64,000 nucleotides of DNA from NCBI GenBank assembly GCA_004335835.1, contig RWJK01001591.1:41566-105565 (forward strand), read 5' to 3'. The translations under genes were made by a program, and so were the position numbers. Below the pieces are notes generated by a model. It saw only the letters and a program-made list of their open reading frames with translations. It was not told the DNA's origin and ran no database searches. Below, in pieces: positions 1 through 64,000 of this stretch (its first letter is position 1; the number at the start of each line of letters is the position of its first letter). This DNA comes from Scenedesmus sp. ARA3. Its lineage: Eukaryota; Chlorophyta; Chlorophyceae; Sphaeropleales; Scenedesmaceae.

Positions 1-136
1 TGTCATAGTGCAAGCGCCACGCAGGCTTAAATGTACTGACGTCTTTCACACCATACACACCAAAGCCTTCTCGCCGGCCGATCTCGCCTGAAAGCCATCC
101 TCAAGGAACCGTAACCCACCTACAGACGCAGCTAAG

Positions 137-3100
137 ATGGCGTGGACGGTGAGCACTTGATTTCTGCAGCACCACCTACCAGCGCAACCTTAAAGTGTTG
201 GAGCACAGCCCATCCTCGCCAGCGTTGCTGTGTCATGTGGCGGTGCTGACGCCTGGCAGACCCTGCAACATCGGTCTGCGGAGTTGTGTTAACACTGCTC
301 CCCGTTTCCTGCTGCAGGAGTACACATGGATGATCGTGATCGTGAGTATATGCGGCAGTATGGCGGCTGCAGCTGGCAGATTCGATGGCTGCCATCTTGT
401 CGTGGCTCACGTGCAATGGCTTTCTACTTGTTACGCGCCCCTGCCCCGTATAACGTGTATTACCTGCTAAGCTGTAAAACAACTTTTTCTCTTGTTTGCA
501 GCACGGCATTGTTGCCTGGCTGGACGCATATGGCATTGGTGAGCATCCGAGCAGTGGCCAATGATCACAGGCTGTAGCAAGGGAAAGCAGTAGTGGTTCT
601 ATGGTGTATTTAAGATGCAGGTTACCTGCATTGTAATAAAGCAGCAGCGGTTGCGTGCCTGCACGCTGACAGCTGGTGCAGATCCACAGAATATTGTAGA
701 CCCTTTCCTGCAGCCAAACACTGACACCAACCTGCCGCTGCTTGTGTGCTTTGCAGGTGCCAATGATGTTGCCAACTCTTTTGGTGAGTTGGAAACCTTC
801 TCTGCCAGCTCTTGCAGCTTTCTTGCTCTACTGTCCTTCACAGTGACTCGCCGCAGTGCAGCTCCGTACTGCAAGCACCACTTTGTCAGTATGCTGTATC
901 TATGTTTTGAGTGGCGGCAGCTCTGCAGCCAACAGGCAGTGCACAGCACTGCTTGGTGCCTATGCAAAGGTATGCAAGCAGGGTGGACTTTATAAGCTGC
1001 TGCTTGCTGTGCGCTGATTACTGAAAGACATCCCTGTCTTCTATCACTGCAGGTACCAGTGTGGGCAGCAAGACCCTCAAGCTGTGGTCAGCTGTCCTCA
1101 TTGCCGGAATCTTCGAATTCCTAGTGAGCTCATCTGCCGAGCAGTGTTTGATTTCACACAGCACACAGCACAACATGGTGCTCTGCAAACAGCGTTGCAT
1201 TCCTTGCTCGCAGCTTCTGCTGCCTCGGCTCGTCATCAACCAAGGAGCAGCAGCGCTACAGGTTCCTTGGATCAGAACATTCAGAGCTCCGTCAGCACTG
1301 GCACTCCTTCCGCTCCTTCTTGCACTCCTTTTTGCCTTATCACTCACTCACCAGCACCCAACTTGCTGCGCATTCCTGCAGGGTGCCATGACCCTGGGTG
1401 GCCAGGTGACGAGGACCATTGCTGGTGGCATTGCCAGGCCTGCGACCTTCGCCAAGTTCCCTGCCCTGTTCATGTTCGGCATGCTTACAGCAGAGACGGC
1501 CGCCATGATGTGTGAGTACTGCTGCTGCTTCGCTGCATGTATCTTGCCCTGCAGCACTGTCTGCTGAGTCGCCGCCAGTGATGCATGCATGTGGTTCTGT
1601 AGCCAATGTGCACTGCCGACTGCTGCTCCTCCCGCTCTGATCGTCTACTAGACGTGCCCTATGTTCTGCAGCTGTGCACATAGTAGGCTCACTGATGTTG
1701 CTGCTCTGCTGCTGCTGCAGGGATCCTGCTGGCCACGTACTTGGAGCTGCCAGTTTCCACCACCCACTCCATCATCGGAGGCATCATCGGTGAGTGCTGA
1801 GTTCTCACATGCCGCTGAAACCTAAACAGCGGCACTGCAGAGCTGAGGGCATCTGTTCGTGCTTGCTTGCATTGTGCCTCGGCGACCATTGAATATCAAA
1901 CAGCACATGCTCAATGCAACATGTGTACAGCCGCCAATGCCATCACGTGGTTCGGCTGCATCACCCAACCCGCAAGGAGTGAGCGCACACCTTCTCAACA
2001 CCTGTGTTCCCCTCTGCTGCACACCTGCTTCCCATGCCAACCGCGTGCAGGCTTTGCCATGGCCTTTGGTGGCGGCAGCGCTGTGTCGTGGTACGAGCCC
2101 CGCCCGGACTTCCCGTACGTGCGCGGCATCGCGCCCATTGTGGTGTCCTGGTTCCTGTCCCCGCTGCTGGCTGCGCTCATCACACTCGTGTTCTTCCTCA
2201 TCATCCGCACGTTCGTGCTGCGCCGCCAGAACAGCACCAAGATCGCATTCTGGGTGCTGCCCTTCCTCATCTTCTTCACCATCTTTGTCAGCCTGCTGTT
2301 TGTGCTGGTGAGTTGCAGAGGTAGCGAGCTGTGCAGAGCTGCGCATTGCGTGTGTGCACGTGCAGAGCTGCGCATTGTGTGTGCACAGCTGCCACGTAAT
2401 GCAAAGCAGCAAGACTCAAGTGAGTTTGGCAGAGCCAGTCACTGCCCATCGATGTGGCGACTAGCAGCCTGTTGACTCTGCCGGTAAGCCTGTTGACCGG
2501 GCTGGCCCGGCAGAATACTGCTGTAAAGCTGGCACAAATCGGCTCCCTTGCCCCTTTGCTCTGCGCACCCGTGTACTGCATCTGCCCTCAACCCACACGC
2601 TTGATGTTGCACCTGCCGGTTTCACCTCTGCCCGCATTCTTTTCACCCGCAGACCAAGGGTGTCTCTGCCGTGGTCAAGATCAAGACTGAGAAGGCCGCG
2701 TGGCTCTCCGCGGTCTCCGGCGTGGGTGCTGCGATCATTGGCACTGCCGTGCTGTGGCCGATCATGAAGCGCATGGTTGCAAAGTACGACCGCCAGCACG
2801 GCGGCAGCAAGGACGCCAGCGACATCGTGATTGATGCCGGCGGCAAGTTCAAGGATGTTGAGGAGGATGAGTTCCAGAAGAAGGTGAACAACATGCTGGC
2901 TGCTAAGGAGGTGGACCCCAACGACAAGTCCATCGGTGCTTACCTCACTCGCTTCAGGTGAGGGCAGCGGCCATGTGTGAACACTGCGCTTCATTTGCTT
3001 CAGGGTTGTGGTTAGATCATACTTGATTGCAACAGCTGGTGATTGCGGGTTGACCATGTCGGATGTGCTTGCATCCATGTTGCCCTGCCGGGTTTCTGCG

Positions 3101-5087
3101 CGGCGCCCACTGCAAGCGGCTGCTGACTCCTGCTGTCTGCTGCCCTTGCACGAACTCTGCGCCGTCTGGCCTCACGCATGGCATCCACGTTGTCGCGGAG
3201 CTTTCAACATCAACATGCATGACTCTGGTGACCTGTGCTGACGTCTGGCTGCTTGCTTCTGCTTGCAGGAACGCTGCTCTATCTGGCCTCACGCATGACA
3301 TCCACGCTGACGTGGAGGGCAACGACAAGATCCAGGAGATGCACGACGATGCTGAGAAGTTTGACCCACGCACAGAGGAGGTGTTCAAGGTGGGTTACAA
3401 ATGCTTCACTAACACAGTAACGACAGGCCTTCAACATTAGCCGGGCATGACGCACATGTGTGCTATTCCATTCCTGCACCTTGCTTGTGTGGAGCTTGCT
3501 AGTGCCAGCAACACATGCAGCGCGCGCTGTTCCCCTGCAGCCTGTTCATTAGGTGCGAGCAAACTGGTGACCATCATGCACTGTTACTAACACATGTAAC
3601 TAACACATGTTACTTGTCACTACCTGTGCTGTGTTGCGGCCTGCAGGTGCTGCAGGTCATCTCTGCGTGCGCCATGGCCTTCGCCCACGGAGCCAACGAT
3701 GTGGCCAACGCCATCGGCTCCTTCGCTGCTGCCCTGATGGTGTACAAGACCTTCAAGGTGCCCTCCTCTAACAGGTGAGCCACTTGCGTATTCTCCATCA
3801 TCTGCAGCTGTTTGCTAAGCTGTGATCCTTCGGATGCTGGCTACCGCAGTGCAACGCATTGATTTGCAACCCATTTGCGACGTATGCTTGTGTGGCGGCT
3901 GGAACTCAACCCTTGACGACTGCTCAGAATTTAAAAGCACTCTCGCGACACCACCTGATGAAGCACGCGTAGCTGCCAACCATTTCTTTCGGGCAATGCC
4001 CTGCCCAACATGACACCTGCGGCTGCCTGTGTTGCTACTTCCTGCAGTGACACCGAGCTGTGGATCCTGGCTCTGGGAGGCTCTGGTATCGTGGTGGGCC
4101 TTGCCACATATGGCTACAACATCATGCGCGTGCTGGGCGTCAAGTGCACACACATCACACCCTCTCGCGGGTGAGTGCGGGCGCATCTCGGCTGTCTGCA
4201 GCTTGTAGTAGACTGGCTGTGCCAGTTTCAGGTGGCAGTGCATGACCTGGCATGATTGCGGCATGCTGCGGAGCCGCACACGAGCGAATGCACCAGCACA
4301 CAGCACTGCTCACAGACAGCTACACTGCTGTCGAGGCACCACCTGACCCATGCCCCTGTGTTGACTGTCGTTGCTGCTTGCTGCTGCCAGTTTCTGCATG
4401 GAGCTGGCTACCTCCTTTGTGATTGCTGTGGGCTCAAGTTTTGGCCTGCCCCTGTCCACCACCCACACCATCACTGGAGCCACTGCTGGTGGCGGTGTGG
4501 CTGAGGGCCGCTGGAAGGCACTCAACTGGCTGCTGTACGCCAAGATGTTTGCCGGTGGGTTTAAACCTGCTGTTTGTAGCTTGCAGGATGTGCTTCGCCT
4601 GCATGTGGACATACATTTTGGTGTGATTTCAGCTGCTGTTGCTTGTACAGCATCCCACCATGTGTACGGCAACCCTGATTGTGCTGCCGCTGTAGTTCTA
4701 CTTGCTGCCGCTGTGCTGACAGTTTGTTGTGCTGCTGTGTTCTCTCCTGCAGGCTGGGTGTTCACCCTCATCATCACCGCTGCCATCTCAGCAGTCATCT
4801 TCCTGCTGGGCACCCACACTCCCTCCCAGATCGACCAGGTGCAGCTGCGCAACTACCAGGAGTCGATGCTGCAGCAGGGCAACCAGACCCTGGCGTTCCT
4901 GGCCGCGGAGAACAACAACCTGAAGCCTATGAACATGCCGCTGATGGACAGCATTGTAGAGCTGGGCACGCAGAACAGCGACCTGCTCGAGAGCAAGCTG
5001 TGGCTGCCGGCGGAGAATGTGACCAGCAACTTTGACAGCGTGCAGAGCCTGCTGATGAACTTCACCACCTTTGCAGTGCCCAAGTAA
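137..5087 (+). CDS. PiT/PHO4-family phosphate transporter
   Basis: Moves inorganic phosphate across a membrane, presumably by cation symport (family knowledge: PiT/PHO4, called PTB in Chlamydomonas). Fourteen exons join in phase: 137-148, 318-341, 502-538, 757-783, 1053-1123, 1382-1511, 1721-1789, 2051-2307, 2653-2957, 3269-3389, 3647-3774, 4048-4170, 4391-4554, 4753-5087, giving 600 residues. Both inverted-repeat PiT signatures are visible: [17 protein letters not shown] near the N terminus and [12 protein letters not shown] in the second half. They are followed by the paired [11 protein letters not shown] and [11 protein letters not shown] motifs. A hydrophilic charged loop (exons 9-10) separates the two transport halves and a polar tail ends the protein. 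The first four coding exons are only 12, 24, 37 and 27 nt. The start is the ATG at 137, which gives [13 protein letters not shown] degenerate copy of the exon-10 start lies in the intron before it. Family certain; paralogue and membrane not resolved. Confidence 0.93.
3143..3318 (+). repeat. Exon-start duplication inside phosphate transporter gene
   Basis: The stretch 3143-3200 repeats 3262-3318, the acceptor and first 50 nt of the exon starting at 3269. They share GGCCTCACGCATG.CATCCACG. The upstream copy has GCAC where the real exon has the GCAG acceptor, so it should not be spliced. Period about 118 bp. Confidence 0.8.
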
Positions 5088-5211
5088 ATCTTGAGCGCAA
5101 GCGGTGTGGACAAAAGCCACACGGATATGCATTGTGTGAGCATTTGATTCCGCATGCGAGACAGCGGAGACGGCGTGTGTGTGATGCATGCTCGGGGGTT
5201 GTTTGCCTGCC

Positions 5212-5398
5212 GAGCGTGGGTGCTGTAATGCTATCAGCAGCATGGCGCTTGAGCTGAATCCAATGTGAGCGCAGATGCGGCATTTTGTCAGTGGTGCGCC
5301 TATCGAGCGTGGGTGCTGTGGATGCTATCAGCAGCATGGAAGCCACGAGCTGAATCCAATGTGAGCACAGAGGCGATATTTTGTCAGTAGTGCGCAAC
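5212..5398. repeat. 93-bp direct repeat, two copies
   Basis: 5212-5304 and 5305-5398 are diverged tandem copies that both begin GAGCGTGGGTGCTGT and both contain GCTGAATCCAATGTGAGC. They lie in or just past the 3' UTR of the phosphate transporter. Confidence 0.8.
5224..5228 (+). terminator. TGTAA poly(A) signal of phosphate transporter
   Basis: TGTAA, the usual chlorophyte polyadenylation motif, lies about 137 nt after the stop at 5087. Confidence 0.45.
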
Positions 5399-8051
5399 AG
5401 TGACTTGCTGTTGCGCACGCCATCCTGCACGCCGATCAAGGCGGTGCAAGTGACATAAGATGCAGCGCCTGCTGCGATCCCATCGTGCTGATGCATGCAT
5501 GAAGCACAATCCTACTTGTTGCTGCATGTCTGTGCAGTTACATGGAAAGAAAGAGGGTACATCTGGCAGAGTGCAGTGTCTTTGTATCAGCTGCCAAACC
5601 TAATCCCAGGGCCCAGTGTCAGGTGGTGACCAATCCTCTTGGGTGCTCTGCAAATAGAGACTGATTCAATGCAGACAGAGCAGTCACTTGCTCTGCAGCC
5701 ACTCTCGAGGCACAAGGACAGGGGTGCTGCTTTTCAGCTTATCACAGCACTGGTGGTGTTTGTGCACAGAGATTGTTCAGAGTTTCAGATACGGCTGGGT
5801 TCTGTGTGCTGCGCATGCATATTATTGAGCTGCAGTTCCTTTCGGTCCTGCAGCACAGCAACCCGATCCCTGATACACCTGGCTTCCGCGGTTAAGGGTG
5901 TGTGTGGTGCGAGCACCTGCTGTGAGTGCCTCGCTTGCCGCATGGTTTGCATGTTATGTCAGTGTGTGTTTTGGTCAACAATTGTTTGACCATGTCCGAG
6001 AGCAACCCAATCCGACTGCGAAGGGAGTGCGTGCATTTCACAGGGCGAGTATATATGCCATCAAATGCTTTAAAGGCCAAAGGGCTAGAGATGAGGCATA
6101 CGTCGGCACTGCTGCTGCATAGCGGCCGTCAGCATGCAATCACATACTACATCAGCAGCTGTGAGAGTTGGCGGGCTCAGGTGGTTACTTACAATAGATC
6201 ATTTCATATACTATAAGTATGGATGGCATGCATGGCTCTACGTATCCAATCCTATGCAAGAGTAGTGTTAAGGGCCGCGCTTGTACCAGCTTACACAGCA
6301 TGGAAGTGGGAACCGTAGACTTCCATGTCCAACACAGGGCATGGCAGGTCACGGCTTGTCACACTTTGTTGCGAATGTCCAGCTTCGTCTGTGGCATTCT
6401 CACATTTGCTTCAGGATGCAGCTTGCTCAGCAACTGCTGCACAATAGGTTGGAAGGAATGTTGTTGTCCAGGTTCTGTGATGTTGACTCTGTCTCTCATA
6501 TCCACAATCGAGCACAGCCTGCCGTCTCTCTTGCACAGCACACGGGCTTGCTGCTTGAGGTCTGAAACTGCATCATCAGCAGAGTTGGGCCTGCGCGGTG
6601 CCTTGCACAGGCGCCTGTCAGGTGTTGGTGGATGTTTCACAGGCCAGGATGGTGCACAACACAGGAGTTGTGCATGCACTGCTACTGTTCCTGTTCAGAT
6701 ACTGTGGCACACCAGCCACAATCGGGTGCAATTGATTCATTGCATGTAATGCACCTCTTCAAAAGCATCCGCGCTTGCCGGCAGGATGGTGCTGCACTGT
6801 GAGGCATGTCGAATAAATCTTTGCGGGGTTGAGGGCGTGTTGTTCGGTGTCACCCGGTCTGCTAGTGTTGGGCATGCGCGTGGTTGCAAAGCATTGCTGA
6901 CTTGTGGTCAGCTGCAGCGCTTGATGCCCCACGGTTGTTTGTTGCATGCTTGCATGCCAAGAGCGTGCGGGTGTTGCTACTGTTCCTATTGTTTGTCATG
7001 CTGAGGGCGATGGTGCTGTTGGACAGCTTGATGGTACCTTCTGATCAAAACAATCGTTTTTTTAGGCTAAAACGCTACTGCTGTCGCCATCAGGGCGGCA
7101 GCGGCTCTGCCTTGCAAGTGTACTCGCTATATTATCAAGCAGCTCTGCTGTGTGGAGCCAGCAGACACTGTAATCTGCATGCACGGTGAACCTCTTGATA
7201 CTGTCACCTGCAACTCTTCAATCAGACACTCTGGCCAGGTCCATGGACCGTGCGCCTCGAGGCGCAAAGAACAGCAACAGCTGCTTGCCATGTAAATGCA
7301 CATGTGGGCTGCTGATGAACAACATGACATCGACATGCACATGTGGGCTGCTGATGAACAACATGACATCGACAATGCGGGTGGCAATCAAGTTCAAGCA
7401 GCTGCGAGGGTGCTCGCGGCTCAGCTAGATGCAGTCCAGCTTGCTTACTTAGGGCCTTTGCAACAGCAATGCTGTGTCAGCCGTTGACAGTGTGCGGCAA
7501 TGTTGTCCGCTGATGCTTGGGCTGATGCCCGGATGACTGCAGATGTCACATACCATCATCGTGTCACATTTCATGTCACATACGTAAGTTACGTTGATCA
7601 TGTTACATGACATGAGCACTGTGCCTGTTCTTCGCGCCAATGACAGACTCATGACGCAACCACCAGATTGCTGTAGCAGTGTGGGCTGCTACCACGCCAC
7701 AGCCAGTCGTACAGGTATAAGAGCGTCCGCCATCAGCAAGCAGTCCCGGCATCCATCCATAGGGCGGGCCATGCACTGTACAGGCAGCCAGTGGTACAGC
7801 GATAGGCAATAAAAGCAATCATTGCCAGTGGGCCACAAATAGGCCATAATAGCACGACAACAGCAACAGGAGAGCCTGCCTGCAAGGCTGTGCCCAAGCA
7901 AGCTGGCATCCCATGAAATCCGAGCAACCTTTTGGTGTAGAGCAACTCAAAATTGACAGCAACTCTAGTCAAGCAGCGCTGTTTGAAAACTGGCATGCTG
8001 CGCGCCGCACTGCAGCAGCAACCAGCCTGCTGCTGTGCTATGCAGGCCAGC
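5399..8051. other. Long non-coding stretch
   Basis: About 2.65 kb with short open frames on both strands but no chain of exons, domain or signal I can support. The only structure seen is the 39-bp tandem duplication at 7296-7373. Confidence 0.5.
7296..7373. repeat. 39-bp tandem duplication
   Basis: Two near-identical head-to-tail copies (7296-7334 and 7335-7373) beginning ATGCACATGTGGGCTGC and ending CATGACATCGAC. No function is evident. Confidence 0.9.
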
Positions 8052-10023
8052 TCACAGCACTGCCAGCACCAGCGCAGCAGCTGCCATCACAACAGACACA
8101 CAGCTGGCAGCAGCCATGCTGACAGCGCTGTTCTTCTTTGGCTCAGGGGAGGTAGCTGGAGCTGGGGATTCTGCCGGCAGATCTGCACTCTTAGCAGCCA
8201 CTGCTGTGGCATTAGCGCCCTTTGCTGCTGCTGTGGTGGTGGTGTTGGATGCCTTAGTGGCATTGGCCTGCAGCACAGCCAGCGTGGAAGAGGATGACAG
8301 GAGATGATAGGGCGGTAGTTGCAGCAGGTTTGCAGGCACAGGAATGGTAACAGGCACTCGAGTCAAAGGCCGCAGGCTGCGCTCAGGGCAACTGAACAAA
8401 CATACAAATGCATGAGGGAGAATCTGGCAGTGCCGCTGTGCAAACACTAAACACAGAGTGTGTTTTACTTGCTGGCTTGTGCTTCTTACCGGGCATGCAG
8501 CAACGTAGTTGGCGCAACGCTTGGCAGTGTGCGACCTGCAGCACAACAACACATGCAGCAAGGCGCAAGATGAGTCACGCATTATCTCCTCACTGGCACA
8601 TGCATACGTGCTGCGCAGACTGTACTGGTGTTGCGCACAGCGTCCTTGCACATCATAGTGCAATGCAGGTCGTGCAGTGGGAGCTGCACAATGCAGCGTC
8701 TATGCTGCTGCTGCAAGCAATGCAAACAATTCAACCCGCGTGCCGACACTACTGCTCATCGAAAATGTTCAGCGTATAGCTGTATGTGTGTGCCGAACAG
8801 ACCCGTCACGCATTCAACCTAGGCACTCACAGGCCGAGCTGCACGCTGGCGCTTGCAGGGTCCTTGCAGATGGCCGTGGTGTACTGTGCAAAGCAGCCAG
8901 ACTTGACGGACTGCAGCAGCAGCAGCAGCAGCAGCAGTAATGGCGTCAGTGTGAATTGCCCACCAGGCGATGCAAGCATACTGGCGGATTGTAGCACCAC
9001 GACACGCCCAGCAAAACTAAAGGAACAGTTTCCCCACACGTGATCTGTGCTGTGAAAACAATGTAACCAGTCATATCGACTTCTTCGACACGGGATGTGT
9101 CTGCAGCTATGCCGCCACACCTATACCTGGCTGCAACAATGCTAGTCGCAGCACCCCAGGTATCCAGCTCACCTCTTCAAGGGCAGTAGCGCAGGCCTTG
9201 CTGCAGCATCCGGTCATGATTGCCAGGCTGCTCAGTTTGTCGCTGTCGGTGTAGCAGTTGATCAGCTGCTCGAAAGCTGCGGTGCGGCACTTCTCAGTGA
9301 CATCCGGTGTCTCCAAAGTGGTGCTCAAGCCCACCACGGCGGTTGCTGTTAAGCAGCAGCAGAGAACAGAGGGATAATCAGGTCTCTTGCAGATTGTGAG
9401 GAACTGCTGTGTGCTGATGGCAGCATGCTGCAGAGCGCTGTGAGCTGGCATGACAAGCAGGCAAGCAGCTGCCTTCATGTGACACTATATAATCTATTGT
9501 TGTAAGAACGGACAAAAAGGAAAAAAGATTGAAGTAGGGAAAAAAATTGTCGACGGAGAAACGTGTCAATGCCCAAACACGGACAAAAAAGAAAAAGACA
9601 GCAGCGGTTGCTCGCAAGAGTAGGAACAGGCATACACGTCAGCCACAAACAGGGCATTACTCACGATCGAAATCCTTGGGGTCAAATGCCACGCTCTTGA
9701 CGGGGCACTCTGCGCAAGGAAAGGAAGTCAGCAAAGTGCAGTGCAGTGACAGCAGTGCACTGTGCTGATCTGCTGGTGACAACAGTAAGCAGCGAGTCGG
9801 AGTGTCTGCTGCTACAACCGCTCACTTGCAAGGTCTGCCACGATCAGAGTCTTGTCATACACTGCCGGAGCAACCGCTGCAGAGGCCTGCACGGAACAAG
9901 CAGCGGCTCATGAGCAAATGGTCCCGACAGCTGGTGGGTCTGCTGCTGCGCTGCAGCCTGCCGACAACTCACAATTTGAGCTGCAACGAGCAATGAAAAA
10001 CATATGTATTTGACGGATGCCAT
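8052..10023 (-). CDS. Cysteine-rich secreted, probably GPI-anchored protein
   Basis: I do not recognise the family. Seven exons (9973-10023, 9826-9886, 9665-9709, 9173-9345, 8831-8910, 8490-8535, 8052-8435) join in phase to about 279 residues. The N terminus MASVKYICFSLLVAAQI is a signal peptide. The middle holds about a dozen cysteines, including EKCRTA, INCYT, TGCCSKAC, SGCF and AICKD, as in a disulfide-stabilised extracellular domain. The C terminus runs through an Asn/Thr/Ala-rich stretch with NAT and NTT sequons and a PAPATSPEP linker. It ends in a hydrophobic tail (SVSMAAASCVSV to VLAVL, stop), the layout of a GPI-attachment signal. The start of the last exon is uncertain: acceptors at 8435 and 8423 are both canonical and in phase. 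The protein is inferred to sit at the cell surface or wall. Confidence 0.68.
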
Positions 10024-10723
10024 TTTGCTGTCGGCTGTTGCTCTCCTGCGAATGATTGCACAGCTGTCGGGGTGGTGGTTGAAGGCCAACCGATCGCCGG
10101 ACAGGAACTGGCAGGCGCAGAACTCCTTGAATTGTCTTACTATGGATGTGAAACGGTTATATCGCGTTGGAGGAAGGGAGTAACCGGCTGCTGAACCCTC
10201 CTGGGCTCGGATTAGTAACAAGCACTAATCCGCTGCACTGGAGGCCTTTTCTACCAGAACCGCCATGTCGTTCGGTTGACACGTTATGCTTTGAAACCCA
10301 TCATGCCAATCTTACGCAGCAATGCGTCAGTCTGCTGTGCAGGCAGCAGGATGGTGGCTGGTGCCATGGCCCAGCCACTGCTTGAGTGCCTGCCATCATG
10401 GCGCTGTCATGTAGGTGGTGACACACCTCATGGCACTGCTGTTGAATCCCAACAGCTACCGGCAGACAGCTTCAAGGCTGGTTCTGTTTCACAAGAATGA
10501 TCTTCGGCCACAAAAACATTCGTTCAACATCGTGTGGTACCCAACTGGCCACCTGCCAGTCGGCTGCTGCAACCTGAAGCCTTCAAGCCAGCCTGGTGCG
10601 CTGCCTGGCCAAACACCAGCAGTTCAAGCAGGCCTTTGCCGGCAGCAGCACCATACCAACTTGAGGCTACCTCAGCTGCTGCTTCTGGTGGTGGTGGTGG
10701 TGGCAGCAATGGTAAGTCAAATT
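10024..10723. other. Intergenic region, no gene seen
   Basis: Lies between the start of the cysteine-rich protein gene and the stop of the Myb/SANT gene. It should contain the promoter of the former. I found no convincing exon or RNA gene. Confidence 0.45.
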
Positions 10724-10809
10724 TCATACCATGCCCTCTGCACTGCCTGCCTGCACTTCCGCTGCCTCCCCATCTGCCACACTTGCTGCTGCTGACGCAT
10801 CACCCCCAA

Positions 10810-10855
<46 letters not shown>

Positions 10856-12035
10856 AGCCGCTGTGAAATGCGCCTTCAGCGTGCCCCGCTCATCATCCAC
10901 CAACATGCCATTCTTCCAGCACCCTGTAACAGCCCCCAGCTGCTGGTTCTTCTCAAACTCGGCCTGCGCCTCAACCCTACTAAAGCGCCGGCCGTAGTAC
11001 CACGACAGGTTTTGGCAGCCCAGTAGCTTGGCTGCCTTGATGCGGATGCTGTGGTCGTCCCAGCCAGGCAGCATGTCTTTGCCGATGTCGCGCCACCTGC
11101 CGATGCCGTGCTTGGCCAGGCCAGCGTACAGAGCTTCCCGCTCAGCATCACCCCAGCGCCTGCAAGAGAGACAGAAATGAGTTGCTGCTGTTGCTTGGAG
11201 GCCCACTGGAGTTGTAGGTGTTCAGCACACAGCAGGCACTGACGCTGACAACGTGGAAGACAACTAGAGAGGGCCGTGACTGCATGGGCGGGGAGAGTAA
11301 TGTTTGCCTGGTGTGGAGTGTGCACTTGGTGATCCAGCTGCAGTGGAGCAGATAGTGTGATGATGCATCTGGAGCGTGAAGTAAGCAACGTCATCTGGGT
11401 GTCATGCGAATGAGCGTGGCGGGCGTGCCGCTGACAACAGCGCCAACACTAGGCATCCCTGCCATCGCTGAAGATGCAGTGCCATACGATTGCAGCGCAG
11501 CATTCACGGGTTGCGCCTCAATTGAAGGGCATGTGGGCACTACTGTTGATTGTTGAGTATCCTTGCCAGTGCCTGTGGCCCGCTGTAGTGGCCCGCGCAC
11601 TCCTAGGTTGCAATCCCCGTGACATTGACTTTAACAGCAGGGTATCAAATGCAGGCGCAAATGGGTACTCCAAGCCATGTGCTGCTGTTTCCAGAGTTCT
11701 GCTGCTGCAACTCACTTGTCCTTGAGGGTGACGACCTTTTTGGGCCTGAAGAACTCCTGGTTGATGCTGCCATCCGGGTGCAGCATGCCAGGGGGGCTGA
11801 ACAGGCGACGCATGTGCATGGCGTAGTCCCTGCGCTGCTGTTGGGGGTCGCCTGCGTGCTGCTGCTGCTGTTGCTGTGGGTGGTCCGCCTGCTGCTGCCG
11901 AGGGTCTGCTTCGTGCTGCTGCTGCTGCTGCTGCTGCTGCGGTTGATGTGGCTGGCTTGCATGCTGCTGGTCTACATGCTGTTGTCCTATTTGCACGGCT
12001 CCTGTCTGATCAGCAGCAGCACCAGGAGAGGCCAT
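10724..12035 (-). CDS. Myb/SANT-domain protein, Gln-rich
   Basis: Two exons (11716-12035 and 10724-11159) join in phase to about 251 residues. Residues 1-85 are very Gln-rich with HQPQQQ-type repeats. A conserved-looking segment follows (RRDYAMHMRRLFSPPGML, then FFRPKKVVTLKDK). Exon 2 opens with a Myb/SANT-type module: KRWGDAEREALYAGLAKHG, then GRWRDI..DMLPGWDD, then KAAKLLGCQNLSWYYGRRF. The tryptophans are spaced as in SANT helices. The tail has a 13-residue Gln run and an acidic/Ala-rich end. The likely role is nuclear DNA or histone binding in transcription (inferred from the domain). It is divergent from RTF2 with 422 bp between the two ATGs. The start chosen is the ATG beginning MASPGAAADQ; upstream codons are open but look unlike protein. 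Confidence 0.72.
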
Positions 12036-12457
12036 CCGGGCAAGGCACTTCAAGTTTGGCAAGTTTGGCTCCACCTGTGAAAGCTTGCTGTGCTGACGTC
12101 TGTTGCTGTTATCCTTGCAGGTTGCAACCTTGCAGGTTGGTTCAAATACTGCATGGTGTAAGGCATGAGCCAACAGCCATGTTGATCTAGCATGCGGCGT
12201 TGAGCCAAAACCCCGCCTGCCATCCCCTGTTATGACATGCAGGATAGGGCCCTGCATCAGGTCTCAGCTGCACCTGTCCCATGTGATGCTTCCCCCTGGC
12301 AAGTCACAGGTAGCTTCATACTGTCGCTGCTCCTTTAAGTTGTCACTGCCGAGTACTGAACAGAAGCCAGCAAGGGTCAGGCACAGAGCTGCAGTTCAAA
12401 GTTGCGGCAATTTAGAAGTCACAGCTAGCGTGCTGCTATCGTCGAACACTGACAACC
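12036..12457. promoter_or_regulatory. Shared divergent promoter region (Myb/SANT and RTF2)
   Basis: 422 bp separate the two divergent start codons. I see no clear TATA box. The coregulation idea rests on geometry only. Confidence 0.4.
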
Positions 12458-14347
12458 ATGCAGTTGTTTGTGAGGGATAGCGAGACGCTGGTGCTGGACG
12501 CATGCGAGCAGACAACCATCGCGGAGCTGAAGGCAGCCTATGCAGCACGCAAAGCCTACGGTATCGATGCTGAGCAGGCTTTGGTAAGTTTACAAACCTT
12601 CTGTTCTTACGAGTCACGATATGCTGAGCAGGGTCCGGCCTGCATGGCAGCAGCAGCAGCATATGCCCTCACTGTGGCCTGGTCCGTCCTGTTTCTTTGC
12701 ATGGTAGCTGCTCTTTAGAGACCCGCTATCGGATCCTCAACTTCGCAACACACAGCATACATGTCGCCGTGCCATCATGTGCATCACAGCACCCGTGCTC
12801 CAGCTCATGCTGTCTCCATGCCTGCACATTCTGCAGGTCTTGCTGCACCACAGCAGGCAGCTGCAGGACAATGCCACGCTAGCAGAGGCAGCACTGTACA
12901 ATGGCGCTACGCTGTCAGTTTGCAGCAGGCTACGAGGCGGCGGTGGCGATGGCGGCAGCACGGGTGCGGAGAGCAGGAGCTGTTACTTGGAGATGTATGC
13001 GCAGCGCAAGCCTGATAAGGTGAGTGCTGGAGTCTTGGCATGCTGCAGGATTGTGTCTGAGATACAGTTGTGTATCGCTTCGCGTCTGCAGTGCATGCCA
13101 TTGCAACCGGCAACAGCAGTAGCAGCCTAGACGTTGCTTATCTGCTGCATGTTGGTCCTGTCCGTACGGTGTGCAGCAGGTGCCTGCTTCTCTGTTGGTT
13201 GATTGCTCCTGCATGGTCAGCAGCTCTCAGCATGGCAGATTTGTACAATCAGCAGTTTGATTGCGCGGGCGGTTCAGCCGCATGCCGCACATTCACAGCA
13301 CTCACGTGTGTGCACACGCACAACAATATAACCATACCTCCTCTCTCGCATGCCGCCCTGATGCACACAGGTCAACCCTCTAGAGGAGCCGCTGGCGCGC
13401 AGCACACTACCCACATCTAAGCTCATGCACAAAAGCACTGTGACCTGCAAATAATCACACACCATTCCGTCTCCTGCTGCTGCAATGTGCAGGTGAACCC
13501 CCTAGAGGAGCTGCTGGCTCGCAGCACGCGCTGCCGGCTGTCAGGCGAGCGGCTGGCCCCACCCTGCGTGGCAGATGAGCTGGGCAGCCTTTTCAACAAG
13601 GAAGCAGTAGTACACGCGCTGCTGAACAAGACCATGCCTGCAGCACTCTCGCACATAACGAGCTTGAAGGCAGTTGTTAATCTCAAGCTGGAGCCTGCAC
13701 ACAAGGTCGGCGGCAGCAGCAGCAGCAGCAACGGCAAAAACGGCAAGGCCCACGGCAGCAGCAGCAGCAGTGATGCGGCAGACTTCCAGTGCCCGGTGAC
13801 TGGGCTGGAGTTGAATGGGCGCTTCCAGTTTGTCATTCACCGGTCGACAGGGCAGGTGCTGAGTGAGCGGGCGCTGAGGGAGGCTCCTGCAGCAGTAGAG
13901 GAGCTGCTGGGGGGCAAGTGGGCAGCAGATGATTTAGTACCTGTGAATCCGCAGGGGGAGGAGCTAGAGAAGCGGCAGCAGGCGGTGGCGGCAGCAGCAG
14001 CAGCGGAGCGCGCAAAGAAGAAGGCTAAGAAAGCAGGCAAGGAGAAGGAGAGGGAGAAGGCAGCAGCAGCAGCAGCAGCAGCATTGGATGGTGCTGGTGT
14101 TGCAGGGGCAGTTGCGGATGCTGCAGATGGTGTAGCAGCAGTTGGCAGCAAGCGGCCGCCGGCGGCGCCGCCAGCAGCAGCGGCAGCAGCAGCAGTAGCA
14201 GCTGGTGGGGCAGCAGCAGCAAAGAAGCTGAAGCTTCCGGCGGGTGCGACGCCAGAGGTATATGCGTCCATCTTTTCAACAGGAAAGCCGAAGATGAAGG
14301 AGACCTACTGCTGCAGATCTGCTTCGGGCAGGGGCCTTGGAATGTGA
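12458..14347 (+). CDS. RTF2: RTF2 (replication termination factor 2) with N-terminal ubiquitin-like domain
   Basis: RTF2 acts at stalled replication forks in yeast and animals and in nuclear RNA processing in plants (family knowledge). Three exons (12458-12583, 12837-13019, 13493-14347) join to 387 residues. Residues 1-77 are ubiquitin-like, starting MQLFVRDSETLVL and ending SRLRGG at 72-77. The RTF2 core follows: NPLEELLARSTRCRLSGERL, then ELGSLFNKEAVVHALL (a divergent U-box/RING-like fold), then FQCPVTGLELNGRFQF and LSERALREA. A low-complexity Ala/Lys-rich linker leads to the conserved PEVYASIFSTGK and the tail KETYCCRSASGRG. Where relatives have a cysteine cluster before SERALKE, this protein has HRSTGQ, and the later CxxC pair is also absent. 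A decoy copy of the exon-3 start lies upstream in intron 2. Confidence 0.92.
13370..13533 (+). repeat. Decoy duplicate of RTF2 exon-3 start
   Basis: 13370-13413 (CAGGTCAACCCTCTAGAGGA...) repeats 13490-13533 (CAGGTGAACCCCCTAGAGGA...), including the CAG acceptor and about 45 nt of exon. The upstream copy then diverges and reaches a stop. Confidence 0.85.
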
Positions 14348-14891
14348 TACAGCCGAGCATGTTAATTTGTACAGGGGAAGAGGTCTGCTGGGGCGCACCG
14401 GCAGAATCTGTGCTGCTGTGCTGCTGTTGTATACTATTGTTGGTGCTGCAGTTGTTGCTGCTGGGCTGGTTTCTGGCCGAGCAAAGGGATGTGAGCGTCC
14501 TTGGGGAAAGTTTCTTTGCGTTGTGCATCACGCGCCGTGCGTGTTACTGCATGGTCAGTTGAACCCTGACAGCCTGAAACCTTGGTGTTCAGAGGCTTTA
14601 CCAAGTAACTGAGCGTGGCTTGCTGTGGTGTTCGGCTGTTTAGGACGTGCCTGCAACAGCTGTTCAGGTGGTTCACGGTCACGAACGAGAAGCAAACCCC
14701 TGCTTGGGTGCAGCACAAGCAACTGTCTCAGCACTGTGCCATCATATCGATCAGCACAACTGCAGCTCACAGTCTGAGAACTTGCGACAGAACGCGCATT
14801 CCCTATCGATTGTGCCCATGCATGCGTGTATGGCGATGCAAGCAGCTTGAGTGAACAACTTTGAGTGCCACAGCAGCAAGAGCCGGACAGC
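14348..14891. other. Intergenic region between RTF2 and PRCC-like gene
   Basis: 544 bp with no supported gene. It should hold the RTF2 3' UTR and the PRCC-like promoter and 5' UTR. Confidence 0.4.
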
Positions 14892-15908
14892 ATGGACCTG
14901 CTTACGGGCTACGGCAGTGGATCGGACTCTGAAACTGAAGTCGACGTCCCGAATCGTATCCTGGCCAGCAGAACGGCCGTCGAGGCAGCCCCAGCTGTGA
15001 CTAGCACAGCACCAGCAGCACCTGCAGCAGCAGCAAAGAAGCCCAGCCTCTTCGGCAGCTTTCCAGGCCCTAAGCATGCTGCCTCTGCTGCTGCACCTGC
15101 CGTAGAAGCAGCTCCTGGGCTGCCTCCTGGCTTCTTCGATAGCCCTGCAACAGCAGCACCACCCGAGAGCAGCAGCGCTGCAGCACCTGCAGGCCTGCCC
15201 AGCAACTTCTTTGATGCAGCACCCAGCAGCACAGCAGCAGCGGCTGCAGCTGAAGAAGCAGAAGCAGCGCCAGGGCCAGCGCTGCGGCCGCCTCCTGCAG
15301 CAGTAGCAGACCTCCCGCAGCCAAGTGACCTAAAGCTGTGGTCAAAGCTGCCAGCTGCAAACAAGCGCAAGGTCACCCTGCGGCCCAAAATAGACATGGC
15401 ACTGCTGGCAGCATCTGACAGCGATGAGGATGATGCAGCACCAGCAGCTAAGAAGGCAAAGCCGGCAGCAGCAGCAGCAGGCAAGCCGAGTATACTTAGC
15501 TTCCTGCCGGCGCCAAAGCATGCGCCTAAAGGGCCAAAGGGCGGTGGCAGCAGCAGCGGCATGCTAGGGGGTGGAGGTGGCACGCGGCTTGACACAGGCG
15601 GTGGCCTTAGCAGCGAGCAGCAGCAGCAACGCAGTGCGGATGATGCAAGGCAAGCAGCGCCCGCCCCAGCAGCTATCAGCAATGAAGCCTTCCGCATGCG
15701 GCCAGCTGCAGCAGCAGCAGCAGCAGCAGCAGCAGATGATGGCAGCAGCGGCGGCTACGGGTACGCTGCACAGCAGTACCAGCAGCAGCAGTACGATGCG
15801 CAGCAGTACCACCAGCAGTATGCTGCAGCAGGCAGCGCTGGCTATGACTATAGCTCCTACTACCAAGGTGCTGCCGCTACAGCCGCACCCGCAGCAGCAG
15901 CAAGCCGC

Positions 15909-15945
<37 letters not shown>

Positions 15946-16325
15946 TGCATCCTGAGGAAGCCCTCTTGCAGGAAGCTCTGCAGGCAGAAGCAGCAAAGGC
16001 AGCGCGGCGCGGCGCTGGCTCTGGCAGCTCCCAATTAGTCATGCCTGACATCCAGTTCAAAGAGGTCAAAGCAGATGCAATCAAGTATGTGGATCCAGCG
16101 CAGCGCGAGGCCGCGCAAGGCATGCGGGCCGCGCTGGGTGCCGATTACGCTGTGAAGCTGCGCGCCGAGGCTGCGCCGCATACTGGCAGCAAGCTGGCGC
16201 GCAGCAAGCACCAGATCGGCACGCTGTTTGCGAATGCCAAGCTGCGGGAGCTGGAGGTGCTGGAGAACAGGGCCGCGGGCATGAAGTCCAAGGCTGAAAC
16301 GGCCGGCAAGTACGGCTGGCGCTGA
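14892..16325 (+). CDS. PRCC-like nuclear protein, intronless
   Basis: A single open frame of 477 residues beginning MDLLTGYGSGSDSETEVDV; the upstream in-frame codons lack an ATG. Low-complexity Ala/Gln-rich sequence carries repeated short motifs: KKPSLFGSFPGPKH, GFFDSP, NFFDAA and KPSILSFLPAPKH. The SDLKLWSKLP and KRKVTLRP segments, an acidic SDSDEDD patch and a Tyr/Gln-rich prion-like stretch (QQYQQQQYDAQQYHQQY) follow. The C-terminal 80 residues match the PRCC family tail: MPDIQFKEV, then SKHQIGTLFANAKLRELEVL, then AETAGKYGWR at the stop. Human PRCC is a nuclear protein that interacts with the spliceosome and MAD2B, so a role in nuclear RNA processing is inferred. Two broken copies of the tail follow the gene. 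Confidence 0.82.
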
Positions 16326-16835
16326 GGGCTAGCTTCAAGCTAGCTGCAAGTCCAGGGCACAGCAGCAGCTGACGCGTCTGGCGTGTTCGTGGGCAGCGTA
16401 TTCTGCAGCAGCTGGCGGCCGCGGCATACGGCAGCAGGTATTTGGCAGCTGTGTAGCTGCATGGGTGTTTGAGGTGCTGCTGCCAAGCTGCGGGAGCTTG
16501 AGGTGCTGGAGAACCGCGCAGCGGGCATGAAGTTCAAGGCGGAACAGCTGGGAAGTACGGCTGGCGCTGAGGCGCCACTTGGGCCATGGGTATGTACAGT
16601 GAGGCAGCAGTTGGCGGTGTGTAGGAGAGCAGTTCTTCTCAGCAGCAGGTAATGTCTATGGCATGTACGGCAACACGATTTGTGGCAGCAGGTCTTATGG
16701 CAGCAGGTCTTATGGTAGCTGTGTAACTGCATGGGTGCTGCTCAAAGCTGCTGGAGCTGGAGGTGCTGGAGAACAGGGCAGCGGGCATGAAGTCCAAGGC
16801 GGAGACGGCCGGCAAGTACGGCTGGCGCTGAGGGC
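16213..16835 (+). repeat. Tandem copies of the PRCC-like C-terminal coding end
   Basis: The last 110 nt of the PRCC-like frame (to 16325) recur at about 16480-16572 and 16754-16833, with periods near 250-260 bp. Each copy ends in AAGTACGGCTGGCGCTGAGG. Copy 2 reads GGAACAGCTGGGAAG where the gene has GAAACGGCCGGCAAG and is frameshifted. Copy 3 keeps the original frame. Confidence 0.9.
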
Positions 16836-17834
16836 CAGTTCCCAACAGAAGCGAGATGCGAGACGTTTGCCGATTGCAGAGGCGGTTGTGTTGTTGCAGC
16901 AGCTGACGGGCCTGGCGTGTACAGCAGCAGCTCATTGTGCAGCAGCTGTGGTGTATTGATAGAGATGGGGCATTTGGAGGCAATTAACAGCATGCGAGCA
17001 GTACTTATGCCTTGCCGAGAGCCAGTGAGCGTGGGTGTGGTTCAGCACAGCGTAAGTATGGCTGCGCAATGTCGCACTTGAGATTGTGTCCGTTGTGGCG
17101 TCATGGCAGCTGGAAGATGCACCTGCCGCAAGTTGGTGCACCTATGTGTCCATCTGCTGGTCTATTGTACCCATTTGCACATCCTGTTCATGCATATGAC
17201 CCCAGCAGGAGCAGTGCGGTGCTCAGGGGATGAACAGCCTGTTCATCCCCTGAGCATCCGGCCTGTGTCTCATGTGATGCTGTTGTACACCTATACTTAT
17301 GTGCTTGTTCCACGCATCATTACGGCCAAGCTGCTCGGGTCAGGGCTCATCAGTATCATGTAACAGTTACAGCGCTAGCAGTGACCAGTGACGGCTGGCC
17401 GGTTGCCATGTATACAGCAATGTCTTTCCTGCAAATCTTTACACAGCAGCTGCCACCCAAAACACATCACTATGTCACCATGAGCACAGCGTGTCCGCCG
17501 GCGGTCAAAGACTTTGTGCACTTCTCTGTATGGTGTGTGTCACGCTAGCAGCTGGCATGCACAACCGCCAATACTTGAGTCACTACTGGCAGGCTGCAAA
17601 ACGCAGCTGGCACCGCAGTCAACTGCAGCAACATTTCTGCCAATGTCGCTGCAGCAACAGCAGTCACTTGGGCAGTGCTGTTTGCAACCGCATGCAACCA
17701 CATTCGCTGCCATACACAACGCGCAAGTCCAACATGCAGCAGCTGTGGCTTGATGAGTAACATGATGATGATGATGCAGCAGCTGTTGGCAGCCATTCAA
17801 CTCCACCGTGGCGTCTGTGACAGCGTGCACATTT
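16836..17834. other. Non-coding region with a strong hairpin
   Basis: About 1 kb between the PRCC tail copies and the stop of the AT-hook gene. The only clear structure is the perfect inverted repeat at 17220-17256. No gene is supported. Confidence 0.5.
17220..17256. repeat. Perfect 17-bp inverted repeat, 3-nt loop
   Basis: Arms 17220-17236 and 17240-17256 are exact reverse complements (core CTCAGGGGATGAACA) around the loop GCC. It would form a stable hairpin in RNA of either strand, or a cruciform in DNA. It lies about 900 nt past the PRCC-like stop and 580 nt past the AT-hook gene stop. Confidence 0.9.
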
Positions 17835-19043
17835 CTAAGTCTCCGCACCAGCAGCAGCAGCTGCAGCGCGGGCTGCAACACGTGCAGACTTGGAGGGAGA
17901 GGGCGCTGGCGGCCCTGCTGCTGCTGCTGGTGGTGGTGGTGGCATGCCTTCACGGCCGGCTGAGGCAGCTGCTGCCTTGCTGGGGGTGCCTGTTGCAGAG
18001 CAGAAGCAAGCAGCCGTGCAGAGCAAGAGGCTCGGGTGCTGCAAGTTTATCAGGGCATATTATTGAGAGGTGCACAGGAAATTCAAAATCCAATTTGAGC
18101 ACTCGGGGCCTATTGCATGCAGCTGCGCGATTGGATGCCTGCACGATACACATGCATGCAGCAAACGTATGTGTCTGTATGCAGCACTGTACACTGCAGC
18201 GTTGTCATGTGACATGACAGATATGGGGCGCAGGTATGCAGCCAGCGCACCCAGTGCATCCGAAATACAGTGTGCAAACGGCACTGCCTCGTCTATTCGC
18301 TACCCACCTGCAGCAGCAGCAGCAGCAGCCTCGCCGGCTGGCTTGCTCTGCTTGTCTCCCTTGCTCTTTTGCTGCTGCTTGGCGGCCTTCTCTGCTGCCT
18401 TCTCCTTTGCTGCCAGCGCTGCCTCACGCGCCTCAAGCGCAGCCTGCTGCTGCTGCAGCTCCTCTAGCTCCTGCTGCTGCCTGCTGCCGTCATCTGCAGG
18501 GCACACAACAAAAGGAACACAGCAGGCAAGTGACGCAGCGCAGGGAGATGCATACCATCCCATGTTGGGGCATCCAGCAGGATGCACGCAAGACGCCAAT
18601 AATATACAAGTCCCACCTGTCTCTACATGCATATGCTGCACGTGCAGGAGGTGTAGTAGGGCTTGAGCGTTTCTAACTTTGTGCGCTGTATAGGCAGCCG
18701 CCATGTACACGTGACCAGACACATGTCGAGGCAGCTTCAGCACAGGCGCAACCAGCCTCTGCTTGGGGTGCCTGCCTGCATCAGGCCTGCATGCCAACAG
18801 CACCCGCAGCAACCCTGCACCAAGCCTGTGCTGTGCGTATAGCAAGCCATGCGATGAGGCACAGCTGATGCTGCAATGCTTACCTTCTTCTGTGTCGCCT
18901 CCATCCGCCGCTGCTGGGACTGCAGGCAGACACATGAGCAAGCAGGCAGACACGCAGCTGAGGATACAGGACAGCAGGCCATGCGAGATTGGTTCACGTT
19001 GCAAGCTGCAGACCGGGCTACATCAACCGCTAGAGACCCACAC

Positions 19044-19097
<54 letters not shown>

Positions 19098-21926
19098 CAG
19101 GGCCCCACCGCCAGGGCCCCACCGCCAGCCCCACCCCCACCCCTACGCTGTGCACAGCACACACTGCAGCTGTCGCCCCCCGAAACTCCAACGCGGACTG
19201 TCATGCACACAGTATACTCACGTGCCCCCTTGCCCTGTGCGAAGGCCATGGCCAGTGCATATAGGTCGTCAGCACGCTGTCTTTCGGCCTTCACCTGGCC
19301 CTCCTTGGCCTGCAGCAGCTGCTGGTACAGCGCCTCCTGCAAGCAAGAAGCAATATGGTGCAGCAACACAGCAGCAGGCATCTCAGCATCTCAAGCCAAG
19401 CAGCAGCGCGTGTTGGCCTCCACCTCGCCCTCCTTGGCCTGCAGCAGCTGCTGGTTCAGCGCCTCCTGCAAGCATCAGGTACCAGAGCACACCAACGCAG
19501 CACACAGAAGAGCTGAGCACTTCTGATACAGCAGCTTTAGAGGCGCGGCAGCTGCGGCGCTTCCTTCGCCTCTCATGAAAGCTGCTGCCCATGCTCCTGC
19601 AGCATTGCAGCGCCCGCACGACTCTCGACAGACGTGCTGTGTCGCGCAGCAGTGATTGCGTGCCAACGCAGTGTGCGTTAGTTGCAGGGCACCCACCAGC
19701 AGCCAAGCCATCGACCACAGGTGGGCGCCGCTAGTTGTTTGGCAGATCTATGCATGACTTGGATGTAACCACTGCCAGAGGCCGCGCAGCAACGGTCATC
19801 ATTACAGCAGCAGCAGCAGCGGCGGCAGCATACCCAGTTGAAAATGCTGATAATCACCCTCCCCTGGCCTGCTGCCCACCTTGTCGTCTGTCTCAACGAT
19901 GATGATCAGCAGCAGCAGCAGCAGCAGCGGCATCAACATGAACGCATCACACTGGTCCAACCAGCCCGACTGCCTGCTGCCCACCTTGTCGTCTGTCATG
20001 CCGCCCGTGCTGCTGCGGGCCTTCTTGCTGCTGGCAGGCGTGGCTGCTGACTTGGCCTTGTTTGCGGAGCGCCGCTGCCGCCGGGAGCCCTGCAGCGACA
20101 CCAGACGGGCCCCACGCAGCAGATAGAGTAGTATCAGCAGCAGCAGCAGCAGCAGCAGCAGCATGCAAACAGATCAGGCAGGCAGCGGGCTGGTGTTAGA
20201 ATCTGTATGTGTGCCACTAGGCATTGCGCCATGCGCGTAGCGGAGCGCCGCTGCCGCCGGGAGCCCTGCAGCGACACCAGACATGGCCACCGAAGCAGAC
20301 AGCGCAGCAGCAGCAGCAGCAGCAGCAGGCAGGGTGAGGAGCAGGCCGCGGGTCAGAGTAGACAGATGCATCACTGCCTTGTGGCGCAGATGCATGCATA
20401 CATGTGTGCACACATCCAAAAGCAACGGCATTCAGGCACTGTGGACATACGATTCAACCAACGGCTCATACATGCACTCTCAACAGCGCCTGCTGTTTCA
20501 GTCTATGCTCGCTGCTGTGGCAGCAGCCAGGGGCGCGCCATGTCACTGGCGCGATGTGTGTTTGCACGCCTTACCTCATCATCGCCTTCCTCCTCAACCT
20601 CCGCGCCATCCTCCCCATCTGCTGCTGCTGCTGCTGCCGCATAATACACCGGTCACCTCTGTACATGCAAAATGCTATCAAAATGCTTTACATGCAACAA
20701 CCAATCTCACTGTCAACACCTACCTCATCTCCCTCCTCCTCATCCAATTCCACATCATCCCCATCTGCTGCTGCTGCTGCTGCTGCCGCCTTGGCCTGTG
20801 TTGCGCTCTTAGGCGGCCGCCCCGGCCCCCTGCGCTGCTGCTCGCTCTTGGGCGGCCTGCCTGGCTTGCGCTTCCCTGGCTGTGGCTGTGCCACATCCAG
20901 CCTCACATCGTCCAGCTCACAGTCAGCACCCAGCCCTTGCTCCTGCAAGCAGTGTGATTGGTGCAGTGAGTGAAGAGTGCTGCGGGCGCAAGGGCTGCGC
21001 CTGCCTCACATCGTCCTAGTCACAGTCAGCACCTAGCCCTTGCTCCTGCAGGCAGTGGGGTTGGTGCAGTAGTCGTCAGCTGGCACAAACAGCAGTGCTG
21101 CAGTGTACAGGGGTGTGCCACATCACGTGTCACGTCGTCCAGCTCACAGTCAGCAGCCAGCCCTTGCTCCTGCAGGCAGTGCGGATGGTGCAAAGAAAGA
21201 CAGTCTTGCAGGTGCGCTCAGAACTCACAGTCAGCACCCAGCCCTTGCTCCTGCAAGAAGTGTGGTTGGGATTTGTTTAGCGGTCAAATGACACACACAG
21301 CAGTACTGCAGGCACAAGGCTGTGCCACATCCAGTCTCACATCGTCCAGCTCACAGTCAGCACCCAGCCCTTGCTCCTGCAAGCAGTGGGGTTGGTGTAG
21401 AAGTTGTCAGCTGGCACACACAGCAGTNNNNNNNNNNNNNNNNNNNNNNNNNNNNNNNNNNNNNNNNNNNNNNNNNNNNACTGCAGGCACAAGGCTGTGC
21501 CACATCCAGTCTCACATCGTCCAGCTCACAGTCAGCACCCAGGCCTTGCTCCTGCAAGCAGTGCGGATGGTGCAGTGATCGAACAGCGCTGCGGGCATTG
21601 TCTCAGTGATAGTCAGCACTCAGCCCCTTGCTCCTGCAGGCAGTGGGGTTGGTGCGGTTATACACCGATGCACTCAGGGATAGTTGGTGCTTTCAATATT
21701 ATGGAGTACAAAACGAACGCATGCAAACCAACGTGTGAGGCAAAGTACGATAAGGCTTCAAAAGATGATGCAGTTGCAGACTACTGCATGGCATGCTGCA
21801 CACACCTTTGCCAGGACCCTGACTTTGTGGTACTCCTTGTTGGCAGCGTCCTCATCACCGTTGTTCTTTGCAAGCACATCAGCCCACAGCTGAGGGAAGG
21901 CACGCTCCCTGCAACACACCAGCAGC

Positions 21927-21979
<53 letters not shown>

Positions 21980-22356
21980 TGACAGCAGCGTCAGCAGTGG
22001 CGACGTGCAGGGTTACTGCCTCATGGCTGCTTCAAGAAAAGAGATGTGCAGCCTTAAAGGCACTCAAGGTCCCTTTCATGGTGCATTTTGGATGTGCAGC
22101 AGCATGCATGCATGCTGCAAACTTGAAGAACGTCGTGTGGCTCTGCAAGCTGTGAAAAAGCTGCTACTGCAGTGTGCTATGCTGGCCTGCTGGGGAAGCA
22201 GGATGCTGCTGGTGCAGTCAAGTGCCTTAAATTAATATAGTTTTGAATTTTGAAATGGTAATGCGTGCAAGAAAGCTCGGCACGAGGCGTGATCTGTATC
22301 GTCTGTTTGATGCTGCTCCGTGCTTACCTTCCTCTCTTCTTTTCTCCCGGCGTCAT
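17835..22356 (-). CDS. AT-hook / coiled-coil nuclear protein
   Basis: I do not recognise the family. Eight exons join in phase to 315 residues: 22328-22356, 21806-21908, 20724-20942, 19985-20089, 19222-19336, 18884-18919, 18308-18493, 17835-17989. It opens MTPGEKKRGRERAFPQLWAD and continues through NNGDEDAANKEYHKVRVLAK. Two AT-hooks follow at residues 68-76 (KRKPGRPPK) and 81-89 (RRGPGRPPK), then an acidic patch (DGDDVELDEEEGDE). A basic Ser/Lys segment leads to a coiled coil (QQLLQAKEGQVKAERQRADD, later ELEELQQQQAALEAREAALA) and a Pro/Ala-rich end. Chromatin binding in the nucleus is inferred from the AT-hooks. At least four exon edges are tandemly duplicated in its introns, one seven-fold. 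Exon 1 (29 nt) is supported only by splice phase. Confidence 0.72.
19383..20281 (-). repeat. Further exon-edge duplicates in the AT-hook gene
   Basis: Three pairs occur. The start of the exon at 20089 (GGCTCCCGGCGGCAGCGG) recurs at about 20240-20281. The exon end and donor at 19985 (ACAGACGACAAGGTGGGCAG) recurs at about 19877-19896. The start of the exon at 19336 (GAGGCGCTGTACCAGCAGC) recurs near 19400-19470 reading EALNQQLLQAKEGEVEAN. All extra copies are intronic. Confidence 0.85.
20889..21655 (-). repeat. Seven-copy exon-edge array in the AT-hook gene
   Basis: The start of exon 3 (acceptor plus codons for EQGLGADCELDDVRLDV) recurs about seven times, near 20889, 21005, 21116, 21222, 21325, 21496 and 21608. 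All but the first lie in the preceding intron. On the + strand each copy shows CACAGTCAGCACCCAGCCC with small changes. A 52-nt run of N interrupts the array. Confidence 0.9.
21428..21479. other. Assembly gap (52 N)
   Basis: A run of N inside the seven-copy exon-edge array. The flanks are near-identical repeat units, so the true copy number is unknown. Confidence 0.99.
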
Positions 22357-23372
22357 TGCAGCCTTGGCTTTAAATCAAAACGAAGATTTTGACGCGTGCC
22401 TGTTAACGAGCGGCTGGTGATGCGCGCTGTCTGTTTACCGGCTGGATCGGCGAGCAGGGTTTTTGAGACGAACACACCACGGCGACACAGCACAGCAGGA
22501 GCAGACAACTGCATTGAAAGGGCCGTGGCTGCACTTGAAACACAGTAATATTGTATTATGCTTGACTTTGTTCGAGAATATCAGGCTAACGGTACCTTGA
22601 GTACCAATTACGTACAAGTAACACCGGTTCGGCTGCCAAACCGCTGATGTCCTACCTTCTAAAGGTTGGAAGCACCGGTACCATTACTTGTGGGTTGCAA
22701 GCGCAAACAGCTGCAGCAGACACAACTCTGAGACGCTGCTGCACCAGTAGCAGCTGGTATGGCTGTGCTGTCCGATGATTGCAGCCAAGCTTTGCCACTG
22801 CTGCAATGACCACATGCATACCAGGGGCCCAGGACGCAAGTGGACCAGCTCAAACTTTCAAAGTAGACAAAGGCAAGTGAAACCCTCGCCACAGAGCGCA
22901 GCAGAACACGCCAGGTGTTACGTGTCCCACGACCGCCGCCAGTGCCAAAATAGCCAGCCATCGTAATCGCTGTGACCGTCCGGAAACACTGCACTCAACG
23001 AAATCACCAACGCTGAGTCATACCACCAGAAACCAGCAGCACACAGGCATGTGCCCAGCAGCTAAAACCAACAGTCAGGCTGCTGCCCTCCAACACTGGG
23101 TCAGACTGGGTGTGACGTACCACCATGTACTACCTTAGTAGGGCGGGAAGCCCCCGGTGTCGGGAGTACTGAACTTCCGACGTCACAGTCAAATGCTCAC
23201 AGCTCATAGGCTGGCCTCTGCAGCTGCGCCCTCAAGCCCCCGCTTCTGCATGCAACTGCTGCCAGCGTCCAGTGCATCAGCTTCTGCTGCTGTTGCTGTT
23301 GCTGATGTACTACAGTGATGAGGTACTAGTAGCACATAAGCACTTTCAACGCTCTCATTAGCTCACGCACAG
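22357..23372. other. Intergenic region upstream of AT-hook gene
   Basis: About 1 kb, somewhat AT-richer than its surroundings, between the AT-hook gene start and the aminotransferase 3' copies. It should contain the AT-hook promoter. No gene is supported. Confidence 0.4.
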
Positions 23373-23713
23373 CCCTCAGCTGGTCAGCGGCTCGCTGCAG
23401 CCTGCCACCTCGGCATCCAGCTGCTGCACCAGCGGGTGCTGCTGACACCCTCACACAAAAACCCAGCACCTCAATAACAATCCATGCCAGCCCTCAGCTG
23501 GTCAGCGGCTCGCTGCAACCCGCCACATTGGCCTCCACCTCGGCCTCCAGCTGCTGCACCAGCGGGTGCTGCTCATACCCTCACACACAGACCTAACACC
23601 TCAATAACATTGCATGCCAGGCCTCAGCTGGTCAGCGGCTCGCTGCAGCCGGCCACCTTGGCCTCCACCTCAGCATCCAGCAGCTGCACCAGCGGGTGCT
23701 GCTGCAGCCACGC
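23373..23713 (-). repeat. Terminal exon of aminotransferase in three tandem copies
   Basis: The real last exon is 23624-23713. Copies lie at about 23493-23575 and 23375-23453, period about 120-130 bp. Each encodes QHPLVQ.L.AEV...AGCSEPLTS and stop. Copies 2 and 3 are also preceded by AG (TATGAG and GTCAG), so they could be used as alternative last exons in the same phase. Copy 3 lacks four codons. Confidence 0.88.
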
Positions 23714-23715
23714 CT

Positions 23716-23756
<41 letters not shown>

Positions 23757-25034
23757 CAGCCAAACAGCAGGAGATGGCGCAGAGTGAATTTAAGGCGGCG
23801 GTATGTGCAGACAGATCACGGACGAGTCGCAGTGCGATACGCATGAGTCGAATGCCAGTTCAAGCCAGATACTGATTGTGTAAGCTTGCAGCCAACAGCA
23901 CTGACACAACAACATAACCAGCCCAATAGCAGCAACAGCAGCAGCAGCAGTTACCTTGTGCTGCAGCAGCCCCTGGCCCTCCTGGTAGGCTACCTCGCAC
24001 ACCGGCAGCAGCAGGCGGGAGGTGCTGCTGATGAAGGCGCCCTGCCAGCTGTCCATGTCTTTCAAGCTAGGGGCAGCCAGCACCACTGGGATGCCACGGT
24101 CAGCACACGCCTGCAGCACATGGTGAAAGGACGAAAAGCATCAGCATCATCTATTGCCTCGCGCACATCTGTTTTTTTATAATGGGGACAACGTGGACGC
24201 AAACCCGACCCGTGCGACGAGGATGCAGCATGCAGGCGCACTGTCGCAATCTCAGGAACAGTACTGTTGGGACAGCAGCACAAGAACATGAACGGCAGCC
24301 AGGCTCCTGTCAGTCTTGCTCGCTTGGTACTTCCCAAGGAGTCAGACACGACTTCATCATTGCACACTAGCACTGCTCACTACAGCGACACAATGACTGC
24401 AGTCATCTGCCACCCCCCACAATCATAACATAACCAGTTATCACGAGTTACAAGCACAACCACAACCCGCCTCCCACCTGCAGCACCACCTCCCGCACAG
24501 TGCCATTCAGCGCGCCCTCATTCGCCGTCACCACCTCCCCAGCAGCAGACACCACGAAGAAGTTGCTGGTCAAACCTTCGGTCAAACTGCCGTCAGGGCC
24601 CATCAGGATGATCTCGTTCACGTCGCGCGGCTGCTGCTGCTCCAGCGCCTGCCGCTGCCGCACCCACTCGCTGTCCTTGGCCTTGGCATTCACACGCGGC
24701 AGGCCCCTGCATGGTGCCAGCAGCAGCAGCAGCGGTGAGTGCAACGGCACGCCATACGTGATGTCAGCATCTAACTGCAGCTAACCTGGGCCAAAAAAAA
24801 ATGATCACAGAAACCGTGCGCAGGACCAGACCACAAGTAGCAGAACAAACAGCAACGCAAAAGACGCATATTGGCATCACACACAGCAGCAGCAAGCTGC
24901 TCCTCACTTGATGAGCAGCTTCACTGGCGGCTTGGGCCTAGGCAGCAGCGGCTCCGCATGGCACCACAGGTCAGGCTGCCCGCTGCCGCCCCACGTCAGC
25001 AGCAGCGTCAGCTTGGCCTGCGCAGGGACACACC

Positions 25035-25073
<39 letters not shown>

Positions 25074-25746
25074 GCAGCAGCAGCAAGGAAGCTCGCACCA
25101 GCAACATAGAAAGGTTGCACTCAGGTGCCTTCTGGCAGAAACAGCTGCAGGCAGGCTACACAACTGCCAGCAACCGCGCCTCCTGATGCAACCACCAGCT
25201 CGCCCTCCCCTCATCGCAGCTACTGCGCGGCACAGCTGCAGCACCGGAAACAGCAGCAGCCACCCCACGCACCTCGCCTCGCTGGCCGCCGTGCTGCTGC
25301 TGCTGCTGCTGCGCCAGCTGCTGCACAGCCACGCGCATGCTGTCCACCACCAGCGGCCGCAGCGAATCGCTGTGGAACAGCGGCGTGTCTGCAGCCAGAT
25401 GGTCCGCTGCCTGCGACACGCAGCAAGTGCAGGATACATATACATAAACATATTGCTGCTAGATTTCCGCTGCATAGAGGAGTTGCAGTCACATTAGGGA
25501 GGGCAAAGGGGCTGTGGCAGGGGCGCTGTCACCACTGCTTTCAGCGAGCATGAAGCGTGCATTGACCAGCCGCTTAATTGCACTGACACAACATGGCTCG
25601 AACATGGAAGAAGCATCAGGGTTGCTGGTTGCAATAGCAAGCTCTTCAGCCGAGCTGCTGCTGCAGCAGCAACTGCCACTGCAGCCACGGCTGTGGATCA
25701 GCACCTGTTGCAGAGCTGGCTTTAACAATCTCCACTTTCTTTGCGC

Positions 25747-25827
<81 letters not shown>

Positions 25828-25947
25828 CGCCGCACCCGTGCGTCTGCGTCCACCATGAGGTTGGCTGACGTGGCCAGCCGCTGCACGTGTGAGCTCAGCA
25901 TGAACACCAGGTCGCCACGCATGGTCCGCGCTGTGGTGTAGGCGCCT

Positions 25948-25982
<35 letters not shown>

Positions 25983-26522
25983 TCTAGTGGGAGGCACCTG
26001 CAACAGCACTCCGTGATACTGTGCAGACATACAGCGCTGCTGGTGGTGTTGATGGTGTCCTGTAAGCGCACTGTTATTCCTGTTGGATCGCATGCACCGC
26101 CGATTCTGTGTATCGCCGGATCAACTAGACAAAAGAGCTGCGAGTGGAAGCAACTGTCGATCGCTGCTCGGTTGTCAGAAGCGCAGAGCGCAGCACGCGT
26201 GCACAGCATTGGGCCCCTGCTGCTGCCCAAGGTGCTGTGCACAGCTGCTGAATGCACGGAACATGAAATTCAAACATATCAACTACAGTCGGTCCCACCC
26301 ACCTCGTGGTGCATGTTTGAGCCACTCTTTTGAAGATGCCTCACAAGGCACGACCTGCCCATTGTGCACTAGACAGTACTGCATGACAGCTGTACCCAGA
26401 GTAGGAGAGGCTGAGCAAGCGGCTCTGACAGCTGTAAGCCGACTAAAAGGGGCTATGCGACTGGTTTTCGCGAACGAACGTGCGTGCTGGCAAGTGCTGC
26501 GCCAGAGGCTGCGGCCAGACAT
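23624..26522 (-). CDS. Class-IV PLP aminotransferase (BCAT / D-amino acid aminotransferase-like)
   Basis: Fold-type IV PLP enzyme; the substrate is not determined. Seven exons join in phase to 350 residues: 26303-26522, 25836-25945, 25273-25410, 24908-25017, 24478-24706, 23955-24110, 23624-23713. The Ser/Arg/Ala-rich first 45 residues look like an organellar targeting peptide. Family landmarks in order are LVHNGQVVP, GAYTTART at the start of the fold, HVQRLATSANLM, DSLRPLVVDSMRVAV, the Lys segment NAKAKDSEW (likely PLP Schiff-base Lys203), then NEIILMGPDGSLTEGLTSN FFVV and LNGTVREVVLQ. The closest plant relatives I recall are the D-amino-acid-aminotransferase-like proteins with GAYTTTRT. The terminal exon ends SEPLTS and is followed by two more copies of itself. 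Plastid versus mitochondrial location is unresolved. Confidence 0.87.
25747..25835. repeat. Long CTG/CAG microsatellite in intron
   Basis: An almost pure CTG run on the + strand (CAG on the transcribed sense) begins directly after exon 2 of the aminotransferase. A second run (25951-25980) abuts the acceptor of the same exon. Confidence 0.95.
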
Positions 26523-27388
26523 GAAGACAGTGCAAGAGCAGCAGCAACAACGCCAGCAGCACCGGGCGTGCGTTTTTCAGCAGGCACGTTTCAGTCCGGA
26601 CAGTAAATCTAGAACAACGCAGCTTTTGAGGTTGATTTACCGCGTTCCCGCAGCTCAATTGTGGTGTCGGAAAACGTGTGATCGCGACAACGTGTTCGCC
26701 AGAAGTCTTGGAAGCACCATTTTTAACCCGCAAAAGCTTCCGTACGCAAACTAATCTGTAAACATGAACGCAGCGATCAGGCCTCAAGAGAACCTGGGAA
26801 AACCCTAGCCTCTGAACCTTCACTGGGTGACAATTGCACATGACATCTGCACGATTTCAGCGTAAGGATCGTGCCAGCATGCCAGGCAACAAAGCTGAGG
26901 AGCTCTGACACAAAACCAAGTATCTGAGGAACCACGCAACTCGCCATCTGCCGCAAGACAAGTCACCAGTTGCATAGGCATGGTACCGCACCAGCAGTGC
27001 CACTGTGCTGGCCGCGGGGCCACATTTGTAAACACAAGAGCAAAAATAGATGCAGGAACCGAGCTGACCATGCACGGTACCACTGTGAGCACCCTCGGAC
27101 CTATCCAAGCAGCTCTACCACAGCATGAGGCCTTGCGCCCCCGACAACAGGCTAGGCCGCCGGCAGCAAAAAAGGCCGCCTGCGGCGCTGTTGCAGCCTG
27201 AATAAGCGTGCCTGCCCAAACTGAAGTTCAGCAGCAGCGCCATTTCCAACCACAGCTGAAGCGTCAGCCGCCCTGAGTGTCTCAATAGCATAATGCGACG
27301 GTTGAAGAGATACTAGCAACAAACTGGAGCAGAGGCAGCATGCGCAGGCAACAACATAGATGTCTGCTGAGCAGCCTGCAGCACACAC
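26523..27388. other. Intergenic region upstream of aminotransferase
   Basis: 866 bp between the aminotransferase ATG and the stop of the FAD monooxygenase, both on the minus strand. Small open frames exist but none forms a supported gene. Confidence 0.4.
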
Positions 27389-30300
27389 TCAAGCCGGCAG
27401 GCGCCCGCAATCATACAGCGTATGATCCAAAAAGTGGCTGGGGGAGAACAGTTTCTCCATCACGAAGTCCCGAGCAGCCAGCACAGGAGGGAACGGCAGC
27501 TGCAGCGCCGCGCCAAACGCCCAGGAGCGCACCGTCAGTGGCAGGCAGCGCGCCGCTCTTTCTGCTTCACACTGCCGTAATACCTCCGCTACTGCAGCAG
27601 CGTCAAACCCGCTGCTGCTACTGCTGCTGCTGCTACTGCTGCTGCTGCTGGCTTTCATCAGGGGTGCCAGCTGTCGGCCCAGCACCACCGCATCCTCCAG
27701 CGCTGTGCAGCCGCCTTGTCCGAGGTTGGGCGTCTGATCAGGGCAGCGAGTCAGCATACAGGCAGTTGAGCAAACAATGTGTGGCTCAACAGCATGCAGG
27801 CAGCAGGGGTGAGTTCCGTTGGCTGATTGCATGCTGTCTATGTGCAGGGGAGCCCGTGCATGCATGTAGAAGTGCGCGGCTGCCTGCTGCGGGGTGTGAC
27901 AGAAAGCAACCCACAGCAGAGCCCATCCCATGAGCCGGCAGGGGAACACAAGTGGGGCGCGTGCTCATCTGACGCTGCCGCTGCCCTGTAAACCTTCTTT
28001 GCGCCTACAGGTGAGAACTTCGCATGATGCTATGATGCCATGATGCTGGACAGCCATGCCTGCGTGGACAGCCGACTTGGAGCGCCAGGAGCCTTCGGGC
28101 AGGGGGGCTTCTGGACCAGCACTGCTTGCAGGTGAATGATTGTGCAATTACCATGCGTAAAACGGTCATATTACAAGTCTCCACGGTTGGCGGGTGCACA
28201 CCCTAATATACCTCATTGATTACACTAGCAAGGAGCATTGAGCATAGCTCACCATGGGGTGTGCAGCATCTCCCACTAACGTTACACAGCCCTGGCCGAA
28301 GCTGCCACGGGTCCACCTGTGCATAGCAGCAGTACAGTGCAAGGCTTTGACAGAAGGGTGGGGCGAATGAACACGAACAAACATGCTGTGCAGCAACATT
28401 TTGTTTGAGCTCCATAACAACTTGTGCGCCTGGCAGCACAACACTACTCAGATCTTCAACCACATACAACCATCAGGGCAACAGCAGCGCTCGCAACATC
28501 TGTGACGTCATGCTGACCTCACCATTAACACCATCGATATAATCATCACCGCTGTTTTTGGTATCGTCAATGATGTCATTGTTGTCATCGTACACTATCA
28601 AGTCGTCTGATCACAACATCACACCATGCCAGGGCACCGCCGCACCTGTCCCTGATGCGCGCTCTGCTGATGCTGGCAGGGTCGGTGGCTGCCACCGCCT
28701 CCCGTATGCCCCAAGACCAGCCACCCACTTGGCCCAGCGCCTCAGCCACACAGCCAGCAGGGTCTGCAGGGGCGGGCGCTGCCTGCAGTGACATGCAGCA
28801 GGGAGGGAACACAGAAATTTGACTGCTGACCAGTTGTGGTGTGGTATCAACTCAGTTGTTGAGTTGCAGCACGCTGCCTCAGCTACACTGCCAGCGGGTT
28901 CTGCAGGAGCGGGCGCTGCCTGCAGTGACAGCACGCCATGTGTTGTGTGCCAGCACTAGCTAGTCTATAGATGATGACAGTGGGCAACAGGTGCGGGCGC
29001 TGCCAGCAACGGCATGTGCCATGGTTGCTGTTCTATTGCCAGCACCTGATGATGCAGCGGAGCAGATGATGACAGCACTACAACTTATATTTGCAGCAGT
29101 GATGATGGGACTGGCCACGCTTTGCAGCAGCCTGCCCGGCCTAGATTAGGATGCTGCTCGTGCTGCCAACCGCGCTCTGGCAAGTGGTGCTATGCGCTAC
29201 GATGTTTGCACGTGCAAATCAGACACTGCATTGGTGTTGCCTTCTGCTACCCAAGGCACCTCAGGCACACAACAGCTCCCAACCACAACGCGGGCTTATC
29301 AACACTTACCTCGTCCGCGTTGAAGCAGATGAACCAGTACAGGTCTTTGCTGGTGAGCGGGTACATGCCAGCACGCACGCCCGCTCCGTAGATCTGCCGT
29401 ATGGTGTCACTCGCCACTGGCAGCGGCCCATCAAACTTGGCGAGGCCCCTGCAGGTGGTTTGTTACACAAGCAGCAGACATGCAGCAGTCATGCCGTGTG
29501 TCTTTCACGTGCTTTGTTGGTGTCACTGGCCACTGGCAGCTCACCATCAAACCTGGCGAGGGCCCTGCAGCGGCAGTTGTGTGTCCACAACTGCAGTAGC
29601 CGTGCATTTGATTTGAGTGCCAGGGTCTGCTGTGTACCTTGGCTTGGCAAGTGTGAAGCAGACTAGCAGCTGCCGACTTGCTGGTGGTGACCTTTGCTGT
29701 CCGCAGTGCTTTATTCCTCAAGAAGCAGGCAAGAGCGTCGCCCCTTCACATTCTTTTCTGGTAGCTGGGGAATACAGCTGAGGCTACTCCTGGAACGCCA
29801 GATAGGGCCCAGCTGTTGCTTACAATGCCATCGCCAATTCCTACTGCTGCTGGTCTAGACTGCACACAAACTCACCTGTACCCGACATAGCCTGCGTAGT
29901 TGGCCTGTGGTAGGCCCAGGTGCTTTGCAGCGGCGCTGTTGGCGCCGTCAGCACCTACCAGCACGTTGCAGCTCAGCTGCTGCCCGCCCGACAGCTGCAG
30001 CAGCGTGCGGCCTGCAGCAGCACAGCAAGCCAGGCATGCCAGGTCCTAGATTTCAGATGTGTATCAAGGGTGCCAGAATCGCGGAATATCAATCATAGTG
30101 TGTCTCTACTTCAGGCAACAACTGCCAGGCTGCAAAGCAGCAGGCAGCTGGATCCCAGCAAACTTATGCTATCCTGTCAGCATTGTGTGCCGTAAACGTC
30201 ACGACTGAAGAAGTATCAGAACGAAGTTATACAGCAAATGAACAATCGCGCCTTCAAGCAGTGCTGGGCCAGGAGAAGTGCACTGCAGCGCACCCGCTCA

Positions 30301-31818
30301 CCGTCAGCCCCGCTGCTGATGCCTTTTACGTCGCTGCTGAATTGCACAGCACCATCTGGCAGCTGTGCAGCGAGCGCTTCCAGCAGGTGGCCTCGTGACA
30401 CGCCGCGAGTCTCGTTCACGCCGCCGGCTGCTGCTGACGCTGCGTCGCACTCGTCCAGAGTGAAGCTGCGCAGCATCTTGCCGTCAGCCCGCACTAGGTC
30501 CACTCTACAGGCAGCAGCAGCAGCAGCAGCAGCTTGCCGTCAGCCTTCACTAGGTCCACTCTGTGAGGAACAGCAGCAGCAGGCCAGGCGTCACAAGGGT
30601 GTGACGCAGAAATGCAGCACTGGCACCCCAGCATCCTTTAAAGTTGGCAGAGTGGTTGAACGTGCTTGAGATGCCTGCAGCAGAAAACGACTCGGCAGTG
30701 TGACGTGTGCATCCTGCGTGTCTGCAAATGAGGCTGGCGTTCCCAACAACACCATGCAACTTGCGTTTACTAGGTTGCACATGCGCGCTTTATGTGTATC
30801 ACCTATTCGGCAGTCACAGGCCGGGTAGTGCGACCGCACCTGTGCAGCAGCTGGTAGTCATGCCGCAGCTGTTCTGACACCCCAAGGGCATCCAGCGCCC
30901 GCCATGCATTGCTCCACAGTGCTACGGCAGAGCCCTCCTGGCGCAGCGCAGGTGCACGCTCCAGCACCACCACTGGAACGCCTTGCTGCAGGTGCACACA
31001 TATCCGGCAGTTGCACATCTACTGTATAAGTTCGTCATTCGACGTATGCAGTGGTGATGATAGTTCTTTGAGTCCTGTCATGTTCTGACAGCCGCTGGAG
31101 CACCTGTGAACTGCGACGCAGCAGCCAGTGCACAGGTGCAAAGCATGCATACACATGAGACTGAGCATCTCTGCTATGCTTCTCTCTGTTGCTCGCTTGC
31201 AGGGCGAAGGCTGTCAGGCATTCAGCTGCAGGAGTATCATCTCCACGGCAGACATACCTTGTGCAGTGCAACTGCAGTTGCTAGGCCAGCAATGCCAGCG
31301 CCTGAAATTGCCACTGGGACATGCTCCTTGCTGCCTGCCTGGACCCTAACAGCGGCTGCAGGTGCATACAGCAAGCAGCAGTGTCAGCAGCGTTTGGTGT
31401 TGTTCAGCTGCAACAGCATCAGCACTACTGAACTGCTCACTGGTGTGCCTGTGCTGTTGGTTTCACGAACTTGGTGAATACTGGCCAGTACTGGCTTGCA
31501 GGTGCCAGGCAGGGTGTCAGCAACCACTGCAGGTGGGGTTGATACTGCTGAAACCATATCCTGTATATTGCCTCAACAGCATAGGTCACAACCGCTGAAC
31601 TGTTTACAGGCCTGGCAGGCATGGCTGCATATTGACCACTGACGCATGTGGCAGCTGCTGCAGTTGTGGTTACTGCCAGCAGCTGAACAGCAAGCCATGA
31701 ATCAACCATGCTGCTCACCTCGCCGACGGGAGGGCACATGAGTGCTAGTTGCCCCGTTCAACGTGAGGCCTCGCTGGCTCTGCAGGGTGGAGTAAGGAGA
31801 GCTGCTGTGGTGCATCAT
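27389..31818 (-). CDS. Plastid-targeted FAD-dependent monooxygenase (zeaxanthin epoxidase-like superfamily)
   Basis: Flavoprotein aromatic-hydroxylase/epoxidase fold; the substrate is not determined. Nine exons join in phase to 455 residues: 31719-31818, 31258-31355, 30840-30985, 30302-30504, 29876-30011, 29310-29448, 28646-28782, 28253-28316, 27389-27733. The N terminus is a typical algal transit peptide ending PSRRRAAVRVQA. Landmarks are the dinucleotide fold ISGAGIAGLATAVAL (GxGxxG at 52-57), then VLERAP, a conserved Arg region (GVSRGHLLEAL), the DG motif VLVGADGANSAAAKHLG, and the GD motif VTLVGDAAHPM followed by TPNLGQGGCTALEDAVVLG. All are hallmarks of group A flavin monooxygenases. A Ser run (codon repeat) follows. 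No FHA domain is present, so this is not a canonical zeaxanthin epoxidase. It is divergent from the small gene at 32536. Three exon starts have decoy copies. Confidence 0.88.
28892..30562 (-). repeat. Decoy exon starts in the monooxygenase gene
   Basis: Copies of exon starts sit in the preceding introns. About 28892-28925 repeats the start at 28782 (AAPAPAEPAGSVAEA against AAPAPADPAGCVAEA). About 29521-29575 repeats the start at 29448 but is frameshifted. About 30529-30562 repeats the start at 30504 (GTGGACCTAGTGAAGGCTGA). Each copy keeps an AG before it. Confidence 0.85.
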
Positions 31819-32535
31819 GCTTGTCACTTTCACGCACATTGGCTGACATTATTTTTATTGTTCGTTAGACTGTCTTCTGAATGATGTTTGAACTGTGCAT
31901 GCCATGCGAGTGACTTGCAGGGTTTCAAGGTCCAGCAGGTCACACACGTAACAACACGATCTTGGCCGAAAACGAACTTTTGAAGACACCTTCACCTCCA
32001 GCTGTTAAACGCACGCACACCTGGTGTGCAACCACGCAGGATCCATTGCTGCCTTTTTCTGCTTCACCGACACTTTCGGCAACCACCAGATCTGTGGGCC
32101 CTTTGTCAAGCACCTACCTTCACAAACAGCAACAAACATTTGCAGTACCTTTCATGATGATGTCGAGCTTGGGAACAGCCGGCAGGTCTGCAGCCTGCCA
32201 TACAAACAGCAGTAGTGGCAGCAGTAGCAGGGTGCAGGCTGCTAGCCTGCCACTGCATAGCAGGCTGCCTGGTCGACATGTGCCGTCAGTAACACAACGA
32301 CTACGGTCACAAACGACGTGCAGGAGCACGACAGGTGCGTCAGGGCGTTGGGTGCTGGGCTGCGCAGCACAACATACTGCCCATGGTCACATGCTGCACG
32401 CCTGCTTTAAACATGGTCCCTCACAACCACACGCGGCACCTCTAGCACAGATACACTCACAAGCAGCACAATATTACACATATACTGAGATACAGTGCTC
32501 ACCATGCCGTGCTATCTGTGCATGCAGACAGCCCG
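31819..32535. promoter_or_regulatory. Divergent intergenic region
   Basis: 717 bp separate the start codons of the monooxygenase (-) and the small gene (+). It presumably holds both promoters. I see no specific motif that I can defend. Confidence 0.35.
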
Positions 32536-33684
32536 ATGCCAGCAGCTGCAGCCACATTCGCCTTGCAAGACATCACTGTGACACCCCACTACACATCTCA
32601 TCCGCCTCCCGCTCCTTCCCATGCTGGAGCTGCTGCTGCTGCAGCTGCTGCCCAGCACTTGGCACTGCACATCGGGGAGACCACCATTCAGCTGCCGTTC
32701 TCTCCAGCACAAGCACAGCAGCTGGATGCTGAGCTGGCAAAGCTGCTGCAGACCTTTGCAGACAAGCAGGCAGCAAAGCGGCCAAAGCGGTGAGAACCAC
32801 ATTTCCTCAGCAGCAAGCAGCAGCAACGTAGTGGAACTGTTTGTGTTTAGCCCTGCGGCCTTCCAGTTCTTGCTGTGTGATGTTCAGCGAGGAGTTGACA
32901 CGGCAGCAAGAACTGAACTGCTGCTTTCTAGGAGCAGAAGAGCAGTTGCAGACCAAGCCTCGACGCCTTGTCAAAGCAAGCCGTGCACCTGCAAGCTGCT
33001 GCCAGGCCGAATGGATGGCAGGCTGCTGCGGTGGTCCGAGGTCGCCAGGGATTGTCGGCGCGAACTGTGCCACCCCTTGGCAATGCAAACTTTCGAGATA
33101 AACAGACCAACACTCCTCAAGTTTGCCATTGGTACAAGCTCTGATGGATCCAATGGCCTGCTATCTGGTTCTTTGTGTGCAGGTGGGACATGATGGAGGT
33201 GCGCTTCAAAGGGCCAGAGGCAGGGTCAGGCCTAGAGCTGCTTACATCTGGCCATTTGCAGCTATCATGTTTGCACCTTGTCACTAAGATGTTGCGCATT
33301 GGTGTGTATAATGAATTATGTGTGTGCAGGTGGGACATGATGGAGGTTCGCTTCAAGGGCCAGAGGCAGGGTCAGGCCTAGAGCTGCTTGCACCTGCTCA
33401 TTCGCAGCTGTCATGTTTGCACCTTGTCAATAAGACGTTGCCCATAGGTGTGTCGCATAAAATTTGTGTGCAGGTGGGACATGATGGAGGTTCGTTTTAA
33501 AGGGCCAGAGGCAGGGTCAGGCCTGGAGCTGCTGGAGCTGTTCTGCAACCCCAATGCACACGCAACTGCATTCGATGCCAAGCTGCTGGTCACTGTTCAG
33601 GCAGCAGGCGGGCTGAAGGTTATGAGTGAGGGGCGGCTGAGTGCCATCAAGGCAGACCTGGATGCATACCTGGCGTCACCATGA
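32536..33684 (+). CDS. Small uncharacterised protein, 154 residues
   Basis: I do not recognise the family. Exons 32536-32789 and 33474-33684 join in phase (CG|G) to 154 residues. It starts [19 protein letters not shown] and passes through a Pro/Ala-rich linker. It then shows a structured part: [30 protein letters not shown], then after the splice [43 protein letters not shown] and a final helix [12 protein letters not shown]. There is no signal peptide, membrane span or cysteine cluster. The preceding KQAAKRPKR is a possible nuclear localisation signal. The second exon's start is present three times. The frame between 32509 and 32536 is open but has no ATG. Confidence 0.75.
33180..33535 (+). 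repeat. Triplicated exon-2 start of the small gene
   Basis: Acceptor plus TGGGACATGATGGAGGT.CG begins at 33183, 33330 and 33474 (periods 147 and 144). Only the third copy continues into the conserved C-terminal half. Copy 2 lacks one A in the AAAGGG tract, so using it would shift the frame. Confidence 0.93.
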
Positions 33685-34455
33685 TGCTGGTGGTGTGCGA
33701 TGGTAATGCTAATCCATCCGATGGATGGAATAATGCTAATCCATCTGATGATCGATTGGTGTGCTGGGCTGCAGTGGAGGTTGCTCGTTGATGGTCATTG
33801 GGAGTGGGATCGGCAGGATATCAGCAGAGCAGCAGCACACAGCTGGATTTGCATGGTTTAGCTGGCGTGTTGACAATTGCCTGGGGCAGCAATGTTGCTG
33901 GGCAGCACGCATGTGCTGCCGCACATATTGTGCGCACGTTGACATCCGGTCAGGCAGCATCTCAGACATGTCATGTGCAGCCTGCTTGGCAGGCTTCAAG
34001 CATCTGTCCAGCGCCAGTGCCTGCGCCCAACAGAAAAACGGGCTATAGGCTCTGCATGCATGACAGGGCATGCTGTCTGCTACTGTGCATGAGTGAGCTC
34101 AGCTGCGCTCCGGCCCCTTGACATGCATGCTGTTGATAAGCAACATCCAGGCCAGCAGAGATCTCGATGTTGCAGTTGTTCACCGCGGTGACGAGAAGTG
34201 CACGGCAGTCATACAGCATTCATGGGGGCGTCGTACTGCTGGCAGCCGCACGTGATAATATGAATCACTATGTGACAGTCCTACTTCCCAGCTGCATCCT
34301 GCTGCACGCTCAGTGATACCGGTTTTACACATTCTTGCAGCGTCTTACGGTGCTTCTCTTTTCGTTCATAGCGGGGTTGGTGGGCACGTGAAGCCACCCG
34401 CCAAGTTGCTTATCGAGCATTGCATCAAGGGCACCACGCAGATCGGATCGGGAAA
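33685..34455. other. Intergenic region
   Basis: 771 bp between the small gene and the protease on the same strand. It contains a short repeat of AATGCTAATCCATC near 33706 and 33732. No gene is supported. Confidence 0.45.
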
Positions 34456-37400
34456 ATGAAACTAGCGGTGCTGATCACTGTCCTAGCTGGGCTGTGCGTT
34501 GCGCATGCGCTTGCACCGGCACACCAGGAGCAGAGCAAACTGCAGGTGCGCAACTGTCACCCGCACCACCTCATTCGCAAGCAAACAGCACTCACGTACA
34601 GGCCAAAGCAATACATGTAGATCAATTTCCATGTTCACCAGCTATACGGGCCCTTGCGCACCACACAGATGGCACTTGCACAACATGAGCAGTAGCACAG
34701 CACCAGATGACTGGCAGTAGCACAGGTGCCATTCCACGTGTTGCTCCGCGCTTGCCTACATCATGTGCCTGCCCTACAGGAAACGTCGCAAGATGCTCTG
34801 TTGCAGCAGTTTCAGGCTTGGGCAGCACAGCACAACAAGCCGTATGTGCATGACCGCAAGGAGTCTGCAAGGTGAGGTTGCCGGCGCAGTTTGCAAATAG
34901 ACCACAGCAACAGTGCAAGGAGGGGTCAGCAGTGCCTTTGAAATGCTCAGACGTGATTGTTGCTTGTGGATCGCGCCTCCTGTCACCACAGAATAGCACT
35001 AGTCAAGGCGTGCATGTCCGGCTGGCACAACAATCGTTGCAACATGCAGCAACGCTGCTGCTCACGTCACGGCTGCGCCCACAGCAGCGGTACATCCATG
35101 CACTTGCCCTTGTATCCTCGGCTCTTATCTGCATGCTGTGTCATTAACCTGCTGTTTCAACCACAGGCGCTTCAGCATATGGGCCAGCAACGTGGCTCAC
35201 ATCAGCCGCAGCAACGCGCAGCGCAACGCAGCAGGCAGCAGCACCCGGCTAGGCCTCACTGCCTTTACTGACCTCACACGCGAAGAGTTTGCAGCAGCAT
35301 ACTTGGGATCACCCATGGCCAGCCGCAAATTCCTACCCGAACAGCAGCAGCAGCCTACGCCTTTCGCTGGCGTACTTCCAAGCGCCAGCGCACTGCTGCG
35401 CAGGTTTGCTGCTGTGCCTGGCAGCAGCGCAGCCGCCAACAAGAAAGTGCAGCACTGGCGGTATGAGAATGTGACGCCGCCGGCTGCTGCAGACTGGAGG
35501 GCTGCACAGCCGCCGATTTTGGGTCCCATCAAGGACCAACATGTGGGAGGTGCCCCTTGTGGCAGCTGCTGGGTGAGGGTTTGAGGCTTTTAGTTTTGAA
35601 CCTGGCACTGTGCTGCGTACGCTTTGCAGCAGGTTAGCTGGTGCTGTAGACCCGTGATGAAAGAAGCATTCGCAGATGGTCGGTGATAAATTGTGCTGCT
35701 GGGTCCCATCAAGGACCAGCATGTGGGAGGTGCCCNNNNNNNNNNNNNNNNNNNNNNNNNNNNNNNNNNNNNNNNNNNNNNNNNNNNNNNNNNNNNNNNN
35801 NNNNNNNNNNNNNNNNNNNNNNNNNNNNNNNNNNNNNNNNNNNNNNNNNNNNNNNNNNNNNNNNNNNNNNNNNNNNNNNNNNNNNNNNNNNNNNNNNNTT
35901 TAGGTTTGAACCTGGCACTGTCATGCGCATCATATGCTTTGCAGCAGGTTTGCTGGTGCTGTACACCGGTTTGCAACAAGCATTTGACAGACGTTCGGTG
36001 ATAATACGTATTAACTTGCGCAGCTTGGTCCCATCAAGGACCAGCATGTGGGAGACGCGCCATGTGGCAGCTGCTGGGTGAGGGTTTGAGGCTTTAGGTT
36101 TTGAACCGGGCACTGTGCTGCGTACGCTTTGCAGCAGAGTTGTTGGTGCTGTACACCCGTGGAAGCAACCGGTGGTGGGGATGGTCGGTAGAAGTTTGTG
36201 CTGTTGCAGTGTGCTTCCACTGCTGCCTGCACGGGTTGCGGCGACTGTTGGCAGCCCAGTAACACATCCGCGTGCGAGACTGCGGCGTGTTGATGACGAT
36301 GCTGAACTTGCTGATCGACGCAACAACAGTATGACATTGTTGATTTGCTCCCTCTGCTGCTGCTGCAGGCGTTCAGTGCAGTATCCATCATGGAGATTGC
36401 CAGTGCCAAGGCAACAGGTGATGCTACAGCCGCAGCTGCTGCTGCTGCTGCTGCTTCAGCGCCCCTCCTGGCACGGTGCTGCAACCCGCTCAATGCTGCT
36501 GCTTGCATCTTACCATGCAGCGCAGTACAGCCCTGCTCTCCAATATAACAGGTGGCACATGATAGCTGCTGCTGGTTGCGCGATGTGTAAAGCTCCTGCT
36601 TACTGCTGCTGGAGTCTGGTAAGTGTGATGGAGAGAGAGGGAGAGACAACCCACGGCGGCAGCTGCTGACACCGTTTGCTGCGTGCCATGCTGTGTTTCC
36701 TGCAGGCAAGGTCATCTCCGGGTCAGAGCAGCACCTCATCGACTGCGACAGGTGAGCAGCGCGTGCCGTTTATCATGCTGCACATCTGTTTGGATGCAGC
36801 GCTACTGCCTTCTGCGGCTGCTGTCACACAGCCTACACAGAGTCCGGCTGCAGCACTGCTGCCTTGTGCTATTGCTGCCCCAATTCACAACACAGCTCCA
36901 CAACAGTAGCTCTTGCACTGTGCCTGCAACAAGCTCCCCCTTAAGCGATCCCTAATAGCTCTTGCTGGGCAACAATCTGTCCTTGCAGGAAATACGATCA
37001 TGGCTGCGAGGGTGGCGGCTGGCTGAATGCCATCCAGTACACCATCAAGAACAGAGGCCTGGCCACAGAGGATGAATACCCTTACATAGCAAAGGACGGC
37101 AAATGCAACAAAACGCTTGCGCATGCCAAGTGAGTGTTGAAAGTGCTCCTACGTGCCAAGAGTAGGCATGCGTTCTCATTGCATGTTGGGGGAGAGGGGC
37201 TGCTGCTGATTTTAGCTGTATGCACGCTGTTGCTTAGATGACCCCAAGCGCTGCTGGACGCTCCATGTGTGCGAGCGATTCAGTTGTATGATAGGACTTT
37301 GCTTGGCAGTGGGTCAGCTGGCTTTTCGTCCTTGCAGCTGCACCCCTGCAGCCTCTGCCAGCTCACTATGCTTGCGCTGCCTTCTTCAAGAAAGCCCCTG

Positions 37401-38799
37401 TTACAATTGCTACCTGCGCACGTAGCAAAGCTGAAGTGGCAAGTATCAAGTAAAGCATGATCATTATATCCTTTTTGCTGCTTCGTGACTTTAAAATCAT
37501 TGTTTGCTGCAGGCACGAGCTGCAGGTGGATGATTGGGAGGATGTGCCCTTTTCGAATGAGACAGCGCTGGCTGCAGCCGTCAGCCAAACACCAGTCATT
37601 GTGGCCATCTGCTGCGGGCCTGCCATCGACGACTGGCACCACTACACAGGTGCGACACGAGACAAGCCCTGTGTGGACAAGCTGGCAAAAAAAATTTTTG
37701 ATACGCTCTTTGTAGCAGAAGCAGGCAAGCCCTTGTTCGCAGCATCCTCACAACCTCCGGTATCCACAACAAGCACTGGGCAACTTAACGTGTCAATTAC
37801 TGTGTATATGTGTGCGGCTGCTCCTGCTGCTGCTGCTGCTGCTGTTCTGCCAGGTGGCATCTTTGACAGCCCCTGCTGCGAGAAGGACAAGGAGATCACT
37901 CTGGACCATGGCATGGTGGTGGTGGGCTATGGACAGGAAGCCGGCACACCATACTGGATCCTGAAGAACAGCTGTGAGTAGCGCATTATATCAGGGCTGC
38001 TGCCTGCGTGTGTCTATCTGTGTTCTTGTACTTGTTCTTGTACTGCTTGTGATATGGGGTGCCTGTGGGGACGGCGTTATGTGGACTGCGCGTGGCAGAC
38101 AAACTTGCCTGTTTGCGGTATGCATGCTTATGGCAGCCCTGCACACGCCTCCCACAACCTGCGCAAAACTACATTTGGTTGGGACGCGCCCCAGCACCAA
38201 CTGCTGACGCATACCCTGCTTGCTGTCCACTTCTTATTCTTGATGTGCAGGGGGAGCAGCCTGGGGCGAGCAGGTGGGTCACATCAATCAGCGAAACACC
38301 GCCACCACCAGCAGTAGCAGCAGCAGCAGCAGCAGCAGCAAGGGCAATTGCAGCCGTGTACGCTGCGCATCAGCATTGTGCATCGCCACATCGCTCAACA
38401 GACAGCAGCACCAGCAGCAACTATCTCAGCTTGCTGCAGTGTGCTATGCGATGAAGCGCACTTCCGCATCTGCCATGTTCGTTGCAGCAAGCCTTGCTCA
38501 CTGATGCAGCAAGCCGCCACTTGTGGTTTCGCCCTCTACAGCTCATCCAACTCCAGCAGCCAGTGAAGCTGCCACCCCTGGTACTGACACTAGTCGTACC
38601 ATGCTCTGCTTGGCCAAGCTTTCGTAGTGACAGCTGAATGACGCACATACAATATATACTCATGTGTTTTTTCCTGCTGCCGTGCTGCCGCGTGCAGGGC
38701 TTCATGCGCATCCGCCGCAACCACGGCAAGCACGGAAAGTGCGCACTGGCCAGCTACCCAGCAATGGTCTTCAGGAATCAACCAAAGCCCTCGGCTTAG
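34456..38799 (+). CDS. Papain-family (C1A) cysteine protease precursor
   Basis: Secreted or vacuolar endopeptidase made as a zymogen. Ten exons join in phase to 401 residues: 34456-34545, 34780-34871, 35167-35572, 36369-36417, 36706-36751, 36989-37129, 37513-37649, 37854-37973, 38251-38273, 38698-38799. Signal peptide MKLAVLITVLAGLCVAHALA. An I29-type inhibitory prodomain follows (FQAWAAQHNKPY, FSIWASNVAHI, LTAFTDLTREEF). The mature enzyme has the oxyanion Gln and catalytic Cys195 in KDQHVGGAPCGSCW|AFSA, a GCEGG motif, His339 in DHGMVVVGYG and Asn359 in YWILKNSW. NKT, NET and NVT sequons are present. Exon 9 is only 23 nt and encodes the conserved WGAAWGEQ. The exon end carrying the catalytic Cys is tandemly repeated downstream, across an assembly gap. 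Confidence 0.95.
35521..36095 (+). repeat. Tandem array of the catalytic-Cys exon end
   Basis: The last 52 nt of exon 3, its donor and about 125 nt of intron repeat from 35521, 35700 and 36027 (period about 179). Copy 1 is the real exon. Copy 3 also reads GPIKDQHVGDAPCGSCW and keeps the GTGAGG donor. Copy 2 runs into a gap. Confidence 0.93.
35736..35898. other. Assembly gap (163 N)
   Basis: A run of N inside the protease exon-end array. The gap size is close to one repeat unit, so at least one copy may be missing. Confidence 0.99.
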
Positions 38800-40383
38800 C
38801 TAATGGCCTCTATTGGATACGCAGCATGCTGAGGCCTCAACATCATGCAGAGCACAGCTTCTGCGGCTGAGATGTTGGGGGTGCGGAACGGCTAGCGAGC
38901 GGCAGCCTTGACGGCATGCAGCGGCGGCTGCCTGTGCTTGGCGTAGCGTAAAAGGTTTATGCGACGCAAGCATATAGCCGGAGAGCTTACTTTTTGGGTG
39001 CGTGCGGTACTGGGCATTGTTGTATGTTGGTGTTTGGACCAGAGCCTTCAGAGAGCAGCATGCGGTGTGGAATGGCCTTCTGCCGAATGCATTCTGCGGT
39101 GCTGCTGCTGTCCCAGCAGCAGGCCAAAGCTGGTGCGCAGGAGCGGCACGGTAGCAGTGCTTCACTTCAAGAGATGTCCTTGGGGATGCTGCTGCAGCTG
39201 CTGCACCTGTTCGCATGGCCGTCTTGTGATCTATCCTGTATGCTGCATGGCATCAGCATCCTCACAGTACATACCTGTTGAACCTGCATACAACTCCAGC
39301 ACCACATTTGGTTGGGCATGCATGCCCAGTTTGTTTTCCAGCAATGTTGCTGCAGTACTGCTGCCAGCAGTACTGATTGCATGGAAGCTGTGACGAGGGC
39401 CAGCCATTGTTCTAACCGGAGGGTATTACCGGAGTGCAGTGGTCAATCATTGGCCGTGATTGGCGGTCACAGCTGCCACATGAGCTTGCGTGCTAAGTGG
39501 CGGCCAGCAGGCAAGCTGGTTGCTTTAGACCCCTCTTGAACAGTTGTGCATGTACCTGTTTCGGCAGCAATCGTCTACCTTGAGCTCAGGCTGCTGTAGC
39601 AGCTGGTCCGTTGGTCTCAAACTTGAACGGGGCAGCAACAAGCACACAAGGCTAGTTACACCCGACGCCGCTGTTCAGACATGGGTTTGTTGCAAGCACT
39701 CCAGCGTCAGCAGACAAGCAACTCGTCAGCAGACAACTTGTCTTGAAGCTAGCTGGCCAACGGATGCGCAAGGCGGCATCACCGGTAGTCTCATTGCCAC
39801 AATTGCACGCTGCTGCGTCCAGCACCTGCCACCAGACATCCAACTATTTGGACCAGCCCAAGCCTTGCTCCATGGTCATCCGTCACCAGAGCAGCTGCTA
39901 CCACTGGTGGTCACCAGTGGCAGTAACACAACTTCAACTTGTGCTGCACTGTCAGCATCACGGCAGCAACCAGCACATGGTGCAAAGATACAGTGTACAA
40001 CAGCATCATGCTCAGCACGCTGGAACGCGCCCTGCAAACAAAGTAGTCCGCACTCACTTGACCACCATAGCAGCCACTGTCAAATATCTTCGTCTAGACG
40101 GCGCCGTGCAGAAATGGTCTGCCGCCGTTGCTCAACGCACACGTTGACCCGTGTTTGCAGTGCATGCGCGCACAGCGACAGCATCACTTCTTCCCCAGGC
40201 CCAATTTGGCCAGTTTCATCAACAGCAACAACAACTAAACACACTGCGAAGCACCAGAGAGCCCTCAAAAATGCTCTCATTGCATCCACGACTGCCAGCC
40301 TGACGTTGCAACTGCTTCGCCAGCAGGCCGCCCAAAAACATCCAGCAGCACCGAAACTTTACAGGCCCCAAAACCTCAACCCC
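38800..40383. other. Convergent intergenic region
   Basis: About 1.6 kb between the convergent stops of the protease and PPD6. A 331-codon open frame runs 39544-40539 on + into the PPD6 terminal exon, but its composition is unlike the neighbours and no domain is visible, so it is not annotated. Confidence 0.45.
40359..40363 (-). terminator. TGTAA poly(A) signal of PPD6
   Basis: TTACA on the + strand, TGTAA in the PPD6 sense, about 21 nt after the stop codon. Confidence 0.5.
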
Positions 40384-41436
40384 TCAAGCCCTGAAGGTTT
40401 CCGCTGCCTTTCTCAGCGCGTCCTTGCTGTTGGCCCACTGCTTCTCATTTGCAGATGCAATGAACAGCAGCGCGATGTCGCCCTTGGTGGTGCAGGCGCT
40501 GTAGCTGTGGGGGCCCAGTGTGCCGTATGGCGCATTTAGCTCATAATAGTAGTAGGTGCGGCCATCCTCCTGCAAGCAGTGCGGCACACAGCGCAACACA
40601 GCACAACGCGGCACTGTTACAGTCAGCCTTGTACAACTGTGGGGGCTCGCGTGCCGTAGGGAGCATTCAGCTCGTAGTAGTAATTGTTGCGGCCTTCCTC
40701 CTGCAGACGTTATTGTTGCGTGCAGCACACTACCTACACAATGACGCTGTTCTGCTGTGAGAAACATAAGCTCTGGTGGCAATAGAGCCGATTACCCCGC
40801 ACCGCACGGCTGTTGCTTGCTTTTTACACCTGTGAATGCGCAAATACCACCACACAGTTGGCCAGGTGTGTGGCTGCTGCTGAAGTGCTACTCAGCAGAG
40901 AGCAACATGCTTGCTGGCGGCGCACCTGCTGCTTGCTTGTTGCTGCGACCACGTCATCCTCCTCGATGTAGGTGCCAGTGATGTAGCTGCCAAGGCTGCA
41001 GCAGCAGCAGAAGCGGCAGCAGCAGAACCAGGCAGACAGCAAACAATTGGTGTGACGGGTTGCGATTGTCGGCAGCAGCACAGGTGCATTGATGCGCAGA
41101 AGACAGAACACAAAGTGACGGGGTCAGCAGCACATGCCGTACACCATCAGCACTCTGCAATGCACCAGCGCCAACCACTAGTTGATCAGCTGCGGCACTT
41201 ACCTACGCGCACATGCACACACAAGGGTTACAGCAAGCATTGGCACAATGCAGTTGCCACATAGTTGCAGCCAAAGTCAGCGCACCTGTTGAGGATGCCT
41301 TGTGGGCTGCCCACATCCTCGATGCGTGCATCCTTCTGCCGGGTCAGCTTCACCAGCGGTGACACAATGACTGCGATGCGGCCCTCAGTGGATGACTCAA
41401 AGATGACCTCAGTCCACGGCTCATCACAGCGGGGCT

Positions 41437-41489
<53 letters not shown>

Positions 41490-42916
41490 CGTCGTGTCAC
41501 GGTTTTGTACTTGTGCTCCTGACACCTTGCTACTGTTGCTATTTCACACTGGTCTGCCTTGCTCTGCTGCTGGTGCTGCTGCTGTGCGCTGGCAAAGAAC
41601 AGTTGTCTAGAGCCCTCAGCAGCTGCTCGACTGCTGCCTGTCCTCTGCCGGGCCCGACAGAACTGTGCGTGCTGCAGCTTGCCCCTGCTGCCTTTGCATG
41701 CGCTGCTACGGCCGCCGACCCTGCATGCTGCCGCCTCAGGTCACTCATCTGCTCCTGCTGCTGCTGCTGCTGCTCATTGCACACCTGGCAGTAGTTGCCG
41801 CTGAGGATGTTGGCTGCCTTGCCCGCTGGCCTTACTGTGCTGCTGCTGCGGCTGCTGCTGCTGCTGCTGCTGCTGCCGCTGCTGCTGCTGTGCCCACCTC
41901 CCCCACCACACACTCACACACCTGGCAGTAGTTGCCAATGGGGATGTTGGCTGCCTTGCCTGCTGGCCTTACTGTGCTGCTGCTGCGGCTGCTGCTGCTG
42001 CTGCCGCTGCTGCTGCTGTGCCCACCTCCCCCACCACACACTCACACACCTGGCAGTAGTTGCCGCTGAGGATGTTTGCCACCTTGCCCTCCCTGAACTT
42101 AGGTGGCAGCGCAAAGCGGTACGGCGAGTCCGGGTTGACTGTGCCGGCGCGGATTGCGGGCGTCTTTTTTGAGTCTGGCACGAACAGCACGAGGTCATCT
42201 ACACCTGCTGGCGGAAGGTAGGTGCCTACCATAGGCACCTGCGGCGGCGGGCCTGCAACGGCAAAAGTGAGAAAGGCAGTGATAGCATGCGGCAGTGAGA
42301 GTGCAGTTTTGCTAGTGATGGGAGGGAGGCGCTGTGATGCACGTGACAGCGGGAAAATGACTGAAGGCATGTGATTGTGGCTGTGTGAAATGTCAGGCGC
42401 TCGCTGGTGCACCTGTGCAGGTTATCAAAATGCTGCACTGCACTTGGTGCATCACGCAAAGAGCAGAATTTTGCAGTGGTTCAGTGCCGAAGAAGTGCAG
42501 CAAACTGCAACACAGGGCGCGGAGGCACCGCTGGTTGTTTGGCTAGCACAGACCACAACAGTCCTGCACAGCTGTTGCCTGCCACCAAGCTCCTTATGAA
42601 CGAACAAACAAGACATGACGTCAAATTACTGTGTAATAGGGCGATCTGCAAGCTGCTACGCGGCACAGCCCCAACCTATGAACTGTGCATGCCCACCTGC
42701 AGTTGCTGCTGCTGGTGCCAGGCCCCACGCTGCAAGCCCTACAGCCAAGCTGCTCAGCTCCAGCAGGCAATCCCGACGTGACGTTACATCTATTTCGCTG
42801 TTGCTGTTTGCTGCCCTAGTCGTGATAGCTGCTGGCCTTGGTCCACTGCTGAACTTGGTGCTGCTTGTGGTGGTGCTCCCGAAAGCACGAGCGTTTTGAG
42901 GCAGGGCACAGCGCAT
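40384..42916 (-). CDS. PPD6: PsbP-domain protein, PPD6-like, thylakoid lumen
   Basis: A lumenal PsbP-fold protein of unknown biochemical role. The match to the plant PPD6 type rests on recalled motifs. Five exons (42697-42916, 42050-42252, 41286-41434, 40926-40995, 40384-40569) join in phase to 275 residues. The presequence is bipartite: a Ser/Thr/Arg transit peptide, then a twin-arginine lumenal signal SRRDCLLELSSLAVGLAAW ending APAAATA (cleavage near 73). The mature part shows TYLPPAGVDDLVLF, TPAIRAGTVNPDSPYRFALP, VANILSGNYCQPRCDEPWTE, VSPLVKLT, ARIEDVGSP, GRTYYYYELN, KGDIALLFIASANEKQW and KAAETF. Two cysteines close together (NYCQ|PRCDEP) are a candidate disulfide, as in PPD6. TGTAA lies about 21 nt after the stop. 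Confidence 0.92.
40626..40705 (-). repeat. Decoy copy of PPD6 terminal exon start
   Basis: Reads EEGRNNYYYELNAPYGTRAPT against the real EDGRTYYYYELNAPYGTLGPH at 40569. It lies in the preceding intron with its own AG and diverges into a stop. Confidence 0.88.
41439..41487. repeat. CAG/CTG microsatellite at PPD6 exon-3 acceptor
   Basis: About 16 uninterrupted CAG triplets on +, so (CTG)n CAG| in the sense strand directly before exon 3. The repeat occupies the position of the polypyrimidine tract. Confidence 0.95.
41777..42120 (-). repeat. Triplicated end of PPD6 exon 2
   Basis: The exon end and donor at 42050 (VANILSGNYCQ) recur at 41922 (AANIPIGNYCQ) and 41785 (AANILSGNYCQ), periods 128 and 137, each followed by GTGTG. 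The copies lie in intron 2 together with CTG-rich spacers. Confidence 0.92.
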
Positions 42917-44213
42917 TGTGGTTGATCTTGGTTGTGATTGTTCCGTGTGAGGACGAAGGTGCTTCACGCTTTTCGAACAGTGCGGGTACACTGTGTGTAA
43001 GCGTGGGCCAACCAATGGTGATTAGCAGAGGGCACTCGATGCACAGGTCGCTGAAATAAACCAGACACGAGAGCTTCGCCGCCTGTAGGCACGGACAGGT
43101 GCTGTCATCCATTGTTGGTGATGGGTGAAGGGGGCGGTTTAGTTGAAGCTGAGACACCCAGTTCGTCTGTGGAGGGGTAGCAATCGCTTACCGGGGGTCA
43201 GCTAGGCAACAGGTGTTGCCTTAAAAAGTCGCTTGCCGCTTCACCCCCCTCCCCTGTGAGGCTCCCACTGTACTGTTCAGTGTGTTGACTGGCAGTGACC
43301 AGTTTGCTTTCCGCTTACCCCCCCTGAAGCACAGCCAGGCCCGCCCTCGCTGGTCGCTTACCCCCCGTACAAACGAACTGGGTGTCTCAGCTTCAACTGA
43401 ACCGCCCCCTAAGGTCAGAACCCTCAACTGCTGTGGTTGTGGTTGTCATAATCAAGCCAGACTGTATCCCGCCAGATTCATCACGCTAACCCGATAAACG
43501 CCTCATAACTCAGCATGTTTTTTGCTGGTATTGCTAAAATCTGTGCACTGGGCTTGTGCATGCATGCCAGCCAGTGTTTCAGCTTGCTGGCTCAAGCAGC
43601 CGGACGGAACGGCCTGGTTCCTGACTTGACACATTCACCCTGCAGGCTGAAAAGCCGAAAACGCCCCATAGCACATAGATAAACAATAGTTCGTCAGTAT
43701 TGAGACGTCCTCTGGCAGTGTCGGCATTGTAGGTGGAGTTCACTGCAGCTGAACCAGAAGAGAAGCCATATGGCCCACGTTGGGTGCACCTGGCCAGGTT
43801 GTGCCTGGACGATGCTGATGGTCATGCTTCAAGCAGGCCGCAGGCTTGTTGGTGACACGATGAAGGTGACAAAATATTGGCTTAGAAGGTGGCACGAAGG
43901 CTGCAACGGGACCCGGTACCATGCCCGGCAGATCTGTTCTGAGTGCCCAAAGTCACACTTCTGCTTGGTCACTCTGCAGCCAGAATCCACGACTCCCGTG
44001 AACCTCCACAGCCTCGCCATGCTAATACATTCTTTTTAGGTTTTATATTCGCGTATGAACTGGTTCGTCTTTGTCACCCGATCCGCACAATCCTGCATCA
44101 CCCGCCATCGCCGAAAGCCATCGGCCTCAAAGCACACATCGTCGCACTGCAGCCATCAACAATTGCCTATTGCTGTATGTTTGTCGTAGTAGCTCCCCCG
44201 ACCTAGCTGCAGG
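42917..44213. other. Divergent intergenic region containing a MITE
   Basis: 1.3 kb between the PPD6 and hydrolase start codons. It contains the inverted-repeat element at 43129-43410 and no supported gene. Confidence 0.5.
43129..43410. mobile_element. MITE-like element, 282 bp with 42-bp terminal inverted repeats
   Basis: The left end 43129-43170 (AGGGGGCGGTTTAGTTGAAG...) and the reverse complement of the right end 43369-43410 (AGGGGGCGGTTCAGTTGAAG...) match over 42 nt with two mismatches. There is no open frame inside, as expected for a non-autonomous DNA transposon. Internal GCTTACC/CCCCC motifs recur near both ends. I cannot see an unambiguous target-site duplication, so the superfamily is not assigned. 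Confidence 0.8.
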
Positions 44214-47200
44214 ATGGCTGTCCTGACTGTGCTGCTGGCTGTGCAGCTGCAGCTGCTGCTTGTTGGACAGCTCACAGCGAGCCAGGGCTTGCGTGAAGTG
44301 GAGCAGTATGCACAGCAGCTTGCTCAGCAGCGTCTGTTTGCGGGAATGCTGCATGTGGAACAAGGTATGACAGGTCAAAGCGTGACAAACATGTGACCCA
44401 TGTGTCAGGCTCAGCTGTACATTGGCCTGTGCATATGGTCAATATACGGCTTAGGAAGGGCACAGGCGCAGTGTATCATTCAGCAGCCATTGCTTGTTCA
44501 AGTTGTCAGTTAATTGGGAAGCGACTCTCCTTGTGTCTGTGCTGCTACATGCCATCAGGTTTGCACGAAGGTGTCAGCTGTGTCGGCATGCCTGGCAAAT
44601 GCTAGCAGCAGCAGCAGCAGCAGTGGCAGCAGCAGCAGCAGCAGTTGCTGGCAACAGCAACTTGCCAGTACATTGCAAAGCGACTCTTCATCCTCACATC
44701 TACCTGTTGCCTGCTGCTGACCCCAGGCAACTCCACTGTCTTCAGCCGCGGCTTTGGCTTGGCAAGCTACGAGCTGGGCGTCCCAATGCGCAATGACCAC
44801 AGGCAAGCAGAGCTACAGGCATCCAAGCCACAATTATTCTGACTCGTTATGTTTAATTTCGATCTTTACGAAAGTCAACGGACTTTGGCAGCCCTGCCTT
44901 GATAAAGCTGCCTCTCGCTGTGCAGCACACTGTGCTTTGAGTCAGCGCACCAGGCTGCTGTTTGCCACCTCCTGACTCAGACGTACTGCTGATGGCGCCT
45001 CTGACTCTCTTCCCCCTCGCTGCTGCCGGTTGCTTTGTGTCACAGACACTAGTTTAGGTACTCACCCCAGGTACTTTACTCACAGGTATTAGTCAAAAGC
45101 TGCCGGTTGTTTGTTTCTCACAGGTACCCGATTGGCAGCAACACCAAGCTCTTCACTGCTGTGGCAGCCTGGCAGCTGCAGCGTGCCGGCAAGCTGAGCG
45201 TGTATGAGCCAGCAGCCAAGTACATGGCTGCCAGCGAGCTGGGGCTGGACGGCCCCTGGTGCCCCAGGCTGCATGGGCAGCCCAAGACAGGTGAGCAGAG
45301 CACCGCCTGGCTGGCACAACAGAGTACCTTACAGCAGCTGAAGCTTGTTGCTGAGTGAGTCCAGGTCAGGGCTGGAGGATCGGCAGCGCGCAGTGCCGCA
45401 CACATACAGAGGTCTGCAGCGGCACTTTCCAGGGTGACAAGGTTGGGTTTAATGCATGTTAGAGCAACACATGCTGCGTCTGCTCCCAGCCCCCCAGCGG
45501 CGGTGGTGCACCATAATGGATGTGTCGGTGAACTTCGGAATTTCGTTGGTCCGGTGAGCAGCTCATTTCATCATGGTGCATGAACTTTACTTGGTTGACC
45601 ATTGCCGCAGGCCCTTGCCAGCAACCTCAAATCCAGCACCTGCTGAGGATGTCTGGGGGAGTGATGGGCATCGACAACTGCGCCTACAAGGACGACGCCT
45701 GGCAGCAGCAGTACTGCATGTGAGCAAGCGGGCTGCCACCCAGCAGCTCAGCGCTGCAGCTGCCGTGGCGTATGTGGCGTGTGGCTGCTTGTGTGCTGTA
45801 CTGCACGACATGATGCTTTGAGACAGCAGGCTCTTAGCAAGATGCCTGGTTGAGTACCGTTTACTTCTTGCGGCTGCGCCTGCCGTCGCATGGCAGCCGA
45901 GACAACGGCTGCCTTGAATGCTGCCGCTTGTCACTTCTGCAGGGACAGTCCCACCTCCCCAATGCACCTCAACTTCACTGAGTATCAAACCACGCAGCTT
46001 GGCGCTGCCAGCATCGCTGACTACCTGAGGATGACTGGCGTGCTGGCCATGCCGCTGGAGTTTGCGCCTGGCGCCAGCTACCACTACAGCAACCCGGGGT
46101 ACAGCATTGTGGGACACATCATTGAGAAGGTGATCTGCTATGCATCTAAGTTGGTCCAGCATTGCTTGAGGGTGCGCAGCTATGCACTGAACTTGGCTCT
46201 TTGCAGCCTAGGACCAGCATAGTGTCGTCATATAACACCATTGAAAAGGCTGCTGCTGGCAAGTTACGAGTTACAAGTTCTACGCATCAGAAGCAGGCAG
46301 GCCTGCTTCAGCCTGCGCTCTTCTGTGCATGTATCAGAGCAAGACAAGGACAAGCCTGGGATGGACCTGAGAGCTCTATCGTGAGAACTCATGCATGGTG
46401 TTACACATGGCATGTGGAGTGAAGTGTAGATGCTAGTCAGCAGTAGAAGTGCTGGTTGACGTCAAGGTTTGCGCTTGCATGCTGCAAAGTCAGGTGATGC
46501 GGTGTGAGCCACCGCCACTGCTGCAGCTACTAGCTACTTGTGACAAGAGAGTGAAGCCATCTTTGATACTGCTGGTATTGTGACGTCTGCCCTACTCACT
46601 AGCACATGCTGACTGCTGCTGCCAACTGCTGCTGCTGGTGCTGCCACTGCCGCCACTGCTACCGCATAAGCAGGTGTCTGGCATGCCGCTGGCGGATTAC
46701 TTGCGCATCAACATCTTTGAAAAGCACGGCCTCAGATCCACCCTGTATGATCCCACTACTGGAGTGCTTGGCCTCCGCAAGCAGCAGCTGCCCTACCCTG
46801 CATACATAACCTACCTGCAGCCCGGTCAGGATGCTGCATTGGCAGACAATGCAGGCGCAAGCATCAAACAACTTGAGGCCTCTGCTGGCAGCAAACGCAA
46901 CTGGGGAGGCGATGTGCAAGGCGGTACAAGCAATGCAACTGCAGCGGCAGGGGAGCTTAAGAGTGGCAATGTGTCTGCCGGCATGACAGCAAAATACCCA
47001 GGGACCTCAGGGTTCGACTGGACCCTTGCAAATGCGGCAGGTGCCATTGTCAGCACCCCGCAGGACATGGCAAAGTGGTTTAGGGCTCTGCTGGTGGACC
47101 CTGGCCATTTGGGGCTAGGCAAGGAGCTGCTAAAAGAGTTCCTCACTCTTTCAACGGACGTTCCTGGCATGCCACGGCTGAATGTTTTGGCTGGCAATGG

Positions 47201-47759
47201 CAGCACTGTGAATACGACGCTGGTGTTTGCTCAGGGATTGGTTGTGTTGAAGGATCCAGATAATGCTAGGGGATTAGGTGTGTCCAATGTTTACTACCTG
47301 GGCTCGCTCGGAGGCTATCAAGCTTCTGTGTATATGCGGCTGGACCCGAAAGATGCAGCAAAGGATGTCTTTGTCAATGCTGTGGGTGCAACAGTGCTGC
47401 CAGAGCGTAGCAACTGGCCCGCGGCAGCACAGAACCTGACTGGTACGGAGTGTTTGCAGGACCAGCACAATGCCACAGCGAACAACAGCACTCTCAGTCG
47501 TAAGAGTACCAGCATCAGCAGTGCAGCAGTCGGTGGGCGTCGTCGCCGCCTATTGGGTAGTGACAATTTCAAGCTAGTTATTGGAGCAGCGTCAGGCGCT
47601 GCAGCTGCCTCAGCGGCTGAGGCTGGCAACGTTTCAGTTCTTGGTGTGCTGTGCGAGCTGAGCAACATGGTGCCCAGCGCAATCAAGACGGTGCCTGACA
47701 TGCTTGCTAGGAAGGCATTCAGGGACTTGACCGGTCGCGATTGGTTTGACTTACAGTGA
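44214..47759 (+). CDS. Secreted serine beta-lactamase-like (class C / PBP4-type) hydrolase
   Basis: Serine hydrolase of the beta-lactamase/LACTB/EstB superfamily; the substrate is unknown. Six exons (44214-44364, 44727-44802, 45124-45290, 45611-45719, 45943-46129, 46674-47759) join in phase to 591 residues. Signal peptide MAVLTVLLAVQLQLLLVGQ. The fold starts VFSRGFGLASYE. The catalytic SxxK is Ser81-Lys84 in YPIGSNTKLFTAVA. The fold continues IQHLLRMSGGVMG, then the YxN motif Tyr216-Asn218 in ASYHYSNPGYSIVGHIIEK, and MPLADYLRINIFEKHGL. Later come GAIVSTPQDMAKWFRALL and a GSLGGYQ region. A long C-terminal extension with NAT and NNS sequons and a basic GGRRRRLLGS stretch is extra to the family. 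Intron 2 starts GC rather than GT (CACAG|GCAAGC). Confidence 0.92.
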
Positions 47760-47850
47760 GACCTGCGGAAATTGCGCTGGCTGATGGCAGTGTCACCTCA
47801 TTTGAATAAAGGGTTTGCCCACATTGGCAACAGCTGAGCCGGGATGCTTT

Positions 47851-47855
47851 TGTAA
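47851..47855 (+). terminator. TGTAA poly(A) signal of the hydrolase
   Basis: TGTAA about 92 nt after the stop codon at 47759. Confidence 0.5.
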
Positions 47856-48707
47856 TGAAGTAGGTGGAAACTAACATATCTGAGTGCAAGCATTGAGGCA
47901 ACAAGGCAGTCAAGATCGTTGTTGCAACCACGACGCACCATGCGCGTGTACAAAAAGACAGCAGATCTAGATCTCTAGAGCTACGCTGACGAATGGCAGC
48001 AGCTGACGTAGAGGTACCAGGTGCCAGATGCAGTGCAGCACGGCGAGTCAATCAATCAACAGACGCAATGCATAAATAAAGCAACCTGCGTACACATCCT
48101 GCGCCTGCCAGTTTCCCATCTATAGGTGGACTGGCAGTTGTCGTTTGCCACCAGTCATGCAAACAGTAAGGCAAGAGAGCAAACTATAACTTGCAAAGCT
48201 CATCACCATCTCATGCCGGGCTGCCAACACATTTGCAGATCAGCCAGTGCATGCCATCTGTTGAATTGCACAGCTGGGATGTGCAGGCCACATCAAAGCA
48301 CAGACGGCAACAGCCCGCTCCAACCCCACTCTGCGTCTCACCAGAACACCTAGTTGGCTAGCCGCTGCATGCACAACGCTGCTGCACTGGCAACAGTAAT
48401 CACGCAGCAGCCTCTTGCACCATGCATTCAGCACCCTGCTCCGCACTAATCACGCACAATACCAGTCACAGACATACTGCGCCAGCACCAGTCTAGTGCA
48501 TGTAGTACGCGGTCGGAGACACGGCTGCAAAGCAAGTGCACGCAGCCGAAAAGCTGAACCCCAGCTTCCACCATCTACTCTGCAGCACCCTGACACACAC
48601 GTGCACAGCCCTTCCAACGTAATTCCAGGCTACGCATCACTGCCGGCTCCCCTTGCACTTCACCAGCCGACCTTTTAAATCACTCTCCGTCCCTTCCTTC
48701 ATGCCTT
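47856..48707. other. Convergent intergenic region
   Basis: Holds the 3' UTRs of the hydrolase (+) and the coiled-coil gene (-). No gene is supported. Confidence 0.4.
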
Positions 48708-51700
48708 TTACTTGTTGCCAAAGCCCTTGCCGCTGCTGGTAGGGCTTGCGCTGCGTGTGGCGCCCCGCTTACCGCCCTTCTTCCCACCCGCAGCAGCACC
48801 TGCACCCGCAGGCACCTTGAAGCTCTCACCATTGCCAGATTCATCACCCCCCGCTGCCTCTGCACTTGCCACACTCGCCGCCGCAGCAGCAGGTGTCCCG
48901 GATGCTCCGGATGCTGCTTGCGCCTTCACACTGTCCAGCTTTGTGCGCAGCTCGGCCACGAGCTTCTCTGCTGCCAGCCTGCTGCGGCGCTCCTCGGAGA
49001 GCTCCTGCTGCGCTGACTCAGCGCTGCTGCGGGCCTGGTCCATGTCAGCACGCGCTGCCGCAAGCTGCGCCTCGATCTGCAACATGCAAAAGAGCAACAC
49101 CGCAAGGCAGGGCATCAGCTTGGGGGCACATGGCAGCAATAGGCGGCCAGGTAACTTTGCACATATGAAGTAACTTGCAGGTGCTAGATGCTGGCCTCCT
49201 GCAAGCAGTGCCATTTGTTATGTAGTACAGCGCAGTAGTCTGATGTTCAGTGCTAAGATCGCCACCAAGTAGGCTGCAACATAGCGTGATACAGTGCACG
49301 CTGCAGGTGGCACGCACCTGGCTCAGCTGCTCGCGTGCGCTGTTGCCCTCTGCCGTTGCCGCCTCCGCGCGCGACTGCGCGTCGTTCAGCTGCTGCTGCG
49401 CTGCCTCCAGCTTGGAGGCCACCTCCTGCTGCTGCCCCAGCAGCTCAAACTCTGCAGCAGCACGCAGCAGCACAGAGCAGCGCTCAGCGAACTCCCCACC
49501 CAAACAGCAAGGCATTTAAAAAAAGGAAGAGCTGCGTCCCCAGCACTGCCACTGACACCGCTGCAGCAAACACCAACAGCAACAATCAATATGCCCTCCT
49601 CCTGCTTTACTCGACATCCTCGCGCACCTCGCACCTCGCCTGCAGGCCATATACACACGCGTGCTGCGCTCGCACGATGCAGGCTGTCAAAGACCCTAGA
49701 CCATAGGCTCTTCACCCTAGGCCCTAGACCCTAGAACCCAGGCCCTAGCCCCTAGGCCCTAGACCCTAGGGACCCCAGACCCTCACCTGCGGTGCGGCTG
49801 GCTGTGCGCAGCTGCACCAGCTCCCGCTCCGCGCTGGCCAGCTTGCTGACCATGTCCTTCTGGCTGTCCTGCAGCCGCGCCAGCTCAGCCGCGCTGCTGC
49901 TGGTGCTCTGCGGGAGGAAGGGAGAGACACAGCACGAGTAAGCAGGGAGTGACACAGAGCAGAGGGGCCGTGATGACAAGGGGCCATGATGGCATACTGC
50001 GCTCACTTGAGATGTGCACAGGCACAAGCAGTGCACTGTGTGTGCTGATCATTGGGCAGCGCATGCTGCTGCGTCTGCCCTCCTAGCTCACACGCACTGA
50101 GACGCCCACCTGCTCGGCAAGTGCCTGGCTGCTCTCCAGCTGCTGCTGCAGGGCCTGCGCCTGCTGCTCTGCTGCTGCGCGGGCAGCCTCAATGTCAGCC
50201 ACGCGGGCCTCAGCAGCAGACAGCTGGCGGGCGTAGTCGGCCTTTAGCTCATTGACCTGCAGAGACACAGTCAGCACAACACAGTGGCAGATATGCCAGT
50301 GGGCAGCCCAGCAGCATGGCATTGGTGCATCAGCGGCAGACAGCTGGCGGGCGTAGTCGGCCTTCAGCTCATTGACCTGAGAGTGAGGCACAAGGAGCAC
50401 AACAAACACAATGCCAGATATGTCAGATATGCCAGAGCCCAGCCCAGCAGCACGGTAGAAATGTTTGCATCCCGTAAAAGGAAGCAGTGAAGTGTGGTTC
50501 ACCCGGGTTGCGGCATTGACAGGTGATGCTGGTGCAGGGTCAGCGGCATGCCGAACCGTCTTTGCAGATCAAACGACTTCACGTTTTGGTCTGGCCGATG
50601 TGTTGCATCACCACCACATGTTTGAGCCGTCACACATGCACAGACATGAAAATGCTGAACATACAGGCAGAAGTGCAGACCGCAGCGCATGCGTGCGATA
50701 TAGATGTAAGAGGTGCCACATGTATGCAGTGCAACCGCCCTGCGTATGCCGCAGGCCTCACCTGCTTGCTCAGCTGCTATTGCTGCTCTCAACATTGTGT
50801 CAAGGCATGAATGCACTCATGCGATGCAGCATACGTTCGATATATGCCGCAGGCCTCAAAGCGCTCACCTGCTTGCCCAGGCTGCTGTTGCTGCTCTCCA
50901 GGTCGCCGACCTGCCGCTCCAGCTCGCTCACTGCGCGCTTCAGCGCCATGCTGCTGTTCTGCTCCGCCTCAAGCAGGTCGCCTGGCGGCAGCAGAGGTGA
51001 ACACGACAAAAAAATGTGGTACAGCAGGGGCAGCGGTGTTGTTGACTATGTACTATGAATTGAGCAATGGTCATGTTGCCATGCGTGTCATCCCGTGTGC
51101 AGACAGTCGGCATGAGGTGCAGCGCCCAGCCAGCAAAGTAGCGACCTCCAATCAACAACAACTCCTGTAGATCCATCTGAAAAGGTTTCAAGCCCCCATT
51201 TGCACGCACCTGCGGTGATGTACTCGCTCTTGATGGCCTCCAGCTGGCTGCGCAGCTCGCTGCTGCTGCTGCGCTCCTCCTCCAGCTGCGCGGCAGTGTC
51301 AGCCAGCGCCTCCTTCACACTGCCAAGCTCACTGGTGAGCTCGCTGGTCTGGGCACGCAGCCCGGAGTTGGCTGCCTGCTCTGTGCTCAGCAACTTCTCA
51401 GTGGCCTCCACCTGGGCCTGCAGGATATGTGATGCAACATGTTGCATGGTGTGGGTGCTGCGCAACCGGCACTTTCCTCTATGCAATTGAAAACTGCTGA
51501 CAGCTGAGCATTTGATGCATCTCGATGTCCACACAACTTTCTTCAAACACTTTGATGTAAACATGCCGCATCATCAATCACCTGCAGGTTGCGCATCTCG
51601 CGGCGCAGCTTCTCTGCTGTGTCCTGCGCTGCCTCCAGCTCAGCGCTGAGGCTGACAACCTTGCCCTCGGCATCCTCCAGGTCGGCCTGTGCCTGAGTGT

Positions 51701-54700
51701 ACAGGCTCTGCAGCTTGGACGCCTGCAGCAGCAGCAGCAGGAGCTCAGCCGGTCAATGCTGAGCAGTTGCAGCTAGGCAGCAATGCGGCTGCCTTTCTCA
51801 TGGTTCAACCACGGTGCTGTTGGCATGATGCTTAGGATGAGCAGCTTGATACACAGCAGCAGGACTTGGACCCAGCAGCATCTGGAGCTGGGCGCTGCAA
51901 TGACAACAGCACACCACAGTCAACACAGAGCTAACAGCAGCATGCAGGACGCGCAGTCAGGTATGTGGCGCAGGGCCGCACCTGCGCCCGCTCCTGCTCC
52001 AGCTGTGCAGCCACGTCGTTGTACTCTGCCTCTGCCTGTGCCCTGAACTTGCTGGCCTCCTCAGCCTCTGCTGCTGCACGCGCAGCGAGCTCAGCTGCCT
52101 GCTGCTTCAGCTTGGTCATGGCGTCCTTCATGCCTGCAGGCGCAACAGGAGCATGCAAGGAGACGGTTGACTAATGGTTGACTAACGGTTGACTAACATA
52201 TGACCAAGAACCAGGGCTGTGTGCTTGATTGGCAGAGCCGCATTACAGGTGCATGTAACATTTTGCATCGACTGCCAGCTGGCAAAGCCGAGCGCTTGGT
52301 GTGCTGTACTTTCAAGCGTACGAACTAACATGCCCAAACAGGCTGTATGCAAGCTTGCAGGGAGATGCAAATGTGCATCTACAGATGCAAATGTGCACCA
52401 GGTGGGTTGCGCACCTGTGCCCTCCACCTGCAGGTTGTTGATGATCTCCTGCTGCTCAGCCACGCTGGCAGTAGCAGAGTCAAGGCTGGCCAGCGCATTG
52501 GAGAGCTGCGCCTGCAGCAGCAGAAGCAGCAGGCAGGGCGAGCAGTGTAAGTATGTGTGTGCGCCGGCATCCCCTGGCTGCACTTTGTTGAAAAAAGTTA
52601 ATTCTCAATGGTTGGTGCTTCAGCAGCAGGCATGGCACAGCAAGGTGCTGCAAACTGTAGACACAGAGCACTATGCAGAAGTGTATACACCATGCAGGAG
52701 CAGCTTCTGTTGAGTGACCACTGAGGCACTCACTACATGCTGCCACAGAACCACCCAGGTCTGGCATGCTGTAAGCCATGCTGATCTATGCTGAACCACT
52801 GCTGCTAGCGCCCCCGCACCTGTGCTGCAGCCAGCTCTGCCGCCTCCCCATCTGTCTCCTCCCCCATGCTCTATACTAGACGCAATATGCTGCCTGCTAC
52901 ATGCTGTGCTCAACCACTGCTGCTAGCGCCCTGCACCTGTGCTGCAGCAAGCTCTGCCGCCTTTGCATCCGTCTCCCCGCCCATGCTACCCAAACCCAAC
53001 CATTTCTGGCATGCCACGCTACACATATCACCAAGAACTGCTGCTAGCCCCGCGCACCTGTGCTGCAGCAAGCTCTGCCGCCTTTGCGTCCGTCTCCTCG
53101 CCCATGCTGCTCAGGGCAGCCGCCTGCTGCGCCACCTGCGCTGACGCCTCCTCCAGCATGCGGCGCACCTCGCCAGCCTCCGCCTGCAGCAGCAGAAGAG
53201 GCAATTGGTATGCTAAAACACATGTACAATACAATCCCAACTGCAGCTGAACCGTGCTGAGGCCTCCTCCAGCATGCGGCGCACCTCGCCAGCCTCCGCC
53301 TGCAGCAGCAGCATGAGAGGCAATTGGTCTGTTGAAACACATGTGCACTTGATTGTCAAAGCCCGACAGGGCTGACGCCTCCTCCAGCATGCGGCGCACC
53401 TCGCCAGCCTCCGCCTGCAGCAGCAGCATGAGAGGCAATTGGTCTGTTGAAACACATGTACACTTGATTGTCAAACCCTGACAGTGCTGACGCCTCCTCC
53501 AGCATGCGGCGCACCTCACCAGCCTCCGCCTGCAGCAGCAGAAACAATCGCATCTCTCTGTCACTACGCATGGACACTCGCGAGTCAGTTTTGGACTAGC
53601 TAACCAGTGCTGACGCCTCCTCCAGCATGCGGCGCACCTCGCCAGCCTCCGCCTGCAGCAGCAGAAGAGGCAATTGTTCTCTGTGACAGACACGCACAGT
53701 CATTTGTCAGTTGCCGGCTGCAGCAAAACAGGGCTGACGCCTCCTCCTCCAACATGCGGCGCACCTCGCCAGCCTCCGCCTGCACAGCAGCATGAGAGGC
53801 AATTGGTCTGTTGAAACACATTTACACTTGAATGTCACAGCCCGACAGTGCCTCCTCCAGCATGCGGCGCACCTCACCAGCCTCCGCGTGCACGGCAGCA
53901 GAGATGCACGTACATGCTTCACCTCTCAGCTGCTTGCTATCTTAGACAATGTTGCAGTTCTGAGGCAGCAGACAATACAAATACCTGCAGTTCCTTGAAC
54001 ACACACTCCCCATGGCTTCTGCTGAGACGTGCTCGCTCCAAGTTAACAGCACAGGCAGTACAAACAATACACCGCACGCACGCAAATCCACTAACTCCTT
54101 CCACAAGCACTCTGCACAGCTTCTGCCACAACGCACACGCTCAAGCGCCGAACACAAGCAACACAAATACACATACATCACACCCACGCACCTGTGCGGC
54201 AAACTTTGCTGCGCGCTCCGCCTCCAGCAGCTCAGCTGATGCAGCCGCATTCAGCGCCTCGACGAGCCGCTGTATGTGTGCCAATCCTGAGGCAACAAAC
54301 CATGAATGACAATGCAAATCCACTACATCATGTCACAAGCACTCTGCACACCTTGTGCCACGACGTGCCCGCTCAAGCGCACAGCACAAGCAGACACACA
54401 TACATACATTCCGCTGTACTCCACCCACGCACCTGCGCAGCAAACTTTGCTGCGCGCTCCGCCTCCAGCAGCTCCGCTGATGCAGCCGCCTCGTCCTTCA
54501 TCGCCTCAACAAGCCGCTTCTCAGCAGCCAGCGCACGCGTGGCCAGCTCAGCAGCACGCTGCGCAGCCTCGCGCTCCTGCAAGCAGCGGCATTGGATGCA
54601 GATGATGGTTACATGCAGGTGGTTGCATGCTGACGCGTTGCATGCAGCGTGGCACAACACCCATGTGTTGCGTCTGGCACAGTGACACAGACACAAGCGC

Positions 54701-55061
54701 AGTGCGCTTGGCTGCCGGGCTGCCACATGCCTGGTGTCAAGGATCTTCTGGCAGGCAAGCAGGCGATTGTGCAACATACCGAGCTGATCAGTGATGCTTG
54801 CAGGACGAACCTACTGTGACGCTGTCATGCCGCGCTGCATGCTGCAGGAGCTGTGCTTCCCCGCATCGCACACAGCCAATTCCACTGGCAGTTTCCAAGG
54901 CTATGGGCCAACGCTCCCTGCCGTGGTGCATCCCACCTGCTGCTCGATGCTCATCAGCTGCGCCGATGCTGCTGCGCTGATGGACGCCTCCTCCTTGAGC
55001 TGCCCCACCAGCGCCTGCTCAGCCTCCAGCGCTGCACGCGCAGCGGACGCCTACAGCAGCG

Positions 55062-55115
<54 letters not shown>

Positions 55116-57680
55116 AGTTCATCTTTTTGAGTGCCTGATTATGTGATGACAGCCGTTGATGCAGCTGCTCTGCAGCGCAGGCCCTCATACGCACACTCTG
55201 GCAAGTAAATGTTAGTCGGGGCCATGTGCTGCTGCTGGCTGACTGTCCATGAGCGCACTACAGCTGCTGTTGTGCATATTGTGGCCTTTGAGACATGTGG
55301 GCTCCGCATGGCACAGCACAGCCCCAGAGCGTCGCAAACGCGACTTGCTACAACTGTAACTGTCTAGGATGGATCAATCGCCTGCTTGCATGCAACTGAC
55401 TGTGATATCTCTGTCAACAGCAGCTGCGGCAGCGCGCACCTGCGCCTTCAGTGCCTCTACTGCTGAGCGCTCAGCAGCCAGCTTGTCATCCAGCGCAGCC
55501 TGCAGGAAGCACACACACACACGAGCACGACTCAGCACACACGGGCGCTTCAGAGACAAAGCACAAGCCGCACGGATCGCAGCTGCACCAGCTAAACAGA
55601 AGCAAGCTTATACAATTGCTGGTGAATGCTGCTTGCGCTCAATGCCTCAGGAGGCTGCCTGCTGCTGGTCAGCTCTAGCAGCTGTCAGACAGCATGGCAG
55701 CGGCCCAGCCAGGTTTGAAGCATCCAGATGCGCGTCGGAAAACAATCAACTGTATTGAACTTCGCCCAGAGACTGTAACTATGGAGGCTGTCTGCTGGGT
55801 TGAGAATCATCCAAGTGTAGTTGCTGCGGCTGTCTGAAGCTATCTGCAGGGAAGTGCTATCGCACCTCATTCTCTTTTTTCTGCATCAGCACCACGCCTG
55901 CCGGACCTGACTGAATGCATACGTGCTGGTAATCTCGCTGCTTGTAGCAGGACACTGCTGTACCTATCTGCAGCTATCTGCCGGGGCCTTTGCTGCCCCA
56001 CCTCAGTCTCCTTCTTCGGCATCAGCACAATGCCTGCTGAACCTGGCTGAATCTATATGTGCTGGTAATCTTGACTGCTTGTAGCAGGGCACTCCTGTAG
56101 CTATCTGCAGCTATCTGCTGGGGCCTTTGCTGCCGCACCTCGGTCTCCTTCTTCTGCATCAGCGCAATGCCTGCTGCTCCGGCTCCCAGCAGCAGCCCAA
56201 TGGCAGCACCAGGGTTGATGAAGCTGCTAGCCTCCAGGTCAGCAGCATCCACGGCAACAGACGGCGCCGGCTGCACAAATTTGACCAATGTTTGACCACA
56301 GGTTTGACCACAGGTTTGACCAGCAGCAACACCAGCAGCAGCAGCAGCAGGAGCAGTAGTGTCAGCAGGGCAGCCACTGCAGAAGGTGGCGGCAGGTTGG
56401 TGCATGGTCAGTTGCTTGGGGCACTGTTGTGTGGGCAGCATGGACGAGCTTGCTGACTGTCACAGCTGCTATACAGCATGACATACAGCCCAAGTCTGCA
56501 GACGAGCGTATTCACCGCAATCAATGTACGAACACAAAGCATGTATATCGTCGAAAGGCGGTCACCAACTGCAGCAGTGCACTGTCAGGCAGCGCTGTTA
56601 CCCAAGCCCAACAGCAAGCATTGGCTAGCTTGCCAATCCGCCGCAGAATTGCTGCCATTGCTTGACTGGTCGTGGGCGAGCACAGCCTGTAAACTACCCT
56701 CACCCTGGATGCAGCGACCAGCTCAGCGCGGCGTGCTGCTTCCTTTGCCTCTGCCTGCGCTGCCTGCGCCTGCGCCTGTGCCCGCTGCAGCTCCTGCTGC
56801 GCTGCATCCAGCTGCTTCTGCAGGTCGCCCAGGCGCTGCTTGTCCTCAAAAGACAGCTGCGCAACCGGCTTTGACTGCAGGGCCTCATACTCCTGTGCAG
56901 CAGCAGCAGCAGCAGTTGAAGAGCATACCCTTGATATCCTTGCAGTCTGCTGTGGATGTAGGTGGCCAGACTTCAGCACCAGAGCCAATTGCAAGTCGAT
57001 GATGATAAAGTGCTCCTGCGTGTGGGTCTCAGGCCTCAGAGGCGCTCATGTAAGCTGGCTTGTGCTGCCATCTACGCCTGGCAGCTGCATCTTGCATGCC
57101 AGCCTGACCATCTGCTTGGACTCAGCACTTGTCAGGCCCCGGCTGGCGTCTTCAAAGCACCGACTATGGGCCAACTGTGGTATGTGATCATAAAACATCT
57201 AAAGCAGCTGCAGGTTCACTCGCTACCAATTCACAGATTGTCAACAAGGCAGTAACAGCAAGAGTGGCACCAGCAGCAGCAGCACTGCTGCACCAGTCAG
57301 CAAGCTCACCAGCATTGCAGGAGACCGTGTCAGCATCGGCAGGGCCCTCCCATTGCCTGTCCGTGAAGCAATTATCTCCTCCATTGCCGCAGCTGCGTTT
57401 TGGGACTCGACATATGAGCTGGCCACTGCCGGCTGCAGTGCCTGCAGGTACACAATTGCGGTGTCGGCGCAATTGATCGAAACATCATTGTTTGACAAGA
57501 GCACTTTATTCAGCCTACCAACAGCACGGAGGCCATGCCAGCCAATCCCGCTGCAGCAGCTTGGTCAAGGCGAGTGCTGTGGGGCCTGATGACGTTGCAT
57601 TGTACGCTTAAACGAGTGCAACGAGAATTGCGAGCAAGAGGCCGGCCCAGTGGGCGGCACGTCTGCCTGTGCACAAGCAT
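48708..57680 (-). CDS. Long plastid-targeted coiled-coil protein with membrane segment (MFP1-like layout)
   Basis: Seventeen exons join in phase to 846 residues: 57519-57680, 57310-57441, 56704-56892, 56139-56270, 55440-55499, 54937-55050, 54433-54576, 53058-53183, 52415-52511, 51982-52133, 51582-51722, 51210-51417, 50869-50981, 50110-50256, 49787-49907, 49318-49451, 48708-49076. The first 60 residues look like a transit peptide plus hydrophobic transfer segment (AAAAGLAGMASVLL, then ALQPAVAS). A second hydrophobic segment, about 178-199, reads FINPGAAIGLLLGAGAAGIALM. From about 200 to 770 it is almost continuous heptad coiled coil (AELLEAERAAKFAAQ, SELERQVGDLESSNSSLGKQ, VNELKADYARQLSAA). The C terminus is basic and Gly/Ser-rich (KKGGKRGATRSASPTSS). 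Thylakoid-associated MFP1 has a similar layout; homology is not shown, so the role is unknown. Six exon edges are duplicated. Confidence 0.76.
49688..49785. repeat. Degenerate CCCTAGR minisatellite
   Basis: About a dozen imperfect copies of CCCTAGA/CCCTAGG (for example CCCTAGGCCCTAGACCCTAG) sit in the intron just upstream, in gene sense, of the exon ending at 49787. It resembles a decayed plant-type telomere repeat (CCCTAAA). Confidence 0.85.
50197..50383 (-). repeat. Duplicated exon start (VNELKADYARQLSAA)
   Basis: The exon start at 50256 recurs in the preceding intron at about 50331-50382 with only one or two changes, period about 126 bp. It still has an AG (CTCAG) in front. Confidence 0.88.
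52805..53110 (-). repeat. Triplicated exon end (GEETDAKAAELAAAQ)
   Basis: The end of the exon at 53058 (TGCTGCAGCACAG and donor GTGCGC) recurs near 52931 and 52816, both in the following intron. The copies carry small substitutions. Confidence 0.85.
53135..53895 (-). repeat. Seven-copy exon-start array (AEAGEVRRMLEEA)
   Basis: Seven copies at a 110-125 bp period begin (in sense) at about 53183, 53300, 53418, 53532, 53651, 53776 and 53884. Each has CTGCAG or similar before GCGGAGGCTGGCGAGGTGCG. Only the lowest-coordinate copy continues into the full exon. Each unit also holds GAG|GTGCGC, a donor-like site that would make an in-frame 15-nt micro-exon (AEAGE). Confidence 0.92.
54190..54513 (-). 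repeat. Duplicated exon end (AELLEAERAAKFAAQ)
   Basis: The end of the exon at 54433 recurs at about 54193-54290 in the following intron, including the GTGCGTGGG donor. The nearest AG before the copy is out of phase, so it is unlikely to be a normal exon. Confidence 0.85.
55062..55112. repeat. CAG microsatellite
   Basis: About 16 CAG triplets in the intron 5' of the exon topping at 55050. The sense-strand CTG run lies just before that exon's acceptor. Confidence 0.95.
55858..56170 (-). repeat. Triplicated membrane-exon end (GIALMQKKETE)
   Basis: The exon end at 56139 recurs near 56001 (GIVLMPKKETE) and 55865 (GVVLMQKKENE), each followed by a GTG donor-like sequence and each in the following intron. 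Confidence 0.88.
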
Positions 57681-58855
57681 GTCTGCTGCTGCTTCCCCTT
57701 TCTTGCTGCCCAGCCAAGCAGTGGATCAAACAAAGATAAGAAGTTGTTGTGCAGCGTTCATGCGCAATTGGCTCGGATGGTGCCAGTTCTGGTCAGCTAG
57801 GGTTCTGAAGGTGCACATGTGCAGGGGTGTGCTGGGTGCTGTACTGCAGCAGGCCAGTGACAGCTCAGAGGCTGTGCAGGCGCGGCTACTGCAGCACCGT
57901 GTACATGTCAGTGATGGTTTGTTGACGCTTCATAAGCGCATTGCTTGCTTTGTATAACGCCTGGTGCGATGGTGCTGGCACAACTGATCATAGCACGAAT
58001 TCTGTGTTGTGAAACTCAGCAATGGTAGGCTACATTGCGTCGTGGGGCTGCAGGGAGATTGTACGGATGGATGCATAGCACAACAACAGCATCTGCGCTT
58101 GACTTGAGATGTATCAGTCGAACCATTAGTAGGGGTTACTGTGAACAGCTGGTGCTCCAGTGTGGTTACACCCTCCAGCAAATCTAGACACGATAGCACA
58201 ATTCAATAGAACCAGAAGAACCGGAAGCCTCGACTTTGCACGACAACGCAGCTGCATCAGAATAATCCTTGGCACCAAGTATCAGGGTGACTTCCAAACC
58301 AAGGACAATGAGCAAGCCGGCTACACGGGCTTGGAGACGTACGGGAGCCGTAATCAGCAAGAATGTAATGCGTTAAGTTTAGCTTGTGCGTTGAATAGCT
58401 CAAGCTGGAGCGCTGTGACCTGCGCAGCGGGCGACCGCCAGTAGCTCAACATTTGGCCGATGACATGCCACTCCACCTTGTGTCTTGACCATCCTCGACA
58501 TTTCATGTGATGCCCGCTTACAACACTACATGTCGCCTAGCCTCCTGAGCTGCTTGCGTTCACATTGACAGCATACAGCTGATGCCCGGGCCACAGCGGT
58601 CCCAGCTCTTTCGTGTCCAGATCTGAATTGCTTTTGGCAGCATCTGCATTTTTCTTTTGCATTTACGGCTGAACATCTGCTGCACAAACGACGGTTCTCT
58701 CGTGCGCATTCGCTGTCGCGTTGTGCTGATCGCGGGTGACAGACGAGCGATCATAGCAGAATAAGCAGCTCGACAACTCGCGGCATGCGGCGTGCAGCCT
58801 GGCTGCCGCACCAGCAGCGCTAACCAGCTACTGCACAGCAGCAGCAGCCCTCCAC
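57681..58855. promoter_or_regulatory. Divergent intergenic region
   Basis: 1.2 kb between the start codons of the coiled-coil gene (-) and the membrane-protein gene (+). It presumably carries both promoters and 5' UTRs. No specific motif is supported. Confidence 0.35.
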
Positions 58856-61043
58856 ATGCAGCAGGGCCGGGATGGCGCAGGGCCCAGCAACGCGCCCGTG
58901 CTGCACCGGCCGGCAGCAACTCAGCCCGCCCCCTTCCACATCAGCTGCCTGCTGGAGTTCCAGGATGCCCGCATCGAGGCAGCCTACCAGCACTACATGT
59001 ACAAGATGCAGCAGACAGCAGACGTGTGCCTCATCATCATCAATGTATTCGCAGTGCTGGTAGCACTGGTCAAACAATACGCAATGCCAGTCGCCAGCGG
59101 CCCGCCCACAGCAGCACTCTACCTGCTGTCAGGCAGCCAATCCCTGGCGCTGCTTGCGCTGCTGCTGACAGCGCCAGCAGCATACGCGCGCCACAGAGGG
59201 CTCATCATCGGTTGTACACGCATGTACCGCCTCGCAGTGTGGCTGCTGTACCTGCGGGAGCCGTATCCGCCGCGGCTCTTCCGGCGCAACTTATCGCTGC
59301 GGCTGTTTCTGATGTCCCCTGCGGGCGGCAATGTGTGGCTAGCGCTGTTTTATCCGCTGCCGCTGTCGCTGCACCTGCTGCTGCTGGGGCTGTCTTCACT
59401 GGTGGCGACTTGGAGGAGCTCAGCCTTGCAGGACCGGCTGTCACACCTTGATATTTCACAGGAGCAGCTGGCGCACGCGTACAAGCAGCTGTCGCGCTTT
59501 TCAAAGTGAGTGTGTGTAACATGTTGTTACGAGTGTGTGACAAACAGAGTGTGATGAGCTGCACGAGCCGGGCTTGGCGCACTGCTGGTCCTGGCTGCAG
59601 CAGCTGCATACAAACGTGTCTGTGATGGTGTGCTGGGGCACCAGCATGCAATTCCTTGAGCCAATAGGTAGCAGCAAACAGCAGCTGTGTTACATGTGAA
59701 GCATCCCTGCAGCTGTTGCCAAAGGTCTTCAAACTGACGGTCACCCGCAGCCTGGATGGTCATGTCGCCAGCCACAGAAATATGCCGATTACAGCCACTT
59801 GCTGGGGTCAAGTGCAGCTAGCAGACAGCAGCAGGGTGGCTTCATGTTACTGATGTCAATGTGTGCGGGTTGCCCGGTTTTCTTGCACATGTGTGCCTGG
59901 TGGGGCTGCATGTGGGGCGCACTGCCCACACAAACATGCGGGTTCATCGTCACTGCTTGCTACAAACCCTGGCCACCTGTAACTCTCTACTGCTGCCTGC
60001 TGTCACTGCTGCTGTCGCTGCAGGTTTTTTGAGATGCCGAGTGGCCGGCTGCTGCAGCGCTGGCCGGCGCCCTCCCTGACAGACGCGGACCGCGTGTGGT
60101 GCATGTACGCATTCGTGGCGCTGGTGTACGGCCTGCTGCTGCCGCTGCTGCTGCTGTTCATCAAAGAGGTGCACTTTAGAGGTGAGGCCTGCTGCTGGGT
60201 GGTCAGCTGGCAGCATCGCATCATGTGTGTTTCATGTGCCTTGGTGTGCGCAGCAGCTGCTGCATGTCATGCGTGAGTTGCGCCGCGTGAGTTGCTGTGT
60301 AACTGACCGGGGCCGTGCGATTTTGCCATACAGTAACTGTGTGCGGCTCCCTTGCATGTCCAGCACATCTCTCAGCCAGCGTTGACTTGTACTGCCAGCC
60401 AGCGTTGACTTGTACTGCCAGCCAGCGTTGACTTGTACTGCGTTGCCAGCGTTGACTTGTACTGCCTGGCCTGCTGCAAATTGTGCTGCCTGCAGTCCGC
60501 TTCCTGTACTGGCTGCATGCCCCAACTTGGTACTGCCTGCACCAACGTGGTTGGTTTGTACTGCCTGCCCTGCCGCCACTTGTACTGCCTGCAGTCCGCT
60601 TCCTGTACTGCCTGCGGCCAGCCGTCAGCGAGTCTCACATGAACAGCCTGCGCAACGCGCTGTACAGCATCACCACAGCAGCATGCTTCCTCACCGTCAC
60701 AATGGTGCCATGCGCTTGGAGTCTGGTCCAGCTGGCCTCCCGCTACCTTGCAGCACAGCAGGGCCAGCTGAAGGCAGATGGGGTGCTGTTTTTGTTAACT
60801 GTCGTGAGCTTGGAAGTCTTCATGCGCTTCTGGCTGCTGGCAGTAATGCAGCAGGCAATGCAGCGCGTGGTGAGGCCTGGAATGCTGTGGCTGCTGCTGC
60901 GGATGTCGGGGCTGCAGGCGCGCAGCGCGGCGCTGCTGACGACGGCTGCGCCAGGTCAGCAGCAGCAGCAGCAGCAGCTGCAGCAGGGGGCGGGCAGCGG
61001 GGCGGCTGCTGGCGTGAGTGCAGCAGGGCTGCGGCAGCGGCCT

Positions 61044-61074
<31 letters not shown>

Positions 61075-61082
61075 GCATGTGA
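58856..61082 (+). CDS. Multi-pass membrane protein, unrecognised family
   Basis: Three exons (58856-59505, 60024-60181, 60595-61082) join in phase to 431 residues. About six to eight hydrophobic segments are visible, among them VCLIIINVFAVLVALV, LLALLLTAPAAY, FYPLPLSLHLLLLGLSSLVA, AFVALVYGLLLPLLLLFI, ACFLTVTMVPCAWSLV and GVLFLLTVVSLEVFMRFWLL. Between them lie polar stretches such as LLEFQDARIEAAYQHYMYKM and SHLDISQEQLAHAYKQL. There is no signal peptide. The C terminus is Gln/Ala-rich low complexity. The layout resembles alga-specific integral membrane proteins; no transport motif is visible. The exon-3 start and the 3' end both have tandem copies, and GTGAGT at 61013 offers an alternative 3' splice into the second copy of the tail. 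Confidence 0.78.
60374..60473. repeat. 23-bp minisatellite, four copies
   Basis: The unit GTTGACTTGTACTGCCAGC.. starts at 60381, 60404, 60427 and 60451, in intron 2 of the membrane-protein gene. It is followed by a 98-bp repeat of the exon-3 start. Confidence 0.92.
60483..60620 (+). repeat. Duplicated acceptor and exon-3 start
   Basis: CTGCCTGCAGTCCGCTTCCT occurs near 60487 and again at 60585. The second is the acceptor used for exon 3; the first is a decoy in the same intron. Confidence 0.88.
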
Positions 61083-61138
61083 AGTGCACCAGTGCTTTTG
61101 GGTTGGTGTGTGTTGCAGCAGGGCTGCGGCAGCGGCCT

Positions 61139-61174
<36 letters not shown>

Positions 61175-61196
61175 GCAGCAGCGGCAGGCATGTGAA
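61011..61196 (+). repeat. Duplicated 3' end of membrane-protein gene with CAG runs
   Basis: GCAGGGCTGCGGCAGCGGCC plus a CAG run and GGCATGTGAAGTG occurs twice, ending near 61086 and 61198. The second copy is in the 3' UTR unless the alternative intron from 61013 is used. Confidence 0.88.
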
Positions 61197-61198
61197 GT

Positions 61199-64000
61199 GG
61201 GCAGGCGCTGGTGGTAGCTACCACCACTATAGTGGTGTGAGTGGGTGTGTGCCATGGGTGCAGTTAGGATAGCGCAATGGGATAGATTGGCATGAACTGG
61301 CGGCTGTTCAGGCGGTGGAAGTGACGTGCGCCACGAGTTGCTTTGAGGTTGGTGTGTGTTGCAGTTGGCGTGGCAATGCTGGCCTGGCACGTTTAAACAA
61401 TACGAGCAGGCAGCTTTTGTGGCGATGATTAGGCGCAGCTGTGTTAGCATGATTGGAAGGTTTCCCTTTCTGGGTAAGGCGTTGCAGTGTGCATGCCTGA
61501 TCCAGCATTTTGTGTCTCGCATGGCGGAGGCACAGCTAGTCACTGAGCCAGCTCGCATGATGTGCCGCTGTTGCCGCTGCAGCAACTGCGTCCTATTCTC
61601 AATGAAAACATATGCTGTACGCCGCATAGTGAGCGTACAGCAGCACAAGGTGTGCGAGCCGGGTGTGTGCGCATGCGGAAGTGTGTGCAAGGTCCTCGGT
61701 GCTGCCCTGTGCAAGCTTTGGCAGGGCTGCTTCTAATGCATTGCATCACACGCATGGAATGAGCTTGCGTGGGCGGCAGCTGTGTGTTTGTGCAGTCAGC
61801 AGGGCGCTGAGTAAGGCTGCGCATGGCGTGTACATGTGCTTAGCTGTTTTGGGTTTCAGTCAATCTTGGCAGCTTGTTGGTGTGGTTGTGGCACCATGAT
61901 TGCATGGGGCATTAACTTGCGTGCAACTGCAAAAGCAGCGTGGTGCACAGGTGCTGGTAGCAGCTGGGGTTTGTTTACAGTTGTCGTGTGAGCAGGCAGG
62001 CAGGCATTTGGCTGCTTGCGGTGTTGTGTAGCTCGCATGTGCTTGCCTGACGGCGTTAGTTATAGCGTGCTTCTGTTTGTGTGGCGAACACTTCAACACG
62101 TGCGCAGCAGCTTGCCTCCTGACGTTGCTTACAGGAAGTGGCAGGTTGCAGAACAGGGCGTCAACACATGAATCAGCCCCCAATATTGGCATGCGGCATA
62201 TTTGGGGATTGAACTACAACCAGGGACATTACGGCAGCAGTACGGCTGCTGTTGCTGCTGCTTGCAGCATCAGGTTATGGATGCTGAAGGCGACTAGCGC
62301 GCAACATGGCTCAGGCCACTGTTACAGGAAGCTGCTGTAGCATCTTGCTGCCACTAGCTGCTGCAAGCATCTTCAGATGCTGCCACTACTTTCTCTGAAC
62401 CAGCTGCTTGTGTCCCGTGTTATGGGAAGGGCAACTGATGGTGCCGCTGTGGATTGGAGGCAGTACGGCTGTGCTGCATATGTGTTATGTGTGCTGTAAG
62501 TGTGACGATGTCTCTTTTCCAACACCCGTAGCGGATTGTGTGTGCTGTTAGGCGCTCCACTTTGTGCTCAAAGCCGCACTTGTTTTGGGTGGTGAACTTG
62601 TTTGAAGCCATAGCAGCAGCAGCTGCAGTAGCTACTGCTGCTGTTGCTGGCAGCACCAGCAGAGTACGACCTACGCTGCAGGCAGTGCTGCTTGCTGACT
62701 GCATCTGCAGGGCCAAGCACAGCAATGTGTGCTGCTACATCGCTCCGAGCCGTGTGCCGCCCGCTGGTACGCACACGCACCCAGGCATGGGATAACCTGG
62801 CTTTGGTCTGCTGGTGCCGGTTGCTGTTGAGACTGTAGTGGGGAGGGGTTTGGTGCAAGGGTGGCGCCTGTTCCTGCAAAGTACATCGTTTTCTGGCAGT
62901 ACTGCTGCATGATTGCCTGGTGCTTGCATCTTTCGTGTGATGTTGTGTATGGGCGCGAGTGCTGCTTATTTGGACTAGTGCTCGAATTGTTTGAAGCAGT
63001 GTCACTGACGCCAGCAGACTGCACAAGTGAGCCAGTGCCAGGCTTGCATACTTGTGCACATGTTGTTCTGTGGCAGTGCACTGCTGTCAACCCAATTGCC
63101 ACGTGCAGGCAGTGTATGCTGCATGCAGGACTTTTTAAGCAAGGGCTCGTGCGCCCTGTTTGCGAAAGGTTCAACCAGCTGCAGCGCTAGCCACAGCTAT
63201 GGCTCACGCTTGCCGCTGCTGGTATACTGTGATTGTCAGAATGGCATCCGTGATCTTGATACCTAGCATTTAGGCACGTGGGCATCCCTGCTGAGCATCT
63301 GTGTCAAGCCTTAGAGATTGGAGACCCAAAAAAGTCTCTCTCTAAAGAGGCTGTGCACTAGTTTGGCTGCCTCGCCGCAAAGCTCTCTAAAGAGCATCGG
63401 ACTACGGTTTTGGCTATCTTGGAACACATTCAGTAGGGATCCAGCAAGTTGTTTGGGTGTTGCTGAAAAGTGCACAGTCATGTCCAAGGACAATCCAAGA
63501 GCATCTTGATCCTTGGCTGCGCTCGACTATTTCCTCGCCTGTCCGCCCCTCTCGACTGTTTCCACCATCAGTGCACGTTCACAGTAGACGACACCCACGG
63601 TAAAACAACCAGTATCCGGTGCTGCAGCGAAACAGCCCACCATTCTGGCCATCCGCCTCCTACCATATTGCTCTGGCAACGAGGTAAGTTCATTCAGATA
63701 CGGATAAAAAATCCTGAGTTGCAATAGTTGTGGGAGTGCGGGCGTCGGCTGACTGCTTTAGCCATTCGGACAGTTTTGTATGTCGTTTGCCCTAGCAGCC
63801 ATGCAATGCACTAGCCTCTACAGCAGGGCCCAGCACTTTGTGGACAGCCCACCTCGTGCCCTTCTACGCCCTGTGCCGTATACAGTGGTCCCCCGAGACC
63901 CCGAGACGGCCTCGGTCCCACTGCCAGGTGGTTTGTTGTTGTAACGGGGTCCGATCCCTCCTATGACATCCAGTTTTCCCTCGTTACAGTTGGTAGCTTG
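61199..64000. other. Terminal region, no supported gene
   Basis: 2.8 kb with short open frames on both strands, none showing a domain or a credible exon chain. 63838-63935 looks like it could be an internal exon (FVDSPPRALLRP, ending at a GTGG donor), but it cannot be joined to anything within the window. Confidence 0.4.

Follow-up and report, generated by a model that had tools for sequence, protein, structure and literature searches.

Local tandem duplications at exon edges and the lengthening of introns and 3' UTRs in a green alga

The 64,000-nucleotide stretch of algal DNA analysed here (the window) carries many exon edges repeated close beside themselves, which raises the question of how such copies arise, why they lie at coding edges and what becomes of them. 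The sources of growing or new introns are seldom identified (as remarked in PMC4974935), and here one genome holds duplications ranging from nearly identical to decayed, with the parent copy often fixed by coding selection. Judged by its sequence, the source alga is Tetradesmus obliquus or very close to it.

Local duplications in the window and beyond

Repeated exon-edge arrays of two to seven copies had been claimed in the first-pass annotation, and self-comparison together with TRF recovered these arrays, with copy numbers of 2 to 7. By curation the window holds 24 local direct duplications (Table 1), of which 22 lie over a coding edge (an exon start in 13 cases, an exon end in seven and a stop-codon end in two). 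The set derives from 21 clusters scoring at least 44 bits after simple-repeat masking, to which curation added a 39-bp doublet at 7296 and two clusters, 29402 and 30478, that show up when masking is lighter; a CAG-rich stretch at 61010-61138 and the remaining short TRF arrays were left out. A home-made HMM gene finder placed a junction inside the copies, or at most 8 bp away, in 15 of the 21 clusters. Two of these received another reading in curation: 16235 was taken for a stop-codon end, and at 19867 the functional role was given to the other copy. Edges beyond those supported by the HMM are based on the curator's reading of frames and splice motifs, the weakest being 60451 and 30478. Twenty of the 24 clusters cross a splice junction and are boundary-crossing direct duplications.

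Spare copies lie upstream of exon starts, downstream of exon ends and, for stop-codon ends, in the 3' UTR. This polarity, also claimed before, is indeed seen but is partly forced by definition, since the functional label went to whichever copy adjoins the remainder of the exon. Curated copies in the window hold one exon edge, although the gene finder nonetheless calls some spares mini-exons (e.g., 19424-19465 and 53349-53429); outside the window, some copies carry both predicted splice sites (C800b 21925 and L008 276).

Table 1. Duplications and associated genes, in window coordinates.
Feature	Position	Strand	Remarks
PHO4 phosphate transporter gene, exon start	3145..3317	+	functional exon from 3269; 1 spare upstream, acceptor changed to AC
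Two-copy tandem duplication, no coding edge	5205..5395	.	after last exon predicted downstream of PHO4 gene
39-bp doublet, no coding edge identified	7296..7374	.	
Rtf2 gene, exon start	13368..13529	+	1 spare upstream; exon from 13493 (curated), 13508 per gene finder
PRCC-domain gene, single open frame	14892..16325	+	477 aa
PRCC gene, 3' end including stop codon	16239..16838	+	2 spares in 3' UTR: 16485-16578, 16745-16838
Exon start, junction 19336/19337	19286..19474	-	1 spare upstream, 95% identity over 60 nt
Exon end, junction 19984/19985 (curated)	19867..19997	-	1 spare downstream, 26 nt identical
Exon start, junction 20089/20090	20064..20282	-	1 spare, 43 nt identical, adjoining flank strongly diverged
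Exon start	20884..21661	-	6 spares; assembly gap (N) within array
Stop-codon end of gene	23370..23704	-	2 spares in 3' UTR; curated, intergenic per gene finder
Exon start, junction 28782/28783	28739..28930	-	1 spare, with in-frame stop
Exon start, junction 29448/29449	29402..29570	-	1 spare
Probable exon start	30478..30562	-	1 spare at 56 bp
Exon start, exon from 33474	33172..33533	+	2 spares; ~147 bp unit similar throughout; inner spare with 1-nt deletion
Papain-type cysteine protease, exon end, junction 35572/35573	35520..36161	+	spares downstream; assembly gap inside
PsbP-domain gene (PPD6-like), 5 exons	40384..42916	-	275 aa with spares skipped; carries arrays 40505 and 41780
PPD6-like gene, exon start, junction 40569/40570	40505..40705	-	1 spare, 1-nt deletion
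PPD6-like gene, exon end, junction 42049/42050	41780..42089	-	2 spares downstream
Predicted coiled-coil gene, exon start, junction 50256/50257	50207..50426	-	1 spare
Predicted coiled-coil gene, exon end, junction 50868/50869	50745..50898	-	1 spare
Predicted coiled-coil gene, exon end, junction 53057/53058	52789..53113	-	2 spares
Predicted coiled-coil gene, exon start, junction 53183/53184	53134..53911	-	6 spares, outermost acceptor broken; end of same exon is the 52789 array
Predicted coiled-coil gene, exon end, junction 54432/54433	54085..54518	-	1 spare ~240 bp off; intron similar too
Exon end, junction 56138/56139	55822..56176	-	2 spares; whole unit similar; curated, intergenic per gene finder
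Possible exon start (low-complexity, weakest case)	60451..60615	+	1 spare

The phenomenon extends beyond the window, as had been proposed. A sample of 258 kb yielded 76 clusters, or a recognisable local duplication every 3.4 kb or so; together they add about 6.6% of the sampled DNA. Fifty-five of these clusters lie outside the window, six of them on the same contig, and comparable clusters occur on 8 of the 11 other contigs sampled. Local pairs were direct in 143 cases and inverted in 1; distant matches within the sampled pieces amounted to one direct and one inverted. Three arrays searched against the whole 87 Mb genome matched only their own loci, which rules out a dispersed element, introner or other, for these three.

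Copies are most commonly spaced about 80 to 140 bp apart, with a second peak (24 of 140) at 220-259 bp. Among pairs spaced 200-300 bp, 8 of 13 contained an internal match (p<0.05), as did 16 of 48 in the 80-150 bp control class. This hints, but no more than hints, that the ~240-bp peak reflects two successive ~120-bp steps whose middle copy has decayed rather than a separate class. Outside the window, spacings divisible by three (108, 72 and 81) separate the copies of three full-unit duplications that fall largely within predicted coding sequence; two non-coding full-unit duplications have spacings of 63 and 63, also multiples of three. At the breakpoints, one perfect duplication has a 6-nt overlap, a possible microhomology, and in others mismatches fall within the run.

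Splicing and lesions of the spare copies

The spliced model of the PPD6-like gene, with spares skipped, is 99% identical to T. obliquus protein P0013 over the full 275 aa, and the spare peptides are absent from that protein. The spares of both its arrays are therefore skipped, and for this one gene and its two arrays protein identity verifies the claim that the frame excludes spare copies. For the predicted coiled-coil protein, no homologue was scored among the candidates examined in a protein search. Lesions of frame or stop type affect spares of four loci: 33172 and 40505 each have a 1-nt deletion, 28739 a stop and 20884 a 1-nt insertion. Coding use of spares is rejected as a general rule on these grounds.

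In an exon-registered count the splice dinucleotide (AG or GT) is retained in 32 of 34 spares. The spares are not independent of one another, two arrays supplying 12 of them; the chance of such retention is P 0.34 at 5% divergence, where it is expected, and 0.03 at 10%. Copies from nearly identical to decayed coexist, as previously described, but the broken-acceptor type is scarce, with only 2 of 34 spares having lost AG or GT. Mean acceptor scores of spares show no weakening (3.31 versus 3.28 for functional sites), and mean donor scores are slightly lower (1.68 versus 2.12). At 53134, the outermost copy has retained its exon part despite a broken acceptor. Differences between copies, counted with the 50745 pair out of register, fall 24/31/65 on the three codon positions (120 in total) and comprise 61 synonymous, 58 nonsynonymous and 1 stop. 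In the 53134 array, the four substitutions listed before the indel-disturbed last codons are all synonymous.

Edge enrichment, decay and competing explanations

Coincidence with edges was measured automatically by the gene finder against randomly shifted pairs, omitting five clusters of L014. In the window P(edge) was 0.65 against 0.37 for shifted pairs (n=21, z 3.1), and outside it 0.51 against 0.36 (n=50, z 2.6). The excess is carried by decayed duplications (0.57 against a null of 0.31, n=47, z 4.2); full-unit duplications show none (0.52 against 0.49, n=24, z 0.4), nor, by the same automatic measure, do the more similar ones (at least 85%, n=8). A process favouring junctions, as suggested in the first-pass annotation, thus finds no support, and junction targeting as the main cause is rejected by this split shift test, with the caveat that the curated window count exceeds that of the HMM (9 of 10 full-unit window clusters sit on an edge by curation). 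An excess in decayed but not in full-unit duplications fits differential survival, and the enrichment looks like survivorship, in which selection would pin the functional copy and intron sequence would turn over fast.

Homology between copies drops stepwise at the junction. In the outermost spares of 13 exon-start loci, intron identity at 11-30 nt is 0.40-0.45 against 0.24-0.27 in the control, and the units therefore originally included an intron part; pooled intron flanks retain residual homology out to about 40 nt. Single pairs show similarity of the better-side flank (p<0.1) in 23 of 43 cases and lack it in 20, and the match covers at most 55% of the unit or spacing in 23 of 31, whether on an edge or not. 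A neutral simulation predicts matches this short for only 5% of detected edge duplications, a discrepancy by which simple neutral decay is rejected. With structural turnover the simulation reaches at most 54%, a better but incomplete fit, and edges gain no more than a 1.2- to 1.9-fold advantage in detection under the model. Spare-to-spare identity in the seven-copy 53134 array is 0.97 in the exon part, 0.74 in the spacer and 0.68 at random, and the gradient is weaker in the 20884 array (0.91 versus 0.82). Raw extension scores favour the exon side over the intron side in no more than 13 of 28 functional-spare pairs, a low figure because inner array copies share spacers too.

Hidden neutral growth of introns, the earlier interpretation, stands in so far as local tandem duplication enlarges introns and 3' UTRs and splicing hides the spares. 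That the growth is purely neutral is doubtful, because the simulation fails, spare acceptors are unweakened and the 53134 spare exon parts are conserved; exchange between copies, or use of the spares, may be involved.

We consider it probable that untargeted small tandem duplications, together with survival at pinned edges, account for the growing introns and 3' UTRs. Small tandem duplications would originate genome-wide, without clear regard to splice junctions, and would persist within exons mainly if in frame; in introns or intergenic DNA rapid turnover would wipe them out. Those straddling an edge or a stop codon would last, one copy being pinned by selection and the other hidden by splicing or placed in the 3' UTR. 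Additional rounds would build arrays and lengthen introns and 3' UTRs, with the exon parts probably renewed through some exchange between copies. We infer pinning and turnover as the cause of the edge excess; the duplications themselves may stem from slippage or fill-in end joining.

Retention of the spares through use is instead rather unlikely; they would then serve as splice sites of an alternative, recursive or decoy kind, or certain transcripts would include them as mini-exons. Their retained dinucleotides, acceptors scoring as functional ones, the homology step, the synonymous changes and conserved exon parts at 53134 and the gene finder's own exon calls are in keeping with use; against it stand the lesions at four loci, the exon part kept behind a broken acceptor, a T. 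obliquus protein without the PPD6-like spare peptides, and a retention expected at 5% divergence among non-independent copies. A related idea, which seems to us unlikely, is that the spares are maintained splice modules whose exon flanks are under selection and which act as decoys, as steps in recursive splicing or as a store of alternative exon edges; introns would then consist of copies that the alga has kept, not of junk. A repair or replication process targeted to junctions (by R-loops, positioned nucleosomes or CTG-rich acceptors) is distinctly unlikely: CTG runs do precede several acceptors and most curated window clusters lie on coding edges, the full-unit ones leaving room for modest targeting, but the full-unit and at least 85% sets lack an edge excess by the automatic measure, and exon ends and stop codons are affected, not acceptors alone.

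Short matches and the 20 of 43 pairs lacking flank similarity would also suit copying of the exon edge alone, by templated insertion or from RNA, and its pasting some 65 bp off. Templated end-joining insertions are expected in both orientations, however, and the near-absence of inverted copies, combined with residual intron homology in the pool and several arrays similar across the whole unit, leads us to reject this explanation for the pool and to hold it very improbable overall. Least credible of all is an assembly artefact. Runs of N in arrays 20884 and 35520 mark these as hard to assemble and the assembly is fragmented (1567 contigs), yet the copies carry substitutions and indels of their own, spacers differ, and 9 of the 12 sampled contigs have clusters.

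If duplication with survival at pinned edges holds, it would become possible to measure directly how fast duplications arise and decay and how fast splice sites are lost within introns. T. obliquus introns are reported to average 462 bp, and those of the algae compared with it 230 to 302 bp (PMC5966456); edge duplication is a candidate cause of this greater length.

Comparison with known systems

No description of this phenomenon was found in the open-licence literature, among the titles and abstract openings of the matches listed, few of the queries naming the alga. It is a genome-scale variant of a known boundary-crossing tandem duplication. The potato RdRp gene carries a tandem duplication across one intron-exon boundary (Ma, Lan and Niu 2016, PMC4974935); as in the alga, the duplication spans a boundary and the parental junction supplies the splicing signals. 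The potato case, however, concerns a single gene, in which a cryptic donor within what had been exon gave rise to a new intron, whereas duplication in the alga is recurrent, reaches seven copies and has merely lengthened old introns in the one protein-checked gene. A new intron with its donor from the upstream exon copy was not found in this PPD6-like gene, both arrays being skipped whole.

In the model of Rogers (1989), duplication of an AGGT-bearing exonic segment gives a new intron (PMC4974935; Yenerall and Zhou 2012, PMC3443670). Direct local duplication and a protein left unchanged through splicing are shared with that model, but the 22 curated units straddle existing edges, stop codons included, rather than forming a wholly exonic AGGT segment. 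With no new intron in the protein-checked gene either, the AGGT route of intron gain put forward in the first-pass annotation is not upheld. Polyubiquitin-type AGGT dual-specific sites likewise involve tandem repeats with several splice sites, but those units are coding and their sites are used (PMC10809524), whereas the spares here have only putative sites. Introners also change intron content genome-wide, but they copy themselves into many genes (PMC9860276), unlike the three arrays searched here. Finally, fill-in of breaks with 3' overhangs generates small tandem duplications in mammalian cells (Schimmel et al. 2021, PMC8355091); these resemble the algal ones in being direct and homology-independent, and by analogy such fill-in is a candidate origin of the duplications in the alga.

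Extent and composition of the local duplications

The first-pass annotation had described recurrent tandem duplication of exon edges in the window, and self-comparison bore this out: growth of introns and UTRs by duplication is a real and measurable process, found well beyond the window. The sample (~258-259 kb, from a source genome of 87.3 Mb in 1567 contigs) comprised the window (GC content 56.5%), an adjacent 40 kb and parts of 11 other contigs; the stretch L017, in which 7399 of 10000 bases are N through either a gap or withheld sequence, was excluded from all counts. Local repeats scoring at least 44 bits formed 76 clusters in ~259 kb, 21 of them in the window, and such clusters were present in 8 of the 11 other contigs sampled. 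The duplications add ~17 kb to the ~258 kb, corresponding to 6.6% of the DNA and ~10% of its predicted non-coding part. Matches up to 1500 bp apart were almost exclusively direct (143 direct versus 1 inverted), with one of each orientation farther apart.

Curation of the window, in which three duplications were added to the automatic list and one CAG-rich pair and other short TRF arrays were removed, gave 24 duplications: 13 at exon starts, 7 at exon ends, 2 at stop-codon ends and 2 at no coding edge. A home-made HMM gene finder, trained on the same sequences to which it was applied, placed a junction inside the copies or within 8 bp of them in 15 of the 21 window clusters. The direct protein check of spliced arrays covered the PsbP-domain gene only. 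Its model showed 99% identity to the Tetradesmus obliquus protein P0013 over all 275 residues, which makes the organism T. obliquus or a very close relative. A protein search with the predicted coiled-coil gene, which carries the array at 53134, gave no match among the candidates compared.

Genes, arrays and repeats (window positions unless another stretch is named)
Feature	Position	Strand	Remarks
PsbP-domain gene	42916-40384	minus	Spliced model joined by hand
Its exon-end array	41780-42089		All spares omitted by the model
Its exon-start array	40505-40705		All spares omitted by the model
PRCC-domain gene	14892-16325		Single unbroken 477-aa frame; neighbours intron-rich
23-bp unit	60373-60466		Repeated four times; adjoins the 60451 pair
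(CAG)n/(CTG)n runs	25748-25827, 41437-41488		Examples; frequent in window, some just upstream of acceptors
N runs inside two arrays	~21428-21479, 35736-35898		Copy numbers there are therefore lower bounds
Duplication in stretch L012	6798-7019		Perfect, tandem, 108 bp (36 codons), predicted coding; 6-nt overlap at breakpoint
41-nt stretch in C800b (L018 to L021 joined)	21925-22211		Three copies, two with predicted acceptor and predicted donor, possibly whole mini-exons

Anatomy of the units

Among 140 spacings, 54 measured 80-139 bp and 24 measured 220-259 bp, with arrays adding multiples; a limit of detection may partly explain why units shorter than 80 bp are scarce. Internal similarity (p<0.05), such as would be left by a middle copy that has decayed, was found in 8 of 13 pairs spaced 200-300 bp, yet 16 of 48 pairs in the shorter class showed it as well. 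Spacers are alike within several arrays, whereas the flank of the outermost copy is mostly unlike them.

The functional copy, contiguous with the exon, was compared with the outermost spare using ungapped identities, which overstate the exon-intron drop wherever indels occurred. At 13 exon-start loci, identity was 0.78-1.0 across the first 30 bases of the exon and 0.40-0.54 at intron positions 6-30, versus 0.24-0.39 for unrelated acceptors. At 7 exon-end loci, it was 0.74-1.0 across the final 20 bases of the exon, 0.75 at positions 7-10 of the intron (control 0.32) and 0.31-0.41 thereafter (control 0.22-0.33). The residual intron identity lies above control, so the duplication also took in the intron part, which has since decayed much further than the exon part.

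Persistence of exon edges and state of the spares

Edge coverage (splice junction or stop-codon end) was compared with that of randomly shifted pairs, excluding stretch L014. A predicted edge was covered in 0.55 of all 71 clusters versus 0.37 of shifted pairs (z 3.6), and in 0.65 of the 21 window clusters (z 3.1; same shifted-pair level); curated edges missed by the gene finder, such as those at 23370 and 55822, should depress observed and null values equally. The key result is the split by state. Clusters in which most of the unit is still matched (n=24) gave 0.52 versus a null of 0.49, and those of which only part is recognisable (n=47) gave 0.57 versus 0.31 (z 4.2). By curation, 9 of 10 full-unit window clusters lie on an edge, so that a modest junction preference is conceivable.

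The most likely account of the process is ordinary tandem duplication whose products pass through a filter of selection and intron turnover. With the functional copy under selection, decay in an edge pair would be largely one-sided, and its functional half would be safe from removal by structural change. Plain neutral decay fails: simulation confined the match to ≤55% of the unit in 5% of detected edge pairs, versus 23 of the 31 observed single pairs, whether at an edge or elsewhere. Insertions and deletions at about the substitution rate raised the simulated share to about one half, and explaining the remaining excess requires that copies exchange sequence or that spares are under constraint. 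Indications of either are the retained splice dinucleotides of spares and gradients in two arrays. Between the six spares at 53134, mean identity was 0.97 in the exon, 0.88 over the 26 acceptor-adjoining intron bases and 0.74 over the remaining spacer, close to the 0.68 expected at random. The array at 20884 ranked the three parts likewise, with smaller differences (0.91, 0.88 and 0.82). A point against an exon excess is that only 13 of the 28 functional-spare pairs have their higher raw extension score on the exon side, because inner array copies share spacers.

The splice dinucleotide is intact in 32 of 34 spares, the acceptor being lost in two; with non-independent copies included in the count, such retention is no surprise at a divergence of 5% (P 0.34) but unlikely at 10% (0.03) or 20% (5e-5). 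Spares are not generally coding, a frameshift or stop lying inside a spare at four loci (33172, 40505, 28739 and 20884). Functional and spare exons differ at 24, 31 and 65 first, second and third codon positions, respectively (one pair out of register), a third-position share above that expected of a free pair. Since some spares were predicted as exons by the gene finder, they may be used in some transcripts; the spares' largely intact splice sites leave room for a more surprising reading.

Comparison with known systems

AGGT exonic duplication as in the Rogers model is not the pattern here, and a dispersed element was rejected for the three arrays searched. As to molecular origin, slippage and fill-in end joining (PMC8355091) would both fit direct local copies. 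T. obliquus is reported to have long introns, with a mean of 462 bp, versus 230-302 bp in the four other green algae compared (PMC5966456). The geometry is that of the boundary-crossing duplication described in a potato gene (PMC4974935), from which the present duplications are set apart in that the potato case formed a new intron.
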